DNA of 64,000 bases from Scenedesmus sp. ARA3 (Eukaryota; Chlorophyta; Chlorophyceae; Sphaeropleales; Scenedesmaceae), in assembly GCA_004335835.1 (NCBI GenBank), contig RWJK01001052.1, positions 51,214-115,213 of the forward strand, given 5' to 3'. Positions within the stretch are counted from its first letter, which is position 1, and every line of letters starts with the position of its first letter. This document shows positions 1 to 64,000 of the stretch, piece by piece. Under the pieces are notes generated by a model. The model ran no database searches. It was not told the origin of the DNA and saw nothing but the letters and a program-made list of their open reading frames with translations. Position numbers and translations under genes: made by a program.

Positions 1-953
1 GAGTGATGCGAGGAGATGTGCAGCAGCAGTGTGTGTGCAAGGGGCATCCAGCCTTGCTTTTGTCTGCAGCGCAGCACAGGCAGCAGTCATTTCATGCTGC
101 TTGTTGCTGCCTGCTTGCAAGCGCACAGTTTTTTCTCCGGAGGCGCTGCCTCTGTGCAGCCCACACTTGTGCGTGGGCGCACATGCAGTAGCAAGGGCAG
201 ATCTACACCAACAGCTTTGAAGTTTTGCCGGGCGGACAGCCACTGTTAGGCAACACTCCAGGACAACTGTCTAGCCATGCATGCATTGTTCCAGGCACTG
301 AGATGGCAGAAACAGATGCGCAATGCTGCTGGCTGTGCTTACATTGCGTCACAACAACATGCCATGCAGCACATGCTGATCGGGCGGGCGAGTGCTCACT
401 TAGAGAGAGTGTGTGTTTTTGCCTCATCTTGATGCGCCAGTGTGCAGAGGGCGCACACTTGTGTGTGGGATTGCTGAGCTGTTACATAACAGTTGGGATG
501 GCTGTTACGACAGCGTCATTTAAGTGTGGGGTACGCTGCTGCTGGCCATACGTACGTCTGCTGTGTTTGGCCATCACCTAGCTGAGAGATGCTAGCATCC
601 TGTTACACGTGTGAGGAGGAAGCGCCCCTCAGGGCCTTGCTCCCACACAGCCGAGTGTAATAAACCAAACCTCAGAACGGTCTTGCCAACCTCTGGTGGT
701 TCCGACGTCGACGTTCATGCATCAAGTAGCGACTGCAATCGTCAGTGACACTGAGCGGCTCAAAGCAGCAGTGGCAGCTAAAAAGGGAAACACTCCTGTC
801 AGGGGCCACAAAACGCGTGCTGCCAACCTGCGTGCAAGTTCAGCGCACAGTCCTGACGAGCTCGAGTCATTCTACAAAACAGGCGGCCATACACCTGCAA
901 CTCTTGACACCTGCACTGATTGCTGTGGTCAATGCTGCCAGCACGTGCTGACC
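1..953. other. Intergenic, no supported gene
   Basis: No open frame here has convincing splice sites, domain resemblance or sensible composition. A plus-strand TGTAA-type poly(A) signal at about 656-660 (TGTAATAAA) could end a gene lying left of the window. Short open frames on both strands are overlapping and low in complexity. Confidence 0.5.
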
Positions 954-3900
954 TCAAGAATTAGCCAATATAGAGTCCACTCTGGATGCATCATCCCCTC
1001 TGCTGCCTTCGCTGCCGCTGCGCTCTTCAATTGCCACCCCTTGAAGCTGCTGCTGCTGCTGCCCCTGCACGGCTGCCTGTCCAGCTGCCAAGCCACCCAC
1101 CTTCTCCCGGACCTCCTTCAACCTCTCAGCTGCTGCACCGGCCGCCGTCCCTGCTCGCTCCCTCAAACCCTGAACCCTCTCCCCCAACTCCGCCTGCTGA
1201 ACCCTAGACCCTAGCTGCTGCGCCGCAGACTCTAAACCCTTGCCTGCTGCCTGCAGGCCTGCCTGCAGCTCCTGCTGCTCTGGAAGGGCCTCCTTGGCTC
1301 GTTCTGCTAGGCCCTTACCAGCAGCAGCAGCACGCTTGCCCAACCCTTTCAGTGCATCCAAAGCTGCCTGTGCTGCTGCGGGCTGCTCTGCTGCGCGTGA
1401 GTTGGCAACAGCTGGATTGGGCGCCTGCTGCAGCTGCTGCTTGCGGCTGCTGTCGCTTGCTGCCTGCCGCCGATCTTCGCCGGCATCAGTATTGTTGTCA
1501 GCTGCCTTGTATTGCAGCTGCTGCTCCCTGCTGCTGCTTCTTTCACCAGCATCCCGCTGCTGCTGCTGCTGCTGCTGCCGCGGCTGCCTGCCATCCACCA
1601 CAGCGGCCGGCAGCAGCTTCCTCTCATAACTGTTACTTTTGTAACTGTCGTCATCATCGCCATCAAGCTCCAACACGCGCTGTTTGAAGGCCGCGCCGGC
1701 CCTGCCCAGCTGCTTAGCCACCACTTGTTGCCCAGGAAGCTTCGGCAGCTGCGGCTGCGGCAGCTGCACCAGGCCAGCTTGCACAGCCAGCAGCAGTAGC
1801 ACTCCTGCAGACATAGCAGCGTTGCAGAGTTATGATTGCACGCAGCAATCAGAGCTGTACCAATCCAGCTTGCACAGCCAGCAGCAGCAGCACTCCTGCA
1901 GACATAGCAGCGTTGCAGAGTTATGATTGCATGCAGCAATCAGAGCTGTACCAATCCAGCTTGCACAGCCAGCAGCAGCAGCACTCCTGCACACACATGG
2001 CTGAAAAGTTGCCAGGCACGTAAGGGAATCAGGCACAGGTTGCCGCCCGCATCACACCCGCTATCCCTGCACATACAAACATACTGACATCTGGATTGGC
2101 AATCGCTTTGTCAACATCTGGAGAGCAGCCCCCATTAGGCCCTCACAATCATCAACAGCCCAACACATGCTAGCCTGCAGCTGTCTTTTGCTCTCCTCAC
2201 TTGCCATGGCGCTGCCCGCCAGCATGCCTGGCACCATGGCAGCATGCAGGATGCACAACCCCCATCACCACAAGCCGCCTCACCTACGAGTGCGCTGCCA
2301 GCCAGTATGTCTGGCCCCAGCAGCACGCCAGCAGCCACCACCACACCCACACTGGATGTTGAGCCCCATGCATTTATGCAGGCTTTGCAACTTTCAACTC
2401 CACAGCGACACAAACAGCATGCTAATGAAGACAAGCTCTTTCAAGGTACAAGACTGACCCACACAGATTTGCTTGACGACATTGAAAAACACTTGATTGC
2501 ATTGCCGCCTCACCTACGAGTGCGCTGCCCGCCAGTATGTCAGGCCCCAGCAGCACGCCAGCAGCCACCACCACGCCCACTGGATGCAGCCAGTGCGCTT
2601 CCCATCACCGGCATGATCCTTGGCCCCAACCATGATATGCATTATCAAACTCAAAAACCTTATGGAAGGCATGCGATGAAGATTACGATGAAGCCATGCC
2701 GGTAAAGAGTAATTGTGAAACACCCTGAGAACCTCACCTACGAGTGCGCTGCCTGCCAGTATGTCAGGCCCCAGCAGCACCCCAGCAGCCACCACCACGC
2801 CCACACTGGATGCAGCAGGATGCTCCTTGACAAACTCCAGCACCGTATAAATGCTGCTGGCGGTGGCTTCGGGATGGGAGATGGCCAGGTAGGCCAGCAG
2901 CGCCGCTATGGCGGGGTAGAGCAGGTAGCTGATGGCCAGCTGTGTATGGGTGAGTGGGTGAGGACAGATCAAGGTGGGAACAGGTTAGGTGATAAGATGG
3001 GTTGAGAAGGTGGGACAGGTGTGATGGGAAATGTTGGCCAGCAGCAGCAGCAGCAGCAGCGGCGGGGTGCTCCTTGACAAACTCCAGCAGCGTGTAGATG
3101 CTGCTGGCGGTGGCCTCGGGGTGGGAAATGGCCAAGTATGCGAGCAGAGCTGCGATGGCGGGGTACAGCAGGTAGCTGATGGCCAGCTGCAAATATAGGG
3201 TGGAGGCGTGGGCGAGGACAGATGAAAGTGGGAACAGGTTAGGCAATGAGATGGGCTAAGGTGAGAAAGGTGTGAAAACGGGTTGGCCATCTGCGCGTGC
3301 AAGCGCTAGTGCGAGACATGAAATGCTGGCTAGGTAGGACAGCAGTGCTGCGATGGCGGTGGCAAGATGGTGGCAATGGTTGAGATGGCGAGAAATGGTG
3401 AAAGAGGAGGGGAGGGAACAAAATGGCAGCCAGCAGCTCTAAGATGCCTATGTCTGCACTACAGCAGATAGGGTATACTGATGCGCTTGCTTGGCTTACG
3501 CTGACACCCACTCTCATTGTGTTGGCTTCCACCCGCCTGCTGCCATGCTAAACCCTTTTTCACACCAGCAGGCAGCAGCAGCTGCTGCTATCACTACATA
3601 CACTGCAGCTGCAGTGCTCACCCTTATAAGCTTGGGGAACAGCAGTAGCGCCAGCACTGCTGCGCCAACCGCCAGCACTGGCGAGTGCAGCAACGAATGC
3701 AGCGGACTGTTGTCAACCAGGAAGTCAGGCACATACACCTCTTTATGTGCTCTAACGCCCACTGTCATAGTGCCTGCTTCAACCCACCTGCTGCTATGGT
3801 ACATCCCCTTCCACCCCAGCAGACAGCAGCAGCTGCTACTAACACCGCATACACTGCAGCTGCCAATGCTTACCCGAATGAGCTTGGGGAACAGCAGCAG

Positions 3901-4329
3901 CGCCAGCACCGCTGCGCCAACTGCTAGCACTGGCGAGTGCAGCACTGAATCCAGAGGGTTGTTGTCAACCAGGAAGTCAGGCACATCAACCTCTATCCTG
4001 GCAGCAGCAGCGCTGCCAGCCGCTGAGGCAAAGTGTGCAGTAGCAAGGAGGACACTGCTTGCTGCTGCTTCTGCAGCTGTTGCTGCTGGGGTTGTTGGCG
4101 CTGACGGTTGGGTTGTTGAGGTCTGCCTGGTCTGCAGCGCACTGCTGCTGCTGCTGCTGCTGCATGTAGTAGAGGAGTTGCCCTCTAGCAACAAGCATGA
4201 TGACTGTAGCACGTCATGCGTTCTTTGCTGCTGTAGTGAAATGCTGTTGGTGACACAGCGACGCCTGTGTGCCCCTGCTGCTGCTGTTGCTGCTGCTGCA
4301 GGCAGCTGTGCACGCCTGGGACACTGCAC
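954..4329 (-). CDS. Multi-pass membrane protein with LEA-like amphipathic C-terminus, possibly plastid-targeted
   Basis: I assemble three exons with matching phase: 4329-3874, 2939-2738 and 1804-954, giving 502 residues. The family is not recognised. The N-terminus (about residues 1-110) is rich in Ser, Thr, Ala and Arg with almost no acid, as in an algal plastid transit peptide (inference). It is followed by VDVPDFLVDNNPL and a hydrophobic stretch ending FPKLIR. Exon 2 continues with LAISYLLYPAIAALLAYLAI, a soluble loop with LEFVKEHPAA, and another hydrophobic run that crosses into exon 3. The C-terminal half is hydrophilic, with polyQ and Ala/Lys/Glu/Gln-rich repeats (LKGLGKRAAAAGKGLAERAK) that should form long amphipathic helices like LEA or apolipoprotein segments. 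Exons 1, 2 and 3 all have extra partial copies in the introns, so which copy of exon 2 is used is inferred: only the 2939-2738 copy is complete from acceptor to donor. It lies on the same strand as, and 444 bases downstream of, the APR-like gene. Confidence 0.66.
1774..1980 (-). repeat. 91-bp tandem repeat carrying an exon acceptor
   Basis: The motif CCAGCTTGCACAGCCAGCAG begins at 1774, 1865 and 1956, a spacing of 91 bases. On the minus strand each unit contains a CTGCAG-type acceptor followed by the first bases of the last exon of the neighbouring membrane protein gene; the third unit is altered at the acceptor. The lowest-coordinate unit is the one used in the gene model. Confidence 0.85.
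2277..2800 (-). repeat. Three copies of an exon 3' end with its donor site
   Basis: The segment encoding VVVAAGVLLGPDILAGSALV, followed by a GTGAGG donor, occurs at about 2277-2350, 2507-2580 and 2731-2800. The 2731 copy is continuous with the full exon 2; the two downstream copies lie in the intron. A weaker fourth copy is visible near 2205-2240. Confidence 0.8.
2800..3190 (-). repeat. Duplicated exon 5' half (247-bp spacing)
   Basis: The stretch encoding LAISYLLYPAIAALLAYLAI through FVKEHPAA occurs at about 3186-3058 and again at 2939-2800. Both copies have an AG acceptor directly in front. The upstream copy runs into a (CTG)n tract instead of the rest of the exon, so it is probably not a complete exon. 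Confidence 0.85.
3497..4014 (-). repeat. About 259-bp duplication of exon 1 end plus intron start
   Basis: Two diverged copies (about 3497-3755 and 3756-4014) each encode VPDFLVDN...LHSPVLAVGAAVLALLLFPKLI, followed by a GTAAGC or GTGAGC donor and similar intron sequence. The upstream (higher-coordinate) copy is joined to the N-terminal coding region. The other could be an alternative exon or a relic. Confidence 0.85.
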
Positions 4330-4730
4330 AGCATACCCAGACAGCAGCGCAGTAGCTCAACCGAACGCGTCATGTAACCAGGCATGCACTGCTCTCGCTA
4401 CCGAGAGCGTAAACAAGCGAGGTGTGAAGACTTGCAGGAAGCATGTTCACAGCAGCAACAGCAGCAAGGCATCCCACCTGCACCACGCCCCGGATCGTCA
4501 TCAGCCCGTACCGTGTGGTACATTGACTCGTTCGAACATTATTCTCTGCGTTTGGTGAGATTTTGCGTGCTAGATGCATGGCAAAGCGGATCGTAGACGA
4601 TGCTGAGCTGTCACGAGCATGAACGGGAACGCTGTCCTCATTCGGCGCAGCAGTACCCAAGCTGCGTTCAGTATAAGCGGAATTGCCACATACACGTAGC
4701 AACACGACAATCTGGTGACAGTGAGACACG

Positions 4731-4735
4731 TTACA
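4731..4735 (-). terminator. TGTAA poly(A) signal of the APR-like gene
   Basis: TTACA on the plus strand reads TGTAA on the minus strand, 39 bases downstream of the stop at 4774. TGTAA is the characteristic chlorophyte polyadenylation signal. Confidence 0.6.
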
Positions 4736-4773
4736 CCGCTACAGGAGGTGTAGGGTTGTTTAGGGTCGAGCAT

Positions 4774-4932
4774 TTAGGAGACTGCAGTCACACCAGGATT
4801 GCTGGTGGTGCTGGGAGTGGCACTGCTACTGGCTGCACCACCTTCTAACACCACCACTTCACCCCCTGCTGCTGTTGCTGCTTCTGCTGCTGCTGGTCCA
4901 GCAGCAGCATTCCCTTCTGCTGCAGCTGCTAG

Positions 4933-4982
<50 letters not shown>

Positions 4983-5943
4983 GTTTCCACTGTTGCCGCA
5001 GCCACCACAGCGCCCTGCACGCCTGCATCAATCAGCAGGAACACAGCAAGCCCAGTAAGCGGCAGCAGCAGCAAGCAGCACCTTCCAAAGGGCTTTGCAT
5101 CCCCTGACCAACACCACAGCACAACAACAATCGACCCACACGGTGCGGGCCACAGCGCTCCACAGCAAACAGCCTCAAAAACACTCACGGCACTACCAAG
5201 AAGACCACACTAAGCCTGGACGCATAGCGGCTCACATCATCTCCAGACTTGCAAACGCTAGAAGCCCATATTCCACTGCACCCAGCACAGCACAAACATT
5301 GCACTCGTAAAGCTCACCAGGAAAGCCACGCTGAATCAGACAAGCAAGCACACATTGCACAACCAAGGCTACGAATCCTCAACCCAAGAGCATGCATTAC
5401 ACCGCACACAGGACAGCCAAACATTTCTTTGATAGATAAGACATTATTATACCAAAACACTCACCAGGAAGGCCACATTGAGCCAGAAGAAAGCTGCGTG
5501 CTGCTGCCTCAACAGCTCCTCCACTGTGGCCTCACCATCCCCACCTCACACAACCAAACCTTCAAACCTAAGACGCATGCATCACACTGCACCTAGGACT
5601 GCCAACCATTCAATTGTTTTGATAACATCAACTCTTCAGACACTTACCAGGACAGCCAACAATGCAAAATCTGATACTATACAGTCTTTAGTAAATTGAT
5701 AAATTATATTTAAAACACTCACCAGGAACGCCACGCTGAGCCAGAAGAATGCTGCGTGCTGCTGCCCCGACAGCTCCTCCACTGTGGCCTCACCATCCCA
5801 TCGGGGGCAGCTCCAGCCGCCACACACCTGCTGCTGCTGCTGCTGCTGGTGGCTGGCAGCAGCGTCAGCACCCCCAGCAGCGCACGAGCCTGCGCTGCTG
5901 TTGTCAACGCCAGCAGAGCTGTTGCTGCTGCTGGCGTTGAGCA

Positions 5944-5978
<35 letters not shown>

Positions 5979-6807
5979 GCGGCTGGGCTGCAGAGCTGTG
6001 CCACCTCTAAGCTTGCCAGCGGCTCCTGGCCCTGGGGCAGCAAGCACAGCAGACAGCAGTTAAACACTGAAAGCGTCTCAACGTCTTAAAGTGTCTAAAG
6101 CGTTATCATTGTGGACTAACGAAGGGCCACCTCTAAGCTTGCCAGCGGACCCTGGCCCTGGGGCAGCAAGCACAGCAGACAGCAAACACAGCCAACACAA
6201 AACACGTGTATCATTCCTCTAGTAATTGGAAGCATCCAGCAAGGGCTTTGCAGCATGTGTATGTATGTGGCTGACTCAAGCAGCGCTGATTTGACATACT
6301 CTTGCTGGCAGCAGTTACACAGGCGGCTGCGTCAGTAAATGCTGCAGCATGTGCAGCATGATGCTGTAGTGCGGCAAGAGTCAAACAGAGAGAAAGAGGG
6401 AGTGTTGCCGCAGCCCCCTCACCAGCGCCTTGGCCACAAAGTGCAGCGTATTGGGGCAAAACAAGACACAGAGAGAGACCAAGATAAACAAAATATGTAG
6501 AAAAAAATGCTGCCGCAGCCCCCTCACCTGCGCCTTTGCAAGGAAGTGCAGAATAATGGGGCAAAACGGGACACAGAGAGAGCCACAGAAACCAAGAATT
6601 GAAAAGACTGCTGCCGCAGCCCCCTCACCAGCGCCTTGGCTACAAGTGCAGCATAATGACAGAAAGTGACACGCAGAAAGAGAGCGAGAAAAATAAGGAT
6701 AAAAAGAATATAACAGTGCTGCCGCAGCCCCCTCACCAGCGCCTTGGCCACAAAGTGCAGCATGGGGCCCAGCCAGTGCTTGCCGCTGTAGCGGTACTTG
6801 CGGCCCT

Positions 6808-6840
<33 letters not shown>

Positions 6841-7903
6841 GCGGCAGCAGCAGCAGCTTCAGCAGAGACGCCAGTTTTGGTGTTTGCGAGAGCGACATTC
6901 ATGCTGGGATGGCCCCAATCACAACCAGTCAAGAATGACACAGTGCACTGCGGAGTGCAACAGCTGAGAACAATGTCACAGCACATGGGCTGTCAGGCAA
7001 CATTGCAGCTGGACTGCTGGTAACACAGCTTCCATCACATACTCATGCACTTTTCAAACCCACGTCCAGCATCAAACCCAATTGACACAGCCAAAAAGCG
7101 TATCCAAAGCACTTGCAAGCCCGCCTCACCCGCGCGTTGACCTGCAGCACCGGCACCTCACATCAACACGCCCCAACAGGTGACCCAGCAACCAGCTGCT
7201 ACACCAACTGACAAACCCAAAAGCCTACCCCTTACTGTGACAACACCAACTGACTCACCCACGCATTGACCTGAAGCACCGGCAGCTGAAACTGAGTGCA
7301 AAACTGGAACCACCAATCAGCTTCTACACCAACTGACCAGCTGACACATCACTCCTAGATCATTTCTAACCCGCCTCACCCGCGCGTTGACCTGCAGCAC
7401 CGGCAGCGCGTGCAGGCCGTGGCTCATGAGCTGCATCAGGCTCATGTCGCTGTAGCCCACGCTCACAAAGCGCACCTGCAGCAGCGAGCAAAATAAGAAA
7501 CGACATCTGTCATTGGTGATGACATCATTCATGATGAAGAAAGCTTTTGGCAAAGGGTTGGCAAAGGGTTTGGGGATGATATGCTTCTGCAACTTGCAAT
7601 GCTGAGGCATGAGGGGCACGCCAGCTGCTGCTGAACCCTCTCCAAACCAGAGAGAGTGCCAGCTGGTAAGCGCCGGGTGTCTTCCCTTGGAAGAGCTACA
7701 CGAAGGCATACTGTGTACGATCAGCGTACCGCTGCGCATCATCAAAAGTTGCAAAGTGTTACATGTTCATTTGCTGTGGCTGTAACAATGTAACATGTTA
7801 TTTCTGCATCATTCGAAAGAGCTGCTGCTGCTGCCAGGGTGGTGCAGCTCACAGTGTCAGGAAAGAATGCTGGCAGGCACTCATACACTGGCTTCATGGC
7901 ACT

Positions 7904-7937
<34 letters not shown>

Positions 7938-9021
7938 CAGCAGCAGGGCAGTAAAGGTCAACATGCAGATGCTTGGTGTTGCATGGCATTAGGCTACTGG
8001 TAACTGGCTTGCAAGCGAGCGACGTGGTTTGAAAACTTAGTTTTGTCTTTCATGCTCACATCAACACAGGTCATGGGGTTCACTAGGTGTGTGCGTCATA
8101 CAGCATCCAAACATTGTGGACATATTTTTTTGCTTGGCTGCAGCTGAAACCCAAAGCATGACAAGCGCAGTGGCCGCTATGCACAGCACACTACTCCTTC
8201 GCCCATGCCGGGCCGACTTACTTGGAATGTGGACATGTAGCCAAATGGAACAGCACCACCAGTGTAGGGCTGCTGCTGCTGCTGTTGCTGGTGCTGCCTG
8301 CCACGCTGTTGCTGCTGCTGCTGGCTTTGTTGCTTCCTGTTCCCCCTAGCAAGTCCTGTAGCCTGCAATACATAGATGTCAAACGTAACAGCAACAAGCG
8401 ACAGTCTGAGCAGACAAGTGGACACAGATGTGCGCCACTTGAACCAGTGTGTACCCTGGCCATGTATGGGTGCACAGTGCCTGCCAGTAGCCTAACAAGG
8501 TAACACCCCATGCAACACATGTGTCAGCACTAGGAAGGTGCAGCCACATGTCAGCACATACAGCGCTGCGTTTGCAGGTGCTGCCCTTCACCTTTCTTAA
8601 TAACATTGGTCAGCTCATTTCTGTTGACAAGCATTCTGCAGCAAATAACTCACTGCTTGCCGGTCACTCGGATAGCCGTGTTGTTGGATGGAAAGCGCTG
8701 TGTGCTGCTGGCAGCAGCGCCTGCAGCATCGCTGTTGGCATCAGGCTGCGCCAACTCAGCTGCTGCTGCAGGTTCAACTGCCTGCTGGTCCGTAGTACTG
8801 GCTGCTCGCACTTTTCCTGATGTTGCGGCTACTGTCGCTGCTGTAGCTACTGCTGCTTCATCTGCGAGTGCTGCTGAAGCATCACAGCTTCCTGTAGTTG
8901 CTTCACACACACCAGCAGGGCCTAGTTCGTTTGTTTGGCTATGCACAGACGCCTCACAAAGCAGCAGCAGGAGCAGAAGTCGGCATGCCAGCAACAGCTG
9001 CTTCGCCTTTGGCGGGGGCAT
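4774..9021 (-). CDS. APR-like thioredoxin-fold membrane protein (APRL type)
   Basis: Seven exons join in phase: 9021-8654, 8362-8222, 7901-7853, 7475-7380, 6805-6737, 6031-5723 and 5022-4774, giving 426 residues. Residues 1-28 form a signal peptide with a long Leu run. The thioredoxin-like core reads LVVLFHLATCPHS (active-site CPHS at 166-169), then MKPVYECLPAFFP, then VGYSDMSLMQLMSHGLHALP with the probable cis-proline near residue 211, then YRYSGKHWLGPMLHFV. This order matches plant 5'-adenylylsulfate reductase-like (APRL) proteins, which have an APR-type thioredoxin domain without the reductase domain. A Gln/Ser-rich linker leads to a hydrophobic segment HAAFFWLSVAFLACRALWWL (about 333-352) and a polyAla-rich cytosolic tail. 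The likely location is the ER or secretory membrane with a lumenal thioredoxin domain (inference). CPHS lacks the second cysteine, so disulfide isomerase chemistry would be limited. A minus-strand TGTAA lies at 4735-4731, 39 bases past the stop. Introns hold many partial exon copies. Confidence 0.82.
5180..5800 (-). repeat. Partial copies of APR-like exon 6 donor end
   Basis: The exon end encoding FFWLSVAFL with its GTGAGT donor (5723) is echoed downstream in the intron at about 5461-5545 (a long copy including the upstream DGEATVEEL part), at 5310-5337, and as a weak copy near 5183-5220. The copies differ from each other by substitutions. Confidence 0.8.
6000..6182 (-). repeat. Duplicate of APR-like exon 6 acceptor end
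   Basis: The sequence around the acceptor CCCCAG and the exon start encoding GQEPLASLEVA is present twice, at about 6000-6060 and 6127-6182. The downstream copy (minus-strand sense) is the one used in the gene model. Confidence 0.8.
6405..6765 (-). repeat. Four tandem ~100-bp copies of APR-like exon 5 donor region
   Basis: Units start near 6411, 6512, 6612 and 6720. Each holds the exon end encoding LHFVAKAL (degraded in part), the GTGAGGGGGCTGCGGCAGCA donor region, and similar flanking intron with a GGGGCAAAACxxGACACAGAGAGAG-like tract. Only the 6737-6805 copy is a complete exon. The other three offer decoy donor sites. Confidence 0.9.
7125..7405 (-). repeat. Three copies of APR-like exon 4 donor end
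   Basis: The stretch CGCGCGTTGACCTGCAGCAC (minus sense: the exon end encoding LQVNAR) with a flanking donor occurs at about 7375-7405 (used), 7128-7160 (near identical) and 7252-7285 (diverged). All three keep a GTGAG-type donor on the minus strand. Confidence 0.85.
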
Positions 9022-12000
9022 GTTTCACGTATGTATTTAGAATCTTAGGATGCGACCTGTGAGCCGATCAGGCCAACAGACACGATTACAATTCTAGGTT
9101 TTCATCCGAGTGGGTGAACAACTCAACTCTCAATTACAGCCTTCCAACTCGTCACAAGCTTGTGATCGATTTTCGATGTCTCTGACCAACGAGGGAACAT
9201 CACAGCATTGCCTGGAGACCGCAGTTACCACGCCGTGTCAGCCCTGGAAGGGTTCAGGGCCTGTTAGTCATGTTCCTGTTAATGACTTGAGCAGTGTCAC
9301 CACTGGTGCTAAGCGCTGAAAATCAGCAAGGAAGACAGGGGCCGTGAAGCGTATCTTCCAGGGGTGAACTGCCACAGGCTCAGTGTTGGGCCATGCTGCA
9401 TGCCGAGGATTCTGGGTTTCCACGCAAGCAAGCTGAGTGTGAGCCATCTATGAGCCATATATGGGCAGCCAACGACATATCAGCAGCTGGCACATGCTAG
9501 TTGAGCGGCTCAACCAGCTACAATGTATGTGTTACATGACAGGAACACAGCCCGTTTCTGAGCCAATACCAGCAGCCAAGATCAGCTCATGATCACTCAG
9601 ACCAATCTGGTGTATGGCACATCGAAGACAGTACAGATACACCCTGATCTGCTGTTTGACGGGTGGTCATGGCACTACAATGCAGCACCTCCAGAGCTCT
9701 TTACAAGACTGAAAGTGTGCCGCACACGCAGTGCGTCACTAGTACCACAGCACGCCACCAGACAGGTACTCCTGACAGCAGTACTGCATCCACAGTGTGA
9801 GATTTGCAGTGATGCTACAGCAACTACATGCAGTTGTACAACGCCTCACTACCAGCAGTACCAACAACGTATATCCTGCAATACCGGAACAGCAACCAAA
9901 GATCAAAGCAAAGCAGTTCCTGCAGCTGAACATGAGCTGCATGGCCCACTTTGCCTCATGCTGGCAGCCAGCCGCCGTGCAAGCGGCTTGCAGGAAATCG
10001 CTTGCATGCTGGCGGGCTGCCCACCACAGCAGCGCATGCGTAGCAGCATGCACACCTGTTTATTGCAATGAGTGGCAGCAGCAGCACGTTGGGCAGGGCT
10101 CTCGCCCAACCAGCACAACATATCAACAGCCGCACACATCGCAATCCTCTGCGGTCATTCAGTGAGCGCCTCACAAGCAGCACTCACTTCACACTGGCCG
10201 CCAATGCCACGTCTCAGTTCCTGGTGCTCGTGTCTACACGATGCCCCTTACGCCGCAGACGCGGGGTCGTGTCGCACAAAACACAGCAACATGCACAATC
10301 TAAGACAGGCAAGCCCAAGCCCTTTACCGAGACGTTTTTGTTGTTGCTGCCAGCGCCAAACGCAGTTTCGCTAGCATTTGGCAGCAGGGTCAGCTACTGC
10401 GGGCCCTGCCTGCTGTCTCCATCTTCCGAGCATGCGGCAAATGCTGGGCAAACAGCACACTACACTAAACCCCACTACAACAAGCGCAGACGCACATCAC
10501 GATAGTGCTGCTACGCAGTGCCAGTGCCCCATATGGGCTCAAGATGATACTGCCAGTGCTGCTACGCATGCCAGTGCTGCATATGAGCACAAGATACTGC
10601 CAGTGCTGCTAGGGCTTCCCAAGCATGGCTATGCAGCTGCCACATCGAGCGCCTCATTGAATAGCAGGTGGGTGCGCCAGCAGCAGCAGCTGCGTCATGT
10701 GTGCAGCTCGCACAGTGGCTCCAAACAACAATAAAAATACTGTTGAATTACATATGTACTAAGCAGTGTGACGTTTGCCAGCTATATGCTCTGCACAGGT
10801 GCTCCCAGTAGAAGGCCACAGCAGGACATATATGCATGGCAAGAAAGCACACATGGCATGTAAATAAGTTACGAACAGGTCCATGTAGGCCTGCATTATG
10901 TATTGTAACAACATTCAGTGTTATTTGGGTGGCATAACAAGCCATCGTACTTTAGCAACTGACCCAACAGAACCAGCATGTATCAAGTGTAGCATGCCCG
11001 GCACCTTACACATAATAACACATAATAAAAGTATGATGCCAGGCGTCTTTTGGTGTGGTAAGTATTCGGAGCATCGTAAAACAACGTATGCATGTATGTA
11101 ATGGCATGCCAAGGCATGACAAAAGCTGGCACGCCGCTGAAAAGCCTTGCATGCAACGCCAGCAGATAAAACACAAGGCGCTACCGCCCTCTCATTTGCG
11201 GCTGCATACTCATACAGCAGTCACATCCGCACCAGGAAGCAACCGTGCTTGCCTGGAAGCAGCGATGCATGCAACAATCTGCAGTGTGCACATGTCAGGA
11301 GCGCTGCAGCATGTTTTGCAGCCACAGAACACACTGCCTGCAACACCCAGGCAGCAACAACTGCACAGCAGCAGCTTGCAGCAGATGCTGAGCTCCGTGC
11401 CAGCAGCTGCAGCAAGTCACTCAATACCACTGCTAGCAGATGCTCAGTAGGGTCAGTCACTCCCAGGGCAGCAGCAGCAGCTGCCGAACACTCAGCCTCA
11501 GCAAATGTAACTGCTAGCATTGCACCAGCAGCACCGCTGCACACCACCCCTCACACCGCTCGCCAGCCCACATCTGGTGTATGTTACGAAGTCGTTACTA
11601 ACATAAGCCTGGTGTATGTTACGAAGCCCGTCAATAACACAGTCGGCTGCGGCCGCACTGTTGCACACACCTCGCAGCGCATAATCATGCACGTACACAA
11701 TGATGCCACTGCGCCATGGAAGTGCAGCAGAGGCGAAAGAAATTGCCTTGAAGGCATTGCCACCATCTGCGCAGCGCAGCTTCACCAAAAACATAACGTA
11801 ACAATCAAACATGCCCACAGCAGTGTCCCGGCAGCCGCCAAACGAGCCTTTTTTGCACTCACAAGCTGACTCTGTTGCAGGCTGTAAGCCACAAAAGGTC
11901 TATGCAGATCCTGCACTCCATGCAACATGGTGCCAGTGCATTGCACACCTCAGCGATTTGGGCACACGTCTGCGCTGCAGCTGTGCTAAAAAGAGCCACC

Positions 12001-12669
12001 CACACACGCGCGCAGGTGCGTTGCTACAGTCTCCCGGGACAGTTATGGTGTCCAAGCACACGCAACAAACTCATATATGGTGTTGAAGTCGTACACCTGT
12101 AAGTAGTGAAGTGTCGCAAATCAATCAGACCGCAGTGTTTCTAGACAGCCGGCCAGTGCAGCACGGTTTGCTGCGTCACCGTGCACAACCAGCAGTTGTC
12201 AGCAATGCTACTGGGCAGCGTAACCAAGTGGGGCTCAACATGCGGCAACAGCAAACTCACAACTACAACACAACTCGTGTGCTAAAACATATCGAAATGT
12301 TTGCGATAGGCCTTTCATTCGCATAAGCCGCCAAGCACCCTGCATCAGCACATCGCAGGCACAGCCGCCGCCGCAGTGTTACTCCACCAGCAAAAGAGAC
12401 AGCTGTCGACACATGAAAGCGACAGCTGCTACCAACATGCAGCAGCTGCTGACACATGTATGGCCCATGTTGCTCAAGTGGCAAGCCATGCACCCATTCC
12501 ATGCACAACCGTGCTGTCAAGGCTCTTCAGTCGTTACAAAGGTTGCAAAAAGGAAATGGCGCAAGCCACCTGTCATGCACTACAAGCACCGCCCGTAAGG
12601 GAGGTGACTGGCATGAACTGCGCATCGGCGCCCGCGTCCTTTGCTGACTCCCTACCCCACACTTCCTTA

Positions 12670-12790
12670 GTAGAGGAAGAGTGAGAGTGTGAGAGTGGAG
12701 AGCAGCATTTGCCAGGTCGTGCGCACCCGGCAGAGAAAGAGAAAGGGAGAGAGAGAGTCAGAGAAAGACTGAGCGACACATCAGACACAG
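12670..12790 (+). repeat. Purine-rich (GA) tract
   Basis: About 120 bases strongly biased to G and A on the plus strand, made of GAGAGTGTGAGAG, AGAGAAAGAGAAAGGGAGAG and related words. Tracts like this can form H-DNA or bind GAGA-type factors. No gene is attached to it. Confidence 0.6.
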
Positions 12791-13431
12791 ATACGCACAA
12801 GCCACCCAAGTCAGGCTCATAACCCACACACGGCGCGCACCAGAAAAAGAATAAACAATAACACGGCCGCCTTACAGCACACACACCACACGTGCAGCGA
12901 TGGCAGCACGCGGCAGAACCATGAAACCACAAAGTACCCCGAAAGCCAAGCAAAGGTCCTGCCGCAATGGCACGTGATTGCCCAGATGATAAAACACAGA
13001 ACACAAAACCAGGCAGTGGCCGTCTGCAAGTGCAGCTGCAGGCCACTCACCCTGCGGAAGCCCCTACATGTGTTATAATGTTAAGATTCAAATTGTGCAA
13101 ACAACGGCGCCCACAGCTGCCTTTTGTGCTGTGAGAACATCGCCCACCATGTGATTCAACTGGACACCCCTGCAGCAAAACGACCCTGTGATTTTTTCAC
13201 TGCACACAACGTAAGGTATTGGGCAGCGGCCCACGCTGCAGCGGCATTCTGTGAAGCGCCGCGTCTCCGTTTGGCACTCGTCGTGTGCTGATAAACCCCA
13301 CAAAAAAAGCAAAGGCCGCCATCCAACCCACTGACATCGATCATTCACTCCCCATGAAACATACTGCCGCACATGCGCACCGGCCGCACACCATGACACC
13401 TCACACACGCATGCATCCACGTCGCATGCAG

Positions 13432-13655
13432 ACCCACGTGCAGTGCGCCCATGTCGCACACAGACCCACGTGCATTGCAGCCGTGTTGCATGCAGACCCA
13501 CGTGCATTGCAGCCGTACTGCACACAGACCCACGTGCATTGCAGCCGTACTGCACACAAACCCACGTGCATTGCAGCCGTACTGCACACAAACCCACGTG
13601 CATCGCAGCCGTACTGCACACAGACCCACGTGTGTTGCGCCCCCAGGCCGCAGCA
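13432..13655. repeat. Seven-unit 32-bp tandem array, each unit with a CACGTG G-box
   Basis: ACCCACG begins at 13432, 13464, 13496, 13528, 13560, 13592 and 13624, an exact 32-base spacing. Most units read ACCCACGTGCATTGCAGCCG followed by TACTGCACACAG. Every unit keeps the palindrome CACGTG. Because 32 is not a multiple of 3, the frames that run through it rotate, so a coding role is unlikely. Confidence 0.92.
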
Positions 13656-15944
13656 GCAACCATAAGCGTACAGTGCAAGGTACCTCGGCACATTCTTGCT
13701 GCTGTTGTGATTATCTTAAGACACGCAGCAGCAGGGTCTCTCTTACTTTCTCAACCCCGCCCACAAAATGTCATAGCCCGTAACCAGCAAACCTGAAGGG
13801 CAGCATTTTGTCAGCCAGCAAAGAACCCCTCCAGAAAGGAGGACAAAACATAACGCAGATTGCTCAGCAGAGTCCACTCTGCCGCTGCAGAGCAAAAGTG
13901 TGCATCCGCCTCCGCCGGATGCATCGGTTGCCTCAGCAGCAGCACAATCAGCAACTCCCTGGCCCCCGCACCCAACCAAATTGAGTGGCATATTGCCTGG
14001 CAGCCAGAGTCTGCAGGTCTGCTGCTTGCGGCAGGTGACAGTAGCCAGCAAAGCGCCCTCCACGCATGCGCAGGCACGGGCGAATTCTCGAGAGAAGATA
14101 AAGAGGCAGCAGCAGCAACAGCGCCATGCAAAAGAGTATGAGGCGGCACCAGCAACCTCATCAGCTAGAGACACGCAATCAGCAGCAAAAATACACACAT
14201 GCGCACCCTGGAAGCCCGCAGCATGATTTCTACACACTCAAGCAACGGACAGCCATCACCGAACACCTGCTGGATCGCCAGCAGCCTGTCTGTGAAATGT
14301 GCCAAGAAGCAGAAGTACTCTCTGAGCCACATACACATGCCGCAACCTCGATTTGCTGGGACTCACATGTATCGAGCACGTGCAGCAACCTGATGTGCCA
14401 TGCCTGCCATTGTCTAGTGGCGGCACACAATTGAGAGCCATGCAAAGCAGCATACACAATGAGCTACCTTCATGCACCTACTGCTGAAAGCTGTGCTGTG
14501 CAGAAGCTGCCGGCAGCTATGGCAGCTGCGGCATACCAGATGCGCCAGTGCTGTTTAACTAGAGGCAACACAACTGCAGCATCAGCATCAGCAGCAGGAG
14601 ATACCTGCACTGCCTGAGCAGCCGCCAACAGCAAGTACTTTATGCTAGCAGTTTGCAGGTATACGATGCAAGCGCTAAAGCAGAGGCGCACATGCAATGC
14701 CATCCTCTGTCTCCGAATGCTATCAAGTTCTGTACACAGCGGCAGTCCTGACAATGCAGTGCACAATCCTGACAATGCAATGCAGTGCAGCAGACCTTAC
14801 CCAGGCAGCAGCTGTGACCCAGGCAGCAGCAAAGGGCCAGCCGTGCTGCCAGCCGCAGTTATGAAAACATTATCTGTATGTGTGACTGCAGGCCTTTTCA
14901 TGCAGAAAGTGTGAGCCAGCAAGCCTGGTTAATACCTAAGCAGCAAACAAGGTGTCGATGCAGCAGTGCACGGGCTGCAATGGACAGCAGCCAACACAGC
15001 GGCAGATGCATGACAACAGCCAATCTGCAGGTTCCAAAACACAACAGAGCATGGCAAAGTATGACACACTGTTGCCGGGGAACCTTGCTGAGCAGCAACA
15101 GCACATGCGCGTGGTAATTGCCCGATGCTGGCGCTTTCTAGGTGCAAGCAAACGGGCCCCGGCAGTTGAATGCAGGCAGCTGGATGCAGGGACTCTTCGA
15201 TGCAGCAATCCTCGGCCACAGTTGCCAGCTAGTCACAAAGCACATGCCAAACTATAATGCCGCTACTGAAAGTAGTACCGTCCAATCAGTGCTGCAGCAA
15301 GGTGCACCAAGTGTGCCCTGAAGCCTTGCAGGAGCCGCCATGATTGAACTGAGAGCACAGCCTCCTGCCAACAGCTCACACATTGCACAGCTCAATTGCC
15401 ACATCGGCACGCACCACTTACGTTGGCGCGTCAGATCCACGAATGATACTATTGATGTGCAATTTCTGCCGTAGCACTCACAATTGACAGCCTGCCACGT
15501 ACCACAGAAACACAGCATGGGCAGGAGATACAGAGCAGCAGCACATGCTCGGGCTATGCACGGCAGCAGGCACAGTAACTTCACACACATGTCTGCATGG
15601 CACTTTGCAGCAGAGTATCGCGTGTGCACAACTGGTGCTGCAGAGAAGGGACAAAAGGGAGCCTCTAGTGTGTGATGCAAGCCCTCAAGCACGAATGCCG
15701 CAACAGAATCCTGCCCACATTGCTGTTGCTGACAGCTGCAGCAACGGCAGCAGCAAACAATCAGCTGCGCAGCTCAGATGCAAAACAATGCACAGCTGTA
15801 GCAGCTCAGCAGCGGCTGTACAGATGCAAAGTGTGTCAGCGTATGCAAGCGCTACGCATATGCAGCTGAAAGTCTATGTACTCATCCAAGCAAGCAAGCC
15901 AAGCCCTGAGGAGGTGACAACTGCCGACCTCCCGCACGGCTCCG

Positions 15945-16125
15945 GTCAAACCGAGCTGGTCAAACGTAACATCATTCGGTCAAACCTGACTGCAGGAGAC
16001 CTGTGCATGCACAATGCATAAACAAGCTCTCTGCAGGGCATCAGAGCACAACAACACTGGCATCATAATTTTTGTTGGTGTGCTTTGACCAGGTTTGACT
16101 CAGATTGACTCAGTTTGACCAGGGC
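15945..16125. repeat. Cluster of GGTCAAAC / GTTTGACC motifs
   Basis: GGTCAAAC or a close form appears three times on the plus strand (about 15953, 15975 and 15998), and TTTGAC/TTGACC in the opposite orientation appears four times (about 16084-16125). The core TTGAC(C/T) is the W-box bound by WRKY factors in plants. No flanking gene is evident, so function is unknown. Confidence 0.5.
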
Positions 16126-16346
16126 TGGCATGTAGCAACTGTCGAAGTTGACAGACACGATAGACCATGAGACTGTCCTTGAGCTGTGATCAGATCGCAG
16201 GTAAGGTCGATCACTGCTGCTGTTAGAATACTTTATTCATGCAGCATCTCCGTCACATCTGGTGCGCAGGCGCCTACATGCAAATGGAATCGCAAATGCA
16301 TCTATCATATGTGAATCGGCATCCGTTGAGCTTATCACCCCTGCCT

Positions 16347-16348
<2 letters not shown>

Positions 16349-16409
<61 letters not shown>

Positions 16410-16466
16410 NNNNNNNNNNNNNNNNNNNNNNNNNNNNNNNNNNNNNNNNNNNNNNNNNNNNNNNNN

Positions 16467-16532
<66 letters not shown>

Positions 16533-16533
16533 C
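16349..16533. repeat. (AAGC)n microsatellite with assembly gap
   Basis: A tetranucleotide AAGC tract runs from about 16349 to 16409 and from 16467 to 16533, separated by 57 undetermined bases (16410-16466). The true length is unknown. Any protein reading through it is an artefact. Confidence 0.97.
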
Positions 16534-17525
16534 CTAGCACCAGCACAGCTAAGCAGCCAGCAATTCCCCTGGTAAGCAAAAAAGGCGCGCACACGTCAAG
16601 CACCAGCCTTTGCAAGCAACTGGCACTCAGCATGCAGCAGACAAGCGCGAGCATCGCCTAAAAGATGCAGGGAAGCTTCACCACCAGCAGCAGGCGCTAG
16701 GTGGGGCGTTGCAGCTGCAAGCCTCACAGCAGTGGCCCACATGGCGGGCCACACAACAGCAACAACAAAATGCCCCAGACGGTTTATACATAGCCGCCTC
16801 CACACACGTTTGCAGATCCTCAATCACCCCACGGGGCCGACACAACCACCTTAGGTCATGTTTCTGGCCGCCGTACCAAGACATAGCCCCATCCGATAAA
16901 GTAACCTTTCAGCGCCAGTGATTGTCCACGTCAAATCACTTTGGCCCCCGGAGTATGTTCACTCCTGCACGGCCCTCCACACGATTTTCGTTGCAACAAG
17001 CACAAGACTGAATCCTCCACACATGCGGGTGCCAGTCTCCGCCTCACTGCTGCCAGCATACACCCACCAACTCATGGAGACGGGCTATTTGCCAATAGCA
17101 CTGAAAACACATGTATACACACACATCTGCATGCTGAGGCTGCCTGCCTGGAGCCTGCTTCTGTGCCGTGCAGCAGCAGCAGCAGCAGCAGCGCAACCAC
17201 GCACACCTAGTTGCAGGAAAATCAAGGGGATCAAAGCATTCTCTGGCGGCCTCCCTCCCATGCCGAACGCATACACAACAGAGATGCCTGGTGCTGTTGA
17301 ATCTGCGCTTAAAACCGCGCATCGGCTGCAGCGCCAAGCAGCTCAGGTCCGTGGCTGATCTGGTGACAATCATAACCACCATCACCACCCGCACACACAC
17401 GCGCACATACGCGCACATGCGCACGCACAACAGAACCCCAGCAACAAACTCAACCCCACACCCACTCGACCCCCAGCTCACACAAACTCGGTCACACAAG
17501 CTCAGTCACACATTTCACAGAGCAC

Positions 17526-18885
17526 CTAGTTGCCGGCATTGGGCAGCATTGCAGTGCTGCTGGCTTCGTTCCTGATGGACTGCAGCTGCTGCAGCATCAG
17601 CTGCTGCTGCTGCTGGCTGGATGGGCCTGGAACTGTGCATGCCTGACCAAAAAGCAAGCCGCTTTGCAGCGACATCTGCTGCTGCTGCTGGGGCTGCAGC
17701 TGCTGCTGCTCGAGCTGCTGCTGCTCCCTGTACGCGCCCAGCAGAGTGGCCGGCGCTGAGCCTTGGCGCCCCAGCTGCTGCTGCTGCTGCATCATAAACA
17801 ACTGCTGTTGCTGCTGCTGCTGCTGCTGCATGCCCATCATCATCATCAGCTGCTGCTGCTGCTGCTGCTGCTGGTGACCCTGGGATGCTCCCGGCACACC
17901 CCACCCAGCAGCACTCCCTGCTGCCGTGACCAGGCCAAAGCTCATGTTGCTGCTGCTGGTGCAGCTGCTGTTGGAGTTGACTCGCACAGTTCCTGACGGA
18001 TGCTCTAACCCCGATGCTGCCGCCACAACACTCCCAGAACCCCGAGACCCCACCGCTGCCAGCGGCAGCACCGAAGCAGTCGGCGTGGCGGGCGGCCCCG
18101 CTGCTGCTGCTGCTGCTGTGCTGCCGGCTGCAGCCGCGGCGGCTGCCGCCTCAGCCTCGGCTGCAGCCGCCGCTGCTGCTGCTGCTGCTGCAGCAGCAAC
18201 TCCCGTTGCGCCTGTTGGCGCTGCGCTGCCCTGAATTTCGTTTGGTGTGAGCGCTGCATGGAACAGCGTCCTGAGCTCACTGCCATTTAAATAGTCCAGA
18301 TCTTCTGTGCTGCAGTTTTGCAGCTCTAGCTGCACCTGCTGCACCAGCCACTGCAGCCGGCTCGCTGCTCCGCTGGACTGCCTGCGCACAAGACCGTCAC
18401 CTGTTGCAAACTGCTGATGCTCGTTTTGGGCCGCTGCAGCGGCGGCTGCATTGGATGCTGCTGCTGCAGCAGCTGCATTGACTGCACCAATTGTTGCGCC
18501 TGACACACTGCGCTGCTGCTGCTGCTGCTGTTCGGCGTTGCTGTTATTCATGCTTGCAAGGCATGCAGACTCCATGCGGAGGTTACTCAGGGTGTTATAA
18601 CAGTCAGCAATTGTAGCAGCTGCCCCAGCAGCTGCACCCGTCGCACTGCTGCCTGCTGCAGCAGATGCAGCACACGCAGCTGCTGCAAAAGCTCCGCCGT
18701 CATAGCCTGCCGCAGCATTCACAAAGCTCCCAATCTGCACATCTAATGGTGGCGGCGGCGGCAGCAGCACAGCCCCTGCCAGGCTAGGCTGCACTGCTAA
18801 TGCTGCACCATAGAGATCTGAAGCCCCACTTGCCGCACCTGCTGCTGCTGCTGCTGCTGCTGCTGTGCCAGGTGTGGCTGGCGGC

Positions 18886-18920
<35 letters not shown>

Positions 18921-21002
18921 ACTCATCAGCAGGCCGTCATCTTCCAGCTCCTGCTGCAGCGCAGCAATGAGCTCCGCCTCTGTCATTGGCGCATCACACA
19001 ATGCACAGTCGGCAGCAGCAGCAGATGCGAGCAGCGATGCATCAGCGGCGCCGCAGCACGCTAGGTCACTGTAGCTTGGGAAGCGCAGCAGCGAGGCTTG
19101 GTGGTGGTGCACAGCCAGGCCCGGCTCCGCTGCTGTTGCTGCTGCTGCTGTTGCTGCTGCTGCTGTTGCTGTTGCTGCTGCCGCTGCTGTGGAGCTGATA
19201 GACAGGGAGGCTTGCAGGAGGCCTCCTGCAGGAGGTGCTGTTACCTCTGCGCCGGTTGCAGTGCTGAGCGTCTGCTGCTGCTGCTGCTGCCCGCTGCCAG
19301 ATCCCGTGCTTGTGCTGGACTCCCCACACTGCACGATCAGTGTGGTGGATGGCGTCGCTGCTGCTGCTGCTGCATGCAGCAGGGGTAGCTGTGCGCTGCG
19401 GGAGCGAGTGGCCATGCCTTCTTGCTGGATGCTGTTACCCCACTGGCTGTTTATTTCCGGCAGCAGCTCTGAAGCCACGTCAGCAGCAGCAGCAGCAGCA
19501 TAGCAGGGCTCCTCCTTGATGGCAACTGCTGCTGTTGCACCTGCTCCTGCTGCTGCGTCCTTGTTGTCTGCTTCAGCGAATGCAGCTTTCACGGCGTCTG
19601 CTGCAGCCTCTGCTGAGCTTGCGTGGGTGATCGGGGAGATGCTGCGTGCTGCGTCATGCGAGGTGCAGCCTTTCTTCAGCAGCTGTGCACGCGTGCCGCT
19701 GCGGCGCTTGGCCAGGCGGGCGCGGCAGCTCCTGCAAGGTGAATGATGCAACAGGAAGAAGCGGCAGCAGGCAGAGCAGCAGGGTTTGAGAGTGGGTTGC
19801 GGCGCTCTGCCAGGCGTGCGCGGCAGTTCCTGCAATAACGCAGTGGTGGGCGATGGATGCATCAGACAGCAGCAGCAGGAGCAGCAGCAGCAGGGATAGC
19901 AGACTGGCTTGAGTGTGGTGTGGTGCGGTGGTCGTTGTGCAGATGATGGCCTGCGCGCAGAATGTAGGGCAGTTGCTGTGGTAACCTCTGGACGGATCAA
20001 CATGTTTTGCTTGGTTGCTGCTGCATGCGCTGTAAGCTTAAGCAGCGTGGCTGTAGCACCACCAGCCATGCATGTCATCGCCTGCTCACCGTTTGGTGTC
20101 ATCTGAAGGGAGAGGCCGCCGCAGTATGGAGGGTTGGCAAGCGCAGCAGCAGCAGCAGCAGGCAGCAGCAGCAGTCAGTGCAAAATCTTTGCAGCGTCAG
20201 TGTCAACGGCTAAGATGCACGTCTTGCTGAGCAGCAGCAGGGGGTGCTTGCTGAAGTGCAGTGTTGCTTGCAGTCATACTTGTGCAATATACGGTTAATC
20301 TCAGGAGCAGTGCTAGATGCACAGATCCCATTTGTCCGGATGCTTCTGGATGCAAGCAATTGCTGAACCGGATTTGAGGCAGCTCACTCACCGAACTTTG
20401 TCAGGCACTCAAACTTGCCGCATTGCTGGCAGAAGCGGTACTCTGTGGGGTCGTCCGCTGACAGCTGCACTGCTGGCGCCTGCATGTGAGCCGTGCACGC
20501 CTTCTTCTTCAGGCAGTAACTCTTGGTCAGCTGCGTGTTGCAGTGCAGCACCTGCATTGCAGCAGCAGCAGCAGCAGCAGCAGTTTGGTGGAGAGGTGGT
20601 TGCATGGCGCTGGTGCCGCTCAGATGTAACATCAGCATGGTTGCTGAGTACCATGCTGCATTGAGTGAAGAAGGATGTTTGATCTTCAGATGTTGCAGAT
20701 GACGGCTGCTGCATGCCGGTGTGGCTTGTGTATGCAACTGGATGCGTCATCCTGTTTAGTTTCTTTTGGGCTCGGCTTTGGGGCTTTTGGCACAGGAGCA
20801 CAGCTGGCAGGCAACTTGCATGCAAGCTGCATGCAGGGTAAAGGAAACTGGATGTGATTAAAGACTAGCCAGCATGAGCAGCTGTAGATCCGTGCTGGTG
20901 CAGCAGCATGCGCACCTGGCAGAACTGCAAACCCTCTTCATCTGCTGCTGCCTGTGGTCCGAGTGCCCCCGGCGCTGGTGCTTCGCCTGAAGCTTGATTC
21001 AT
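17526..21002 (-). CDS. SBP-box transcription factor
   Basis: Three exons join in phase: 21002-20916, 20551-20388 and 19731-17526, giving 818 residues. The SBP domain lies near the N-terminus (about 28-95) and is assembled across both introns. Zinc site 1 has C28, C33, C48 and H51. Site 2 has RFCQQC (C70, C73) and SCRARLAKRR (C86), which also supplies the basic nuclear-localisation end. In known SBP domains the residue after RF is His; here it is Glu77 with Cys78 next to it, so Cys may take over as ligand. The spacing between the second and third Cys is two residues shorter than usual. SBP factors bind GTAC-core DNA in the nucleus. The rest is low-complexity polyA, polyQ and polyM sequence, with a short ordered island LDYLNGSELRTLFHAALTPNEI. 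Intron 2 contains two decayed copies of the exon 3 start. Confidence 0.85.
19800..19980 (-). repeat. Two decayed copies of the SBP exon 3 start
   Basis: On the minus strand, 19835-19800 still reads CRNCRARLAER next to a TGCAG acceptor, matching the true exon (CRSCRARLAKR) but out of phase with it. A second, more decayed copy lies at about 19975-19940. Both sit in intron 2 of the SBP gene. Confidence 0.75.
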
Positions 21003-22201
21003 ACCTGTGAACGCATTGGTGAATCAGCGGCAGCACGTGAGGCCATGTGCATACGGCGCGGGCAAGATATTGCGCAAGCTGGTCCGGACATGCACGGCCG
21101 GTGAAGTGATATCTTGGCATGTAGCGGTGTAAAGCACGACACGAACGCTCACCCGTTGTTTTCAGCGCTCTGCGGCCTGCCCAGAAGTCAGTACGCTGGG
21201 TGGGGCTTTCACCACCCATGCGGGGCCCTGGGTGCCTAGCAGAAGCTACACAACAGATCTATATGATGGACTTCTGTGTTCTACCGTTCCTTGCGGATCG
21301 CTAGAAGGACTGGCTTGCCCCTTGAGTCTTTATACAAGCCCGCCACGGTACGCGTGATCGAGGCATCTATGGCTATACATGTTTTATAAACGAATCTCCA
21401 AACAATGCGCCTTAGATGGGGCCACCAAGGACTATGTCTGGTACAGTACGCTCGGATTTGTTGTGGTGCGGTCAGTGAACGAGATGGCGCAGTGTTCGTA
21501 CCCGAGCAATATGGTTTGAGACCACATGTACAAGCTGCTGAACGAGCAGAGAAGCGCTCCGCCAGGGCTGAGGCAAAGAAAAGGAAGTGAAAGGAACAGA
21601 TACGGAAGTCTTGTTCACCTTCCAGGACATATGATGTGGTATCCGTCATTTTATCTTACATCGTCTTGTTCAAGTGGTCTGTCAGCATACCATCCGGGTT
21701 AAAGAGACCAAACACATTTTGGGCCCGCCCGACTGATTTTGGCACCTGTTGCTGCTCCGCCGCCTTCCTCTGCTGCTTAGAACAAACAACATGATTATTT
21801 TACCTTCTTATACCGTGCTAGCGCGTTGCTCCGCTTCGTTCTCTGTAACTGGCCTCGTCACCGGCATGACTGGCAGGCACTTCAGTGGGCTCACATGCCA
21901 CTAGGGAAGGGGCTCCATGTGAGGGCTTTGCAGCAGCTGGATGCACATCATCGTACTTTTGGCAAATATTTGAGCATTTGATGGTGTTGAAGGGGGATTT
22001 GAACGGTTCTGTGCAACCAAAATCTCAGACAGCTGTCCTACAATAACCTGCTGTGCTGCCTAGGAATGGTGGCGCCACCAGACTCTGGTGGTCTGAGAGA
22101 GGACTGCACTGCAGCAGCTGCAGCCGAACCTGACGTCAAACTTCTTTATTGTTTACGTAACACCCAGCCTATTCAAGAATAAGTTGGGCAGATATGGCCA
22201 C

Positions 22202-22247
22202 ATTTCAGCGCTCAGCCAAAGGGTACCCTTTGGCTGAGCGCTGAAAT
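22202..22247. repeat. 46-bp perfect palindrome
   Basis: All 23 base pairs match around a GGTACC centre with no loop; arms read ATTTCAGCGCTCAGCCAAAG and onward. It abuts a second hairpin on its right. Confidence 0.97.
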
Positions 22248-22278
22248 TCAACAGCTCACACGGGTGTGAGCTGTTGAA
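22247..22278. repeat. Perfect hairpin, 15-bp arms, 2-base loop
   Basis: The arms TTCAACAGCTCACAC and GTGTGAGCTGTTGAA are exact reverse complements around a GG loop. It shares one base with the palindrome to its left. Confidence 0.97.
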
Positions 22279-22586
22279 CAGAACCCCATTCCGGCGCCAA
22301 CAAGATACAAACTCATTTAGTGCCAATGACAATCCACAAACATTACGCTCACCACGGACAGTACGCTGTGCAATCAGTGACTTTCTGCAATCCGATTTCA
22401 ATTTGTACAGCATGCAATCAGCAACATGTGGTCAATTGTCTGCCTTCAATGGATGACAAACAACTACCTGCTGATGCGCCCAGATCCTCTTTCATCCACA
22501 ATTGTGGATGCAACTATACAATTATCATCCTGCTGCTGCTGCTGTTGATCCTCGAGTCATACTTTGCTGCTTACTCACTCTGCTGC

Positions 22587-25500
22587 TTACTCCTGTGCTA
22601 CTGCCAGCGCTGGCTGCATGCTGCTCCTCGCGCCCATGTCAGCACACGACTGCGACTTGCTGTACGCCCGGTGCGACAAGCCAGCAGCCGAAGCCGCGGT
22701 ATAGCCACCACCAAACCCTAGTGCCAGCCCATCAACTGGTGCCCCAGCAAAGTGTGCTGCCCGCCCCGCAGGATGCTCCGGCAGTAGCACACTGCTGCCA
22801 GCACTGTTGCTGCTGTTGCTGTCGACGTAAGCACCTTCGCCATTACCTCTGCAAGTACTGCTGCTGCTGCTGCTGCTGGTGACGGGACCTGCACCTGCAC
22901 CAGCTGCTGCTGCTACTGCGAGGCCCTCCTGCATTGCGCAAGCAGCAGCGTCTGCTGCATGGCTGCCTGGCGCACTGCGCCCCAGCAGCACACACGCATC
23001 AGCTCTGCTGCTGCTGCCCTTGCCACTGCCTTCATCAGAGCGACTGGCATGCTTCACACTGACCCCACACGCTGCATTTGCAGAGCTACGCTGCAGACAG
23101 CCCGGCCCTGCTGCTGCTGCTGCTGCTGAAGGCCCTGTAGTGCTTGCAGCCCCTGCAGCGCGGCATGTCTTCGCTCCTGTCCCCACACTGATGCTGCTTA
23201 TTCCTGCGCCTGCGCCTGCGCCTGCTGCTGCTGCGCTTGCCCCCGCTGCAGCTCCTGCAGCTGCAGGGACCTGCGCTGCCGGCAGCCCTATGCTAGGCTT
23301 TGCAGCAACAGCAGCAGCAGTCCCTGGCACTAGCTTCACTCCTGCTGGCGTCACATTGATCGCACGCGGCAGGGACTTGCCTCCTGCCACTGCTGCATGG
23401 TGCTGCACATACAGATAGGCCAGCCATTTGAGGCTGAACCCTAGCACAACTTGAAATGCGCAGGCAGCCAGCCATGCGAACAGCAGGAAGGCTGCACGCA
23501 AGTGCCACTGTGGAGGGCCGTCGCCTTTCAGGGTGAAGAGCGTGTGCAGCATGCGCAGGCACAGCGCTGCAGGTCCCATGGGGCAGAAGCCGACCTGAGG
23601 AGAATGGCAGCAGCAGCAGCAGCAGCAGCACAGGGTACCAGCAGGTCAGAAGCTGCAGGGCTCATGGATCAGAAGCCGACCTGCAAACAACGGCAGCAGC
23701 AGCAAGTCAGCAGCTGCCAGATCAGCTTTCAAGGCAGCGGCTGTGCCATGAAAGCGCAGCAAGACAGCACAACAGCGCACCAGTGCGCCAGTTGTGGGCC
23801 AGGTGGCCTGGCCGGGTGATTGTGACAATGCTGGCACTGACACCAGTCCCTGAACCACTTAGCAGCTTGTGCATGTTGTGGCTGTGGTGGTCGATGCTGC
23901 GCTAAGCCAATTCATACCACAGCACAGCACAGAGCAAGCCGAGCAAAGCGGGCAAAAATACAACACACTCACCAGCTTGTGCATGTTGTGGCTGTGGTGG
24001 TCCATGCTGTCGCCGCAGAGGTCGCGCATGTACTCCCGATAGATGCCCGGCCGGATGTCGTTGAACTTGCCCAGCACCGCGTGCTTGGCGATGTCGATGA
24101 TGATCTGCAGGGACAATGCAGCGCAGCAGTGATGCAGCAGCGTTGCAGCGCAGGGCACACGTCAGGGAGTGGTGTGAATTGTGAACATTACCAAAGGTTG
24201 AACTTGCCCAGCACCGCGTGCTTGGCGATGTCAATGATGATCTGCAGTGACAGTGCGGCGCAGAGCAAACAGCAATGTGGCGCAATGAAAGTAGAGCAGA
24301 TGCAGCATAGTAAGGTGTCAGACAGCGTGCGCTTTGCCCAGCACCGCGTGCTTGGTGATGTCAATGATGATCTGCAGCAACAATGCGGCGCAATGAAAGT
24401 AGGCAAGACAGCAACAGAGCACAGTGTCAAACGGCACGCACAAGCCATGCTTGGCGATGTCAATGATGATCTGCAGCAGCGCAGCAAGGATGAGGCGCGG
24501 AGCACACAGCAGGGTGGTTTAGTGCATGCGCTTGCTGAACTTGCCCAGCACCGCGTGCTTGGCGATGTCGATGATGATCTGCAGTAAAAGTGCAGCAATG
24601 ATGAGGCGCGGAGCACACAGCAGGGTGGTTCAAAGCATGCGCTTGCTGAACTTGCCCAGCACCGCGTGCTTGGCACTGTCGATGATGATCTGGCGCACAG
24701 TGCGGCGCAGAGAGTGGTGTCAGAAAGCATGCACAATCAACGATCTTGCGCGCAGTTGCACGCAGTTGGTACATAACAGTGCACTGCAGGGACAGAAAAA
24801 GCGTCGCTGCAACAAGGATGCTTCAAGCGCTCACCTCCCAGAGAAGCAATGCCTCGCATGCCCAAGAGAAATCCTGCCGTGTAAAGCCGACTGTGTCCCT
24901 CAACTCTCACACACAGATGCGCCCACACATCAGCAGCACTGCAGGCTACAAAACACTCACCAGATTTTTTTGTGACAAGCCATCAAAAGCCAGCCGTGCC
25001 CCTCACCTCCCAGAAGAAGATGCGCCCGCACACCAGCAGCACTGCAGGCTACAAACACTCACCAAAATTAATTGTGACAAGCCATCAAAAGCCAGCCGTG
25101 CCCCTCACCTCCCAGAAGAAGATGCGCCCGCACACCAGCAGCACTGCAGGCTACAAACACTCACCAAAATTAATTGTGACAAGCCATCAAAAGCCAGCCG
25201 TGCCCCTCACCTCCCAGAAGAAGATGCGCCCGCACACCAGCAGTCACTGCAGCCAACAACATGACTATAACGCATCCGCCACCTGAAGGCCACGACACAC
25301 GAGCTGTGTCCATCCTCACCTCCCAAAAGAAGATGCGCCCGCACACCAGCAGCACTGCAGCAGCGGGCAGCCAGCTGCCGCCGTTGCTGATGTCCTCCAC
25401 CACCACAAAGCACAGCACCAGCAGCAGCTCAAAGCGCTCCACGATGTCCTGCAGGGCAGCAAAGTGACAAGAGATGCATAGCGGCAAAAGATAGGACAGT

Positions 25501-28500
25501 ATGATACAGAAGTGAAGCAGGCATCAGCAGCAGCTCAAAGCGCTCCACAATGTCCTGCAGCAGGTTGCAAAAAGCACCGTAAAGCAAGGGATCAACCGCA
25601 CATGTCAGCTGGTACCATGGTGCAAACATGTGATGGTGATTACAGTCGCCAATGTCCTGCAGCAGGTTGTTGTAGCGATCAGCCAAGTCATTGAATGTTG
25701 CTACGAGGGTTCATGAGCTACAATTGTGGGTTAAAAGTCAATTCAAACCCACCTGGCAGGCCAGCGTCCAGAGCTTGTTGGTGTCGGTGCGCTTGTAGAC
25801 CTGCTGCCCCTAAACCTAAAACCCGAATAACAGGCATCGCAAACCCAAACCAACAGCCTGGTCACCTGGCAGGCCAGCGTCCACAGCTTGTTGGTGTCGG
25901 TGCGCTTGTAGACCTGCCCCTCAAAAACCTAACACCCAAATTACATGCAGCGCAAACCAAGAATCACAGGCCACACATACCTGGCAGGCCAGCGTCCAGA
26001 GCTTGTTGGTGTCGGTGCTTTTGAACCCCAGCAATCCCAGGAATCCCCAGCCATCACCCTGACATCAGCACATCAACTCTACACAGCCACAGCCGCACAG
26101 CCCCTGCCTACCCACCTGGCAGGCCAGCGTCCAGAGTTTGTTGGTGTCGGTGCGCTTGTAGACCTGCCCTTTGAGCTCCACAAAGTTGGTGGCGATCATC
26201 AGCGCCAGCAGCGCGTTGGCCTTGCTGTTCATGGTCACAGCAAACACCATCGCCTGTTGTAGCAGCAGGGAGTTCATCAGCACAAGCAGCGCATTAGCTT
26301 TGCAACTCACAGTTAGACAGCGTGCAGGAGACGCCGGGGCACCGTACAAAAACTGAAGGCACAAACACGCTACTGCGGAGATTACAAACAGAGCAAAGTC
26401 TGGCGGCGCAACTGGCGTGCTATCTTGCAACATGGCATGCTGCCAGCCAAGGCCAAGCAGCAACGTGTGTGTTTCGCGCACCGGCAGGCTACCCTGTCCA
26501 GCAGCAAATCAAAAACAAACGCCGCACCTGGCACATCAGCCACTGCTGTGTGCAATGTATATATATCAGCAGGTATGGCACCAGCAAACCAACAAGTTTG
26601 AATGCCGCCGCCGCAACAGCACCATCACCAAAGGACCACACCACCACACTCCGCACCTGGCACATGAGCACGCTGCCGTGCGCTGTGATCAACAGAAAAG
26701 CCACCGCCAAGTCTGACGCCAGCAGGCCCAGGTCACATGAATAACAGCGGTCCCAAGGCACAAACTCAAACTCACAAGGTGAACCCACACAGCACATGCC
26801 GAACATTCTTGAGACATTACTGAGCCCAACAGCGACCAGATAAAACAACCACAGCGCCGCACCTGGCACATGAGCACGCTGCCGTGCGCTGTTATCAGCA
26901 GGAATGCCACCGCCAGGTCTGACGCCAGCGGCCCCAGGCCTATGCTGTGGCGCGTGAACAGCGTGCAGGTGCTGCTCAGCGCCTCCAGCACATCAACACC
27001 AAAGTTGGACAGGATCTGCAGTTGATATGGCGACAAAAAAGCGGGTCAGGCCAGGACTATGTGTGACAGAAGACAGGTTTTACAGCAGAATGTGCTGCTC
27101 AGAGCCTCCAGCACGTCCACACCAAAGTTGGACAGGATCTGCAATCATAAAAGGATTGCAAAGCAGGGCGTGTCACAACAGAAAAGGAATGTGGCACTGA
27201 GGGAAGGTGACACAGATAAAGGTGCTGCTCAGCGCCTCCAGCACGTCCACACCAAAGTTGGACAGGATCTGCGTTTGTGGCAGATTTACAAAGAAAGACT
27301 GGTTACAAAAAAGCATGAAACTACAAAGCGTTTACACACATAAGGTGCTGCTCAGTGCCTCCAGCACGTCGACAGTTGGACAGGATTTGCACTGTGTACT
27401 GTGCATGACCTGGATCATCATTGTCGTAGAAGCCAGCAAACCCGGCCTGTGTTGCTGCTGCTGTGCTGCATGCACATGCTGCTGATCAGTGCAACCAGCA
27501 ACCTGCCACCGCACCACACCTTCTCCAGGATCTCCAGTGCAGATCCTGCTGCTGCTACTGCTGCTGCTGCCGCTGCTGTGCTGCACCATGCTTGCACTGC
27601 TGCAGACAGCCACCTAGCACCAGCCGCAGCCGCACCTTATCTAGGATCTCCAGTGCAGTGAAAATGACCTGGATCTTCAAAAACTCCGATGTTATGTCCT
27701 TCATCCAGTAGTAAATCACCCCAGGCTTGATCAGACTCAGCACGCCGGCAGCCGCCAGCAGCAGCAGCACACACAAAAAGTCGTACAGCTGCGCCCCAGA
27801 GGGCACGCCGCGGCTGCGGCTGCCGGCGGCAGCTGGCGGCTGCCTGCTGCTGCTGCTGCGCGCTGCGCTTGGCAGCAGCAGCAGCGAGGAGCCCAGCTGC
27901 CACATCGTGCGCAGGCAGCGCAGCGGCAGCACCGTCAGGGCCCCCTGCAGGAATAAGAAGCAGCAGAGATGCAGCAGAGTGCAGAAGCATTAGTGGATGT
28001 GTGGATTCCTGCAACTGACGTTGAGCAGCACATGGCATGTCAATGGGCTGCTGCCGCTGCTCACCAGGAAGGAGTAGAGGCACAGCAGCGTGCCAAAGAT
28101 CAAGGTAACATGACCATGTAATGCCTGACTGCTGCTGCCGCTGCCGCTGCTGCTGCTGCTGCTGCTGGTCACCAGGAAGGAGGAGAGGCGCAGCGGCGTG
28201 CCGAAGATGTACACATACACGCTCATGTAGTGCCCAACTGCTGCTGCCGCAGCTGCTTCCGCCACCGCTGCTGCCGCTGCTGCTGCTGCTGTCGCTGCTC
28301 ACCAGGAAGGAGTAGAGGCACAGCAGCGTGCCGAAGATCATGATGCGCTCCAGCTGGTAGGGCACGTACAGCAGGAAGTTGTAGCTACAGCCAGGAACAA
28401 ACAACACGTGCAGTTTGCAGTTTCAGTGCATTTTAAAAGCCAGGCCAGGCACATCGTGTGCAGCGCTTTCATTGGATGCACAGGCACATCACTGCTGAAA

Positions 28501-29249
28501 GTGAAAATATACATGGGCACTGCTGCTAGCGCTCCATGCAACGCGCCCAACAGCTGCAATTGCTCAGCACAGGTGTCACTTACTGCACCCCCTACATCCG
28601 CGAGCCTGCTGCTGCTTGCAGGAAACAGCTCAGGCAGCAGCTGCACTGCCCTACAATGCCCGTACTGCATCTGATATAGCAGCAGCACCGCAGCTATCTA
28701 CTAACCCAGCTACCCCAGCCCAGCAGCAGCACATCCACAGCTAGTCCTGCTGATCTATCCCAGCCAAGCTCACACTTCGTCGCGCATTTGCATTTGCATT
28801 TTGCATGCTGGACTGTCCATCATTACACCACTACAGCTATCTACTCACCCAGCCATCCCAGCCAAGCTCACACTCTACTGTACTGTATACGACACAGCAG
28901 CAGCAACCACCACAGCTATTCGCTATCTGCTATCCCATTTAGTCACACTCACACTCTGTCGCGCTCTGTCTGCCGCCACAGCACATCTGCTGTTGGGTAC
29001 TTCTCATGCGGCGTTGCCTCCGCATGAAAGAAGTCCCACAAGCTAGGAGGAGGCGCAGGAGGGTTGGGCTCTAAACTGACCATTGTTTGCAGGCCAGTTC
29101 CCGGCCGCATGCTGCTGCTGCTGCTAGGTGTGCCGCTGTGCTGCTGCTGCCCTGCCCCATGTAGGTGCGTGTGGTGGTGCTGCTGCTGCTGCTGGAGGTG
29201 GCTGCTCTGCAATGGTCCAGCCTTGGTGGGAGAGTGAGGCCGAGACGAC

Positions 29250-29284
<35 letters not shown>

Positions 29285-30002
29285 TTGAGGCTGCCCTACA
29301 GGTGACCGTTGTAGCTCCCGCCATGTTGCTGCAGACATACAGCCGCAGGTGAAAGAGACGCAACATCAGCGGCTTCAAGTGTGCTGGTGTTGCTTGCGAA
29401 GCTAGATGCTATCAGCGTGAGTGCATAGTTGGTTAGTCAACCATGCATAAGATTGCATACATGCCACCCATGCATGGCATGCATGCATGCTGCTGCAACC
29501 ACTACCACCACGCCGGTACCATGCTGCATGTTTTTAAATGTTGTTCGAAACCTAAACACTGCGACGCATGCTGCCTACCTGCAAAGCTGCTGATGTCAGC
29601 AGCTGCTGCGTCAGCACCTGCTGTCGAGTGGTCAACCGACTTGCTGCTGCTTGCAGGAGACCGCTCCAGCATCTCTAGGCTAGGTCCCAGCTGCGTGGCT
29701 ACATCCTGCAAACTTTCTGACATCTGCCCGGCATCTGAGACCGTTGACCGCCGCACGACTGGCGCCCTCTCGCTTGCTATGCTCAGTCTGCTTGGCTGCT
29801 GAAGGTCGAAATGGCTGCTGCTGCTGCTGCTGCTGAAAGAGCAGCTGGCATCTGGGGTCAGAGGCACAGAGGTGGTGTGCAGGCTGCCTGCTTTGCCCTT
29901 GCCCTTCCTTCTCCTGGCCTTGGAGATAGGCGGCAAGCCGTCGCTGCCATCTGACATTCGCTTTTCGGACATGACCTGCTGCTGCTGCTGGTCCAGCTGC
30001 AT
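22587..30002 (-). CDS. TAPT1: TAPT1 / DUF747 family multi-pass membrane protein
   Basis: Nine exons join in phase: 30002-29579, 29328-28953, 28384-28303, 27944-27636, 27015-26863, 26253-26116, 25448-25320, 24104-23973 and 23594-22587, giving 916 residues. The conserved core runs from about residue 240 to 640 and shows the family landmarks in order: TERDRVYNFLLYVPYQLERI, TVLPLRCLRTMW, YYWMKDITSEFLKIQVIF, ALEILDKILSNFGVDVLEAL, VLMCQAMVFAVTMNSKANAL, ATNFVELKGQVYKR, DIVERFELLL, DIAKHAVLGKFNDI and VGFCPMGPAALCLRM. TAPT1 proteins are ER/Golgi or ciliary-base membrane proteins needed for cilium formation in animals; the plant homologue POD1 acts in the ER. The N-terminus is Ser/Gln rich with a basic SKARRRKGKGK patch. 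The C-terminus is a low-complexity Ala/Ser/Gly tail. It is divergent from the PH1-like gene. Nearly every intron carries extra copies of exon edges. The upstream start could be longer. Confidence 0.9.
23640..23895 (-). repeat. Echo copies in the last TAPT1 intron
   Basis: A copy of the exon 9 acceptor and start (minus sense GTCGGCTTCTG) lies at about 23655-23685. A copy of the exon 8 donor end (encoding DHHSHNMHKL) lies at about 23862-23895. The true junctions are at 23594 and 23973. Confidence 0.75.
24060..24700 (-). repeat. Six copies of TAPT1 exon 8 acceptor and 5' end
   Basis: The segment encoding IIIDIAKHAVLGKFN preceded by a CTGCAG-type acceptor occurs at about 24060-24110 (used), 24197-24247, 24330-24377, 24440-24477, 24538-24587 and 24652-24692. 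Copies differ by substitutions and some are shorter. Several lie inside longer ~115-bp repeated units. Confidence 0.9.
24828..25385 (-). repeat. 102-bp tandem repeats with TAPT1 exon 7 donor
   Basis: The exon 7 end (encoding AAVLLVCGRIFFWE) with its GTGAGG donor recurs downstream. CATCAAAAGCCAGCCGTGCC begins at 24981, 25083 and 25185, an exact 102-base spacing, and units are almost identical. A diverged partial unit covers about 24828-24965. The true exon end is at 25320. Confidence 0.9.
25748..26172 (-). repeat. Four copies of TAPT1 exon 6 donor end
   Basis: The segment encoding QVYKRTDTNKLWTLACQ with a GTGGG or similar donor occurs at about 25750-25807, 25863-25920, 25979-26022 and 26113-26172. 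Only the last is joined to a full exon. Spacing is 112 to 135 bases. Confidence 0.9.
26515..26910 (-). repeat. Copies of TAPT1 exon 5 donor end
   Basis: The end of exon 5 (encoding FLLITAHGSVLMCQ) and its GTGCGG donor are found at about 26858-26910 (used) and 26648-26705 (nearly identical), and as a weak copy at 26522-26550. Confidence 0.8.
26958..27395 (-). repeat. Four copies of TAPT1 exon 5 acceptor end
   Basis: The segment encoding ILSNFGVDVLEALSST, with its GCAG acceptor, occurs at about 26960-27016 (used), 27090-27140, 27220-27272 and 27342-27392. The last copy has lost several bases. Spacing is about 125-130 bases. Confidence 0.9.
27515..27665 (-). repeat. Duplicate of TAPT1 exon 4 donor end
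   Basis: The exon end encoding ALEILDK (27636-27660) is repeated as ALEILEK with a GTGTGG donor at about 27520-27548. Confidence 0.75.
28058..28350 (-). repeat. Three copies of TAPT1 exon 3 donor end
   Basis: The segment encoding IMIFGTLLCLYSFL plus a GTGAGC or GTGACC start of intron occurs at about 28300-28345 (used), 28168-28212 (diverged) and 28063-28105. Confidence 0.88.
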
Positions 30003-30527
30003 GGCACTCGGCACACTGCTGCTGCTGCCACGGCAGTGTCCCTGAAGCTGTCACAAACGGGCTTCCTAGCTTATAGTGAATGGAATTCAATTCAAATCAA
30101 CACATTTGCTGGGCACAGCACAAGCTTACGGACCTCCAGGCGCCATCCCCATCAACGAACAGCGGCAAGAAGAAGCCTTGCAGTTCAAAAACCACAACAC
30201 ACGCAATAATTATCCAGTGATTGTCTAATTCATTGCCTCGGTCTGAGTGAGCTCGTGCCATCCTCCACCGTTGCCATGTGACTGTTTTTCTGCCTCGAAG
30301 AAGTTCACCGCAAGCCAAAACGATCTGCAAGATTGCCCACAGGTTTTGTTTGACAGAAGTAAAGAGTACGTTGTCGCAGCACCAACCTAAAGGCCAATTA
30401 GGGCTGTTGTGTGCGGATCGCCACACCCCGTGCGTGTGCAGTCATTTGCAAGCACGATCCTAGTTTTCGTAAACCTTCAAATCGTTTTCACTGCATTTCC
30501 TCTAAACACAGCCCCGCAGCAGCACAT
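30003..30527. promoter_or_regulatory. Divergent intergenic region between TAPT1 and PH1-like genes
   Basis: 525 bases separate the two start codons, which face outward, so the stretch should contain both 5' UTRs and promoters. It is less repeat-rich than its surroundings. I cannot point to a TATA box. Confidence 0.5.
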
Positions 30528-32070
30528 ATGGCTGGCCTGTTCAGGGCCAAGAAGGCTTTTGAGGAGGGAGATGTAGAGTTCTGGCACAACCCAGAGCGTG
30601 GAGGCTGGCTGATGAAGCAGGGTAAGTATGTGTCGCAGCGCAGCAACAGGTGCCGCATGCACAGTGAGCTCTAGTGTGCTCCTTGACACATTGATGCTGC
30701 AAAACTGCCGCTTCTGATGCTCATGCTTTACTGCATGCATGCACTAATGTGCTGCTGTCATTACTGCAGGGGAGTACATCAAGACATGGAGGCGCAGGTG
30801 TGCTGCAGCATTTAAAGTGCCAAGCGCCACTTGCATGTTCCATGCATGCGCAGAGCATCACAGCTGGCCTGCAGCTGCTTTCCAGCTGCAACGCGCAGCT
30901 GCATTTTTCAGTCTGGGCAGCACCTGCAGTATGCAGTAGGAGGGAGTGCACATGAGCAACAGCAAGCGCACTGCACCCGCTGACTAGCAGAGCTGGGTGC
31001 CTGACGCCCTGCCCTACCGCTGCTGCTGCTGCTGCTGCTGCAGATGGTTTGTGCTGAAGCAGGGCAAAATCTTCTGGTTCAAGTCTGATGTGGTCACACC
31101 AGTGAGTGCTGACACAGCAGCCAGCAGCAGCAATGCCACCTTTTAGGCAACAGCGCAGCAGCAAAGACTGGTTACACCTAGATGCTCAGTTGCGATGCTA
31201 GTTGCAGTTGGTTCAAGTCTGATGTAGTTGCACCAGTGAATTGCGCAGCAGGCATGCTGCCCAGCTGCCAGCAGCAGCAACGCTGGCTTTCAGGCAACAC
31301 AGCAACAGCAGATACTGGTTACAGCTAGGTGCCCAGCTGCCATGCCAGCCATGTTGCAGCTGCGCTGTTGTCACACTAGTTTCGCATGCTGCTGCAGCAT
31401 GCAAGCTGCAGCAACAGCAGCAGCAACCAGTTTGATCAACCTGTCGTGTTGTATTGTCCTTGCAGGACTCTGTGCCACGGGGGGTCATCGAGGTATGTGA
31501 TGCTGCTGATTCGACTGTCGACACGTGCTGTGATGTGCTTGTCTACCACTCAACTGCTTGTTGTTGGGGCTCCTGGCTCCTGTGCACAGCAGTCATCTAA
31601 TAGAATGTGTGCTGCTTGCGCATGCAATTGCTTGCATGTTGACTGGGTTGCATGGACCTGCAGCGTTTCCGCAGCACACGACACTGTAAATTTTGACAGA
31701 TGACAGTTATGTTGGTGGTACATTGTTATATGTAACCTCCTGCTGCAGGTGAAGAAGTGCCTGTCCATCAAGGGTGCGGAGGATGCCATAAACAAGCCGC
31801 ACGCATTCGAAATCTCAACAACAGACTACAACATGTTCTTCATCGCTGACTCGGATAAAGTGAGTGGCACTTTATGCGCATTTTCTTCACCATCATCGTC
31901 TTGTTGTCAACTAGGCCATATGCACCTGTTAGGTTGCAAGGGTGATGAAGCGTTATAAGGCACTGTGTGGCTTTTTTTGTGCCTTTGCTCGGATGCATCT
32001 CGGGCACCATGACAGCAGCAGGCTACAATGTTTCCCAGAGATTAGTTGACCTGCTTGCTGCTGCCATTGC

Positions 32071-32143
<73 letters not shown>

Positions 32144-32470
32144 AGGAGAAGGAGGACTGGATCAATGCAGTGGGCCGCGCCATCGTAAAACACTCCAGAA
32201 GGTAAGCCCTATAAGTTTCTATGCGTTGTGAACAACGGTGTTGTGCAACGCGTTGCTGGTTCAGCATATGTGCCACACGCCCCTTGCACGGTGTGCATAC
32301 CACAGCTGCATCAGGCGCTGCTGCGGAAGGTGAGTGCTTCTAGGTTCTCAAACCACCTCTGCTGCCTGATGCATGCTGCTTCAACTCAGTGGTGTGCTGT
32401 TTGCTGTCTTGCAATGATCTGCTGCCGTAGTTTGCTGGACACAGACCAGGCAGATTACACCACCAGCTGA
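30528..32470 (+). CDS. PH1-like pleckstrin homology domain protein
   Basis: Seven exons join in phase: 30528-30621, 30770-30797, 31044-31101, 31466-31492, 31749-31859, 32146-32201 and 32431-32470, giving 137 residues. The protein is a single PH domain that aligns from end to end with plant PH1 (about 145 residues): VEFWHNPERGGWLMKQGEYI, KTWRRRWFVLKQGKIFWFK, PRGVIEVKKCLSIKGAEDAI, FEISTTDYNMFFIADSDKEK and EDWINAVGRAIVKHSRS, with a short acidic tail DTDQADYTTS. The basic KTWRRRW loop is the usual phosphoinositide contact, and the Trp of EDW is the conserved PH C-helix residue. Plant PH1 acts at endosomes or vacuole membranes. Exon 6 is preceded directly by a (CTG)n tract ending in the CAG acceptor. 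Exon 3 has an echo copy in the next intron. The short size and complete ends make this one of the safest calls. Confidence 0.93.
31074..31345 (+). repeat. About 134-bp duplication with PH1 exon 3 donor
   Basis: TGGTTCAAGTCTGATGT, followed by a GTG(A)-type donor and similar intron (CCAGCAGCAGCAA, AGGCAACA, CTGGTTACA, GATGCTCAG), occurs from 31074 and again from about 31208. The second copy has changed the donor to GTGAAT. Confidence 0.8.
32061..32145 (+). repeat. (CTG)n tract forming the acceptor of PH1 exon 6
   Basis: An almost uninterrupted CTG repeat of about 70 bases ends in TGCAG directly at the exon start (32146). It stands where a polypyrimidine tract is normally found. Confidence 0.9.
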
Positions 32471-34191
32471 GAGTAGCAGCAGCGGTGGCGGCGGCAGCAG
32501 CGGCGGCGGCAGCAGCAACAGCAGCAGTAGCAGGCCACACGGCAGAAATGCAGGGAAGCAGCTGCCCACAGGTGCCTTGGTATCTGCGTAGTAGCTTGCT
32601 GCAGAGCAAAGCGACAGCAGCTGTATGCAGGCTCATACATCTCGGAATGGTGCGTGATGCGTATTGCTGAAGCAGCTGCTGAGCAGGTAGCTGTGGCGTT
32701 GCTCTGCCCGTACTCTACGCAGGCAGCATGCACCAGGCAGGTATTGGAGAGCACGCATGGTATTCAGGGGGTACAGAAAGTGTTGCAACACAGTGCACGG
32801 TCCGCCATGCGTCATAGCACGAGCAGCTGGGCGCACAGCGTATGGTATAGGAGCACGATTGTGTATAGCGCTGCACCTGCCGGTTGCTTGTCTCCTTTGG
32901 GTGCGTGCAGGTGTGCTTGCTTGTTTTGATCGGTGTTTGACCATAGGTATTGCTGGCAGTGGTGCGTGGCCGGCGGCTTGGACTAGGCATTGCATTCCAG
33001 CCATCTATCGTGCATGCGGAATTTGCGACTTTGATGTCTCTGTCAACCATACGTTAATGTCACGGAGATGGTCAGGTGCATATGTACGTCATTACAAAGA
33101 TGATTTGGGGTGTTGATTCCGGAGGTCGTGTGCGTCGCTGTTAACATGGAGTTCTCAGAATTTTTTAGCATGGTGTGGATATCAGGCATGTGCCTGACTT
33201 ATGCATGGTGGTGTCACCTTGGTGCCATCCTTTGAGTTTTCCAGCCCATGCAATGTGTGAGGCAGGCTGGCATGGCTGTAACTGGCAACGGTTTTGATTA
33301 AGGAGAGTGCTACATGCCTGCACGGCACTTGTTCGTTGCTTTGAAGGCACTGCACCTCTGGTGCACAGCAGGTCAAAAAAGTGATTGTTTATGGCTGATT
33401 GATGGTTGCGAAGGCACCGTTTGCAACAATCATACGTTAAATAACTTGCGGCGACGCGTAGCTTATAAACCGGAGCCGCAGGGAGTGGGCGGCACCCGCA
33501 GACGTGGTGGGCTGTTGCCATCACTGCCACCGTGAGTTAGGCAATCGCTGGCAATCAGCCTCCATTAAATTATCTTTGATGTTTAACAATCCCGTAGCAT
33601 GACTGCTGGACCCCGCTCTGCCTCCTTGTCGGACCGTTTGTAATCGCGCCAAACCTCCCGGTGACACATTTGTTACTGTTTAGTCGACCGTGTCCACCAG
33701 CCCTGTCCAGGCTCGTCGAATATATTGAAAAACCGATGCTGCTGTGTTTGTTCGGCGAACTAAGCGGGGCTGGCCAGCCGGTACTGCAGCACTTTCCGCA
33801 GTTTCCTTGCCCAACGAGCCCTTTAGGAGACAGTATCACGTCCGCATGCTGAAGCGTTGACTAAAAGATTGAAACGCAACCTTATCATTTGTCGAAGACG
33901 ATTCGGAGTGTCCGAGGCAGGGATCTTGACAGGCATTGCCCAGGAAACGCGGGGCCACAGTTTCTGTGAACGTGCTGCAGCATAGTGTATTGCTCGGCAG
34001 GCAGCAAAGATTCTACAGCAGTCGCGGCAGCTGGAGCACAGGAAGCAGCGGAAGCTGGACCAGCATCAGCAGCAGCAGCTCCACCAGCAGCAGCAGCAGC
34101 AGCAGCAGCGCGAGCTGCGGCTGCAGCAAGTGGCTGAAACATGCCCTGTTGTGCCAGCCCCACACAGCACAACAGCAAGCGCCACTTCTTC
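32471..34191. other. Intergenic between PH1-like and PLC-like genes
   Basis: No gene supported. It should hold the PH1 3' UTR and the promoter of the PLC-like gene. A TGTAA occurs near 33640 but is far from the PH1 stop. The last 250 bases are rich in CAG repeats. Confidence 0.5.
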
Positions 34192-35479
34192 ATGGCTATC
34201 GGCTCAGTCCTACTTGCAGCAGTGGCCCTGGTTGCTATTGCTGTGCCTGTCACTGGTGCGATGAAATCTCACCAGCAGCAGCTCTCAGCAGCAGCAGCTA
34301 ATCTCACACAAGCAAAAGCAGAGGCAGCAAGCAGAGAAGCAGGCAGCGGCAGCACGTTGCCGGAAGCTGCTGCTGTGCTGCAGCCGGTGCCAGCTGGCAC
34401 ACCAGAGTGCAATGGAGTTCCAGGGTTGTGCTCTGTGCCTGTCAGGTGAGGCAGCGGTGCTGTGGCCAACTATAAACTCACAGTTACAGTTAGAGCTGTG
34501 ATGTTCAAAACGTGTACACACCTCCTCTTACACCACTGTGCTTGTTTTGAAAGCTCAGTGGCAGCAGCGGCGCATGCATGGTCTTGGCTGGACCAGCAGC
34601 ACAGCAGCGCTGGCATGCAGCATGAGTTGCAGCATACATTCAGCCTTGAAAGTTGCACGAGCAGCAGCAGCAGCAGCAGCAGTAGCAACAGCGCCAGCGT
34701 TAGTATGGTTTCAGCAGGCCAGTGACATGCTCTGGCAGCAGCAGTTCGGGGCACCTGGGCGCCCCCTGCTGCAGCTGGCGAATTGTCATTGAAGACAGAA
34801 CTCCTCAGCAGCTGGGCTGATGCACAAGGTGCTTGCAGCGCGTGCCACACGTATTCCCACCTATGATGGGCATCAGAGCACCCAGACAACGGCAGCAGCT
34901 CAGCTTTTCAGCTGTCGTTGCTGCAGGCTCACTAGTATCTCCTGCAATGCTGGAGCGCAACACCCTGCCGCACATCACCGCAGCTTCAGCTGCATCTTGA
35001 CTCATCGTGTTTGTTCTGCTGCTGCTGCTGCTGCTGCTGTGCAGGTTGGTCACATTCGCCGGCACTCACAACAGCAACGCAATAAAGAACCGGGAGTTTA
35101 TCGCGGAGAGCCAGCAGCTGGGGTTCAAGGAGCAGCTGGCGGCTGGCGTGAGGCTGTTCGACCTTGACTTTGCAGGTGCGTGACAATATGTTATGTATGT
35201 GTTACAAATGTGTTACATATGTAGTGTGGTGAGGCTCAAAAACCGGGAGTCCATTGCAGAGAACCAGCAGCTGGGGTTCAAGGAGCAGCTGGAGGCTGGT
35301 GTACGACTTTTTGACCTGGACTTTGCAGGTATGTTACAGCTGCAGTACACAAATGTGTTGCAAATATCTTGGGATTGGAATGCTTTGGTGAGTTCTTTGC
35401 TGCCGAGCTCAGCAACAAGCGGCTAATCTGGCGTTCTGGCAAATTGCACAGAGAGGCCGCTTCCATGAAGGCAGCAGCA

Positions 35480-35525
<46 letters not shown>

Positions 35526-37230
35526 CTTGTTGGTGGTGGGTGCTGACTGGGCACCACATCAGCATCAGGCAAATCAAATTGTAGAGGGCAACATCAGCTG
35601 AATTACAACGCTTCATGCAAAGACGAAGCAAAAGCCACCCTGCTAGTGTTTTGAATGTATGCCTGTGCTGAAGTTTGCTGCATGCTGCGTGTTGTGTGCT
35701 TTCTGCTGCAGGGCCGCAGTATGGTGGGCGGCTGGGCCACTGCTTCTCCTGCTTTTGCGCATCTTAAAGCTTGCTGCGTGCTGTGCGCTGCTGTTTGCAG
35801 GGCCGCAGTATGGTGGGCGGCTGGGGCATTGCTTCTCCTGCTTCTGCAGCTTCTCAGCAAACCTGGATGACTCAGACCCGGCAAAGGTAAGCAGCAGAAG
35901 GTGCAGCAGCCAGTGCTGCTGACACACCTTGTCACAGATGTTACCTCTGTGAGATCTTGTTACTTCTGCCGCAAGCGGCTCCTGCAAGTTGTATGTCAAT
36001 GTCGTAACACTCAGAAGACAGCAAGTTCAAACATTTCTTCCATTGGCACCTAGCCCCTGCTAATGCGTATGAACTGGCTGCTCCGCTGCAGGTGTTTGCG
36101 GCTATGGCTGATTTCCTTGCAGCCAACCCGCGTGACGTCATCGTCATCGGCATGAGCAACATCAACTGTGGTGACAAGGAGGAGGCCCGCCAGCAGCTGC
36201 TGCAGGTGCGCGGCGGCAGTGTGCATACAATGTCACATAACAACGTGTGGCTGAATGCAATTGCCAGTGTAGTTGTGATCAAGTGACTTGATGATGGTAC
36301 CTCACAAGTGACTGCCAACACCATGCTGGGCCAGCTGGTGGATTTGCTGCCATGCCAAGGCCATGCCACCAACTGTTGCGCCGTATGTTGACTGGCTGTA
36401 TCTTCTGCAGATGCTGGCAGCATGTCCGCTGTACGAGCATCTTGCCACCACTGCCGTAACTGTCAGCACCCACTGGCCTGGATTTGTCGTGTTGTCAATG
36501 CTGCTGCTGCTATCTCCACTGCAGGTGCTGGCGGCGTCTCCGCTGTCGACGACCTTGCCACCACTGTCGTGAGCCCCAACACCACGTTGGGCCAGCTGGT
36601 GGACTCCAAGCAGCGCACAGTATCATGCCACCAACTGCTTTGCGACATGCTGAATGGCTGCCGCTGCAGGTGCTGGCGGCAATTCCACGGCAATTCCACA
36701 GGCATTTGAGCGCATCTGTATGCACTGCCAACGCCTCACTGCGCCAGCTAGTGGGCTCGTAGTTACATTGCAATTTGCATGGCTGCTGCAGGTGCTGGCG
36801 GCGTCCCCGCTGTACGATCATCTTGCCACCACTGTCGTGACTCCCAACACCACTCTAGGCCAGCTGGTGGACTCGAAGCAGCGTGCATTGCTGCTGTTCT
36901 ACGACCAATGGACCTCACCAAGCGGCTTCAAAGTCGGCAGCAAGGTGCGCAGGGGCCAGCTAACCGGGGATGCAAATTACAACTTGCTGTGAGCTACAAC
37001 TGTAAAGCGCAGCTCCCCCTTGGGTGCCAGAAACCTATCTGCGTGCACTGATGTGCTGTGCGCCGTCAATCAAGCCCGCCACGTGTATGCCTCTCTGCTG
37101 GGACTCGTGCTGACTGGCGTCCCGTGACACCAGCCGCTGAAAAGCCAATAGTCAAGGCTGTTGCGTACCATTGGGCGACCTTGCAGGTCTCTGCGTCTCA
37201 CACGTGCCTTCTGCCATCATTCAATGCTGG

Positions 37231-37277
<47 letters not shown>

Positions 37278-38880
37278 GCAGGACGTGCCCAACCAGCCGC
37301 TGGTGCGTGTCTACGGCGGTGACACCACAATCGACGCCACAGGGGCCGCAGCAATTGATGCCGAGCTTGCAACAGAGCTGTTGTCAGACATCAGCAGAGG
37401 ATTCAAGGCTGCTGCTGCAAGTGTGGAGTCACCCTGGAGGGTGCTGGGCTTGTTTCCTTCAACCTGCCTCAGCTGCAGGAATGCGGCACAGTGCGGGCCC
37501 ATCAGCTGTGCCATCAAAGTCAACACGGAGGCGTTTGTGCTGTACAAATTGGGCAAACTCACAACAGAGTGGCTGGTGGCGCAGGGCAAGGCACAGCTGG
37601 TGCCAGCCTTCAACGGCTACCAGGTGGGTGGTGGCATCTAAGGGTTGTAGGGTTTTGAGCGTGGAACCCTAAGCCGTACACACAGAGTGGCTGGTGGCGC
37701 AGGGCAAGCCGCCTGCCTTCAACGGCCACCAGGTGGGTGATCCACAGCGAACGGGTTTATGTACAACACTTGATTTATATTATCAGTAGCATTGCACGGC
37801 ATCTGCACACATGCATGTGAGCAATGCATGTACAATGTGTTTGGAGCGCAGGGCAAGCCGCAGCTGGTGCCTGCCTTCAACGGATACCAGGTGGGTGATT
37901 GCAGCAAAGAGTGAAACAAGCTCATGCTGTAATCAATTCACTTAAACATGGTGGTGATGCACAGCATCAGCAGCACAGGCTTGTGAGCAATGCAGGTTAT
38001 GTACGGGGCTACGTGACCACAACCACCGCTGTAAGTGTGTGACGGGGTGGCAATCATGCTGGGAATGGCATCGCTCACACAGGAACCTTGTCACGCAGCC
38101 AACTCACACCTATTGCTTGCTGCTGCTAGTCCTGTCTCCATCAAAAACCCGTCACACGTGCTTTCCTGGTTTCTGCTGTGCAGGTTGACTACTTTGGGGT
38201 GGCTGGCGGCAACCGGGGCCTACCGGAAGCAGCGGAGAGGATCAACAAGGCTGCTGCTAGTCCTGTCTCCCTCCAAGCAACCAATACACGTGCATTGCTG
38301 CTGTGTGCAGGTTGACTACTTTGGGGTTGCTGGCGGCAACCGAGGCCTGCCAGAAGCAGCGGAGCGACTCAACAAGGCTGCTGCATGGATGTATGTGCAG
38401 CGTCCAGCAGAGGCCCCCAGTCAGGGCCTTGGCAATTGTGTGTGGCTGCTGGATGATGCAGCAGCAGCAGGAGGCCTGGCATGTGTGCATCATGGGCAGC
38501 AGAGGATCGATTCTCTGCTTGGGCTGGCAGCAGCAGGCAGTACAGATGGTACAAGCAGTACAGGCAATGCGTCATCTGGCAGTACAAGCGGTACAGCTGC
38601 AAGTAATCCAGTGAGCAGGTTAATGTATGGACGGCGGCTAGCTGCAGCTGATGCAGCAACAGCAGCAACTGCAGCGGATGCTGTGACGGCTACAACTGCC
38701 AGCAGCAGCAGCGGGCGCAGCAGCCGCTGGGTGCTGCTGCCGGCGAATGCGAAGCTGCAGCTGCAGCTGTTTGAAGGAGGGAAGGTGAAGCGGCAGGTGA
38801 TTGGCACGCCTGGCAGGCTGTCGTGGGTTGATGTGGGCAGCAGCGCAGATGCTCTGCAGGTGCTGTGGCCTTCAAAGTAA
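34192..38880 (+). CDS. Secreted PLC-like phosphodiesterase (PI-PLC X-domain type)
   Basis: Seven exons join in phase: 34192-34445, 35045-35175, 35801-35886, 36092-36205, 36792-36944, 37282-37623 and 38311-38880, giving 549 residues. An in-frame ATG at 34141 would add 17 residues; I prefer 34192 because it starts a clean signal peptide (MAIGSVLLAAVALVAIAVPV). The TIM-barrel motifs follow: TFAGTHNSNA with the first catalytic His (His93), GVRLFDLDFA with acidic residues at 124 and 126, and GGRLGHCFSC with the second His (His138). After that come DVIVIGMSN, LGQLVDSKQRALLLFYDQW and VDYFGVAGGNRG. This matches PLC-like phosphodiesterases that lack Y, C2 and EF-hand domains. These usually cleave phosphoinositide or GPI-type lipids, but the substrate here is unknown. 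The C-terminal 190 residues are Ser/Thr/Ala rich. A TGTAA lies 28 bases after the stop. Introns carry many partial exon copies. Confidence 0.87.
35045..35330 (+). repeat. Duplicate of PLC-like exon 2 3' part
   Basis: The exon end encoding NREFIAESQQLGFKEQ...GVRLFDLDFA (to 35175) is repeated at about 35238-35328 as NRESIAENQQLGFKEQ...GVRLFDLDFA with its own GTATGT donor. The copy starts inside the exon and has no flush acceptor. Confidence 0.88.
35708..35886 (+). repeat. 90-bp tandem duplicate of PLC-like exon 3 acceptor end
   Basis: GCAGGGCCGCAGTATGGTGG occurs at 35708 and again at 35797. The first copy keeps the acceptor but loses the rest of the exon; the second is complete. Confidence 0.88.
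36290..36830 (+). repeat. Echo copies of PLC-like exon 5
   Basis: The true exon start (36792, encoding VLAASPLYDHLATTVV) is echoed at about 36409-36470, 36522-36615 (long, including GQLVDSKQR but frame-shifted) and 36664-36690. An internal piece (CTGGGCCAGCTGGTGGA) lies at 36325. Most copies keep a CTGCAG acceptor. Confidence 0.88.
37563..37900 (+). repeat. Three copies of PLC-like exon 6 donor end
   Basis: The exon end encoding TEWLVAQGKAQLVPAFNGYQ with its GTGGGT donor (37623) is repeated at about 37684-37738 (with a deletion) and 37848-37896. Both copies keep CCAGGTGGGTG. Confidence 0.88.
38130..38400 (+). repeat. 127-bp duplicate of PLC-like exon 7 acceptor end
   Basis: GCAGGTTGACTACTTTGGGG occurs at 38180 and 38307. 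Each is followed by the segment encoding VAGGNRGLPEAAER. The upstream copy then runs into TCCTGTCTCC intron sequence that also precedes it. Confidence 0.88.
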
Positions 38881-38907
38881 TCGTGTTTGCGAAGCTCACA
38901 TGCTGAA

Positions 38908-38912
38908 TGTAA
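38908..38912 (+). terminator. TGTAA poly(A) signal of the PLC-like gene
   Basis: TGTAA lies 28 bases after the stop codon at 38880, the usual chlorophyte position. Confidence 0.65.
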
Positions 38913-40133
38913 TCTCAGTGTCACAAGCTTTGCCAAGATTCAGCATTTGCAGGAAGGTGCTGCTCTGTTACATGCACGTGCTTTGACCAAGTTGTGACAT
39001 TCGGATGCATGCAAGCAGGTGTTCATCAGTAACTCAACCCTAGCGGCAGCTGCTGGCACTTGTTAGGTTTTGAGGGTGTTAGGTTTTTCTCAGTCACTGC
39101 CACAGTGGCACAGCAGATATGAAATCTGGTTTACATGCTAATCACACAGCTGGTGTAGGGGGCATGATCGGTGCTGGGCTGACGCTGTTGTTTTTGCAGA
39201 GCCTAGTGTGCATCATACATACGATTTTAGTAACAGGCACATACTATGTTACTATGTTGGTAACATGATGATGCTAAGGCACATCGGCGCTGTCCTGAAG
39301 GCCAGAATCACAGCATTGTGGCATCATTTATGTTCGCTTCTTACCAGTAGCTGTCTGGGTCCCTTCGTTGATTCACCACAGTTGTTGCTGGCTGTAACAT
39401 GGCACACAAAGCACTGTGTTCAACCTGTCGTGGCTCATACCATCCAAGATGGTGCCAGGTCCCACATGTAACTATCCTCTCTCATTGTGCTGCTGTCAAT
39501 TGCGTGCGCTATTTTGGTAACTCACAAACTGTAGTACTTGGTAGGCTGGTTTGACGCACCAACTGGTGGCTTGTCATGCAGGTCGGTCATCAGATTTGTT
39601 GCACAAACCAGACCACGCTTTACGGAACCCTGAACTGCTGAGTTGCTGGTACACACAGTTACACATCCTTTTAGTCAAGTGGGGCGAAGAGCCGATGGCA
39701 ATGTTTATTGCTGTGCCTCAAAAGATGACATGCTGCTGAGGCTGAGGCTCAAACCAATGATGATGCATATGCTAGTGATGCTGATGAGGTTGATGCTGAT
39801 CATCAGCATGATGCTGATGATGCCATGATGATGACGACAAAGCAACATTGGAGTGCACAGAATCACACTGTCTTCACCTTGAGCATAGCATAGGCAAACG
39901 ACATCAGCTAAAGTCTGTGCAAGGGGTGCGCACCTCTGAGCATGCTAACAGTCCACAGTGTTCCACGCATGACCCAAATGTCTTGGTTGTCGCGGTCACT
40001 ACCACAACCTCCACCCGCCTCCACGGCGCTCAACAATACCACCCCCCCCTCCCCCCCGCCTGGCTTTCTGAACGATCTTTCACTGTCCCTGGCTTTGAAC
40101 AGGGGCCAGCTACACTGCCTAGACTAGGTTGAA
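38913..40133. other. Convergent intergenic region
   Basis: The PLC-like (plus) and peptidase-LRR (minus) genes end toward each other. No gene is supported between them. A GAT/ATC-rich imperfect repeat lies at about 39756-39836. Confidence 0.5.
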
Positions 40134-43100
40134 TCATGCATTGCAGAATCCTGTTATGTTTGTCCCGGACAGAATATTCTTGTCAACGTCCCAACTTGCG
40201 CCAAGGCTCGTCTGCCATGCAGGCGGCAGGCAGCCACCCAGGCTTGGGTTGTTGTTCAGCCACAACTCACGCAAGGCAAGCATGGCAGACCAGGAAGAAG
40301 GCACTGTGCCGGTGAAATTGTTTTGAGACAACTCAAGATAGGCCAGCTTTGTCAGCGACTGGTAGCTCTCCGGCAGCGTGCCCACCAACCTGTTTTGTCC
40401 CACCCATAAGACAGTGAGCTGGGGTAGGCCGCTCAGCATGTCAGGAAGCGTGCCTGTCAGCTGATTGTTCTGCAGCGCCAAGTTCCTCAAGCTCTTCATC
40501 TCAAGCCAGGTGGGAATGCTGCCGATAAGGAAGTTGTCACCCAGTTCCAGATCTTGCATGGAGGTGAGCGCAGCAAAGGTAGCAGGGATCTGGCCTGTCA
40601 GTTGGTTGCCCCAAAGGAACAAAACCGTCAACTTCCGTAACTTCCCCAGGGTTGAAGGGATGCTTCCAACTAGCTTGTTTTGGGAGAGCTTCAAATCCTG
40701 CATAGACGTGAGTGCGCCAAAGCTTTCTGGGATGCTGCCTGTTAGCTGGGCGCTGGTGAGGTACAACGTCACCAAGTTTTCCAGGCCGCCCCAAGAAGAT
40801 GGGATGCTGCCCCTCGTGCCAAGATCAGCGAGCCATATTATTTGCAATCGCCGTAGTTGTGACCAGTCTGCTGGGAGGGTACCAGTAATGCCAGGCTGAC
40901 GACCTATTGTAATCCCTGTCAAGCTGCTCAGGCCTTGAAATGCAGTTGCAGGCGGTAGCTTGCCCTTCAACCCTGATGTGAGATTCCACCAACCTGAGAT
41001 GACAATGGCAATAACTTGCCTGCTGGTGTCACACGACACACCGGGCCATGAACAATAAGTAGCACCAGTGGCACCAGCATCTATCTTCCAATCTTTCAAG
41101 GCCCCGGAGGTGTCAATGTGTGCTTTGATGCGCAGAAGAGCAGCGGCTTGAGGGTCATTGATGGTTAAATTGGCATCAAGTGCCGTCGCCAGCAGCTCTC
41201 TTGCCTTGCCGCACACTCCGAAAGTTGTGTTTGGGGCTGCCAAGTTGCGTAAAAAGCCCGAGTTGTATGCCACCAGTTCCAACATGTATTGTGCTGGGTT
41301 GGCGTTGGGTGATGCTCTTGCGAGGGTAGATAGCAAGTCGTGCAGCTTCATAAGCCGCATTCGCCTTTTGGCCTTGTACAGCAAACATTGTGTGCCGTTG
41401 ACCGGTGCAAGGGCTGATTTTGTACCCTGACCTAGCAATTGCCGTGCGTCAATCTGTTTGGCGGCTTCTGTCATAGGCCCAAATTGCACAGCATAGGTGT
41501 AGTCTGCAGGCATGCCGAAAGCTGCGCCATAGGCCAGGCGGAATGTGCCGTTGCAGCCCCAAGAGGTGCCCCAACTGCAATCAACAACAGAGGCATAGCA
41601 AGAACATTGCAACATACACAGTTGACCAAACAACAGTTATCTTACAACGGTAGGCACTTGCAAATGTATGCTTTGCCTTGGCACTGCAGTTTATCGCTCG
41701 TTAGCTGTTAACTCACTATCTTATTGTTGCGAGCTGGCGCACATGGCCGCCATGTAGTGCGGCGCACCACAACAGTGCTTTGCTGCAAGAACACCGTGGA
41801 CTGTCTCATGCGCACCCCAAAATTGGGCTCAACAGCTTCTGGCATGTATGTAGACAAGCAATGCATGAAAAGCCCATGTAGCTGGCACTAGCAAGTATGT
41901 GCTTGAGCACATATTGGCACTCTAATGAAGTTGGGGTGGAGCAGCTCGTCGCTGCTGCCTGGCACCGCGCTACGCATTTGCGCGCTGCCGTACAACGCGG
42001 AACTCTATTGTCACTCAGTGAGCAATGACACTACTTGCAGGGCTAGCTGCAATCGCACCTGTTTTTGCAGAGCCACCATCCGTCCCCTGTGTTGTTGGAC
42101 GCATCTTCCCATCCGTAGCAAAACGCCGCGTGCCAATCCGGTTCTTCGTCCGCTTTCAACTCCACGTCATAAGTTGTCGAGCACTTCAAGTTTCCAAATG
42201 CTGGCAAGATGGCCAAGGCCGTCAGCACCCCACCATTCAAAATGATGGCTTGCTTCACCTTGGCAATAGTGTCCAGGGCACTTCCGTCGTAAGCCATGGT
42301 GAACACCGTGCCTACGAGTGCATGACACGCATGTCTTTCCGTCACCTAGAGGCGTCATTGTTGTTGCTAACATAATCGAACATCTGCAACAATAATTGAA
42401 CCAGCGATTAGCCAACCATACTACGTGGTTGTATACAATCCTACGTCACAATGATGTATCCTACAATGCTGTGATATTCAAAGGTTGATGGGCACAGCAT
42501 TGTGCAGTGCACATCAGGTTCTGCAACACCTTCGTACACCAGCATGCACACAATTTCATCGTTTTTTAAAAACACTGTGAAATTCATGTGCACAGCTACC
42601 ATTTCACACAAACTTGAAAACATGAAGGATGCTTACCAATACCAATACCAATACCAAAGTATGGGACAGACCCACCTCAGGCACAAGCCCAGCCAGCCGA
42701 TCTACCGCTCATGGGGGTTGGAAAGGTACCTACTTACAATAGTTCCATATGAGACCAAAAGCTAGCAAAACATATAACCCATTCCAAACGTCTTCCCACC
42801 TGCAGGCAGCTCAGTGTTCCTCTCAGCACACCTGTCGCCCAAAATACAGTTCCCTAAGGGGGTGGCTGCGTAAGGGTAGCATGCACGTGATGCCAGGCGG
42901 CGGAACCTGCCGACATTGTCTTTCAACCCCAAATAGGATCCTCCACTGTTACAATCAACAGGAGTCGCCACCCTGCGCAACATAGCGGCAGCATGTGCAA
43001 ATGCAACGCTTAGGACAAATCATTCTGCTGACAGGGCAGGCTGTTTCTCAGGTCATGCATCCCTGTGCATATGTGCACCTACTGTAAGCTTGGGCGAGAT

Positions 43101-45297
43101 GCCGCTATGCATATCATCAATGAAATTCGGCGGGTGCGCACCTGCAGAAGCTGATGTATTGCTCTGATATACTTAAGCGTGACCAGCTTTGTTGCTTGTA
43201 AACATTGACTGCTGCCTCTGTAGCTGCTGTCAATGCGAAGCCCGTGCAAGCCGCGCACTCCCCTTGATCCTGCAAAACTTGAGCAGCACTTCACAACATA
43301 AGTAACCATTTGATTGTTCTGTGTTGTTTCAGGGCGATTCACACATTGACAGTAGTGCATGTTGTGGTTCAACACTCAACTGGGTGTGCTTGGCATGTGA
43401 GCAGTGTGCACGTGCACATGCACCACGTGATGGCACAACACTGGGAAATGCATCAATATTGTAGTGTGAGCGCCGTGTACTTTAACACATGTATGACAGC
43501 TCACCTGTGCTGGTGAGATGAAGGTATAGCCACCAGTATCAGCGCTGTTGTTTGAACTGTATGTTGCAGGCAGCACAGCCATTAGCAGGGCATCCAAACA
43601 GCTGAAAGGCACCGGCACGCCTGCACTGCCGCATGCCTGCTCTGCTACTTTGCCGGGTGTTGTGGCCCCCAGGTTCTGCAGCCTCCTGCTTATGTCACCC
43701 CAGCGCTGGTAGGTTCTCTTGGTTGCATTTTTTGGCGTCTTGATAAAGTTGTTGTTATACCTCAGCCCGGTGCTGCGACCGCAGTACAAGTAACCCTCCG
43801 CCACTTTTTCCACAAAGCCCTTGTTACATCTGAAGCCGCAACTGTAGCCATCAGGGGTGCTGATGCAGCTGGGCTCGCCATTCGCCACTGAGTCGCATGG
43901 CTTGCAGCTGCTGCCGCACCTGTCAATTGAGGTGCAGTCCGGCGACTGCAGCAGACTACGTGACAAGCTTCCTGCAACACAGATGTTGGGCACACGGCAA
44001 CAAGCTTGTGACAATTTGTACGGAGCCACGGTACATGTTATGTGTGGTGACTGGTGCTTGGTTGTGGTGTGACCAGCGTATGGGCTGAGCCAGAAAGTTT
44101 GGCTCTGGTGCATGGAGAAAGTTGTTTGATGCCTCGCAACTTGCAGGATTGCTGCATTTATATCACGTGCGTACACTGCCATGCATTTTTAATCTGCAGC
44201 AAAGCACAACAACGGCTGTGCTTCTGACAGCGGGCGCAGTGCAGTATCACTGTGTGGTTGGCACTGCCCTCACACACCTGCTCCCCCTGCTCCACCCACG
44301 CTGCCGTCAACAGTCATGGGTGTCGCAGTATTGCCCAGGTTTGGCAGTGCAGAAGCCAGATGGCACACCAAAACTACACCTGCAGCACAGCGCAGATCAG
44401 GGCAGCAAGCGCAGGCCCTGGAGTAAGTTGGCACTTCATGGTGCCACTTTGCTGCAAGCCAGATGACATGCAGCACCGTGATGTGGGCAACAGCACCCTG
44501 CACATAAGCGGCTGATTAAGTCCAAAAGCTCGTGTGTGCGCTGCAGCTGTTGCTGATTGAACAGGGGTGTACGTCACGAACAAGCTTGGTAGTAAGTTGA
44601 ACACTGGCATACTCGCTGGCCATGGCCCGCATGCACCATGCAATGTTGCAAGCTGCAGCTGCAGCCTCTCAGAGTCAGGTTCATTGGCATGACTGCCGTG
44701 GCTGCGCCACAACGCTATGCGCATTAGAAGGATACCTTCACCTCACAACAGCCTTGTGGATTGTTACAAGGAAATTCAAATGCTGCTCAGCAACAAGCAC
44801 TGCACTGCAGTGACTCACCGAGCAGTAGCTTCAGAGTCACACGCATCAAACCGCTGATGCTGGCTGAGGGCTGTGTGCCCATCAAGCAGCAGCTGACCAT
44901 TTTGCTGCGTACGGAGCCCAGGAGCAGCTGCACCTGCACAGTTGTATCAGTTCAACCGCAGTCACTGTGTGAGTGCACAGTAGTAATTTTTAGCAGTTGC
45001 AAGTAAGTCTGCCGCTGCACCCGTTCGTATGTGATACACGTCTACGACCAAGAAACAGAATCCTCCGTGATCTTTACAGCTGACTGTCTTCAGAGCAAGC
45101 CTGTGAGGGGCTGAACAGCTGTTCTGCAGAACAAGTCCCACCTGGGAGTACTTGCAGGCACGCCTGCTGGGTGCAGGTGTGCAGAGCGCTTGCTGTACCT
45201 CGCGGTGCTGGAAAGCTGAAAAGCCGATCTTATTTCGAAACACAAGCGAAGACGTAGTGGCGCTCAGCAGCCGCACACGATCATGCAGCAACCTCTT
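40134..45297 (-). CDS. Papain-like cysteine peptidase fused to plant-type LRRs (5' end missing)
   Basis: Seven exons join in phase: 45297-45046, 44933-44819, 43971-43505, 43269-43142, 42972-42800, 42311-42059 and 41574-40134, about 942 residues with the start not found. The last five exons are the firmest. A Cys-rich EGF-like stretch (DRCGSSCKPCDSVANGEPSC) precedes the C1 peptidase core. All four catalytic positions are seen: Gln and Cys in DQGECAACTGFALTAATEAA, then ISEQYISFCRVATPVDCNSG and ACYPY, His in EPDWHAAFCYGWED, and Asn in WWLCKNSWGTSWGCNGTFRL. The Trp that normally follows the catalytic Cys is Thr. The final exon has a plant LRR N-terminal cap (LRIKAHIDTSGALKDW...CSWPGVSCD) and about nine LRRs (LxGSIPxxLGxLxxL), ending in a Cys-capped tail. 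It is probably secreted or cell-wall facing (inference). The active-site exon is short and easily missed. Confidence 0.8.
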
Positions 45298-46904
45298 CTG
45301 CGCTGTGTGTAACCCATATTTGACGTGACTCCCCCAATAATTTTGTGCTTATGAATTGGAAAGTTAAAACGCACAGGCGCTGTTTACTGTATGCCGTATG
45401 CTGGCTTTTCAAGCGCGCATTCACTGATTGGCGTGTTTAGCGCCTTGGTTATACCAGGCACCCCGGCAGCGGCGACCTCCATTGCAACCACAGTTGACAA
45501 CATTGTTTGCTCTTTGGAGCCACGCGTAATGACGATGGCCGATCTTGCCCGGAATTGACCTGTCACTCAACACACCCGCACAACGCCACTGTGCTCTTGC
45601 CACCCCACAGCACCGATACATCCGTTGGTGTGTACCTTGTAGTACATTTTACAGTTCTGTTGGCTTCTGCTCGCCGCCCAGCCCCACGTTTGCTGCGTTG
45701 CGCAGCCCTAGTGGGAATATCCACGACCGTGACTGTGCACTATCTGCATGCAGCAGTGTCTGAGCTGGCCGACATTGCCAATGTGGCCAATGCGGCATGT
45801 GTTGTCCACTGCACGGCTGACCACCAATGAAGTTATTATTTATTTCCTTGATCCGCATTTGTAAGCAGCACCAAACAGCTTGCAATTGCAAATTCTCTGT
45901 CAACAGCAGCTGATGACGCGTCAACACAGTCAGCATACTATGCTGACACTATGATAGTGTGCAGAAACACGTGTGTGTTCTTGGATGTACATGCACACTC
46001 ACTCAGCGCGCAATCCCTGAATCCCGATGGGTCGCAAACGCCTCAGCTTTGAGGTTCCAAGGCCAAAGCCAACCAGGAATCTTTGTAAGTGCCAAGCAAG
46101 CAACAGAAAACCCATCATGCCATCGGTGCGCAGCCGTGCCATCATAGCCAAAGCCAAGCACAAGCTGCAGGACCGTCCTGCCTGTGAGGGCCGCAGCCTG
46201 AAGCAGTTAAGGTCATCAGCATCCCCGCTCCCTCTCCACTAGAATGTGGACAACCATGTTACCTATTGATCCGTAGCGTGGTGGCGGGCTGAGACCAAAC
46301 CCCATACCGGCATGCCACTGCCATTTCGATTGCCATGCACATGCCCTGCACCCCTAAAACCTTGAATGACAGCAGTCGAGTTAACGTGCTGAAGGCCACA
46401 GTGTATGCATGCCTGCCGCGCCTCGCTCGTTCACTTTGCGCATGGATGCATAATGCAGCTGTAAACTGAGCACAAGCAAGCATGTTGTGCTGTTTACAGC
46501 TGCATGCGCACAACTAAGTAGCCCGCTGCCAACCAGCAGCATGCATGCTTCAGGTACAACCACCTGCTGCTGCCCTTGCCGTAGCAGCTGCAACTGTGCT
46601 GTACAACTGTGCAAGACGAAACAAGGTTTCAAAAGGCCATCACAATATTAGATATGCATGTTGCTGCCATGGTCGCACCCTGGGTCGTCTCGAAGGCTCA
46701 GGGCAAGCTGTTATACAGCAACTGCTGCATGGTAGCAAGCAGCGTCAGGTGTTCTCGCTACAACTGGTGTGTATGGCCGGCTGTCACAGCTACCACAGCT
46801 ACGATAGGCAACTGACAGCGATCCACCTGCCCCTGATACAATATACTGCTCGGCAACAGCTCCAGTCCAAGCCAGCAGCTGCGGCGGCGGCTAGCGCAGC
46901 GCTG
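45298..46904. other. Region upstream of the peptidase-LRR gene and downstream of PDCD5
   Basis: The missing first exon(s) of the peptidase-LRR gene should be in the left part. A minus-strand frame near 45560-45470 reads VNCGCNGG, which resembles a C1 peptidase motif but has no supporting splice sites. A 71-codon plus frame at 46027-46242 (MGRKRLSFEVPRPKP...) has an intact start but no known relatives that I recognise. PDCD5 3' UTR occupies the right end. Confidence 0.4.
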
Positions 46905-48660
46905 TCACTCGTCGTCCGCGAACATGGGCCGCCTGCGCTGGATGGTGATCTTGCTGGCGGCTGACTCTCGCTCACTGATCTGCTCCAGCATGCCCTTCAG
47001 CTGGTCCTCAGTGACCTGCAGCAGACATACGAGGCACATATGTCAGGGACAGCTTGAGAGCATTCAGCAGCTGGAATCGCATCCGAGGAAGGGTAAAAGC
47101 AGCTGGTCCTCAAGGACCTGCAGACACACGTGCAGCACACACGTGGATACGGCACAGCAAGAGTTGCCTTGCAACGCTTTGTTGGAGGAGCTTGACCGGA
47201 CACTGGGAGCAAGCGTGTATAGTGCTTGACAAAAGCCGTGTCCCACCAAAGTGCTCAACTGCAAGACCATGAAGGGGCTCAAGCGCAAGAACATACGTGG
47301 CACAGACATGTGACTGCTGAGGATGCATAGCACAGGAAGTCCATTTGGGGCAGCACAGCAACTGCTGCGCCATGTGATCCCCAACACGTGCGTAAGCACC
47401 GATACCTGAAAACAAGCAGCGTACACTTCACAGGAAGCAGGTACGTCTGCCACTGCACGCACACACGCACAGCTGGGGCAGTGCGGCGCTTGCAGCGCCA
47501 GCAGCCAGTGACCCACAACATGCATCTGTTACTGTTCCCTGCAGCAGTGCCTCACCTTGCTCTGCAGTGCTCCGCGCTTGGCTGCCGTCAGGATCATGTT
47601 TTCTACGTTGCGCGCCTTGTCAGGCTTCACCAGAGCGACACGCGCAACTGCATGCAGCAGTATATTGGAAGTGATGGTCAACACACGCATGTGTTCTAAC
47701 CGGGCAGTGCGACTTGAAAGCAGGTGCAAGCTGCTGCATGCCTACGACGTGGCGCTGCTGGCAGGGGCCACCCAGAGCAGCACAAGTAGATTACAGCTGC
47801 CTGCAGATGCATGCAATGCAGCAAGCATACCATACAGCAGCAAGCTGCTGCGCCAACATGTGGCGCACTATTATTATCACTGTAGGTGAGGCAGATTTGT
47901 ATGCCACAATGCTGTGTGGCTGTGTGCCATAGCAAAGCAGCGCTGCAATGTGGCTACTGCTGGGTGCAGGCTGGCGCATAACATGTGCTTACGTCTCTCT
48001 CTCGCGTCAGGAGCCATCACTGCATGCAGCATGGTGCGCCGCTGCTCCTCTGCTGCCCTGCAAGTGCGTACATGAATTGTCAGTATTGTACCAGGTTTGA
48101 GGTTGTGAGAGACGGCGAGTCTGCTGAAAATGCTTGCAGGATACAAGCAGCACTAGCAGGACGAGCAAGCGTCACTGCCATCCACACGCACATCACCCCT
48201 TGCCAGCATGCTCAGTTGTCACAGCATGAAATTATACGCCAATCTCAACTGTCTTGCAACAATGAGCCACTCAGCGATGCTTCAACTGATGCAGGCACAG
48301 GCTGACGTCGGAGCCAGGCACTGCTGTCACTGTCACTGACACTCCCTAGCCCCACCTGCGAGCTTCCTCTTGCTGCTCTGCATCCTCCGCTGAAGGCATG
48401 CCTTGTGCTCCCTGCAGTGACGATCACAGCAGCAGTGGGGAGCACGTTGACAAATGCGAAACCAGCAGGTACTGCTGCTGCTTTTGAGCATAGTGCGATT
48501 TCAAAACTCACCGGCGCCCCACCACGTGCTGCCATCATCTCGGCCATTCGCCTTTGCCTGATTGCCTCAAGCTCGGGATCCTCCTGCAGCACGAACACCG
48601 CTTACAGCCTGCTGTGCCAGGTGTCTCCCTCTGCGACTGAACTCATGTGCCACCTACCAT
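46905..48660 (-). CDS. PDCD5: PDCD5 / TFAR19 family protein
   Basis: Six exons join in phase: 48660-48658, 48583-48512, 48411-48356, 48057-47993, 47647-47556 and 47015-46905, giving 132 residues, close to the usual 125. The sequence follows the family from end to end: DPELEAIRQRRMAEMMAARG, the helix EEARRAAEEQRRTMLHAVMA, then ERLARVALVKPDKARNVENM, VTEDQLKGMLEQISERES and KITIQRRRPMFADDE. PDCD5 is a small conserved helical-bundle protein of nucleus and cytosol, linked in animals to apoptosis and to chaperonin and acetyltransferase partners. The start is unusual: the initiator ATG (48660-48658) is followed directly by a GTAGGT donor, so the start codon alone forms the coding part of exon 1. A short copy of the last exon's acceptor end lies at about 47097-47125 in the intron. 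Confidence 0.92.
47090..47130 (-). repeat. Echo of the PDCD5 last exon acceptor
   Basis: AGCAGCTGGTCCTCAAGGAC, followed by CTGCAG (minus-sense acceptor), resembles the true junction at 46998-47020 (TTCAGCTGGTCCTCAGTGAC then CTGCAG). Confidence 0.7.
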
Positions 48661-49203
48661 ACTAAATGCGCCTTGATCGTTGCTGGATAGGTTAATTTAA
48701 GTGTTTGGAGAATAGCCAAAGCTTCAGCAGGAGTGCTTCGAGAGTACAATTTGTGCGCGCTACGAGGGGGTCTGCCTGTTCACGCTGAAACCTTGCTACG
48801 TTTACGTCCTAGGACACGACCACAAGCTTAGTTGATAGAACCTCGGGCCCTGCTAATTGCATCCTATGTTATGACATGGGGTTTAAACGACGTCGTTCGT
48901 TTTGATATCAAAAGCACTTCTGATGGCAGAACCGAGCGTTGATTAGGCGCCTGAGAAGTTGTTTGCATTGGGCAGAAGGTGCACTCGCGAAACATGGGTG
49001 TCTGTTATGATGCCCATGATGTTTCACTGTGCTGGTGCTGGTAGGAGGCCAGACAATGCAGGACAAACAGCGAAACAGGAGTGGACTTGCACATCAAGAC
49101 AGCTTAATTGCTGGCACTGCTCAGGTGCGTCTGCACTTCAGTGTGGTGGCATGTCAGTGTGCAGATGGCAGTCAACTCTCATGAGACAACCAGATGTTTC
49201 ATG
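48661..49203. promoter_or_regulatory. Divergent region between PDCD5 and the SFI1-like gene
   Basis: About 540 bases lie between the outward-facing starts of the two genes. It is poorer in triplet repeats than its neighbours, as expected for a promoter. The first exon of the SFI1-like gene may be inside it (ATG candidates near 49000-49030). Confidence 0.45.
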
Positions 49204-51427
49204 CCTGCTCACCTGCAGGTAGCTCTCCTGTCAGCCAAGCTTGCCGCAGCCAAAGGAGCAGCATCAGTCTCACCACAATCCAGCCCTTGTAAGCGGCAGC
49301 AGCAGCGGCTCTGGCCATGCAACACCCCGCAGCTGGCTCCAGCATGCAGTGTGGCGCCAGCCAGCCCTACTGCTGCTGCCCTGCAGCAACCGCTGCGTGC
49401 ACAGCTGGGTCATCTGAGCCTGCAGCCTGAGCAGCTGCTGAGGGCAGCACGCTGTCTGCAGCCCTTGGACTTGCAGGAGGGTCCTGGTGCTGTCCTGCAA
49501 GCAGAAAGTCTGGCAGAGCCGCAGCCTCAGGCTTACCCAGGTGTGGTACCACAACCAAAGCAGCAGGAGCAACAGCAGCTGCAGCAGCAGCCGCAACAGA
49601 GTCTACAGCAAGTCAAGCCGCATAAGGAGGGTGGGGTGCAGCCACCATGTCAGGTGCAAACAACTGCAAGTTTACAGCAAGTCGCTGGAAGGCGTGGGTA
49701 TGCTGCCGCAGCTAAGACAGCAAGGACAAGTGCAGCAAGCCGCAGCCCCGGAAGACCAAGTGCAGCAGCTGCAGCAAGCCGGCATAAGCCACCGTGCAAG
49801 TCACCAACAGCAGGCACAACAGGGGTGACAGTTGCAGCCGCAGCCGCAGCAAAACCAAAGGCAAAAGCAACAGATGTATCTGATGAGACAACAGCCACAG
49901 CTCCAGCAGCAAGCTCTTGTGACAAGCAGCAGGCACCTCAAGCTGATGCCGGCTCTGCAAGGACTACGTTGCAGCAGCCATGCCAGCAAGCAGCACCAGC
50001 AGCAGCAGAGGCAGCCAGTAACACTCAAAGGCAGATGCCTTTATGTCAATTGCCGCCGACACAATGGCAGCAGCAGACGGCGCCTCCGCAGCCACAGCAG
50101 CAGCAGCAGCAGCTTACCACTGCTGCCATGCTGCTGCAGCACATCAGCAGACAGCAGCAACAACAGCAGGGGCAGCAATGGTTTGGGCAGCAGCACATGG
50201 CTTTGCCACTGCAGCTGACAAGGCATCCATGCAACAGCTATGCGACAAACCGGAATCACACTTTAGCACCACAAGCACAGAGCACATTCGTACAGGTACC
50301 ATACAGCAGCATGCAACAGCAGCAGTCACTCTTACGCCAGCAACTGCAGCAACAGCATCAGCAGCTGGCACAGGAGCAGCAAGTGCAACTACTGCATCAG
50401 CAGCAGCAGCAGCAGCAGCAGCAGCTAGTAGGCCAGCAGCAGCTGGCCAGGACCGCTGACAACAGCACAGCTCCTCAACAGCACCAAGTTCTGCCGCTGT
50501 ATTCTCCTCAACCAGGACAACAGCCGCAGCAAGAGCAGCAGCAGCAGCAGCAGCAGCAAGGTGTTGGAGCTGGTTGTGAGATGCCTGCAGCTGCTGATGC
50601 TGTCCACAGCAGCAAGAACACAGAAGCTGTGAACGAGGCATCTGTTGGTACCACTGCTGCTGTTGCCTTGACAATGACACAGACAACAGCGGACACAGCA
50701 ACGCAAACACAGCCTAAGCAACAGCATGCAGCGCTTGTTGCTGCTGCGCATCGACGGCCAGCACGCAGCCCCAGTCACAACCAAAAGCAGCTGCTGGCCC
50801 GCATGTGCGCAAAACACGGGCTGCCTGTGCCGAAGCTGCGCGCAGTGCCAGCAGATGACCTACAACAGTCAGTCACCCAAGATCAGTCCCAGCAGCAGCA
50901 GCAGCAGGTTGGCAACACAGCAGGTAACCAACAGGATCGGCAGTGGGGGCTCCAGCGTAGCAGCAGCAGAGGCAGGCCTCACAGCAGCAGTCCAAGCAGG
51001 CGCAAGCGGCAGCATGTAGCTCCAGGAATGGAGCACCTCAGCAGCCATGCTGCAGTATCAGCGGCAGCAGTGGCTGTGGCCAGTCACGGCAGCGGCAGCG
51101 CCGTCGCTGATGCCACAGCGTATGCTGCTGGCCCAAACAGGCAGCTGTCCCCAGGGAGGCTGCCGCTGCACTCGGACACCCCAGCTTGCGAGTTGCATGC
51201 TGTGGATGGTCTGCAGTATGTGCATGCGTTGCTGTCATCCATCAAGCTGCCAAGTGGCATGGAATGCAGCAGCACATCAGATGTTCCAGGCAACCTGCTG
51301 CTAGCAGTTGAGAATGATGGGAGGAGCCTGGCAGGTGGCATAGCTTGCAGCAGCGGCTGGGATGGGGATGCAGCTGAAGTGCTGGCAATTGCAGGAGTGC
51401 CTGCTGGCAGCGAGGAGCGGCTGCAGT

Positions 51428-51459
<32 letters not shown>

Positions 51460-54400
51460 GCGTGCATAGCTGCACTGACGCAGCTGCATGCCAGGGGCGC
51501 TGCTGTGCCTGCTGCAGAGGCAGCCGGTGCTGAGCAGCAGCAGCAGCTGGCTGCGGTTGTTGACATGCAGCTGGAGGACGCACTGGTGCTGCTATGCATC
51601 GCCAGCAGCCAATCAGAGCAATGCAGTGGTCCAGCAGGCTGTGCAGCACCAGCCACAACGCCTTCAGCAGCAGCTGCTGCTGCCAAGCATGGTACCCTGC
51701 ATTCAACGCTGGAGCACTGCATGTGCAAGCCACCCCAAGGAGTCAGCCATGTATCGCAGCAGCAGCAGCAGCAGGGCAGAGTCAGCAGCGTCAAGCTGCT
51801 GTGTGTTCGTGCCATTGGGGTGATTGCAGCAGAGCGTCAGGCATGGTGTGAGCAGCAGCTGGAGCACTTGTGGGGCTGCCTGAAGCAGGTGGGATAACAT
51901 GGCAGCACAATGCATGGATCTGGCACGCATAGATTGACGAGTGACAGATAGTTGCAGCCATATCATGCTTAAAGCCATCTGTTGCACATCCACGTTATTA
52001 TATATAGCAGGCAGTGCAGGGGCCGCATTTTGGTGCAACCAGCCAATCCGGTTGCCTTTCAGAGTTGCAAGCAAGTGCATGAAACTTCCTATTGCTGCTC
52101 CGCAGGTGCGCAAGGAGCTGTGGCAGCAGCAGGCTTTGGCTGAAGCAGCAGCAAAGCCGGCAAGCAGCAGCAGCAGACTATCCACCAAACAAAATGCACC
52201 CGCAGCTCGCAGCAACTCAACCAGCAGCCAGCACCATCTGCAGCAGCTGGGATGCAGGCAGCGCACACCTGCGCGCTACGCTGCTGCTGCTTCTGCTACC
52301 GCCAGCCCTGCTACTGTGCATGCAGCTGCTGCAGCCTGCAAGCGGCTGGCAAAGGTGCTGACGCTGCGTGCAGTGCTGGCAGGCAGGGCCGACTTTGCCA
52401 CTGCATATCAGGGCTGGGAGGGCAGCGGCTTTGTGGTGAGGCTGCTGCAGGAGCTGCTCGAGAAGTTGTGGTGCAAGCTGGCTGTCCAGGTGGGTGTGTG
52501 GTGGTACAAAGCTCGCAAAGATGTGTGGTGTCATCATGTGTGTCCACTGGATCAGGCTGGATGCAGCAGCTCTGGAAGGACAGGATTTGCATGGCATGCT
52601 CGCATGCAAGCTGTCTAGTGGCATCTGTTTGCGCACGAGTGTGCGGGTGATGGCTGGCAATAGCAATCGCAGTGTTGCAAGAAGTGACTGGCCATCAGTG
52701 ACCATGAGCTCTGCATGACCACCTTACCCCGTGCTTGCATGCTACCCCTGCGTTCTGCATGTCGCCTTGCAACTTCAGGTGATGCGCAATGCTGCAGTGG
52801 TGGCCTCAGACATAGATGTCTTGCTACAGCAGCAGCACAGCACAGCGCTGCAGGTGCTGCAGCTGTCAACTGCATTCAGCACCTGGCGACACTGGGCTGC
52901 CGCCAGAACAGCAGCCAGCAGCAGCTATAGAAAAGCCAAACAGCGCCTAACCAGCCTCAGGCAGCATCAAGTGCTGGCAGCCTGGCATAAAGCTGCAGCA
53001 CAGCAAGGCATGGCAGCAGCAGCACAGGCAGTGCTGCAGCTGCGGCAGCAGCGCAGGCTGCTAGCGCAGGCCTTTAGGGGCTGGCTGATGCTGCATGCTG
53101 GCTGGCAGCTGCAGCAGGCACAAGCCGCACTTGCAGTGCTGTGGAGCGCGCGTGTTACGTGTGCACGTGTGCTTGTGGTTTGGGCAGGGGTTGCTAGAAG
53201 AGCAGGGGCAATCAAGGCAGCTGTAGATAGCAGGTCGGGCAGTGGCGACGGCGCTGGTGTGTCGTTCAAGCGTTGCAGCAGCAGCTTTGCTGTGGCGATG
53301 CAGCAGCAGCAAGCTTGGAAGGCTTCTATGCTGGAGGCAGTGAGGGGTGCACTGCAGCGGCATGGTGAGGCTACAGCAGCTGCAGATGCCGCGGTTTGTA
53401 ATGTGAACTGCCAGCTGCCGCCTGCTCAAGCAGCTGTCGTGCTGCTGCTGCAGGAGCAGCGGCAGCAGCGGGAGCAGCGCGCAGCCGAGCAAGTGCAGCA
53501 GATAGAGCAGGAGGCAGCTGCGATGGCCGCCGCTTCTGGCAACTTGCATCCGTCAGCATCGCAGCTGACTGTTGGTGTGTCAGCAGAGTCGAGCAGCAGC
53601 AGCTGGCTCTCAACATGTGCTGGCAACCGGGATGAAGAGGTAGAGCAAGCAGCAGCAGAAACTGCAGCAGCAGTCACAGAACATGGTGCAACGGATCCAT
53701 TTGGATCACAGCTAGCAACAGCACTGCTGGACAGGTTGCACCGTGTTGCAAACCATGAATCATCCCGGCATAAGCAGCACCCGTGGCAACAGCAGCGGCC
53801 GCAACAGTTGCAGCAACAGCCGCAGCAACAGCCGCAGCAACAGCGGCGGCAGCAGCAGCAAGCACATGATGCGGGTGTTCTGTCCGAGCATGCACCAGAT
53901 GCCAGCTGCCAGGAGGTCAGCGTGCCGCTCGCAGGGACTGCAGCAGGATGCAGCACATCAGAAGATGCTAATGCTATGGGGGCAGCAGCAGCAGCAGCAG
54001 CAGCAGAGGGTGCTAGCGGCTTTTTGCATGCCAGCCTGCGGTGCAGCCCTGGCAGCAGCAGCAGCAGTCCTGGAGTGTCTCCAGCACATGCGCACCAAGG
54101 GCAGCTGCAGTATAGAAGTGTGGCTGACAGTGGTGTTGCTGGAATTGCCACAGGCGCAGCAGCTCTCGTGCAGCATGCCTTGCACATCCCTGCTGACCAA
54201 CAGGTGTGCCAGCAGCAGCAGCAGCTTGGTGTATGCCCAGCAACGTCAGCTGGCCAGGGCAACAGCACCATCCAGGGAAGTTCTGGCGCAGCAGCAAGGC
54301 GCGGCATCCCTGCAGACCGCCACCAACATGGACTTCAAATCATTGAGCTGCCAGTTATGGATGCATGCTACACAGAGCAGCACAGGGCTGGCCAGGGAGC

Positions 54401-57400
54401 TGGTGCACTGTGCCTGCAGGACCAGATGAATCAGCAGCAGCAGCAGCAGCAGCTGGCGCAGGACCAGCATGAGGAGCAGGCTGCGGCAGCTGGCTGGGGT
54501 GCCATACGTGCTGGCAGCAGCAGCAGTGACAGCAGTGAAGCAGCAGGGTTGCTGCGGTTGCCGAGCTGTGATGCCAGGGGTGGACCGTTGAGTGGACCAG
54601 CAGGGAAGGCACCGGCATCAACACACCATGTTAGCTCAGCAGGACAGGCAGCAGCAGCAGGTGGTCGTGGCATAAGGACTCACAGCAGCTCTGGCGGCCA
54701 GCACAGGCAGAAGGCTGCAGCACAGAAGCTGCTGCTGCTCCGCACCCACAAACTACTGTTGCACGACCAGCAGCAGCCGCTGCAGCTGGTGATTATGAAC
54801 TTGGTGCCGCAGAACACACGCAGCAATGTGGTAGCGCTGATGATAGCACATCCACCAGCGAGTTTCAGCCTCTGTCATCAACAGCAAAGGGCCAGCTGCT
54901 ACCACTGCGCAGTGCAAGGCGGCGCGCAAGCGATGCTGTTGAACAGTTTGCTTGCAGGAAGCTGTGCAGCAGAGCTCTGCTGGGTTTGAGGATGCAGGTG
55001 GAGCAGAGGGGGCATCAGCAGCATGCAGCAGCAGCACAGCACCAGCAGGCTGTGCAGCGTAGGGCGCTGCAGCTGTGGGTGCTTGAAGTGCAGCAGCAGC
55101 AATGCAGCAAGTCATCAGCAGTGCTAAGGTGCGGAAGTTTTACTACCAACAGCTGCTTTAAGCTGCTATTGCTTGCGTGTGTCAGAGGACAGCAGTGCAG
55201 GGGTGCATGCAACACTTGTTTATTTTGCATAACATGAAAAAGTGAAAAAGAATGTTCGAGTGCTGTTGCATATCTTTGTGTGGTCCTGCTTGTTCTGCAG
55301 GCAGTACCTACGGCGCTGGCTCAGGCATACACGTAGCAAAAAGCAGCACCTGCAGCAACTGACGGCAGCAGCGCAGCTGCACAGGCAGCTCCTTTGCACC
55401 AGCATCATGAAAGCATGGCTTGCTGCAGCAGCAGCTGGTGCGAGCCTGAGGCAGCGGCTTGCCGCCTGGAGGCAGCGCAAGCAGTTTGCCGTGCTTAGGG
55501 CGTGGGGCGATGTTGCAGCTGCGCGGCAGCAGCAGCAGCAGCTTGTTAAGCAGGTGTGGACTGGAGATGTTGCAGTTTGTATGTGCGGCCCTGCATCTCT
55601 GCTTGATTTTGCTGCATGTGCTTGTTCACAAAATGCTGCAGTGCCATGTTGCCTTCTGCGCTGCAATTCACTCTGGAAGCGCAAAGGAGCGTTGATGTTT
55701 GACGTTGGACTGGTCAATTCTGTCAGCTGCTAGCCTTGAACCACATGAAGCAGTAGAGCTGAGGCCAGACCATGCTTTACTGCTGCAACCGCGGCTGCTG
55801 CTACATGCTGCAGGCACGTGCGGCGCATCTGCTGCGGCTGCTGCAGTCATGGAGGGGCCAGGCAGCTGCTGCTGCCAAGCTCAGCAGCGCTGTGCAGGGC
55901 GCTGCCACAGCACACGAGCGAATGCTGCTGCAACGGTAAGCAGCTCAGATGAGTGCAGCAGTTGGTGCGCTTGCGTTATGTGCAAGCACAGCTGGATGTG
56001 GTGACCTTGTTATGCAACAGTCGTGCAGCAACTGCTTGTACGGTCGCCGTGGTGTATGGCGGCAGGCGTGCAAGGTTTGCTGACTGCAAGTGCCACATAT
56101 CAACCCATTTTCAGTACTGATTGCAGTGCTGCTCAACGACTTGGAAACAATATCCTTTCCCCTGGCGTGGTATGTTGGCTGCAGGTGTCTGCGGCAGTGG
56201 ATGTGGCCTGTGAGGGGCAGGGCGCTGCTGGCGCGCGTGTTCGCTGCAGCAGAGCAGCGCTGGGCTGCAGCGGGCCACCCACAGGCTGCAGGCGGCGTGC
56301 TAGGTGAGTGTGCAGACGTCAGCTATGTGACTTCTACATTTGTGTAGCCAAGCACAGGCAGAAATTTCTCTGCTGTGAGGACTCTGCTGCGTTCTGTTGT
56401 GTTATGAGGTGCACAGCGTCATGCAGCATATTGCGAATTTGTCTAGGCAGCAACATGACGTGTGCGTACGTTTGCCATGAAGCGGGTCATGGAAAGCGTG
56501 TTGTGTTTGTCATTTTGCTGCACATGCACCTGCAGGGCAACATGCACAGAACTTCACAGCCATGCACAGCGCCTTCACAGCGTGGCTGCAGTTCACAGCC
56601 GAGCGCCTCTCCGCAGCGGCAGCACGCGCAGCAGCAGCTGCTGCAGCATCCTTCCACGCAACTCGGCTAACCTCCCATGCCTGGCACAGCTGGCGGCTGG
56701 CTGTAGCAGATTCAACCGCGCAGCGACAGCTGCAGGCGCTGCAGGCCACCTGCTTTGCCCTTTGGAAGAGGCATACACGCGATGCGCTGCAGCATCCTGC
56801 AAGCCTAATCAACTTGCGCAGAGCTCTGCAGGCCAAATATCCTGCTTGCAGGACAGAGCAGCAGTGGTATGAGAGGCGGTTGGTTGCCAGAGCAGCTCGT
56901 GCTTGGGCTGGGAGGGTGCTGTTCCTGCCAGAGCAGCAGTACCAGCTGCAGCTGCTTGCACGCGGGCTTGCTGCATGGCAGCAGGCAGCAGCGCAGACGC
57001 AGCAGCTGCTGGAACGCTTCCAGCTGCGCTGGCAGCGGCAGCGGCTGCTGCAGAAGTCACTGCTGCTGTGGCGCGCGCTCGTGATGCTTCTGCAGCAGCA
57101 GCGCGAGGAGGCGGCTGCGGTCGATGCATGGAGAGACACCCGGAAAGCAACGGCTGTGCTGCAGCTTTGGAGGCAACAGGCTGCTGCTGCAGCAGCACAG
57201 CAGCAGCTGCAGCTTGCAGCAGTGCAGCACTATGTGGTCAAGTTGGGTCAGCGGATGCTGCACAGGTGGATGCTTGTGGTGTGCGTGTACACTGCAGCAA
57301 GGGCATACTACCAGCAGCGGCTAGCTGCAAAAGCTTTCCGCGTTTGGAGGCGGGCGGCTTTAACAGCGGCATCACCGGCAGCGGATGCACGTGCAAAGGA

Positions 57401-57443
57401 GGACACAGCTGCTGTTTCGGCTGAGCTGGCAAGGTCAAGGGGC

Positions 57444-57487
<44 letters not shown>

Positions 57488-58247
57488 GCCCTGGTTAGAT
57501 GCTGGCAGCTGCCTTGCTGCTGCTGCAGGTTCCAGCAGGGCCGCAGGGCCTGGCTGGCCAGAGAACCAGCTGCAGCAGCAGCAGCCAGCGTTGTGCCAGC
57601 AGCACCAGTGTGCAGGGTTGCAGCAGTGGCAGCAGCACAGGTGCAAGGAGCAACTCAGCCATGTTTGTGGTAGCTTTCCAGGCCACGGCTGTGGTTTTAG
57701 CGGTGTGCAGTGCTGCAGCACATCCTGCAGGCCACCACTAGAGCAGCGCTATGGTTTGAAGCAGCAGCCAGAGCAGCAGCAGCAGCAGCAGCAGTCGTGT
57801 GCATGCAGCGCTGCTGCACAGCATGAGCAGCAGCAGAGCAAAGCTCAACTGCACAGCAGCAGCAGCAGCAGCAGAGCATGGCCAGATGCACGCCAGGTAC
57901 TTGCTGGGTGTAAGTTGGCTAGTTCAGTGGCAGCACACACATATGTTGTGGGCAGCCGGGGGGACTGCAGTTGCCAGCTGTGCAGCAGCAAGTGCAAATC
58001 AAACTTGCACGGCGCATCTGCCAGTGCTGCTGTTGCTGCTGGTGATGCAGTCGCCTGCTGCTCAAACAAACCTTCAGGCTCTGGGATTTGCAGCAAGGGT
58101 TGTGTGAGTTGTGTGTTGGGTTGTGCTAAGGCTTTGGGCCCTCAGCAGCGGCAAGCAGCCAGCGCTGAGGCAGCTGCATGTACTGCGGGTTTGCGGCTGA
58201 CAGCAGGGGTGGTGCTGCACACCACTGCCCCAAAGCTTCCGTTCTGA
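49204..58247 (+). CDS. SFI1-like centrin-binding repeat protein, very large and polyQ-rich
   Basis: Exons in phase: 49219-51888, 52106-52489, 52779 to about 54660, about 54708-55128, 55301-55553, 55814-55935, 56185-56303 and 56536-58247, roughly 2,500 residues. The N-terminal third is mostly polyQ and low complexity, with a basic Ser/Arg patch (RSSSRGRPHSSSPSRRKRQH). The C-terminal half has spaced Trp-containing helices: LAQAFRGWLML, ALQLWVLEVQQQ, QYLRRWLRHTRSKK, IMKAWLAAA, FAVLRAWGDV, LLRLLQSWRGQ, CLRQWMWPVRGRALLARVF, AFTAWLQFTAERL, FALWKRHTRDAL, LLWRALVML, LHRWMLVV and AFRVWRRAAL. This AFxxW...L spacing is the SFI1 centrin-binding repeat, found at spindle poles and basal bodies. The reading frame changes near 54660-54710, which I explain by a short intron or a sequence error. 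The start is not settled: ATG 49204 is the last in-frame choice. Confidence 0.74.
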
Positions 58248-58959
58248 ATTTTCTTTCATTGCTAGCATCATGTCACAGCATGGTGGTAATTGTCAAGCTG
58301 GTGTTCATTGATTTGCTCGGCCCTGCAATCCAACTGGGCAATCCGGGATGGCAGGACAGCAGGGGCGTCATCCAGGAGCGTCATCAGGACAAGCGTCAAC
58401 TTGTTACAGGGTCCTCTGCCGCTGCGATATGATTAATTGCCGTTCTTTTTCGTTGATTGTGTGCATTATGCCCACTCGTTGAACACGGACAACTAATTTA
58501 CACGTTCCGGCCGTACTCTCTCAAGCTTGAAGATCGCCTCTGCTGGTGCAAACCAAGAAACAAAACCAACATTCCAAGGTAATTCACGACTTTTAATCAT
58601 GTTTGATACGTTTTGCGGCCTCTTGCAACCTCTGCATAGGCATGGCCAGGCGCATGGGGTCCTTGCTTTCCGAAAGCGACGTGCAATCGCCACTTGCTGC
58701 GTCCGCATCGGCAGCTTTCACGTATTCAACACCTCACCATAAACAAAACTTTTAGCATAAAATTCCCGAGTTTGCACCGTTGTATGCCCCTTGAGGGCTG
58801 GTGATTCTTGGGCCCTGAGGGTCTGCTGTAGCTTTTACCTGCAGCTGCCAGACTGGCCATGGTCCTTCACCTAGCAGCTGGTGCTTGTGTGCCGTGCCAC
58901 CTCACTGGCGATGGCAGCAATCGACCCCTTTTCGTTTTCCAGTGATGGGACATGGGTTC

Positions 58960-59051
<92 letters not shown>

Positions 59052-59061
59052 CCGCAGGGAC
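58248..59061. other. Intergenic before the cysteine-rich gene
   Basis: No gene supported. The right end contains a long (CTG)n tract ending at CCCCGCAG, 10 bases before the chosen ATG. This looks like the acceptor of an intron in the 5' UTR. Confidence 0.5.
58963..59050 (+). repeat. (CTG)29 microsatellite
   Basis: An uninterrupted CTG repeat of about 87 bases, the longest in the window. It ends in CCCCGCAG, a good acceptor, just before the signal-peptide exon. A frame reading it as polyLeu or polyAla is open but biologically doubtful. Confidence 0.95.
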
Positions 59062-59787
59062 ATGAAGCAGTCAAAGGGATCGGTGCTGCTGGCACTGGGC
59101 CTGGCCCTGCTGCTGTCAGCACACCTCGGGTGAATGCCCAATCTTTGCTTGAACAGTGCGGGCTGCATGCAGCCTGCAGCCATCACTTTGCATCTGAAGA
59201 CATGTGATTACGCCAGACTCTGGCCTTGGTTTGATGTAACCCCTCTCCTTCTGCAGCTGCGCAGCCATGCCATTGCTGCCGCCACCGCCTGCTGCTGCTG
59301 CTGCCACTGCCGCTGCCGTTACTGCTGTGCAAAGCACTGCTACTCGGTGCTGCCCGACTGATGGGTGGTTCTATAGCTAGTGCACCTCCTCGGCACCACA
59401 CTAGGAGCCAAACCAAAGCAGTGGCTGCTTGCCTGTTGCAGGGAGGCAACGTCCCCCAACTGCTGGCACTGGCACAAGCCCAGGCCATTCCCGCCCGTGA
59501 AGTACGGCACAGCGGTGAGCACACCGTCACTAACAGCTTGTCACCAACAGTTTGTCACTGGTAGCTTTTCCTGGGTTCACAGATTGCTGAGCAGACCAGT
59601 TACTAGGCTTAGGCCAGCAAGGAGGCTATGCATTGCCTACTAGGTGGTGAGTATCACACCACCAGAACAAATCAAAATATCGTCCCTTTGCACCGACACA
59701 CTCCAAAGTTTGCGGCAAGGGTGTCCCTGCACACTTGTCGAGGGACAGGCTTGGTGTGACATATGCTGTAGTTTCCAGCTCCACCAA

Positions 59788-59843
<56 letters not shown>

Positions 59844-61599
59844 CTCAGCTGCCGTTGGAGGACTGCAAGACAGATGCTGACTGTGAGTGACAACTGCGGC
59901 AGCTGCACTCCACTGACAGCCATCATGCCTGATCAGCCATGCCTCAACAGGAGGTCAAGGTCATGCAGAACATATGCACAATATCCACGAGGTGTATCAC
60001 AGCTCAGCTATGTTATGCTGATCGGCCGTCAGCCACAGTCATACGCGTGTGCTCGCTGGCGTTTGTCGGTACCCCACTGGGGGTGGCCCCCTAGGCCTGA
60101 CTGCCAGCTTGCAAGCTGGCAGCTGCCAGTGGGTTGTGCAATTCTGCACTGTGTGTACGTATTGTGTGCACCCGTATCACTATGAAATGCGGATCTGCAC
60201 GTCTTTGCGTGCAGGCTGCGGCAACCAGGAGTGCCGCACCTACTCCGCCTACCCCAATCTGGGTGACCATGCGCCATATCCCGACATGCATGTTGTGGGG
60301 CATAAGCGCTGCGTGCCGATGTCCTTCAGACATGCCACGCCCACTGCCGATGAAATCTACCTTGCCCCTAGCACTCCAACCAACCCCAACGAGACTGCAA
60401 CACTGGAAAGGATCAGCGCAAAGTACCCCGAATTCCCTGACTTTGATGCATGGGAGTGCAGCGCAGGAGACTACTTTGATTGGTGAGCAATATTTCAATC
60501 AAATACACATTTTTCGAATCTAGCCTTCAAAAATCGAGCCTTAGCATGGCTGCTGCTGCAGTGCAGCAGCAGTCACTGCTGTGCAGGCGCTGAGTTGGCA
60601 CCTCAACCCTCAAGGGTTTCCTTTGTGACTGCTGCCGCGGCAACTGCTTTACTGCACCCTTGCCACCTGCAGCCAACAACCCTTAGACAGACAGCAACAT
60701 CATGTTTTTATAATATACTTTCACTTTACAATGCATCGCAGGTACGTGCCGCACTTCTGCTGCATCAGCGACTGGATGACCGACCTGTTCCCGCCATGTG
60801 GCACCGAGCCGTTCTGCTGGAACACCGATGTCGTACCCAAATCGCTGGCAGCTTGCAGGAAAATCGCACCTTACAAAGGCTTCATTCTGAACAAGAGCGG
60901 ATGCTGCGTGGCCCCTGGTGGCATCTCTGCGCAGGACAAGTACACAGACCCCACCACAGGCAGCAGGTGGGCGGAAGAGGGTGCAAGCTCAATCAATGAG
61001 TGGTGAAGCACCTCGGCCTGCTCATATATGGGTTATATAACTGTCAGGTGTTGTGTTACATACCTGTCAGCCGTTAAACACTCAAAAATCTATTCAAAGC
61101 GCGTTAGGGCAGACACACTTCCTTGTCTGTGTGCAAAGGAGCTGCGCGCCTTGTGACAACCACAAGTAACATCAGATGTGACTTGCAGATGCACTGCTGG
61201 CCAACCTGACGGTCAAACACACCTGAACAGCAGTCACATTGACGGTCAAACACACCTGACCAGCGGTCAAACTCGCGGTCAAACATGTATGTGTTGCTGG
61301 CTCTTTTGCTCTTGTACAGGTGCCTCATCGGCATTGTCACGCAAGCCCCGGGCCCGGGCAGTGACGAGGCAACCTGGGGGCCGATCAAGGAGTGCTGCCC
61401 CGACACCTGCAACTACTACAACCCCACGGAGGACTCGCTGTGGATGTGCGTAAAAGCAAGCGACTTAGGCTGGGCAGTCGACGCTGCCGGCCGCTGGCTC
61501 AAGACGGCGGCAAACGCGTGCGATCTGAAGGCGATGCGCGACTCGAAGGTGAAGGGTTCGAAGGTCAAGAACATGAAGGTGTTTGACTGCGGGGTTTGA
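59062..61599 (+). CDS. Secreted cysteine-rich protein of unknown family
   Basis: Seven exons join in phase: 59062-59129, 59257-59364, 59442-59514, 59849-59882, 60215-60482, 60742-60966 and 61320-61599, giving 351 residues. Residues 1-23 (MKQSKGSVLLALGLALLLSA) are a classic signal peptide. A short Pro/Ala/Thr linker leads into a disulfide-type domain: RCCPTDGEATSPNCWHWHKP, LEDCKTDADCCGNQECRTYS, HVVGHKRCVPMSF, DAWECSAGDYFDWYVPHFCC, FPPCGTEPFCWNT, LNKSGCCVAPGG, KECCPDTCNYYNPTEDSLWM and a basic C-terminal helix with KVKGSKVKNMK. The many CC pairs and acidic/aromatic loops suggest a stable extracellular fold. I do not recognise the family. Phase agreement across all six introns, one with a 34-base exon, supports the model. 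TGTAA lies 86 bases downstream. It could be a cell-wall or mating-type surface protein, but that is only a guess. Confidence 0.8.
59793..59842 (+). repeat. (CTG)n tract before a 34-base microexon
   Basis: About 50 bases of CTG repeat end at GGCTCAG, directly before the 59849-59882 exon of the cysteine-rich gene. Confidence 0.9.
61205..61290 (+). repeat. GGTCAAAC repeat cluster in an intron
   Basis: GGTCAAAC occurs at about 61211, 61243, 61265 and 61277, with ACACCTGA(A/C)CAGC(A/G) spacers, in the last intron of the cysteine-rich gene. The same motif is clustered at 15945-16125. Confidence 0.7.
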
Positions 61600-61684
61600 C
61601 CGTTGACCGGCGCTGCTGCTGCGGGAGGAGATGACAGGGACAGGCCGGGCCACTGAGTGTTTGGTGCACTGGATGCAGCGTTGC

Positions 61685-61689
61685 TGTAA
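61685..61689 (+). terminator. TGTAA poly(A) signal of the cysteine-rich gene
   Basis: TGTAA lies 86 bases downstream of the stop codon at 61599. Confidence 0.55.
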
Positions 61690-62508
61690 AAATTTGTGTT
61701 ATACTTTTATCGGCCCAGGCTCGGGCCCTGTCTGCGATCATGATTGCAAGTTGAGCATTTTCGGTTCTGAAAAGGTGGTGGTCTTGCAAACAATTCCGAT
61801 TGGAAGCTGCCCGCGTGGTTGAGCCTGTGTTTGAGGCACTGCTGTGAAATGTATACAGCTGCAGCAGCACTACCGGCAGCAAGGTTTGAGAGCAGCTGTG
61901 TCAAGCACCTGCATGGTGTGGCTGCGCTACTGGCAGCAGCCACTGCACTGCTATGTCATCACCTCACCGTGGTGAATCACAACACAGACTCATGACACAC
62001 CGGAATCAAGAATCAACCACCACGTCCGCCTGGGTTAAATCAAATACTCAGTGAGTGTGCGACAATTGCTGCTGGTGAACTGCTGCTCTGCCTGTTCTGG
62101 GTGAGTTGGTAATACGCGTGGATATATAATATTAATAGTGGCTGGGGTAATGTCCTGGTTTGCTGCTGCACTGCATTGATACTGCTGTCAGATGAGCTAG
62201 TTTGTGGAACATCATGGTTCTGCATGCACCTGCACGCATTGTGAACACACCTTGTCTGCTGTGTGTTTCACATAGTAACCTTCAATGCGGGACCGTTGGG
62301 TGGGCTGACCAACTGCCTGGTGCTTTCTGCTGTTGAGCTACCATAGCTTTGGCAACTGTGCTGCACTGTGTCACTGCACATCAGTTTTGAAGGCACAGTG
62401 CCCCAACGTAATGTTTTCGACAGTTGTTTCTTGACGCATCCTTCTTGTTCAACTCCAACGCGCGCACGTTGCATGGCATGGAGTTGCTGTTTGAATGCCA
62501 TGACATTG

Positions 62509-63000
62509 ATACACCAGTCGGCGCCCTGGCGACACACTAGCACTGCTGTTGTATTACTGCCTGACAGTGAGCCAGTTGTTGAGTCGCTTCCTGAATGTCA
62601 ACCAGCTGCCGCACTGGTGGCACTATAAATGTGCATGTTGATGAGTTGCTGCCTGATGGTTGACCAGTTGGCACCCTGGTGACACTGCTACTAGCCGTAC
62701 TGGTGACACTGCTACTAGCACTGCCGTACTACGGGTCGGGTACTGGCAGTACCATCAGTAGCGGTACTGTTGTTGAGTTCCCGTCTGCGCGTCGACTAGT
62801 CGGCACCCTGGTGAAGCACTAGTACTGCTGTTGTATTACTGCCTGAGCAGCAACCAGCTCAGGTCTGGCGGCGCTAGTTCTGTTGTTGAGTTGCTGCATG
62901 ATGGTCAACCAGTCGGCGCCCTGCTGGCACTAAGGCGGTTGTTGAGTTTTCGTCTGGCAGTCAACAAGGTGGCGTCGCCACTCCAGGGCCTGGAGTGATC
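62509..63000 (+). repeat. Degenerate ~60-bp tandem repeat family
   Basis: Units share GTTGAGTTGCTGCCTGATGG, TCAACCAGTCGGC(G/A)CCCTGG, TG(G/A)CACTAG and ACTGCTGTTGTATTACTGCC. At least six diverged units can be followed between about 62509 and 63000, with variable spacing. Confidence 0.75.
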
Positions 63001-63207
63001 CTTGTGCCGTGGCACCACCGAAAGTGTCAGTTCCCCCATGTACCAGCGATCTTGCGGCTGCTAGGCTATTAAAAAGCACTCAAAGTGGTGGACTAGTAGT
63101 ATTGGAAGTACTACTGATGTCATTGCAGTGCCTGTTACACTCCGTTACCATGGCAGCACGTAACAACTCAGCACATTGGATGTACCGTGACGACACAAGC
63201 AAGCCTA

Positions 63208-63210
<3 letters not shown>

Positions 63211-63260
<50 letters not shown>

Positions 63261-63262
63261 AG
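63211..63262 (+). repeat. (CTG)17 microsatellite
   Basis: A CTG tract of about 50 bases ends in CTGCAG, resembling the CTG-type acceptors used by other genes in this window. Confidence 0.9.
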
Positions 63263-64000
63263 CAATGCACACGATGCAGCTTCAGTTCGCAAACCCAGCG
63301 CTGCCAGCACTGATCACATCAACCACTGTGAACTGCATCATGCCACCACGGCCATGCGTGTGGTGGCAGAGGGGCTGCTGGCCCTTGCCTGTCACAGCAA
63401 CACAGCGCCACACACCACTACATGTGGACGCAGGGTTCTTCACCCAAGCGCGTGGTAATCGTTTCGTCCGAGTAGGATACAACCTTACAGCGCCAGAGCC
63501 AGCTTCAGCCCTGCTTACATGGTAAAGTGAAAACTCTTCCTTTACACCACAAACCACACAGCGCCACACGCCTTGGCTGTCACAGCGCCACACACTGTGA
63601 CAAGCACACCAGAATCCTCTGCCAGCGAGCACCACACTATATACGCCACATCAACAGGTTCTTTCCAAGTCGACATGCTACGTCGCGTGGTATGACAACC
63701 TGGAAGAACCTCTGTGCACCCTATTGCTAGTTGCAATGCATCGCGCACTGCCTGAATAACTCAGCTCTGTTGATAGCAAGCATTTCCAGCCATTTGTATA
63801 CTGAATTCACGTATACACCAACAGCTAGGAGGGGTGCAAAGGTTGTGGCAAGGAGCTGCAGATCAGGTTGCAGACACAGCAATGCCAGCACCCTCAAACA
63901 CCCCCTGAAAAAGGACACGTCCAACAACACACATACCTGTAGTGGGAGATTTGATACACATGTGATTAAGACACACAGTTACAGTCGTTTCGTTGAACAC

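Follow-up and report, generated by a model that had tools for sequence, protein, structure and literature searches.

In Scenedesmus sp. ARA3, exon ends have often been copied into the adjacent intron. Each copy, here called an echo, carries an exon edge, a splice site and some intron, and its exon edge and splice site are under coding-like purifying selection while its intron part drifts. This coding-like constraint is the most surprising point, and it was overlooked in the preliminary description of the window, the 64,000-nucleotide stretch of contig RWJK01001052.1 that was analysed. A near-intact exon part and splice site were unexpected because this DNA is spliced out and discarded.

The sample comprised 299 kb from 20 contigs of the 87-Mb genome (0.34%), and exon counts came from 18 of these contigs. 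All exons are models of a home-made predictor that used sequence only. This simple gene finder first called 15 echoes exons, and these were removed from the set. Two stretches with low-complexity long frames (C565 and C802) and one consisting only of N (L021) were left out. A few redundant pairs are still included, for example echo 25981-26058, which was treated as a parent.

Junction copies in the window

The preliminary description had claimed that units spanning a junction were tandemly duplicated in seven unrelated genes, which lie on both strands, that donor and acceptor junctions alike were affected and that some exons were copied at both ends. This was borne out, with copies present in all seven. 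Those in the membrane-protein, APR-like, TAPT1 and PLC-like genes passed BLAST thresholds. The copies in the SBP (19.7 kb), PH1 (31.1 kb) and PDCD5 (47.0 kb) genes are short; their alignment scores were 56, 50 and 40, whereas letter shuffling, 500 times for each, gave at most 26, 30 and 24. Among the gene names given earlier, TAPT1 (PF05346) and the PH gene (PF00169) were recovered by Pfam, whereas the PLC-like, APR-like and membrane-protein pieces matched no Pfam family; SBP and PDCD5 are putative names from the first reading.

On the minus strand, a 91-bp unit at 1762..1995 (2.6 copies) had been listed among the splice-junction copies, but what it repeats is a start-codon/N-terminal coding region, with no clear splice junction. 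Its two echo pairs each had four synonymous and no missense changed codons, and the ATG reading was lost in the third copy. The predicted membrane-protein exon 2738..2948 (LAISYLLYP...SALV), with its donor at the low end, has donor echoes at 2508..2590 (94.9% over 79 nt; intron flank unalignable, score 14) and 2278..2358 (94.7% over 75 nt; intron flank score 12), and the latter unit occurs nowhere else in the genome. An acceptor-side echo of the same exon, which holds about 120 nt of exon together with intron, lies at 3059..3275 (82.7% over 220 nt with 2812-3024). Two copies of exon and flanking intron, 251 bp apart, occupy 3501..3994 (83.5% over 243 nt). In the APR-like gene, exon 5723-6031 is copied at both ends, the donor at 5454..5541 (92.2% over 77 nt) and the acceptor at 6126..6184 (96.6% over 59 nt). 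Donor echoes of exon 6737-6805 form an array of 105-bp period at 6400..6763 (3.4 copies including the parent edge), and in 7120..7405 the donor echo 7120-7155 of exon 7380-7475 is identical at 36 of 36 positions. The acceptor echo of the SBP exon ending at 19731 lies at approximately 19798..19840 (38-nt alignment), and that of the last PDCD5 exon, 46905-47015, at approximately 47080..47125.

Also on the minus strand, TAPT1 exon 23973-24104 has a donor echo at 23856..23899 (97.3% over 37 nt) and five acceptor echoes (IIIDIAKHAVLGKFN) at 24197..24710 (four pairs at 94.7-100%). Donor echoes of exon 25320-25448 make up a 102-bp array at 24915..25259 (TRF: 95% matches, 3.4 copies), and an acceptor echo of this exon follows at 25521..25560 (94.1% over 34 nt). 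The three donor echoes of exon 26116-26253 (QVYKRTDTNKLWTLACQ) at 25750..26018 match in the exon part at 96.3-98.1% with intron flank scores of 10-13, and were found nowhere else in the genome. Exon 26863-27015 has a donor echo at 26640..26732 (90.8% over 76 nt) and three acceptor echoes at 27092..27391 (93.6, 95.9 and 83.7%). Self-comparison showed the donor edge of exon YNFLLYV... (parent at about 28285-28384) in three copies at 28047..28340.

On the plus strand, PH-gene exon 31044-31101 has a donor echo at 31209..31260 (74% over 140 nt). In the PLC-like gene, donor echoes were found for exon 35045-35175 at 35238..35338 (83.2% over 101 nt) and for exon 37282-37623 at 37682..37912 (two; 80.0 and 91.1%), and acceptor echoes for exon 35801-35886 at 35680..35758 (exon part 93.6% over 47 nt), for exon 36792-36944 at 36402..36615 (two; 83.1 and 88.0%) and for the last exon (38310-38878) at 38119..38257 (90.5% over 74 nt). 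The independently derived protein P0051 has the same echo 38119..38257, with two residue differences inside it.

Frequency and geometry

Rarity elsewhere in the genome had been named as a ground for discarding the pattern; in the 299 kb, 65 of 211 predicted parent exons (about 3 in 10; 18 contigs) had one end copied nearby, in agreement with a preliminary count of 51 of 172 on a smaller data set. As had also been proposed, the copies lengthen introns. In the pooled sample the copy lay downstream for donor ends in 88 of 92 pairs and upstream for acceptor ends in 39 of 42. The units of one array have common joints, and arrays reach about eight copies. This intron-side position and the common joints are what tandem duplication requires.

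Self-comparison of the window gave about 51 local direct repeat pairs, spaced 64-585 bp, across 1762-38384 and 62513-62931, and no inverted pairs besides two palindromes. Within 1 kb, the pooled 299 kb contained 281 direct pairs and one inverted pair. The nearest spacing at 67 exon ends was 89-157 bp in 46, 183-314 bp in 21 and 158 to 182 bp in none, and the unit sizes claimed earlier thus hold. Exon-part and intron-part lengths were negatively correlated (rho -0.38, n=46), a relation that the selection of 80-165 bp units partly imposes.

A predicted junction was located inside 59 of 105 repeat families, compared to 29.1 +/- 4.2 when positions within the stretch were drawn at random (300 runs, highest 43). 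A second exon set gave 60 families vs 33.1 +/- 4.3, and the first, poorer set 47 vs 30.2 +/- 4.1. Local direct copies were present in 74 of 376 test segments at exon edges vs 39 of 730 in intron and intergenic DNA, and in 0 of 195 in exon interiors. The preliminary description had suggested a process directed at junctions, which these data do not bear out: junction-adjacent intron was copied in 9 of 139 and 10 of 132 segments, echo-free intron interior in 12 of 237 and far intergenic DNA in 8 of 222. Since the rate beside junctions is roughly that of neutral DNA elsewhere, formation looks untargeted, and the excess at exon edges reflects retention. The counts above document the anatomy, sidedness, size and untargeted rate of the junction duplications; duplication looks to arise without aim at junctions, the special feature being retention of the exon part.

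Constraint on the echoes

Identity between copies falls at the splice site, the exon part being near-intact and the surrounding intron decayed, and GT/AG was kept in 117 of 127 echo pairs. For the codon tests, all pairs under 6 codons long were set aside, along with 15 pairs classed as 'other', 4 double-ended ones and 7 on the wrong side. Differences in echo exon parts were distributed over the codon positions as 119:112:459. The share of missense plus stop changes was 0.351 (bootstrap 0.29-0.41), compared to 0.608 or 0.590 for a simulated neutral copy of a constrained parent, and lay under expectation in 40 of 45 parents; the wrong reading frames gave 0.89. Only 2 stops were observed vs 13.7-15.3 expected for a neutral copy. 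An earlier count, including the low-complexity stretches and echo-echo pairs dropped from later counts, had yielded 479 synonymous and 340 nonsynonymous changes, no stops and 58 of 68 gaps shifting the frame.

The gap-to-mismatch ratio was 30:694 in exon parts and 29:184 in alignable intron flanks; indels are thus rarer in exon parts, and 28 of the 30 gaps within them shift the frame. Where the intron flank aligned no better than unrelated flanks do (53 of 127 pairs), the missense share was still 0.32. Among 30 arrays the farthest echo had a more decayed intron flank (22.4 vs 40.3, p 0.02) at the same exon identity (89.4 vs 90.5). Four-fold divergence was 0.20-0.21 regardless of the state of the intron flank, a constancy that might also stem from the detection threshold. 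The constraint is only partial: changes private to one echo had a missense share of 0.51 (0.43-0.58) vs 0.70 for neutral change. The rise of the missense share with distance from the junction, 0.125 (95% -0.005 to +0.264), was not significant.

Possible explanations

If echoes were used in RNA, as isoforms or in decoy splicing, their exon part might be translated often enough for selection to act. Apart from the coding-like constraint and the retained GT/AG, echo donors almost match the strength of their parents (median score 7.39 vs 7.62), and adequate partner sites arise by chance in this DNA (random-window median acceptor score 3.4). However, echo acceptors are weaker than those of the parents (5.3 vs 7.1), and each echo keeps one splice site with a partner no better than random: at the free end, the top-scoring acceptor of donor echoes reached 3.9 vs 3.4 in random windows, and the top-scoring donor of acceptor echoes 1.7 vs 0.7 in random windows and 2.2 at the parent's own position. 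Frame preference was absent: 19 of 51 and 4 of 13 would-be exon lengths were multiples of 3, as were 27 of 65 spacings (p 0.19). With no convincing partner sites and no frame preference, echoes do not look like alternative exons. Mini-exon and read-through tests of the echoes were both negative, and the annotated TAPT1 protein of a relative lacks the echo peptides. The sequence gives no support to translation of the echoes as they stand, and we regard RNA use as unlikely.

We consider it slightly less probable again that the excess of synonymous changes was inherited as allelic variation in a hyperdiverse species, with recent echoes whose parents were since swapped by recombination with synonymously different alleles. 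States common to several echoes and absent from the parent (37 synonymous, 7 nonsynonymous), codons at which the echoes are unanimous in differing from the parent (23 and 5) and the allelic differences in P0051 fit such a history, but the missense changes would predict about 9 stops (by hand, stop share 0.029) and 2 were seen, indels are depleted in exon parts, and 53 of 127 intron flanks can no longer be aligned although four-fold divergence is only 0.21, whereas duplicates of neutral DNA in this genome remain alignable at about 75% identity. Under ordinary neutral tandem duplication, selection holding the exon copy still would keep echoes recognisable longer, making them seem frequent. Geometry alone puts junctions in 29 of 105 units, neutral DNA itself has local copies, and a constrained partner alone would slow divergence about two-fold; the simulation with exactly this effect nevertheless predicts a missense share of 0.59-0.61 and 14-15 stops, making this account very improbable. 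Stitching of diverged-haplotype pieces in tandem at exon edges is very improbable. The unit size is close to that of a short read, conserved exons with diverged introns have the look of alleles, and the assembly contains gaps; against this stand arrays of up to about eight copies with identical joints, two units without a second location in the assembly, the presence of one window echo with its parent in P0051, which comes from another source (99% over the full 274 residues), and 5 among the 120 starch-synthase matches listed from other sequences, in which part of the exon is present a second time.

The best explanation, to which we give a little less than an even chance, is short tandem duplication across junctions with the exon part kept clean through array turnover. 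Duplications mostly of about 90-155 bp (typically about 120 bp) would arise genome-wide, and one spanning a junction would be tolerated because splicing at the outermost sites leaves the message unchanged, so that the extra copy becomes an intronic echo. Recombination or slippage between echo and parent may then delete a unit and put echo sequence in coding position. An echo with a damaging change would produce broken genes among its descendants and be weeded out, while synonymous changes would be tolerated. Selection most likely acts through this array turnover. Against this account, mosaic tracts were absent in a test of low power (237 switches vs 240.9 +/- 9.6 expected, 65 overlapping triples), the increase in missense share away from junctions that it predicts was not significant, nearly all gaps in exon parts (28 of 30) shift the frame, and the constraint is only partial.

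Comparison with known systems

Gao and Lynch in 2009 reportedly described internal gene duplications including exon and intron, and intron creation. In the potato RdRp gene, a local direct duplication crossing an intron-exon boundary inherited the parental splice signals (PMC4974935; review PMC3443670), and one event made a new spliced intron, proven by RNA (PMC4974935). Echoes are likewise adjacent direct copies spanning a junction. They differ in that tens of events occur in 0.34% of the genome, most of them inside introns already present; convincing partner sites are lacking, and the copy in the intron shows coding-like constraint. Introners, an intron-enriching process in several aquatic eukaryote lineages including green algae, form families whose similar members are scattered through the introns of many genes (PMC9860276). 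Echo units differ in being private to one junction; the three units searched for dispersed copies matched only at their own locus. Many introner families carry target site duplications or terminal inverted repeats.

Tandem alternative and mutually exclusive exons are also neighbouring exon copies with synonymous divergence, but unlike such exon duplicates, including cassette exons, an echo comprises part of an exon and a single splice site and follows no length or frame rule. Concerted evolution or gene conversion of duplicates similarly leaves coding positions alike and flanking DNA diverged, whereas echoes are sub-exonic, lie in the gene's own introns and lack mosaic tracts in the low-power test. 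No description of recurrent constrained junction copies was found in the literature, most subscription journals being outside the coverage.

Implications

Gene finders and repeat maskers will mis-annotate genes with echoes. This small culturable alga would allow direct tests of the junction-duplication rate, of intron growth and of the harmlessness of duplicated splice sites. Reading-frame purifying selection is normally regarded as proof of translation, and this fails here if echoes show it because they can recombine back into the exon; recombination load would then be a measurable force on intron sequence. More tentatively, introns may be living reserves of exon ends, in which edges anchor recombination, junction arrays expand and contract, and intronic DNA is under protein-level purifying selection, untranslated in place, because any copy may turn exon again. 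If so, gene structure would be a population of interchangeable junctions with no single fixed boundary.

Sampling and exon prediction

The assembly comprises 87.27 Mb in 1567 contigs. The analysis covered the window together with 20 stretches no longer than 10 kb (one of which, L021, was all N) and five further stretches, making 299,087 bases from 20 contigs with 4,966 N, or about 0.34% of the genome. Exons are predictions made without RNA, using a small gene finder trained for this analysis with strand chosen at the exon level. Left out of the exon counts were two low-complexity stretches and 15 exon predictions that proved to be echoes, that is, copies of the edge of an exon (the parent) with its splice site and some intron in the adjoining intron. 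Very long low-complexity open frames (about 1,900 aa) in two of the sampled stretches, L011 (about 907-6625, minus strand) and L014 (1-5620, plus strand), were excluded from the counts.

Exon edges are copied into adjoining introns

In the pooled sample, 281 direct repeat pairs were found within 1 kb compared to a single inverted pair; in the window, direct repeats span 1762 to 38384 and then 62513-62931. The preliminary description made its case depend on echoes not being rare genome-wide, and at least one nearby copy was found for 65 of the 211 predicted exons in the sampled stretches, in support of it. Donor ends were copied in 43 of the 195 exons having a donor and acceptor ends in 24 of the 199 having an acceptor. 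Of 92 donor pairs, 88 had the copy downstream of the parent, and of 42 acceptor pairs, 39 had it upstream; 15 further pairs touched neither exon end and four touched both. The nearest spacings were 89-157 bp for 46 exon ends and 183-314 bp for 21. Repeat families away from exons had similar periods (13 of 24 within 85-160 bp). Tandem unit lengths are concentrated around 90-155 bp, with another group at about double that length and no exon ends at 158-182 bp.

TAPT1 was the clearest case, seven of its exons having at least one end copied. Since its exons joined without the copies match PF05346 (E 5e-65, profile positions 4-310 of 315), the echoes lie outside the protein. The best relative, the annotated TAPT1 protein of Scenedesmus sp. 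NREL 46B-D3 (95% identity over 73%), is also without echoes and starts part-way into the gene. Upstream of a gene, a 91-bp unit at 1762-1995 (minus strand) repeats a start codon and signal-like N-terminus; all differences in its two echo pairs are synonymous, and a translation start may be echoed here in the way a splice site is.

Other features of the sample were also recorded. CTG runs often replace the pyrimidine tract just before the acceptor CAG, e.g. at window positions 31020-31043, 32080-32145 and 37230-37281. Single palindromes, some of them perfect or almost perfect (window 22202-22247 and 46453-46505; sampled stretches L022 4723-4788, L010 2179-2293 and L008 3531-3610), stand out in a genome almost without other local inverted repeats. 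The window also contains a (GCAA)n microsatellite broken by a 57-base N gap (16347-16532) and, where no exons were predicted (13412-13638), a minisatellite with a 32-bp unit repeated about 7 times.

Splice sites and coding sequence are retained in echoes

Ungapped identity between exon and echo in donor pairs was 0.97 over the final five bases of the exon and 0.86 over the first five of the intron, falling to 0.52, 0.41 and about 0.3 further into the intron; in acceptor pairs it was 0.92 over the five intron bases next to the exon and about 0.5 immediately upstream. By gapped alignment, half of 127 intron flanks scored higher than the 95th percentile for unrelated flanks, indicating that the duplications originally included intron sequence, which has since decayed. 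GT was kept in 81 of 88 donor echoes and AG in 36 of 39 acceptor echoes. The median donor score was 7.39 in echoes and 7.62 in parents, whereas the acceptor score was weaker in echoes (5.29 vs 7.05).

Correctly placed pairs differed at the three codon positions in the ratio 119:112:459; over 2478 codons, the changes were synonymous in 398 cases, missense in 213 and stops in 2. The missense-plus-stop share was 0.351 (0.29-0.41, bootstrap over parents), compared to 0.608 in a neutral simulation with the echo free and the parent alone constrained, or 0.590 with the substitution spectrum of intron flanks. It was below expectation in 40 of 45 parents, similar for donor (0.348) and acceptor (0.358) echoes, and robust outside the contig of the window (0.374) and after removal of another sampled sequence, C1197 (0.357). 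In TAPT1 alone, 5 of 30 changes were missense or stop against an expected share of 0.54; wrong reading frames gave 0.89. The ratio of gaps to mismatches was 30:694 in exon parts vs 29:184 in alignable intron flanks (p 6e-6), although 28 of the 30 gaps in exon parts shift the frame, which limits this result. The ratio of observed to expected changes (hand-calculated) was lowest for stops (about 0.14), followed by indels (0.27) and missense changes (about 0.37), as graded harm would predict. In arrays with at least two echoes, the missense share of changes private to one echo was 0.51 (0.43-0.58) vs 0.70 under neutrality, so that constraint is only partial. States common to several echoes were strongly synonymous (37 vs 7 nonsynonymous), as expected if echoes that arose at different times preserve earlier states of the parent exon.

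Origin of the excess and route of selection

Windows of 60 bases were scored for a local copy, 250 being sampled from each larger class (417, 536 and 876 windows). Copies were found for 46 of 186 exon last 60 bases and 28 of 190 first 60 bases, and for none of 195 windows of exon interior. The corresponding values were 9 of 139 for the first and 10 of 132 for the last 60 bases of introns, 12 of 237 for intron interior without a known echo, 91 of 115 for intron-interior windows overlapping an echo, and 8 of 222 for far intergenic windows. A duplication hot spot at junctions would be expected to extend the excess into the adjoining intron, where hardly any was seen; the excess at exon edges therefore points to retention rather than targeted formation.

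Use of echoes as separate exons was not supported: acceptors at the free end of donor echoes did not surpass those in random windows (3.9 vs 3.4), acceptor echoes were without a clear donor, and no frame rule was found in lengths and spacings. Read-through from the parent was likewise not supported, spacing being a multiple of three in 27 of 65 cases. By the remaining route, loss or exchange of array units would put an echo back into coding position. Such return would predict that splice sites are kept, that stops and frameshifts are purged, that synonymous changes are tolerated and that introns drift freely; each of these was seen. It would further predict mosaics, and constraint that tightens towards the junction. 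The number of switches gave no sign of mosaics (237 vs 240.9 +/- 9.6 expected), and the gradient, in the predicted direction, was not significant (missense share 0.32 in the 45 nt nearest the junction and 0.44 beyond; difference 0.125, -0.005 to 0.264). In 30 arrays, the farthest echo had a more decayed intron flank (22.4 vs 40.3, p 0.02) with the same exon identity. Return to coding position is therefore only an inferred route of selection.

Relation to known systems and occurrence in independent sequences

Tandem genomic duplication is a recognized route of intron gain (PMC3443670), and there is one detailed account of duplication across an intron-exon boundary, from potato (PMC4974935). Introners are described as dispersed elements (PMC9860276); echoes do not fit, since the three units searched matched at their own locus only. 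No description of recurrent, constrained junction copies was found in the literature searched.

The open frame at window 38035-38880, which takes in the last PLC-like exon together with its echo, matched P0051, a protein sequence from another source, over its full length (274 residues, 99%). P0051 thus also carries the echo, which at this exon argues against the assembly error that the preliminary description had considered. Two of its three differences fall inside the echo, and the comparison shows allelic variation in the PLC-like echo. The open frame over a starch-synthase echo in L024, another sampled stretch, had 182 matches. Among the best 120 listed, five granule-bound starch synthase frames (P0054, P0059, P0065, P0071 and P0074) carried, upstream of the real exon stretch, an additional copy of it that has partly decayed, and their exon was clearly different from that of L024. 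These starch-synthase matches suggest that exon echoes are not confined to Scenedesmus sp. ARA3.
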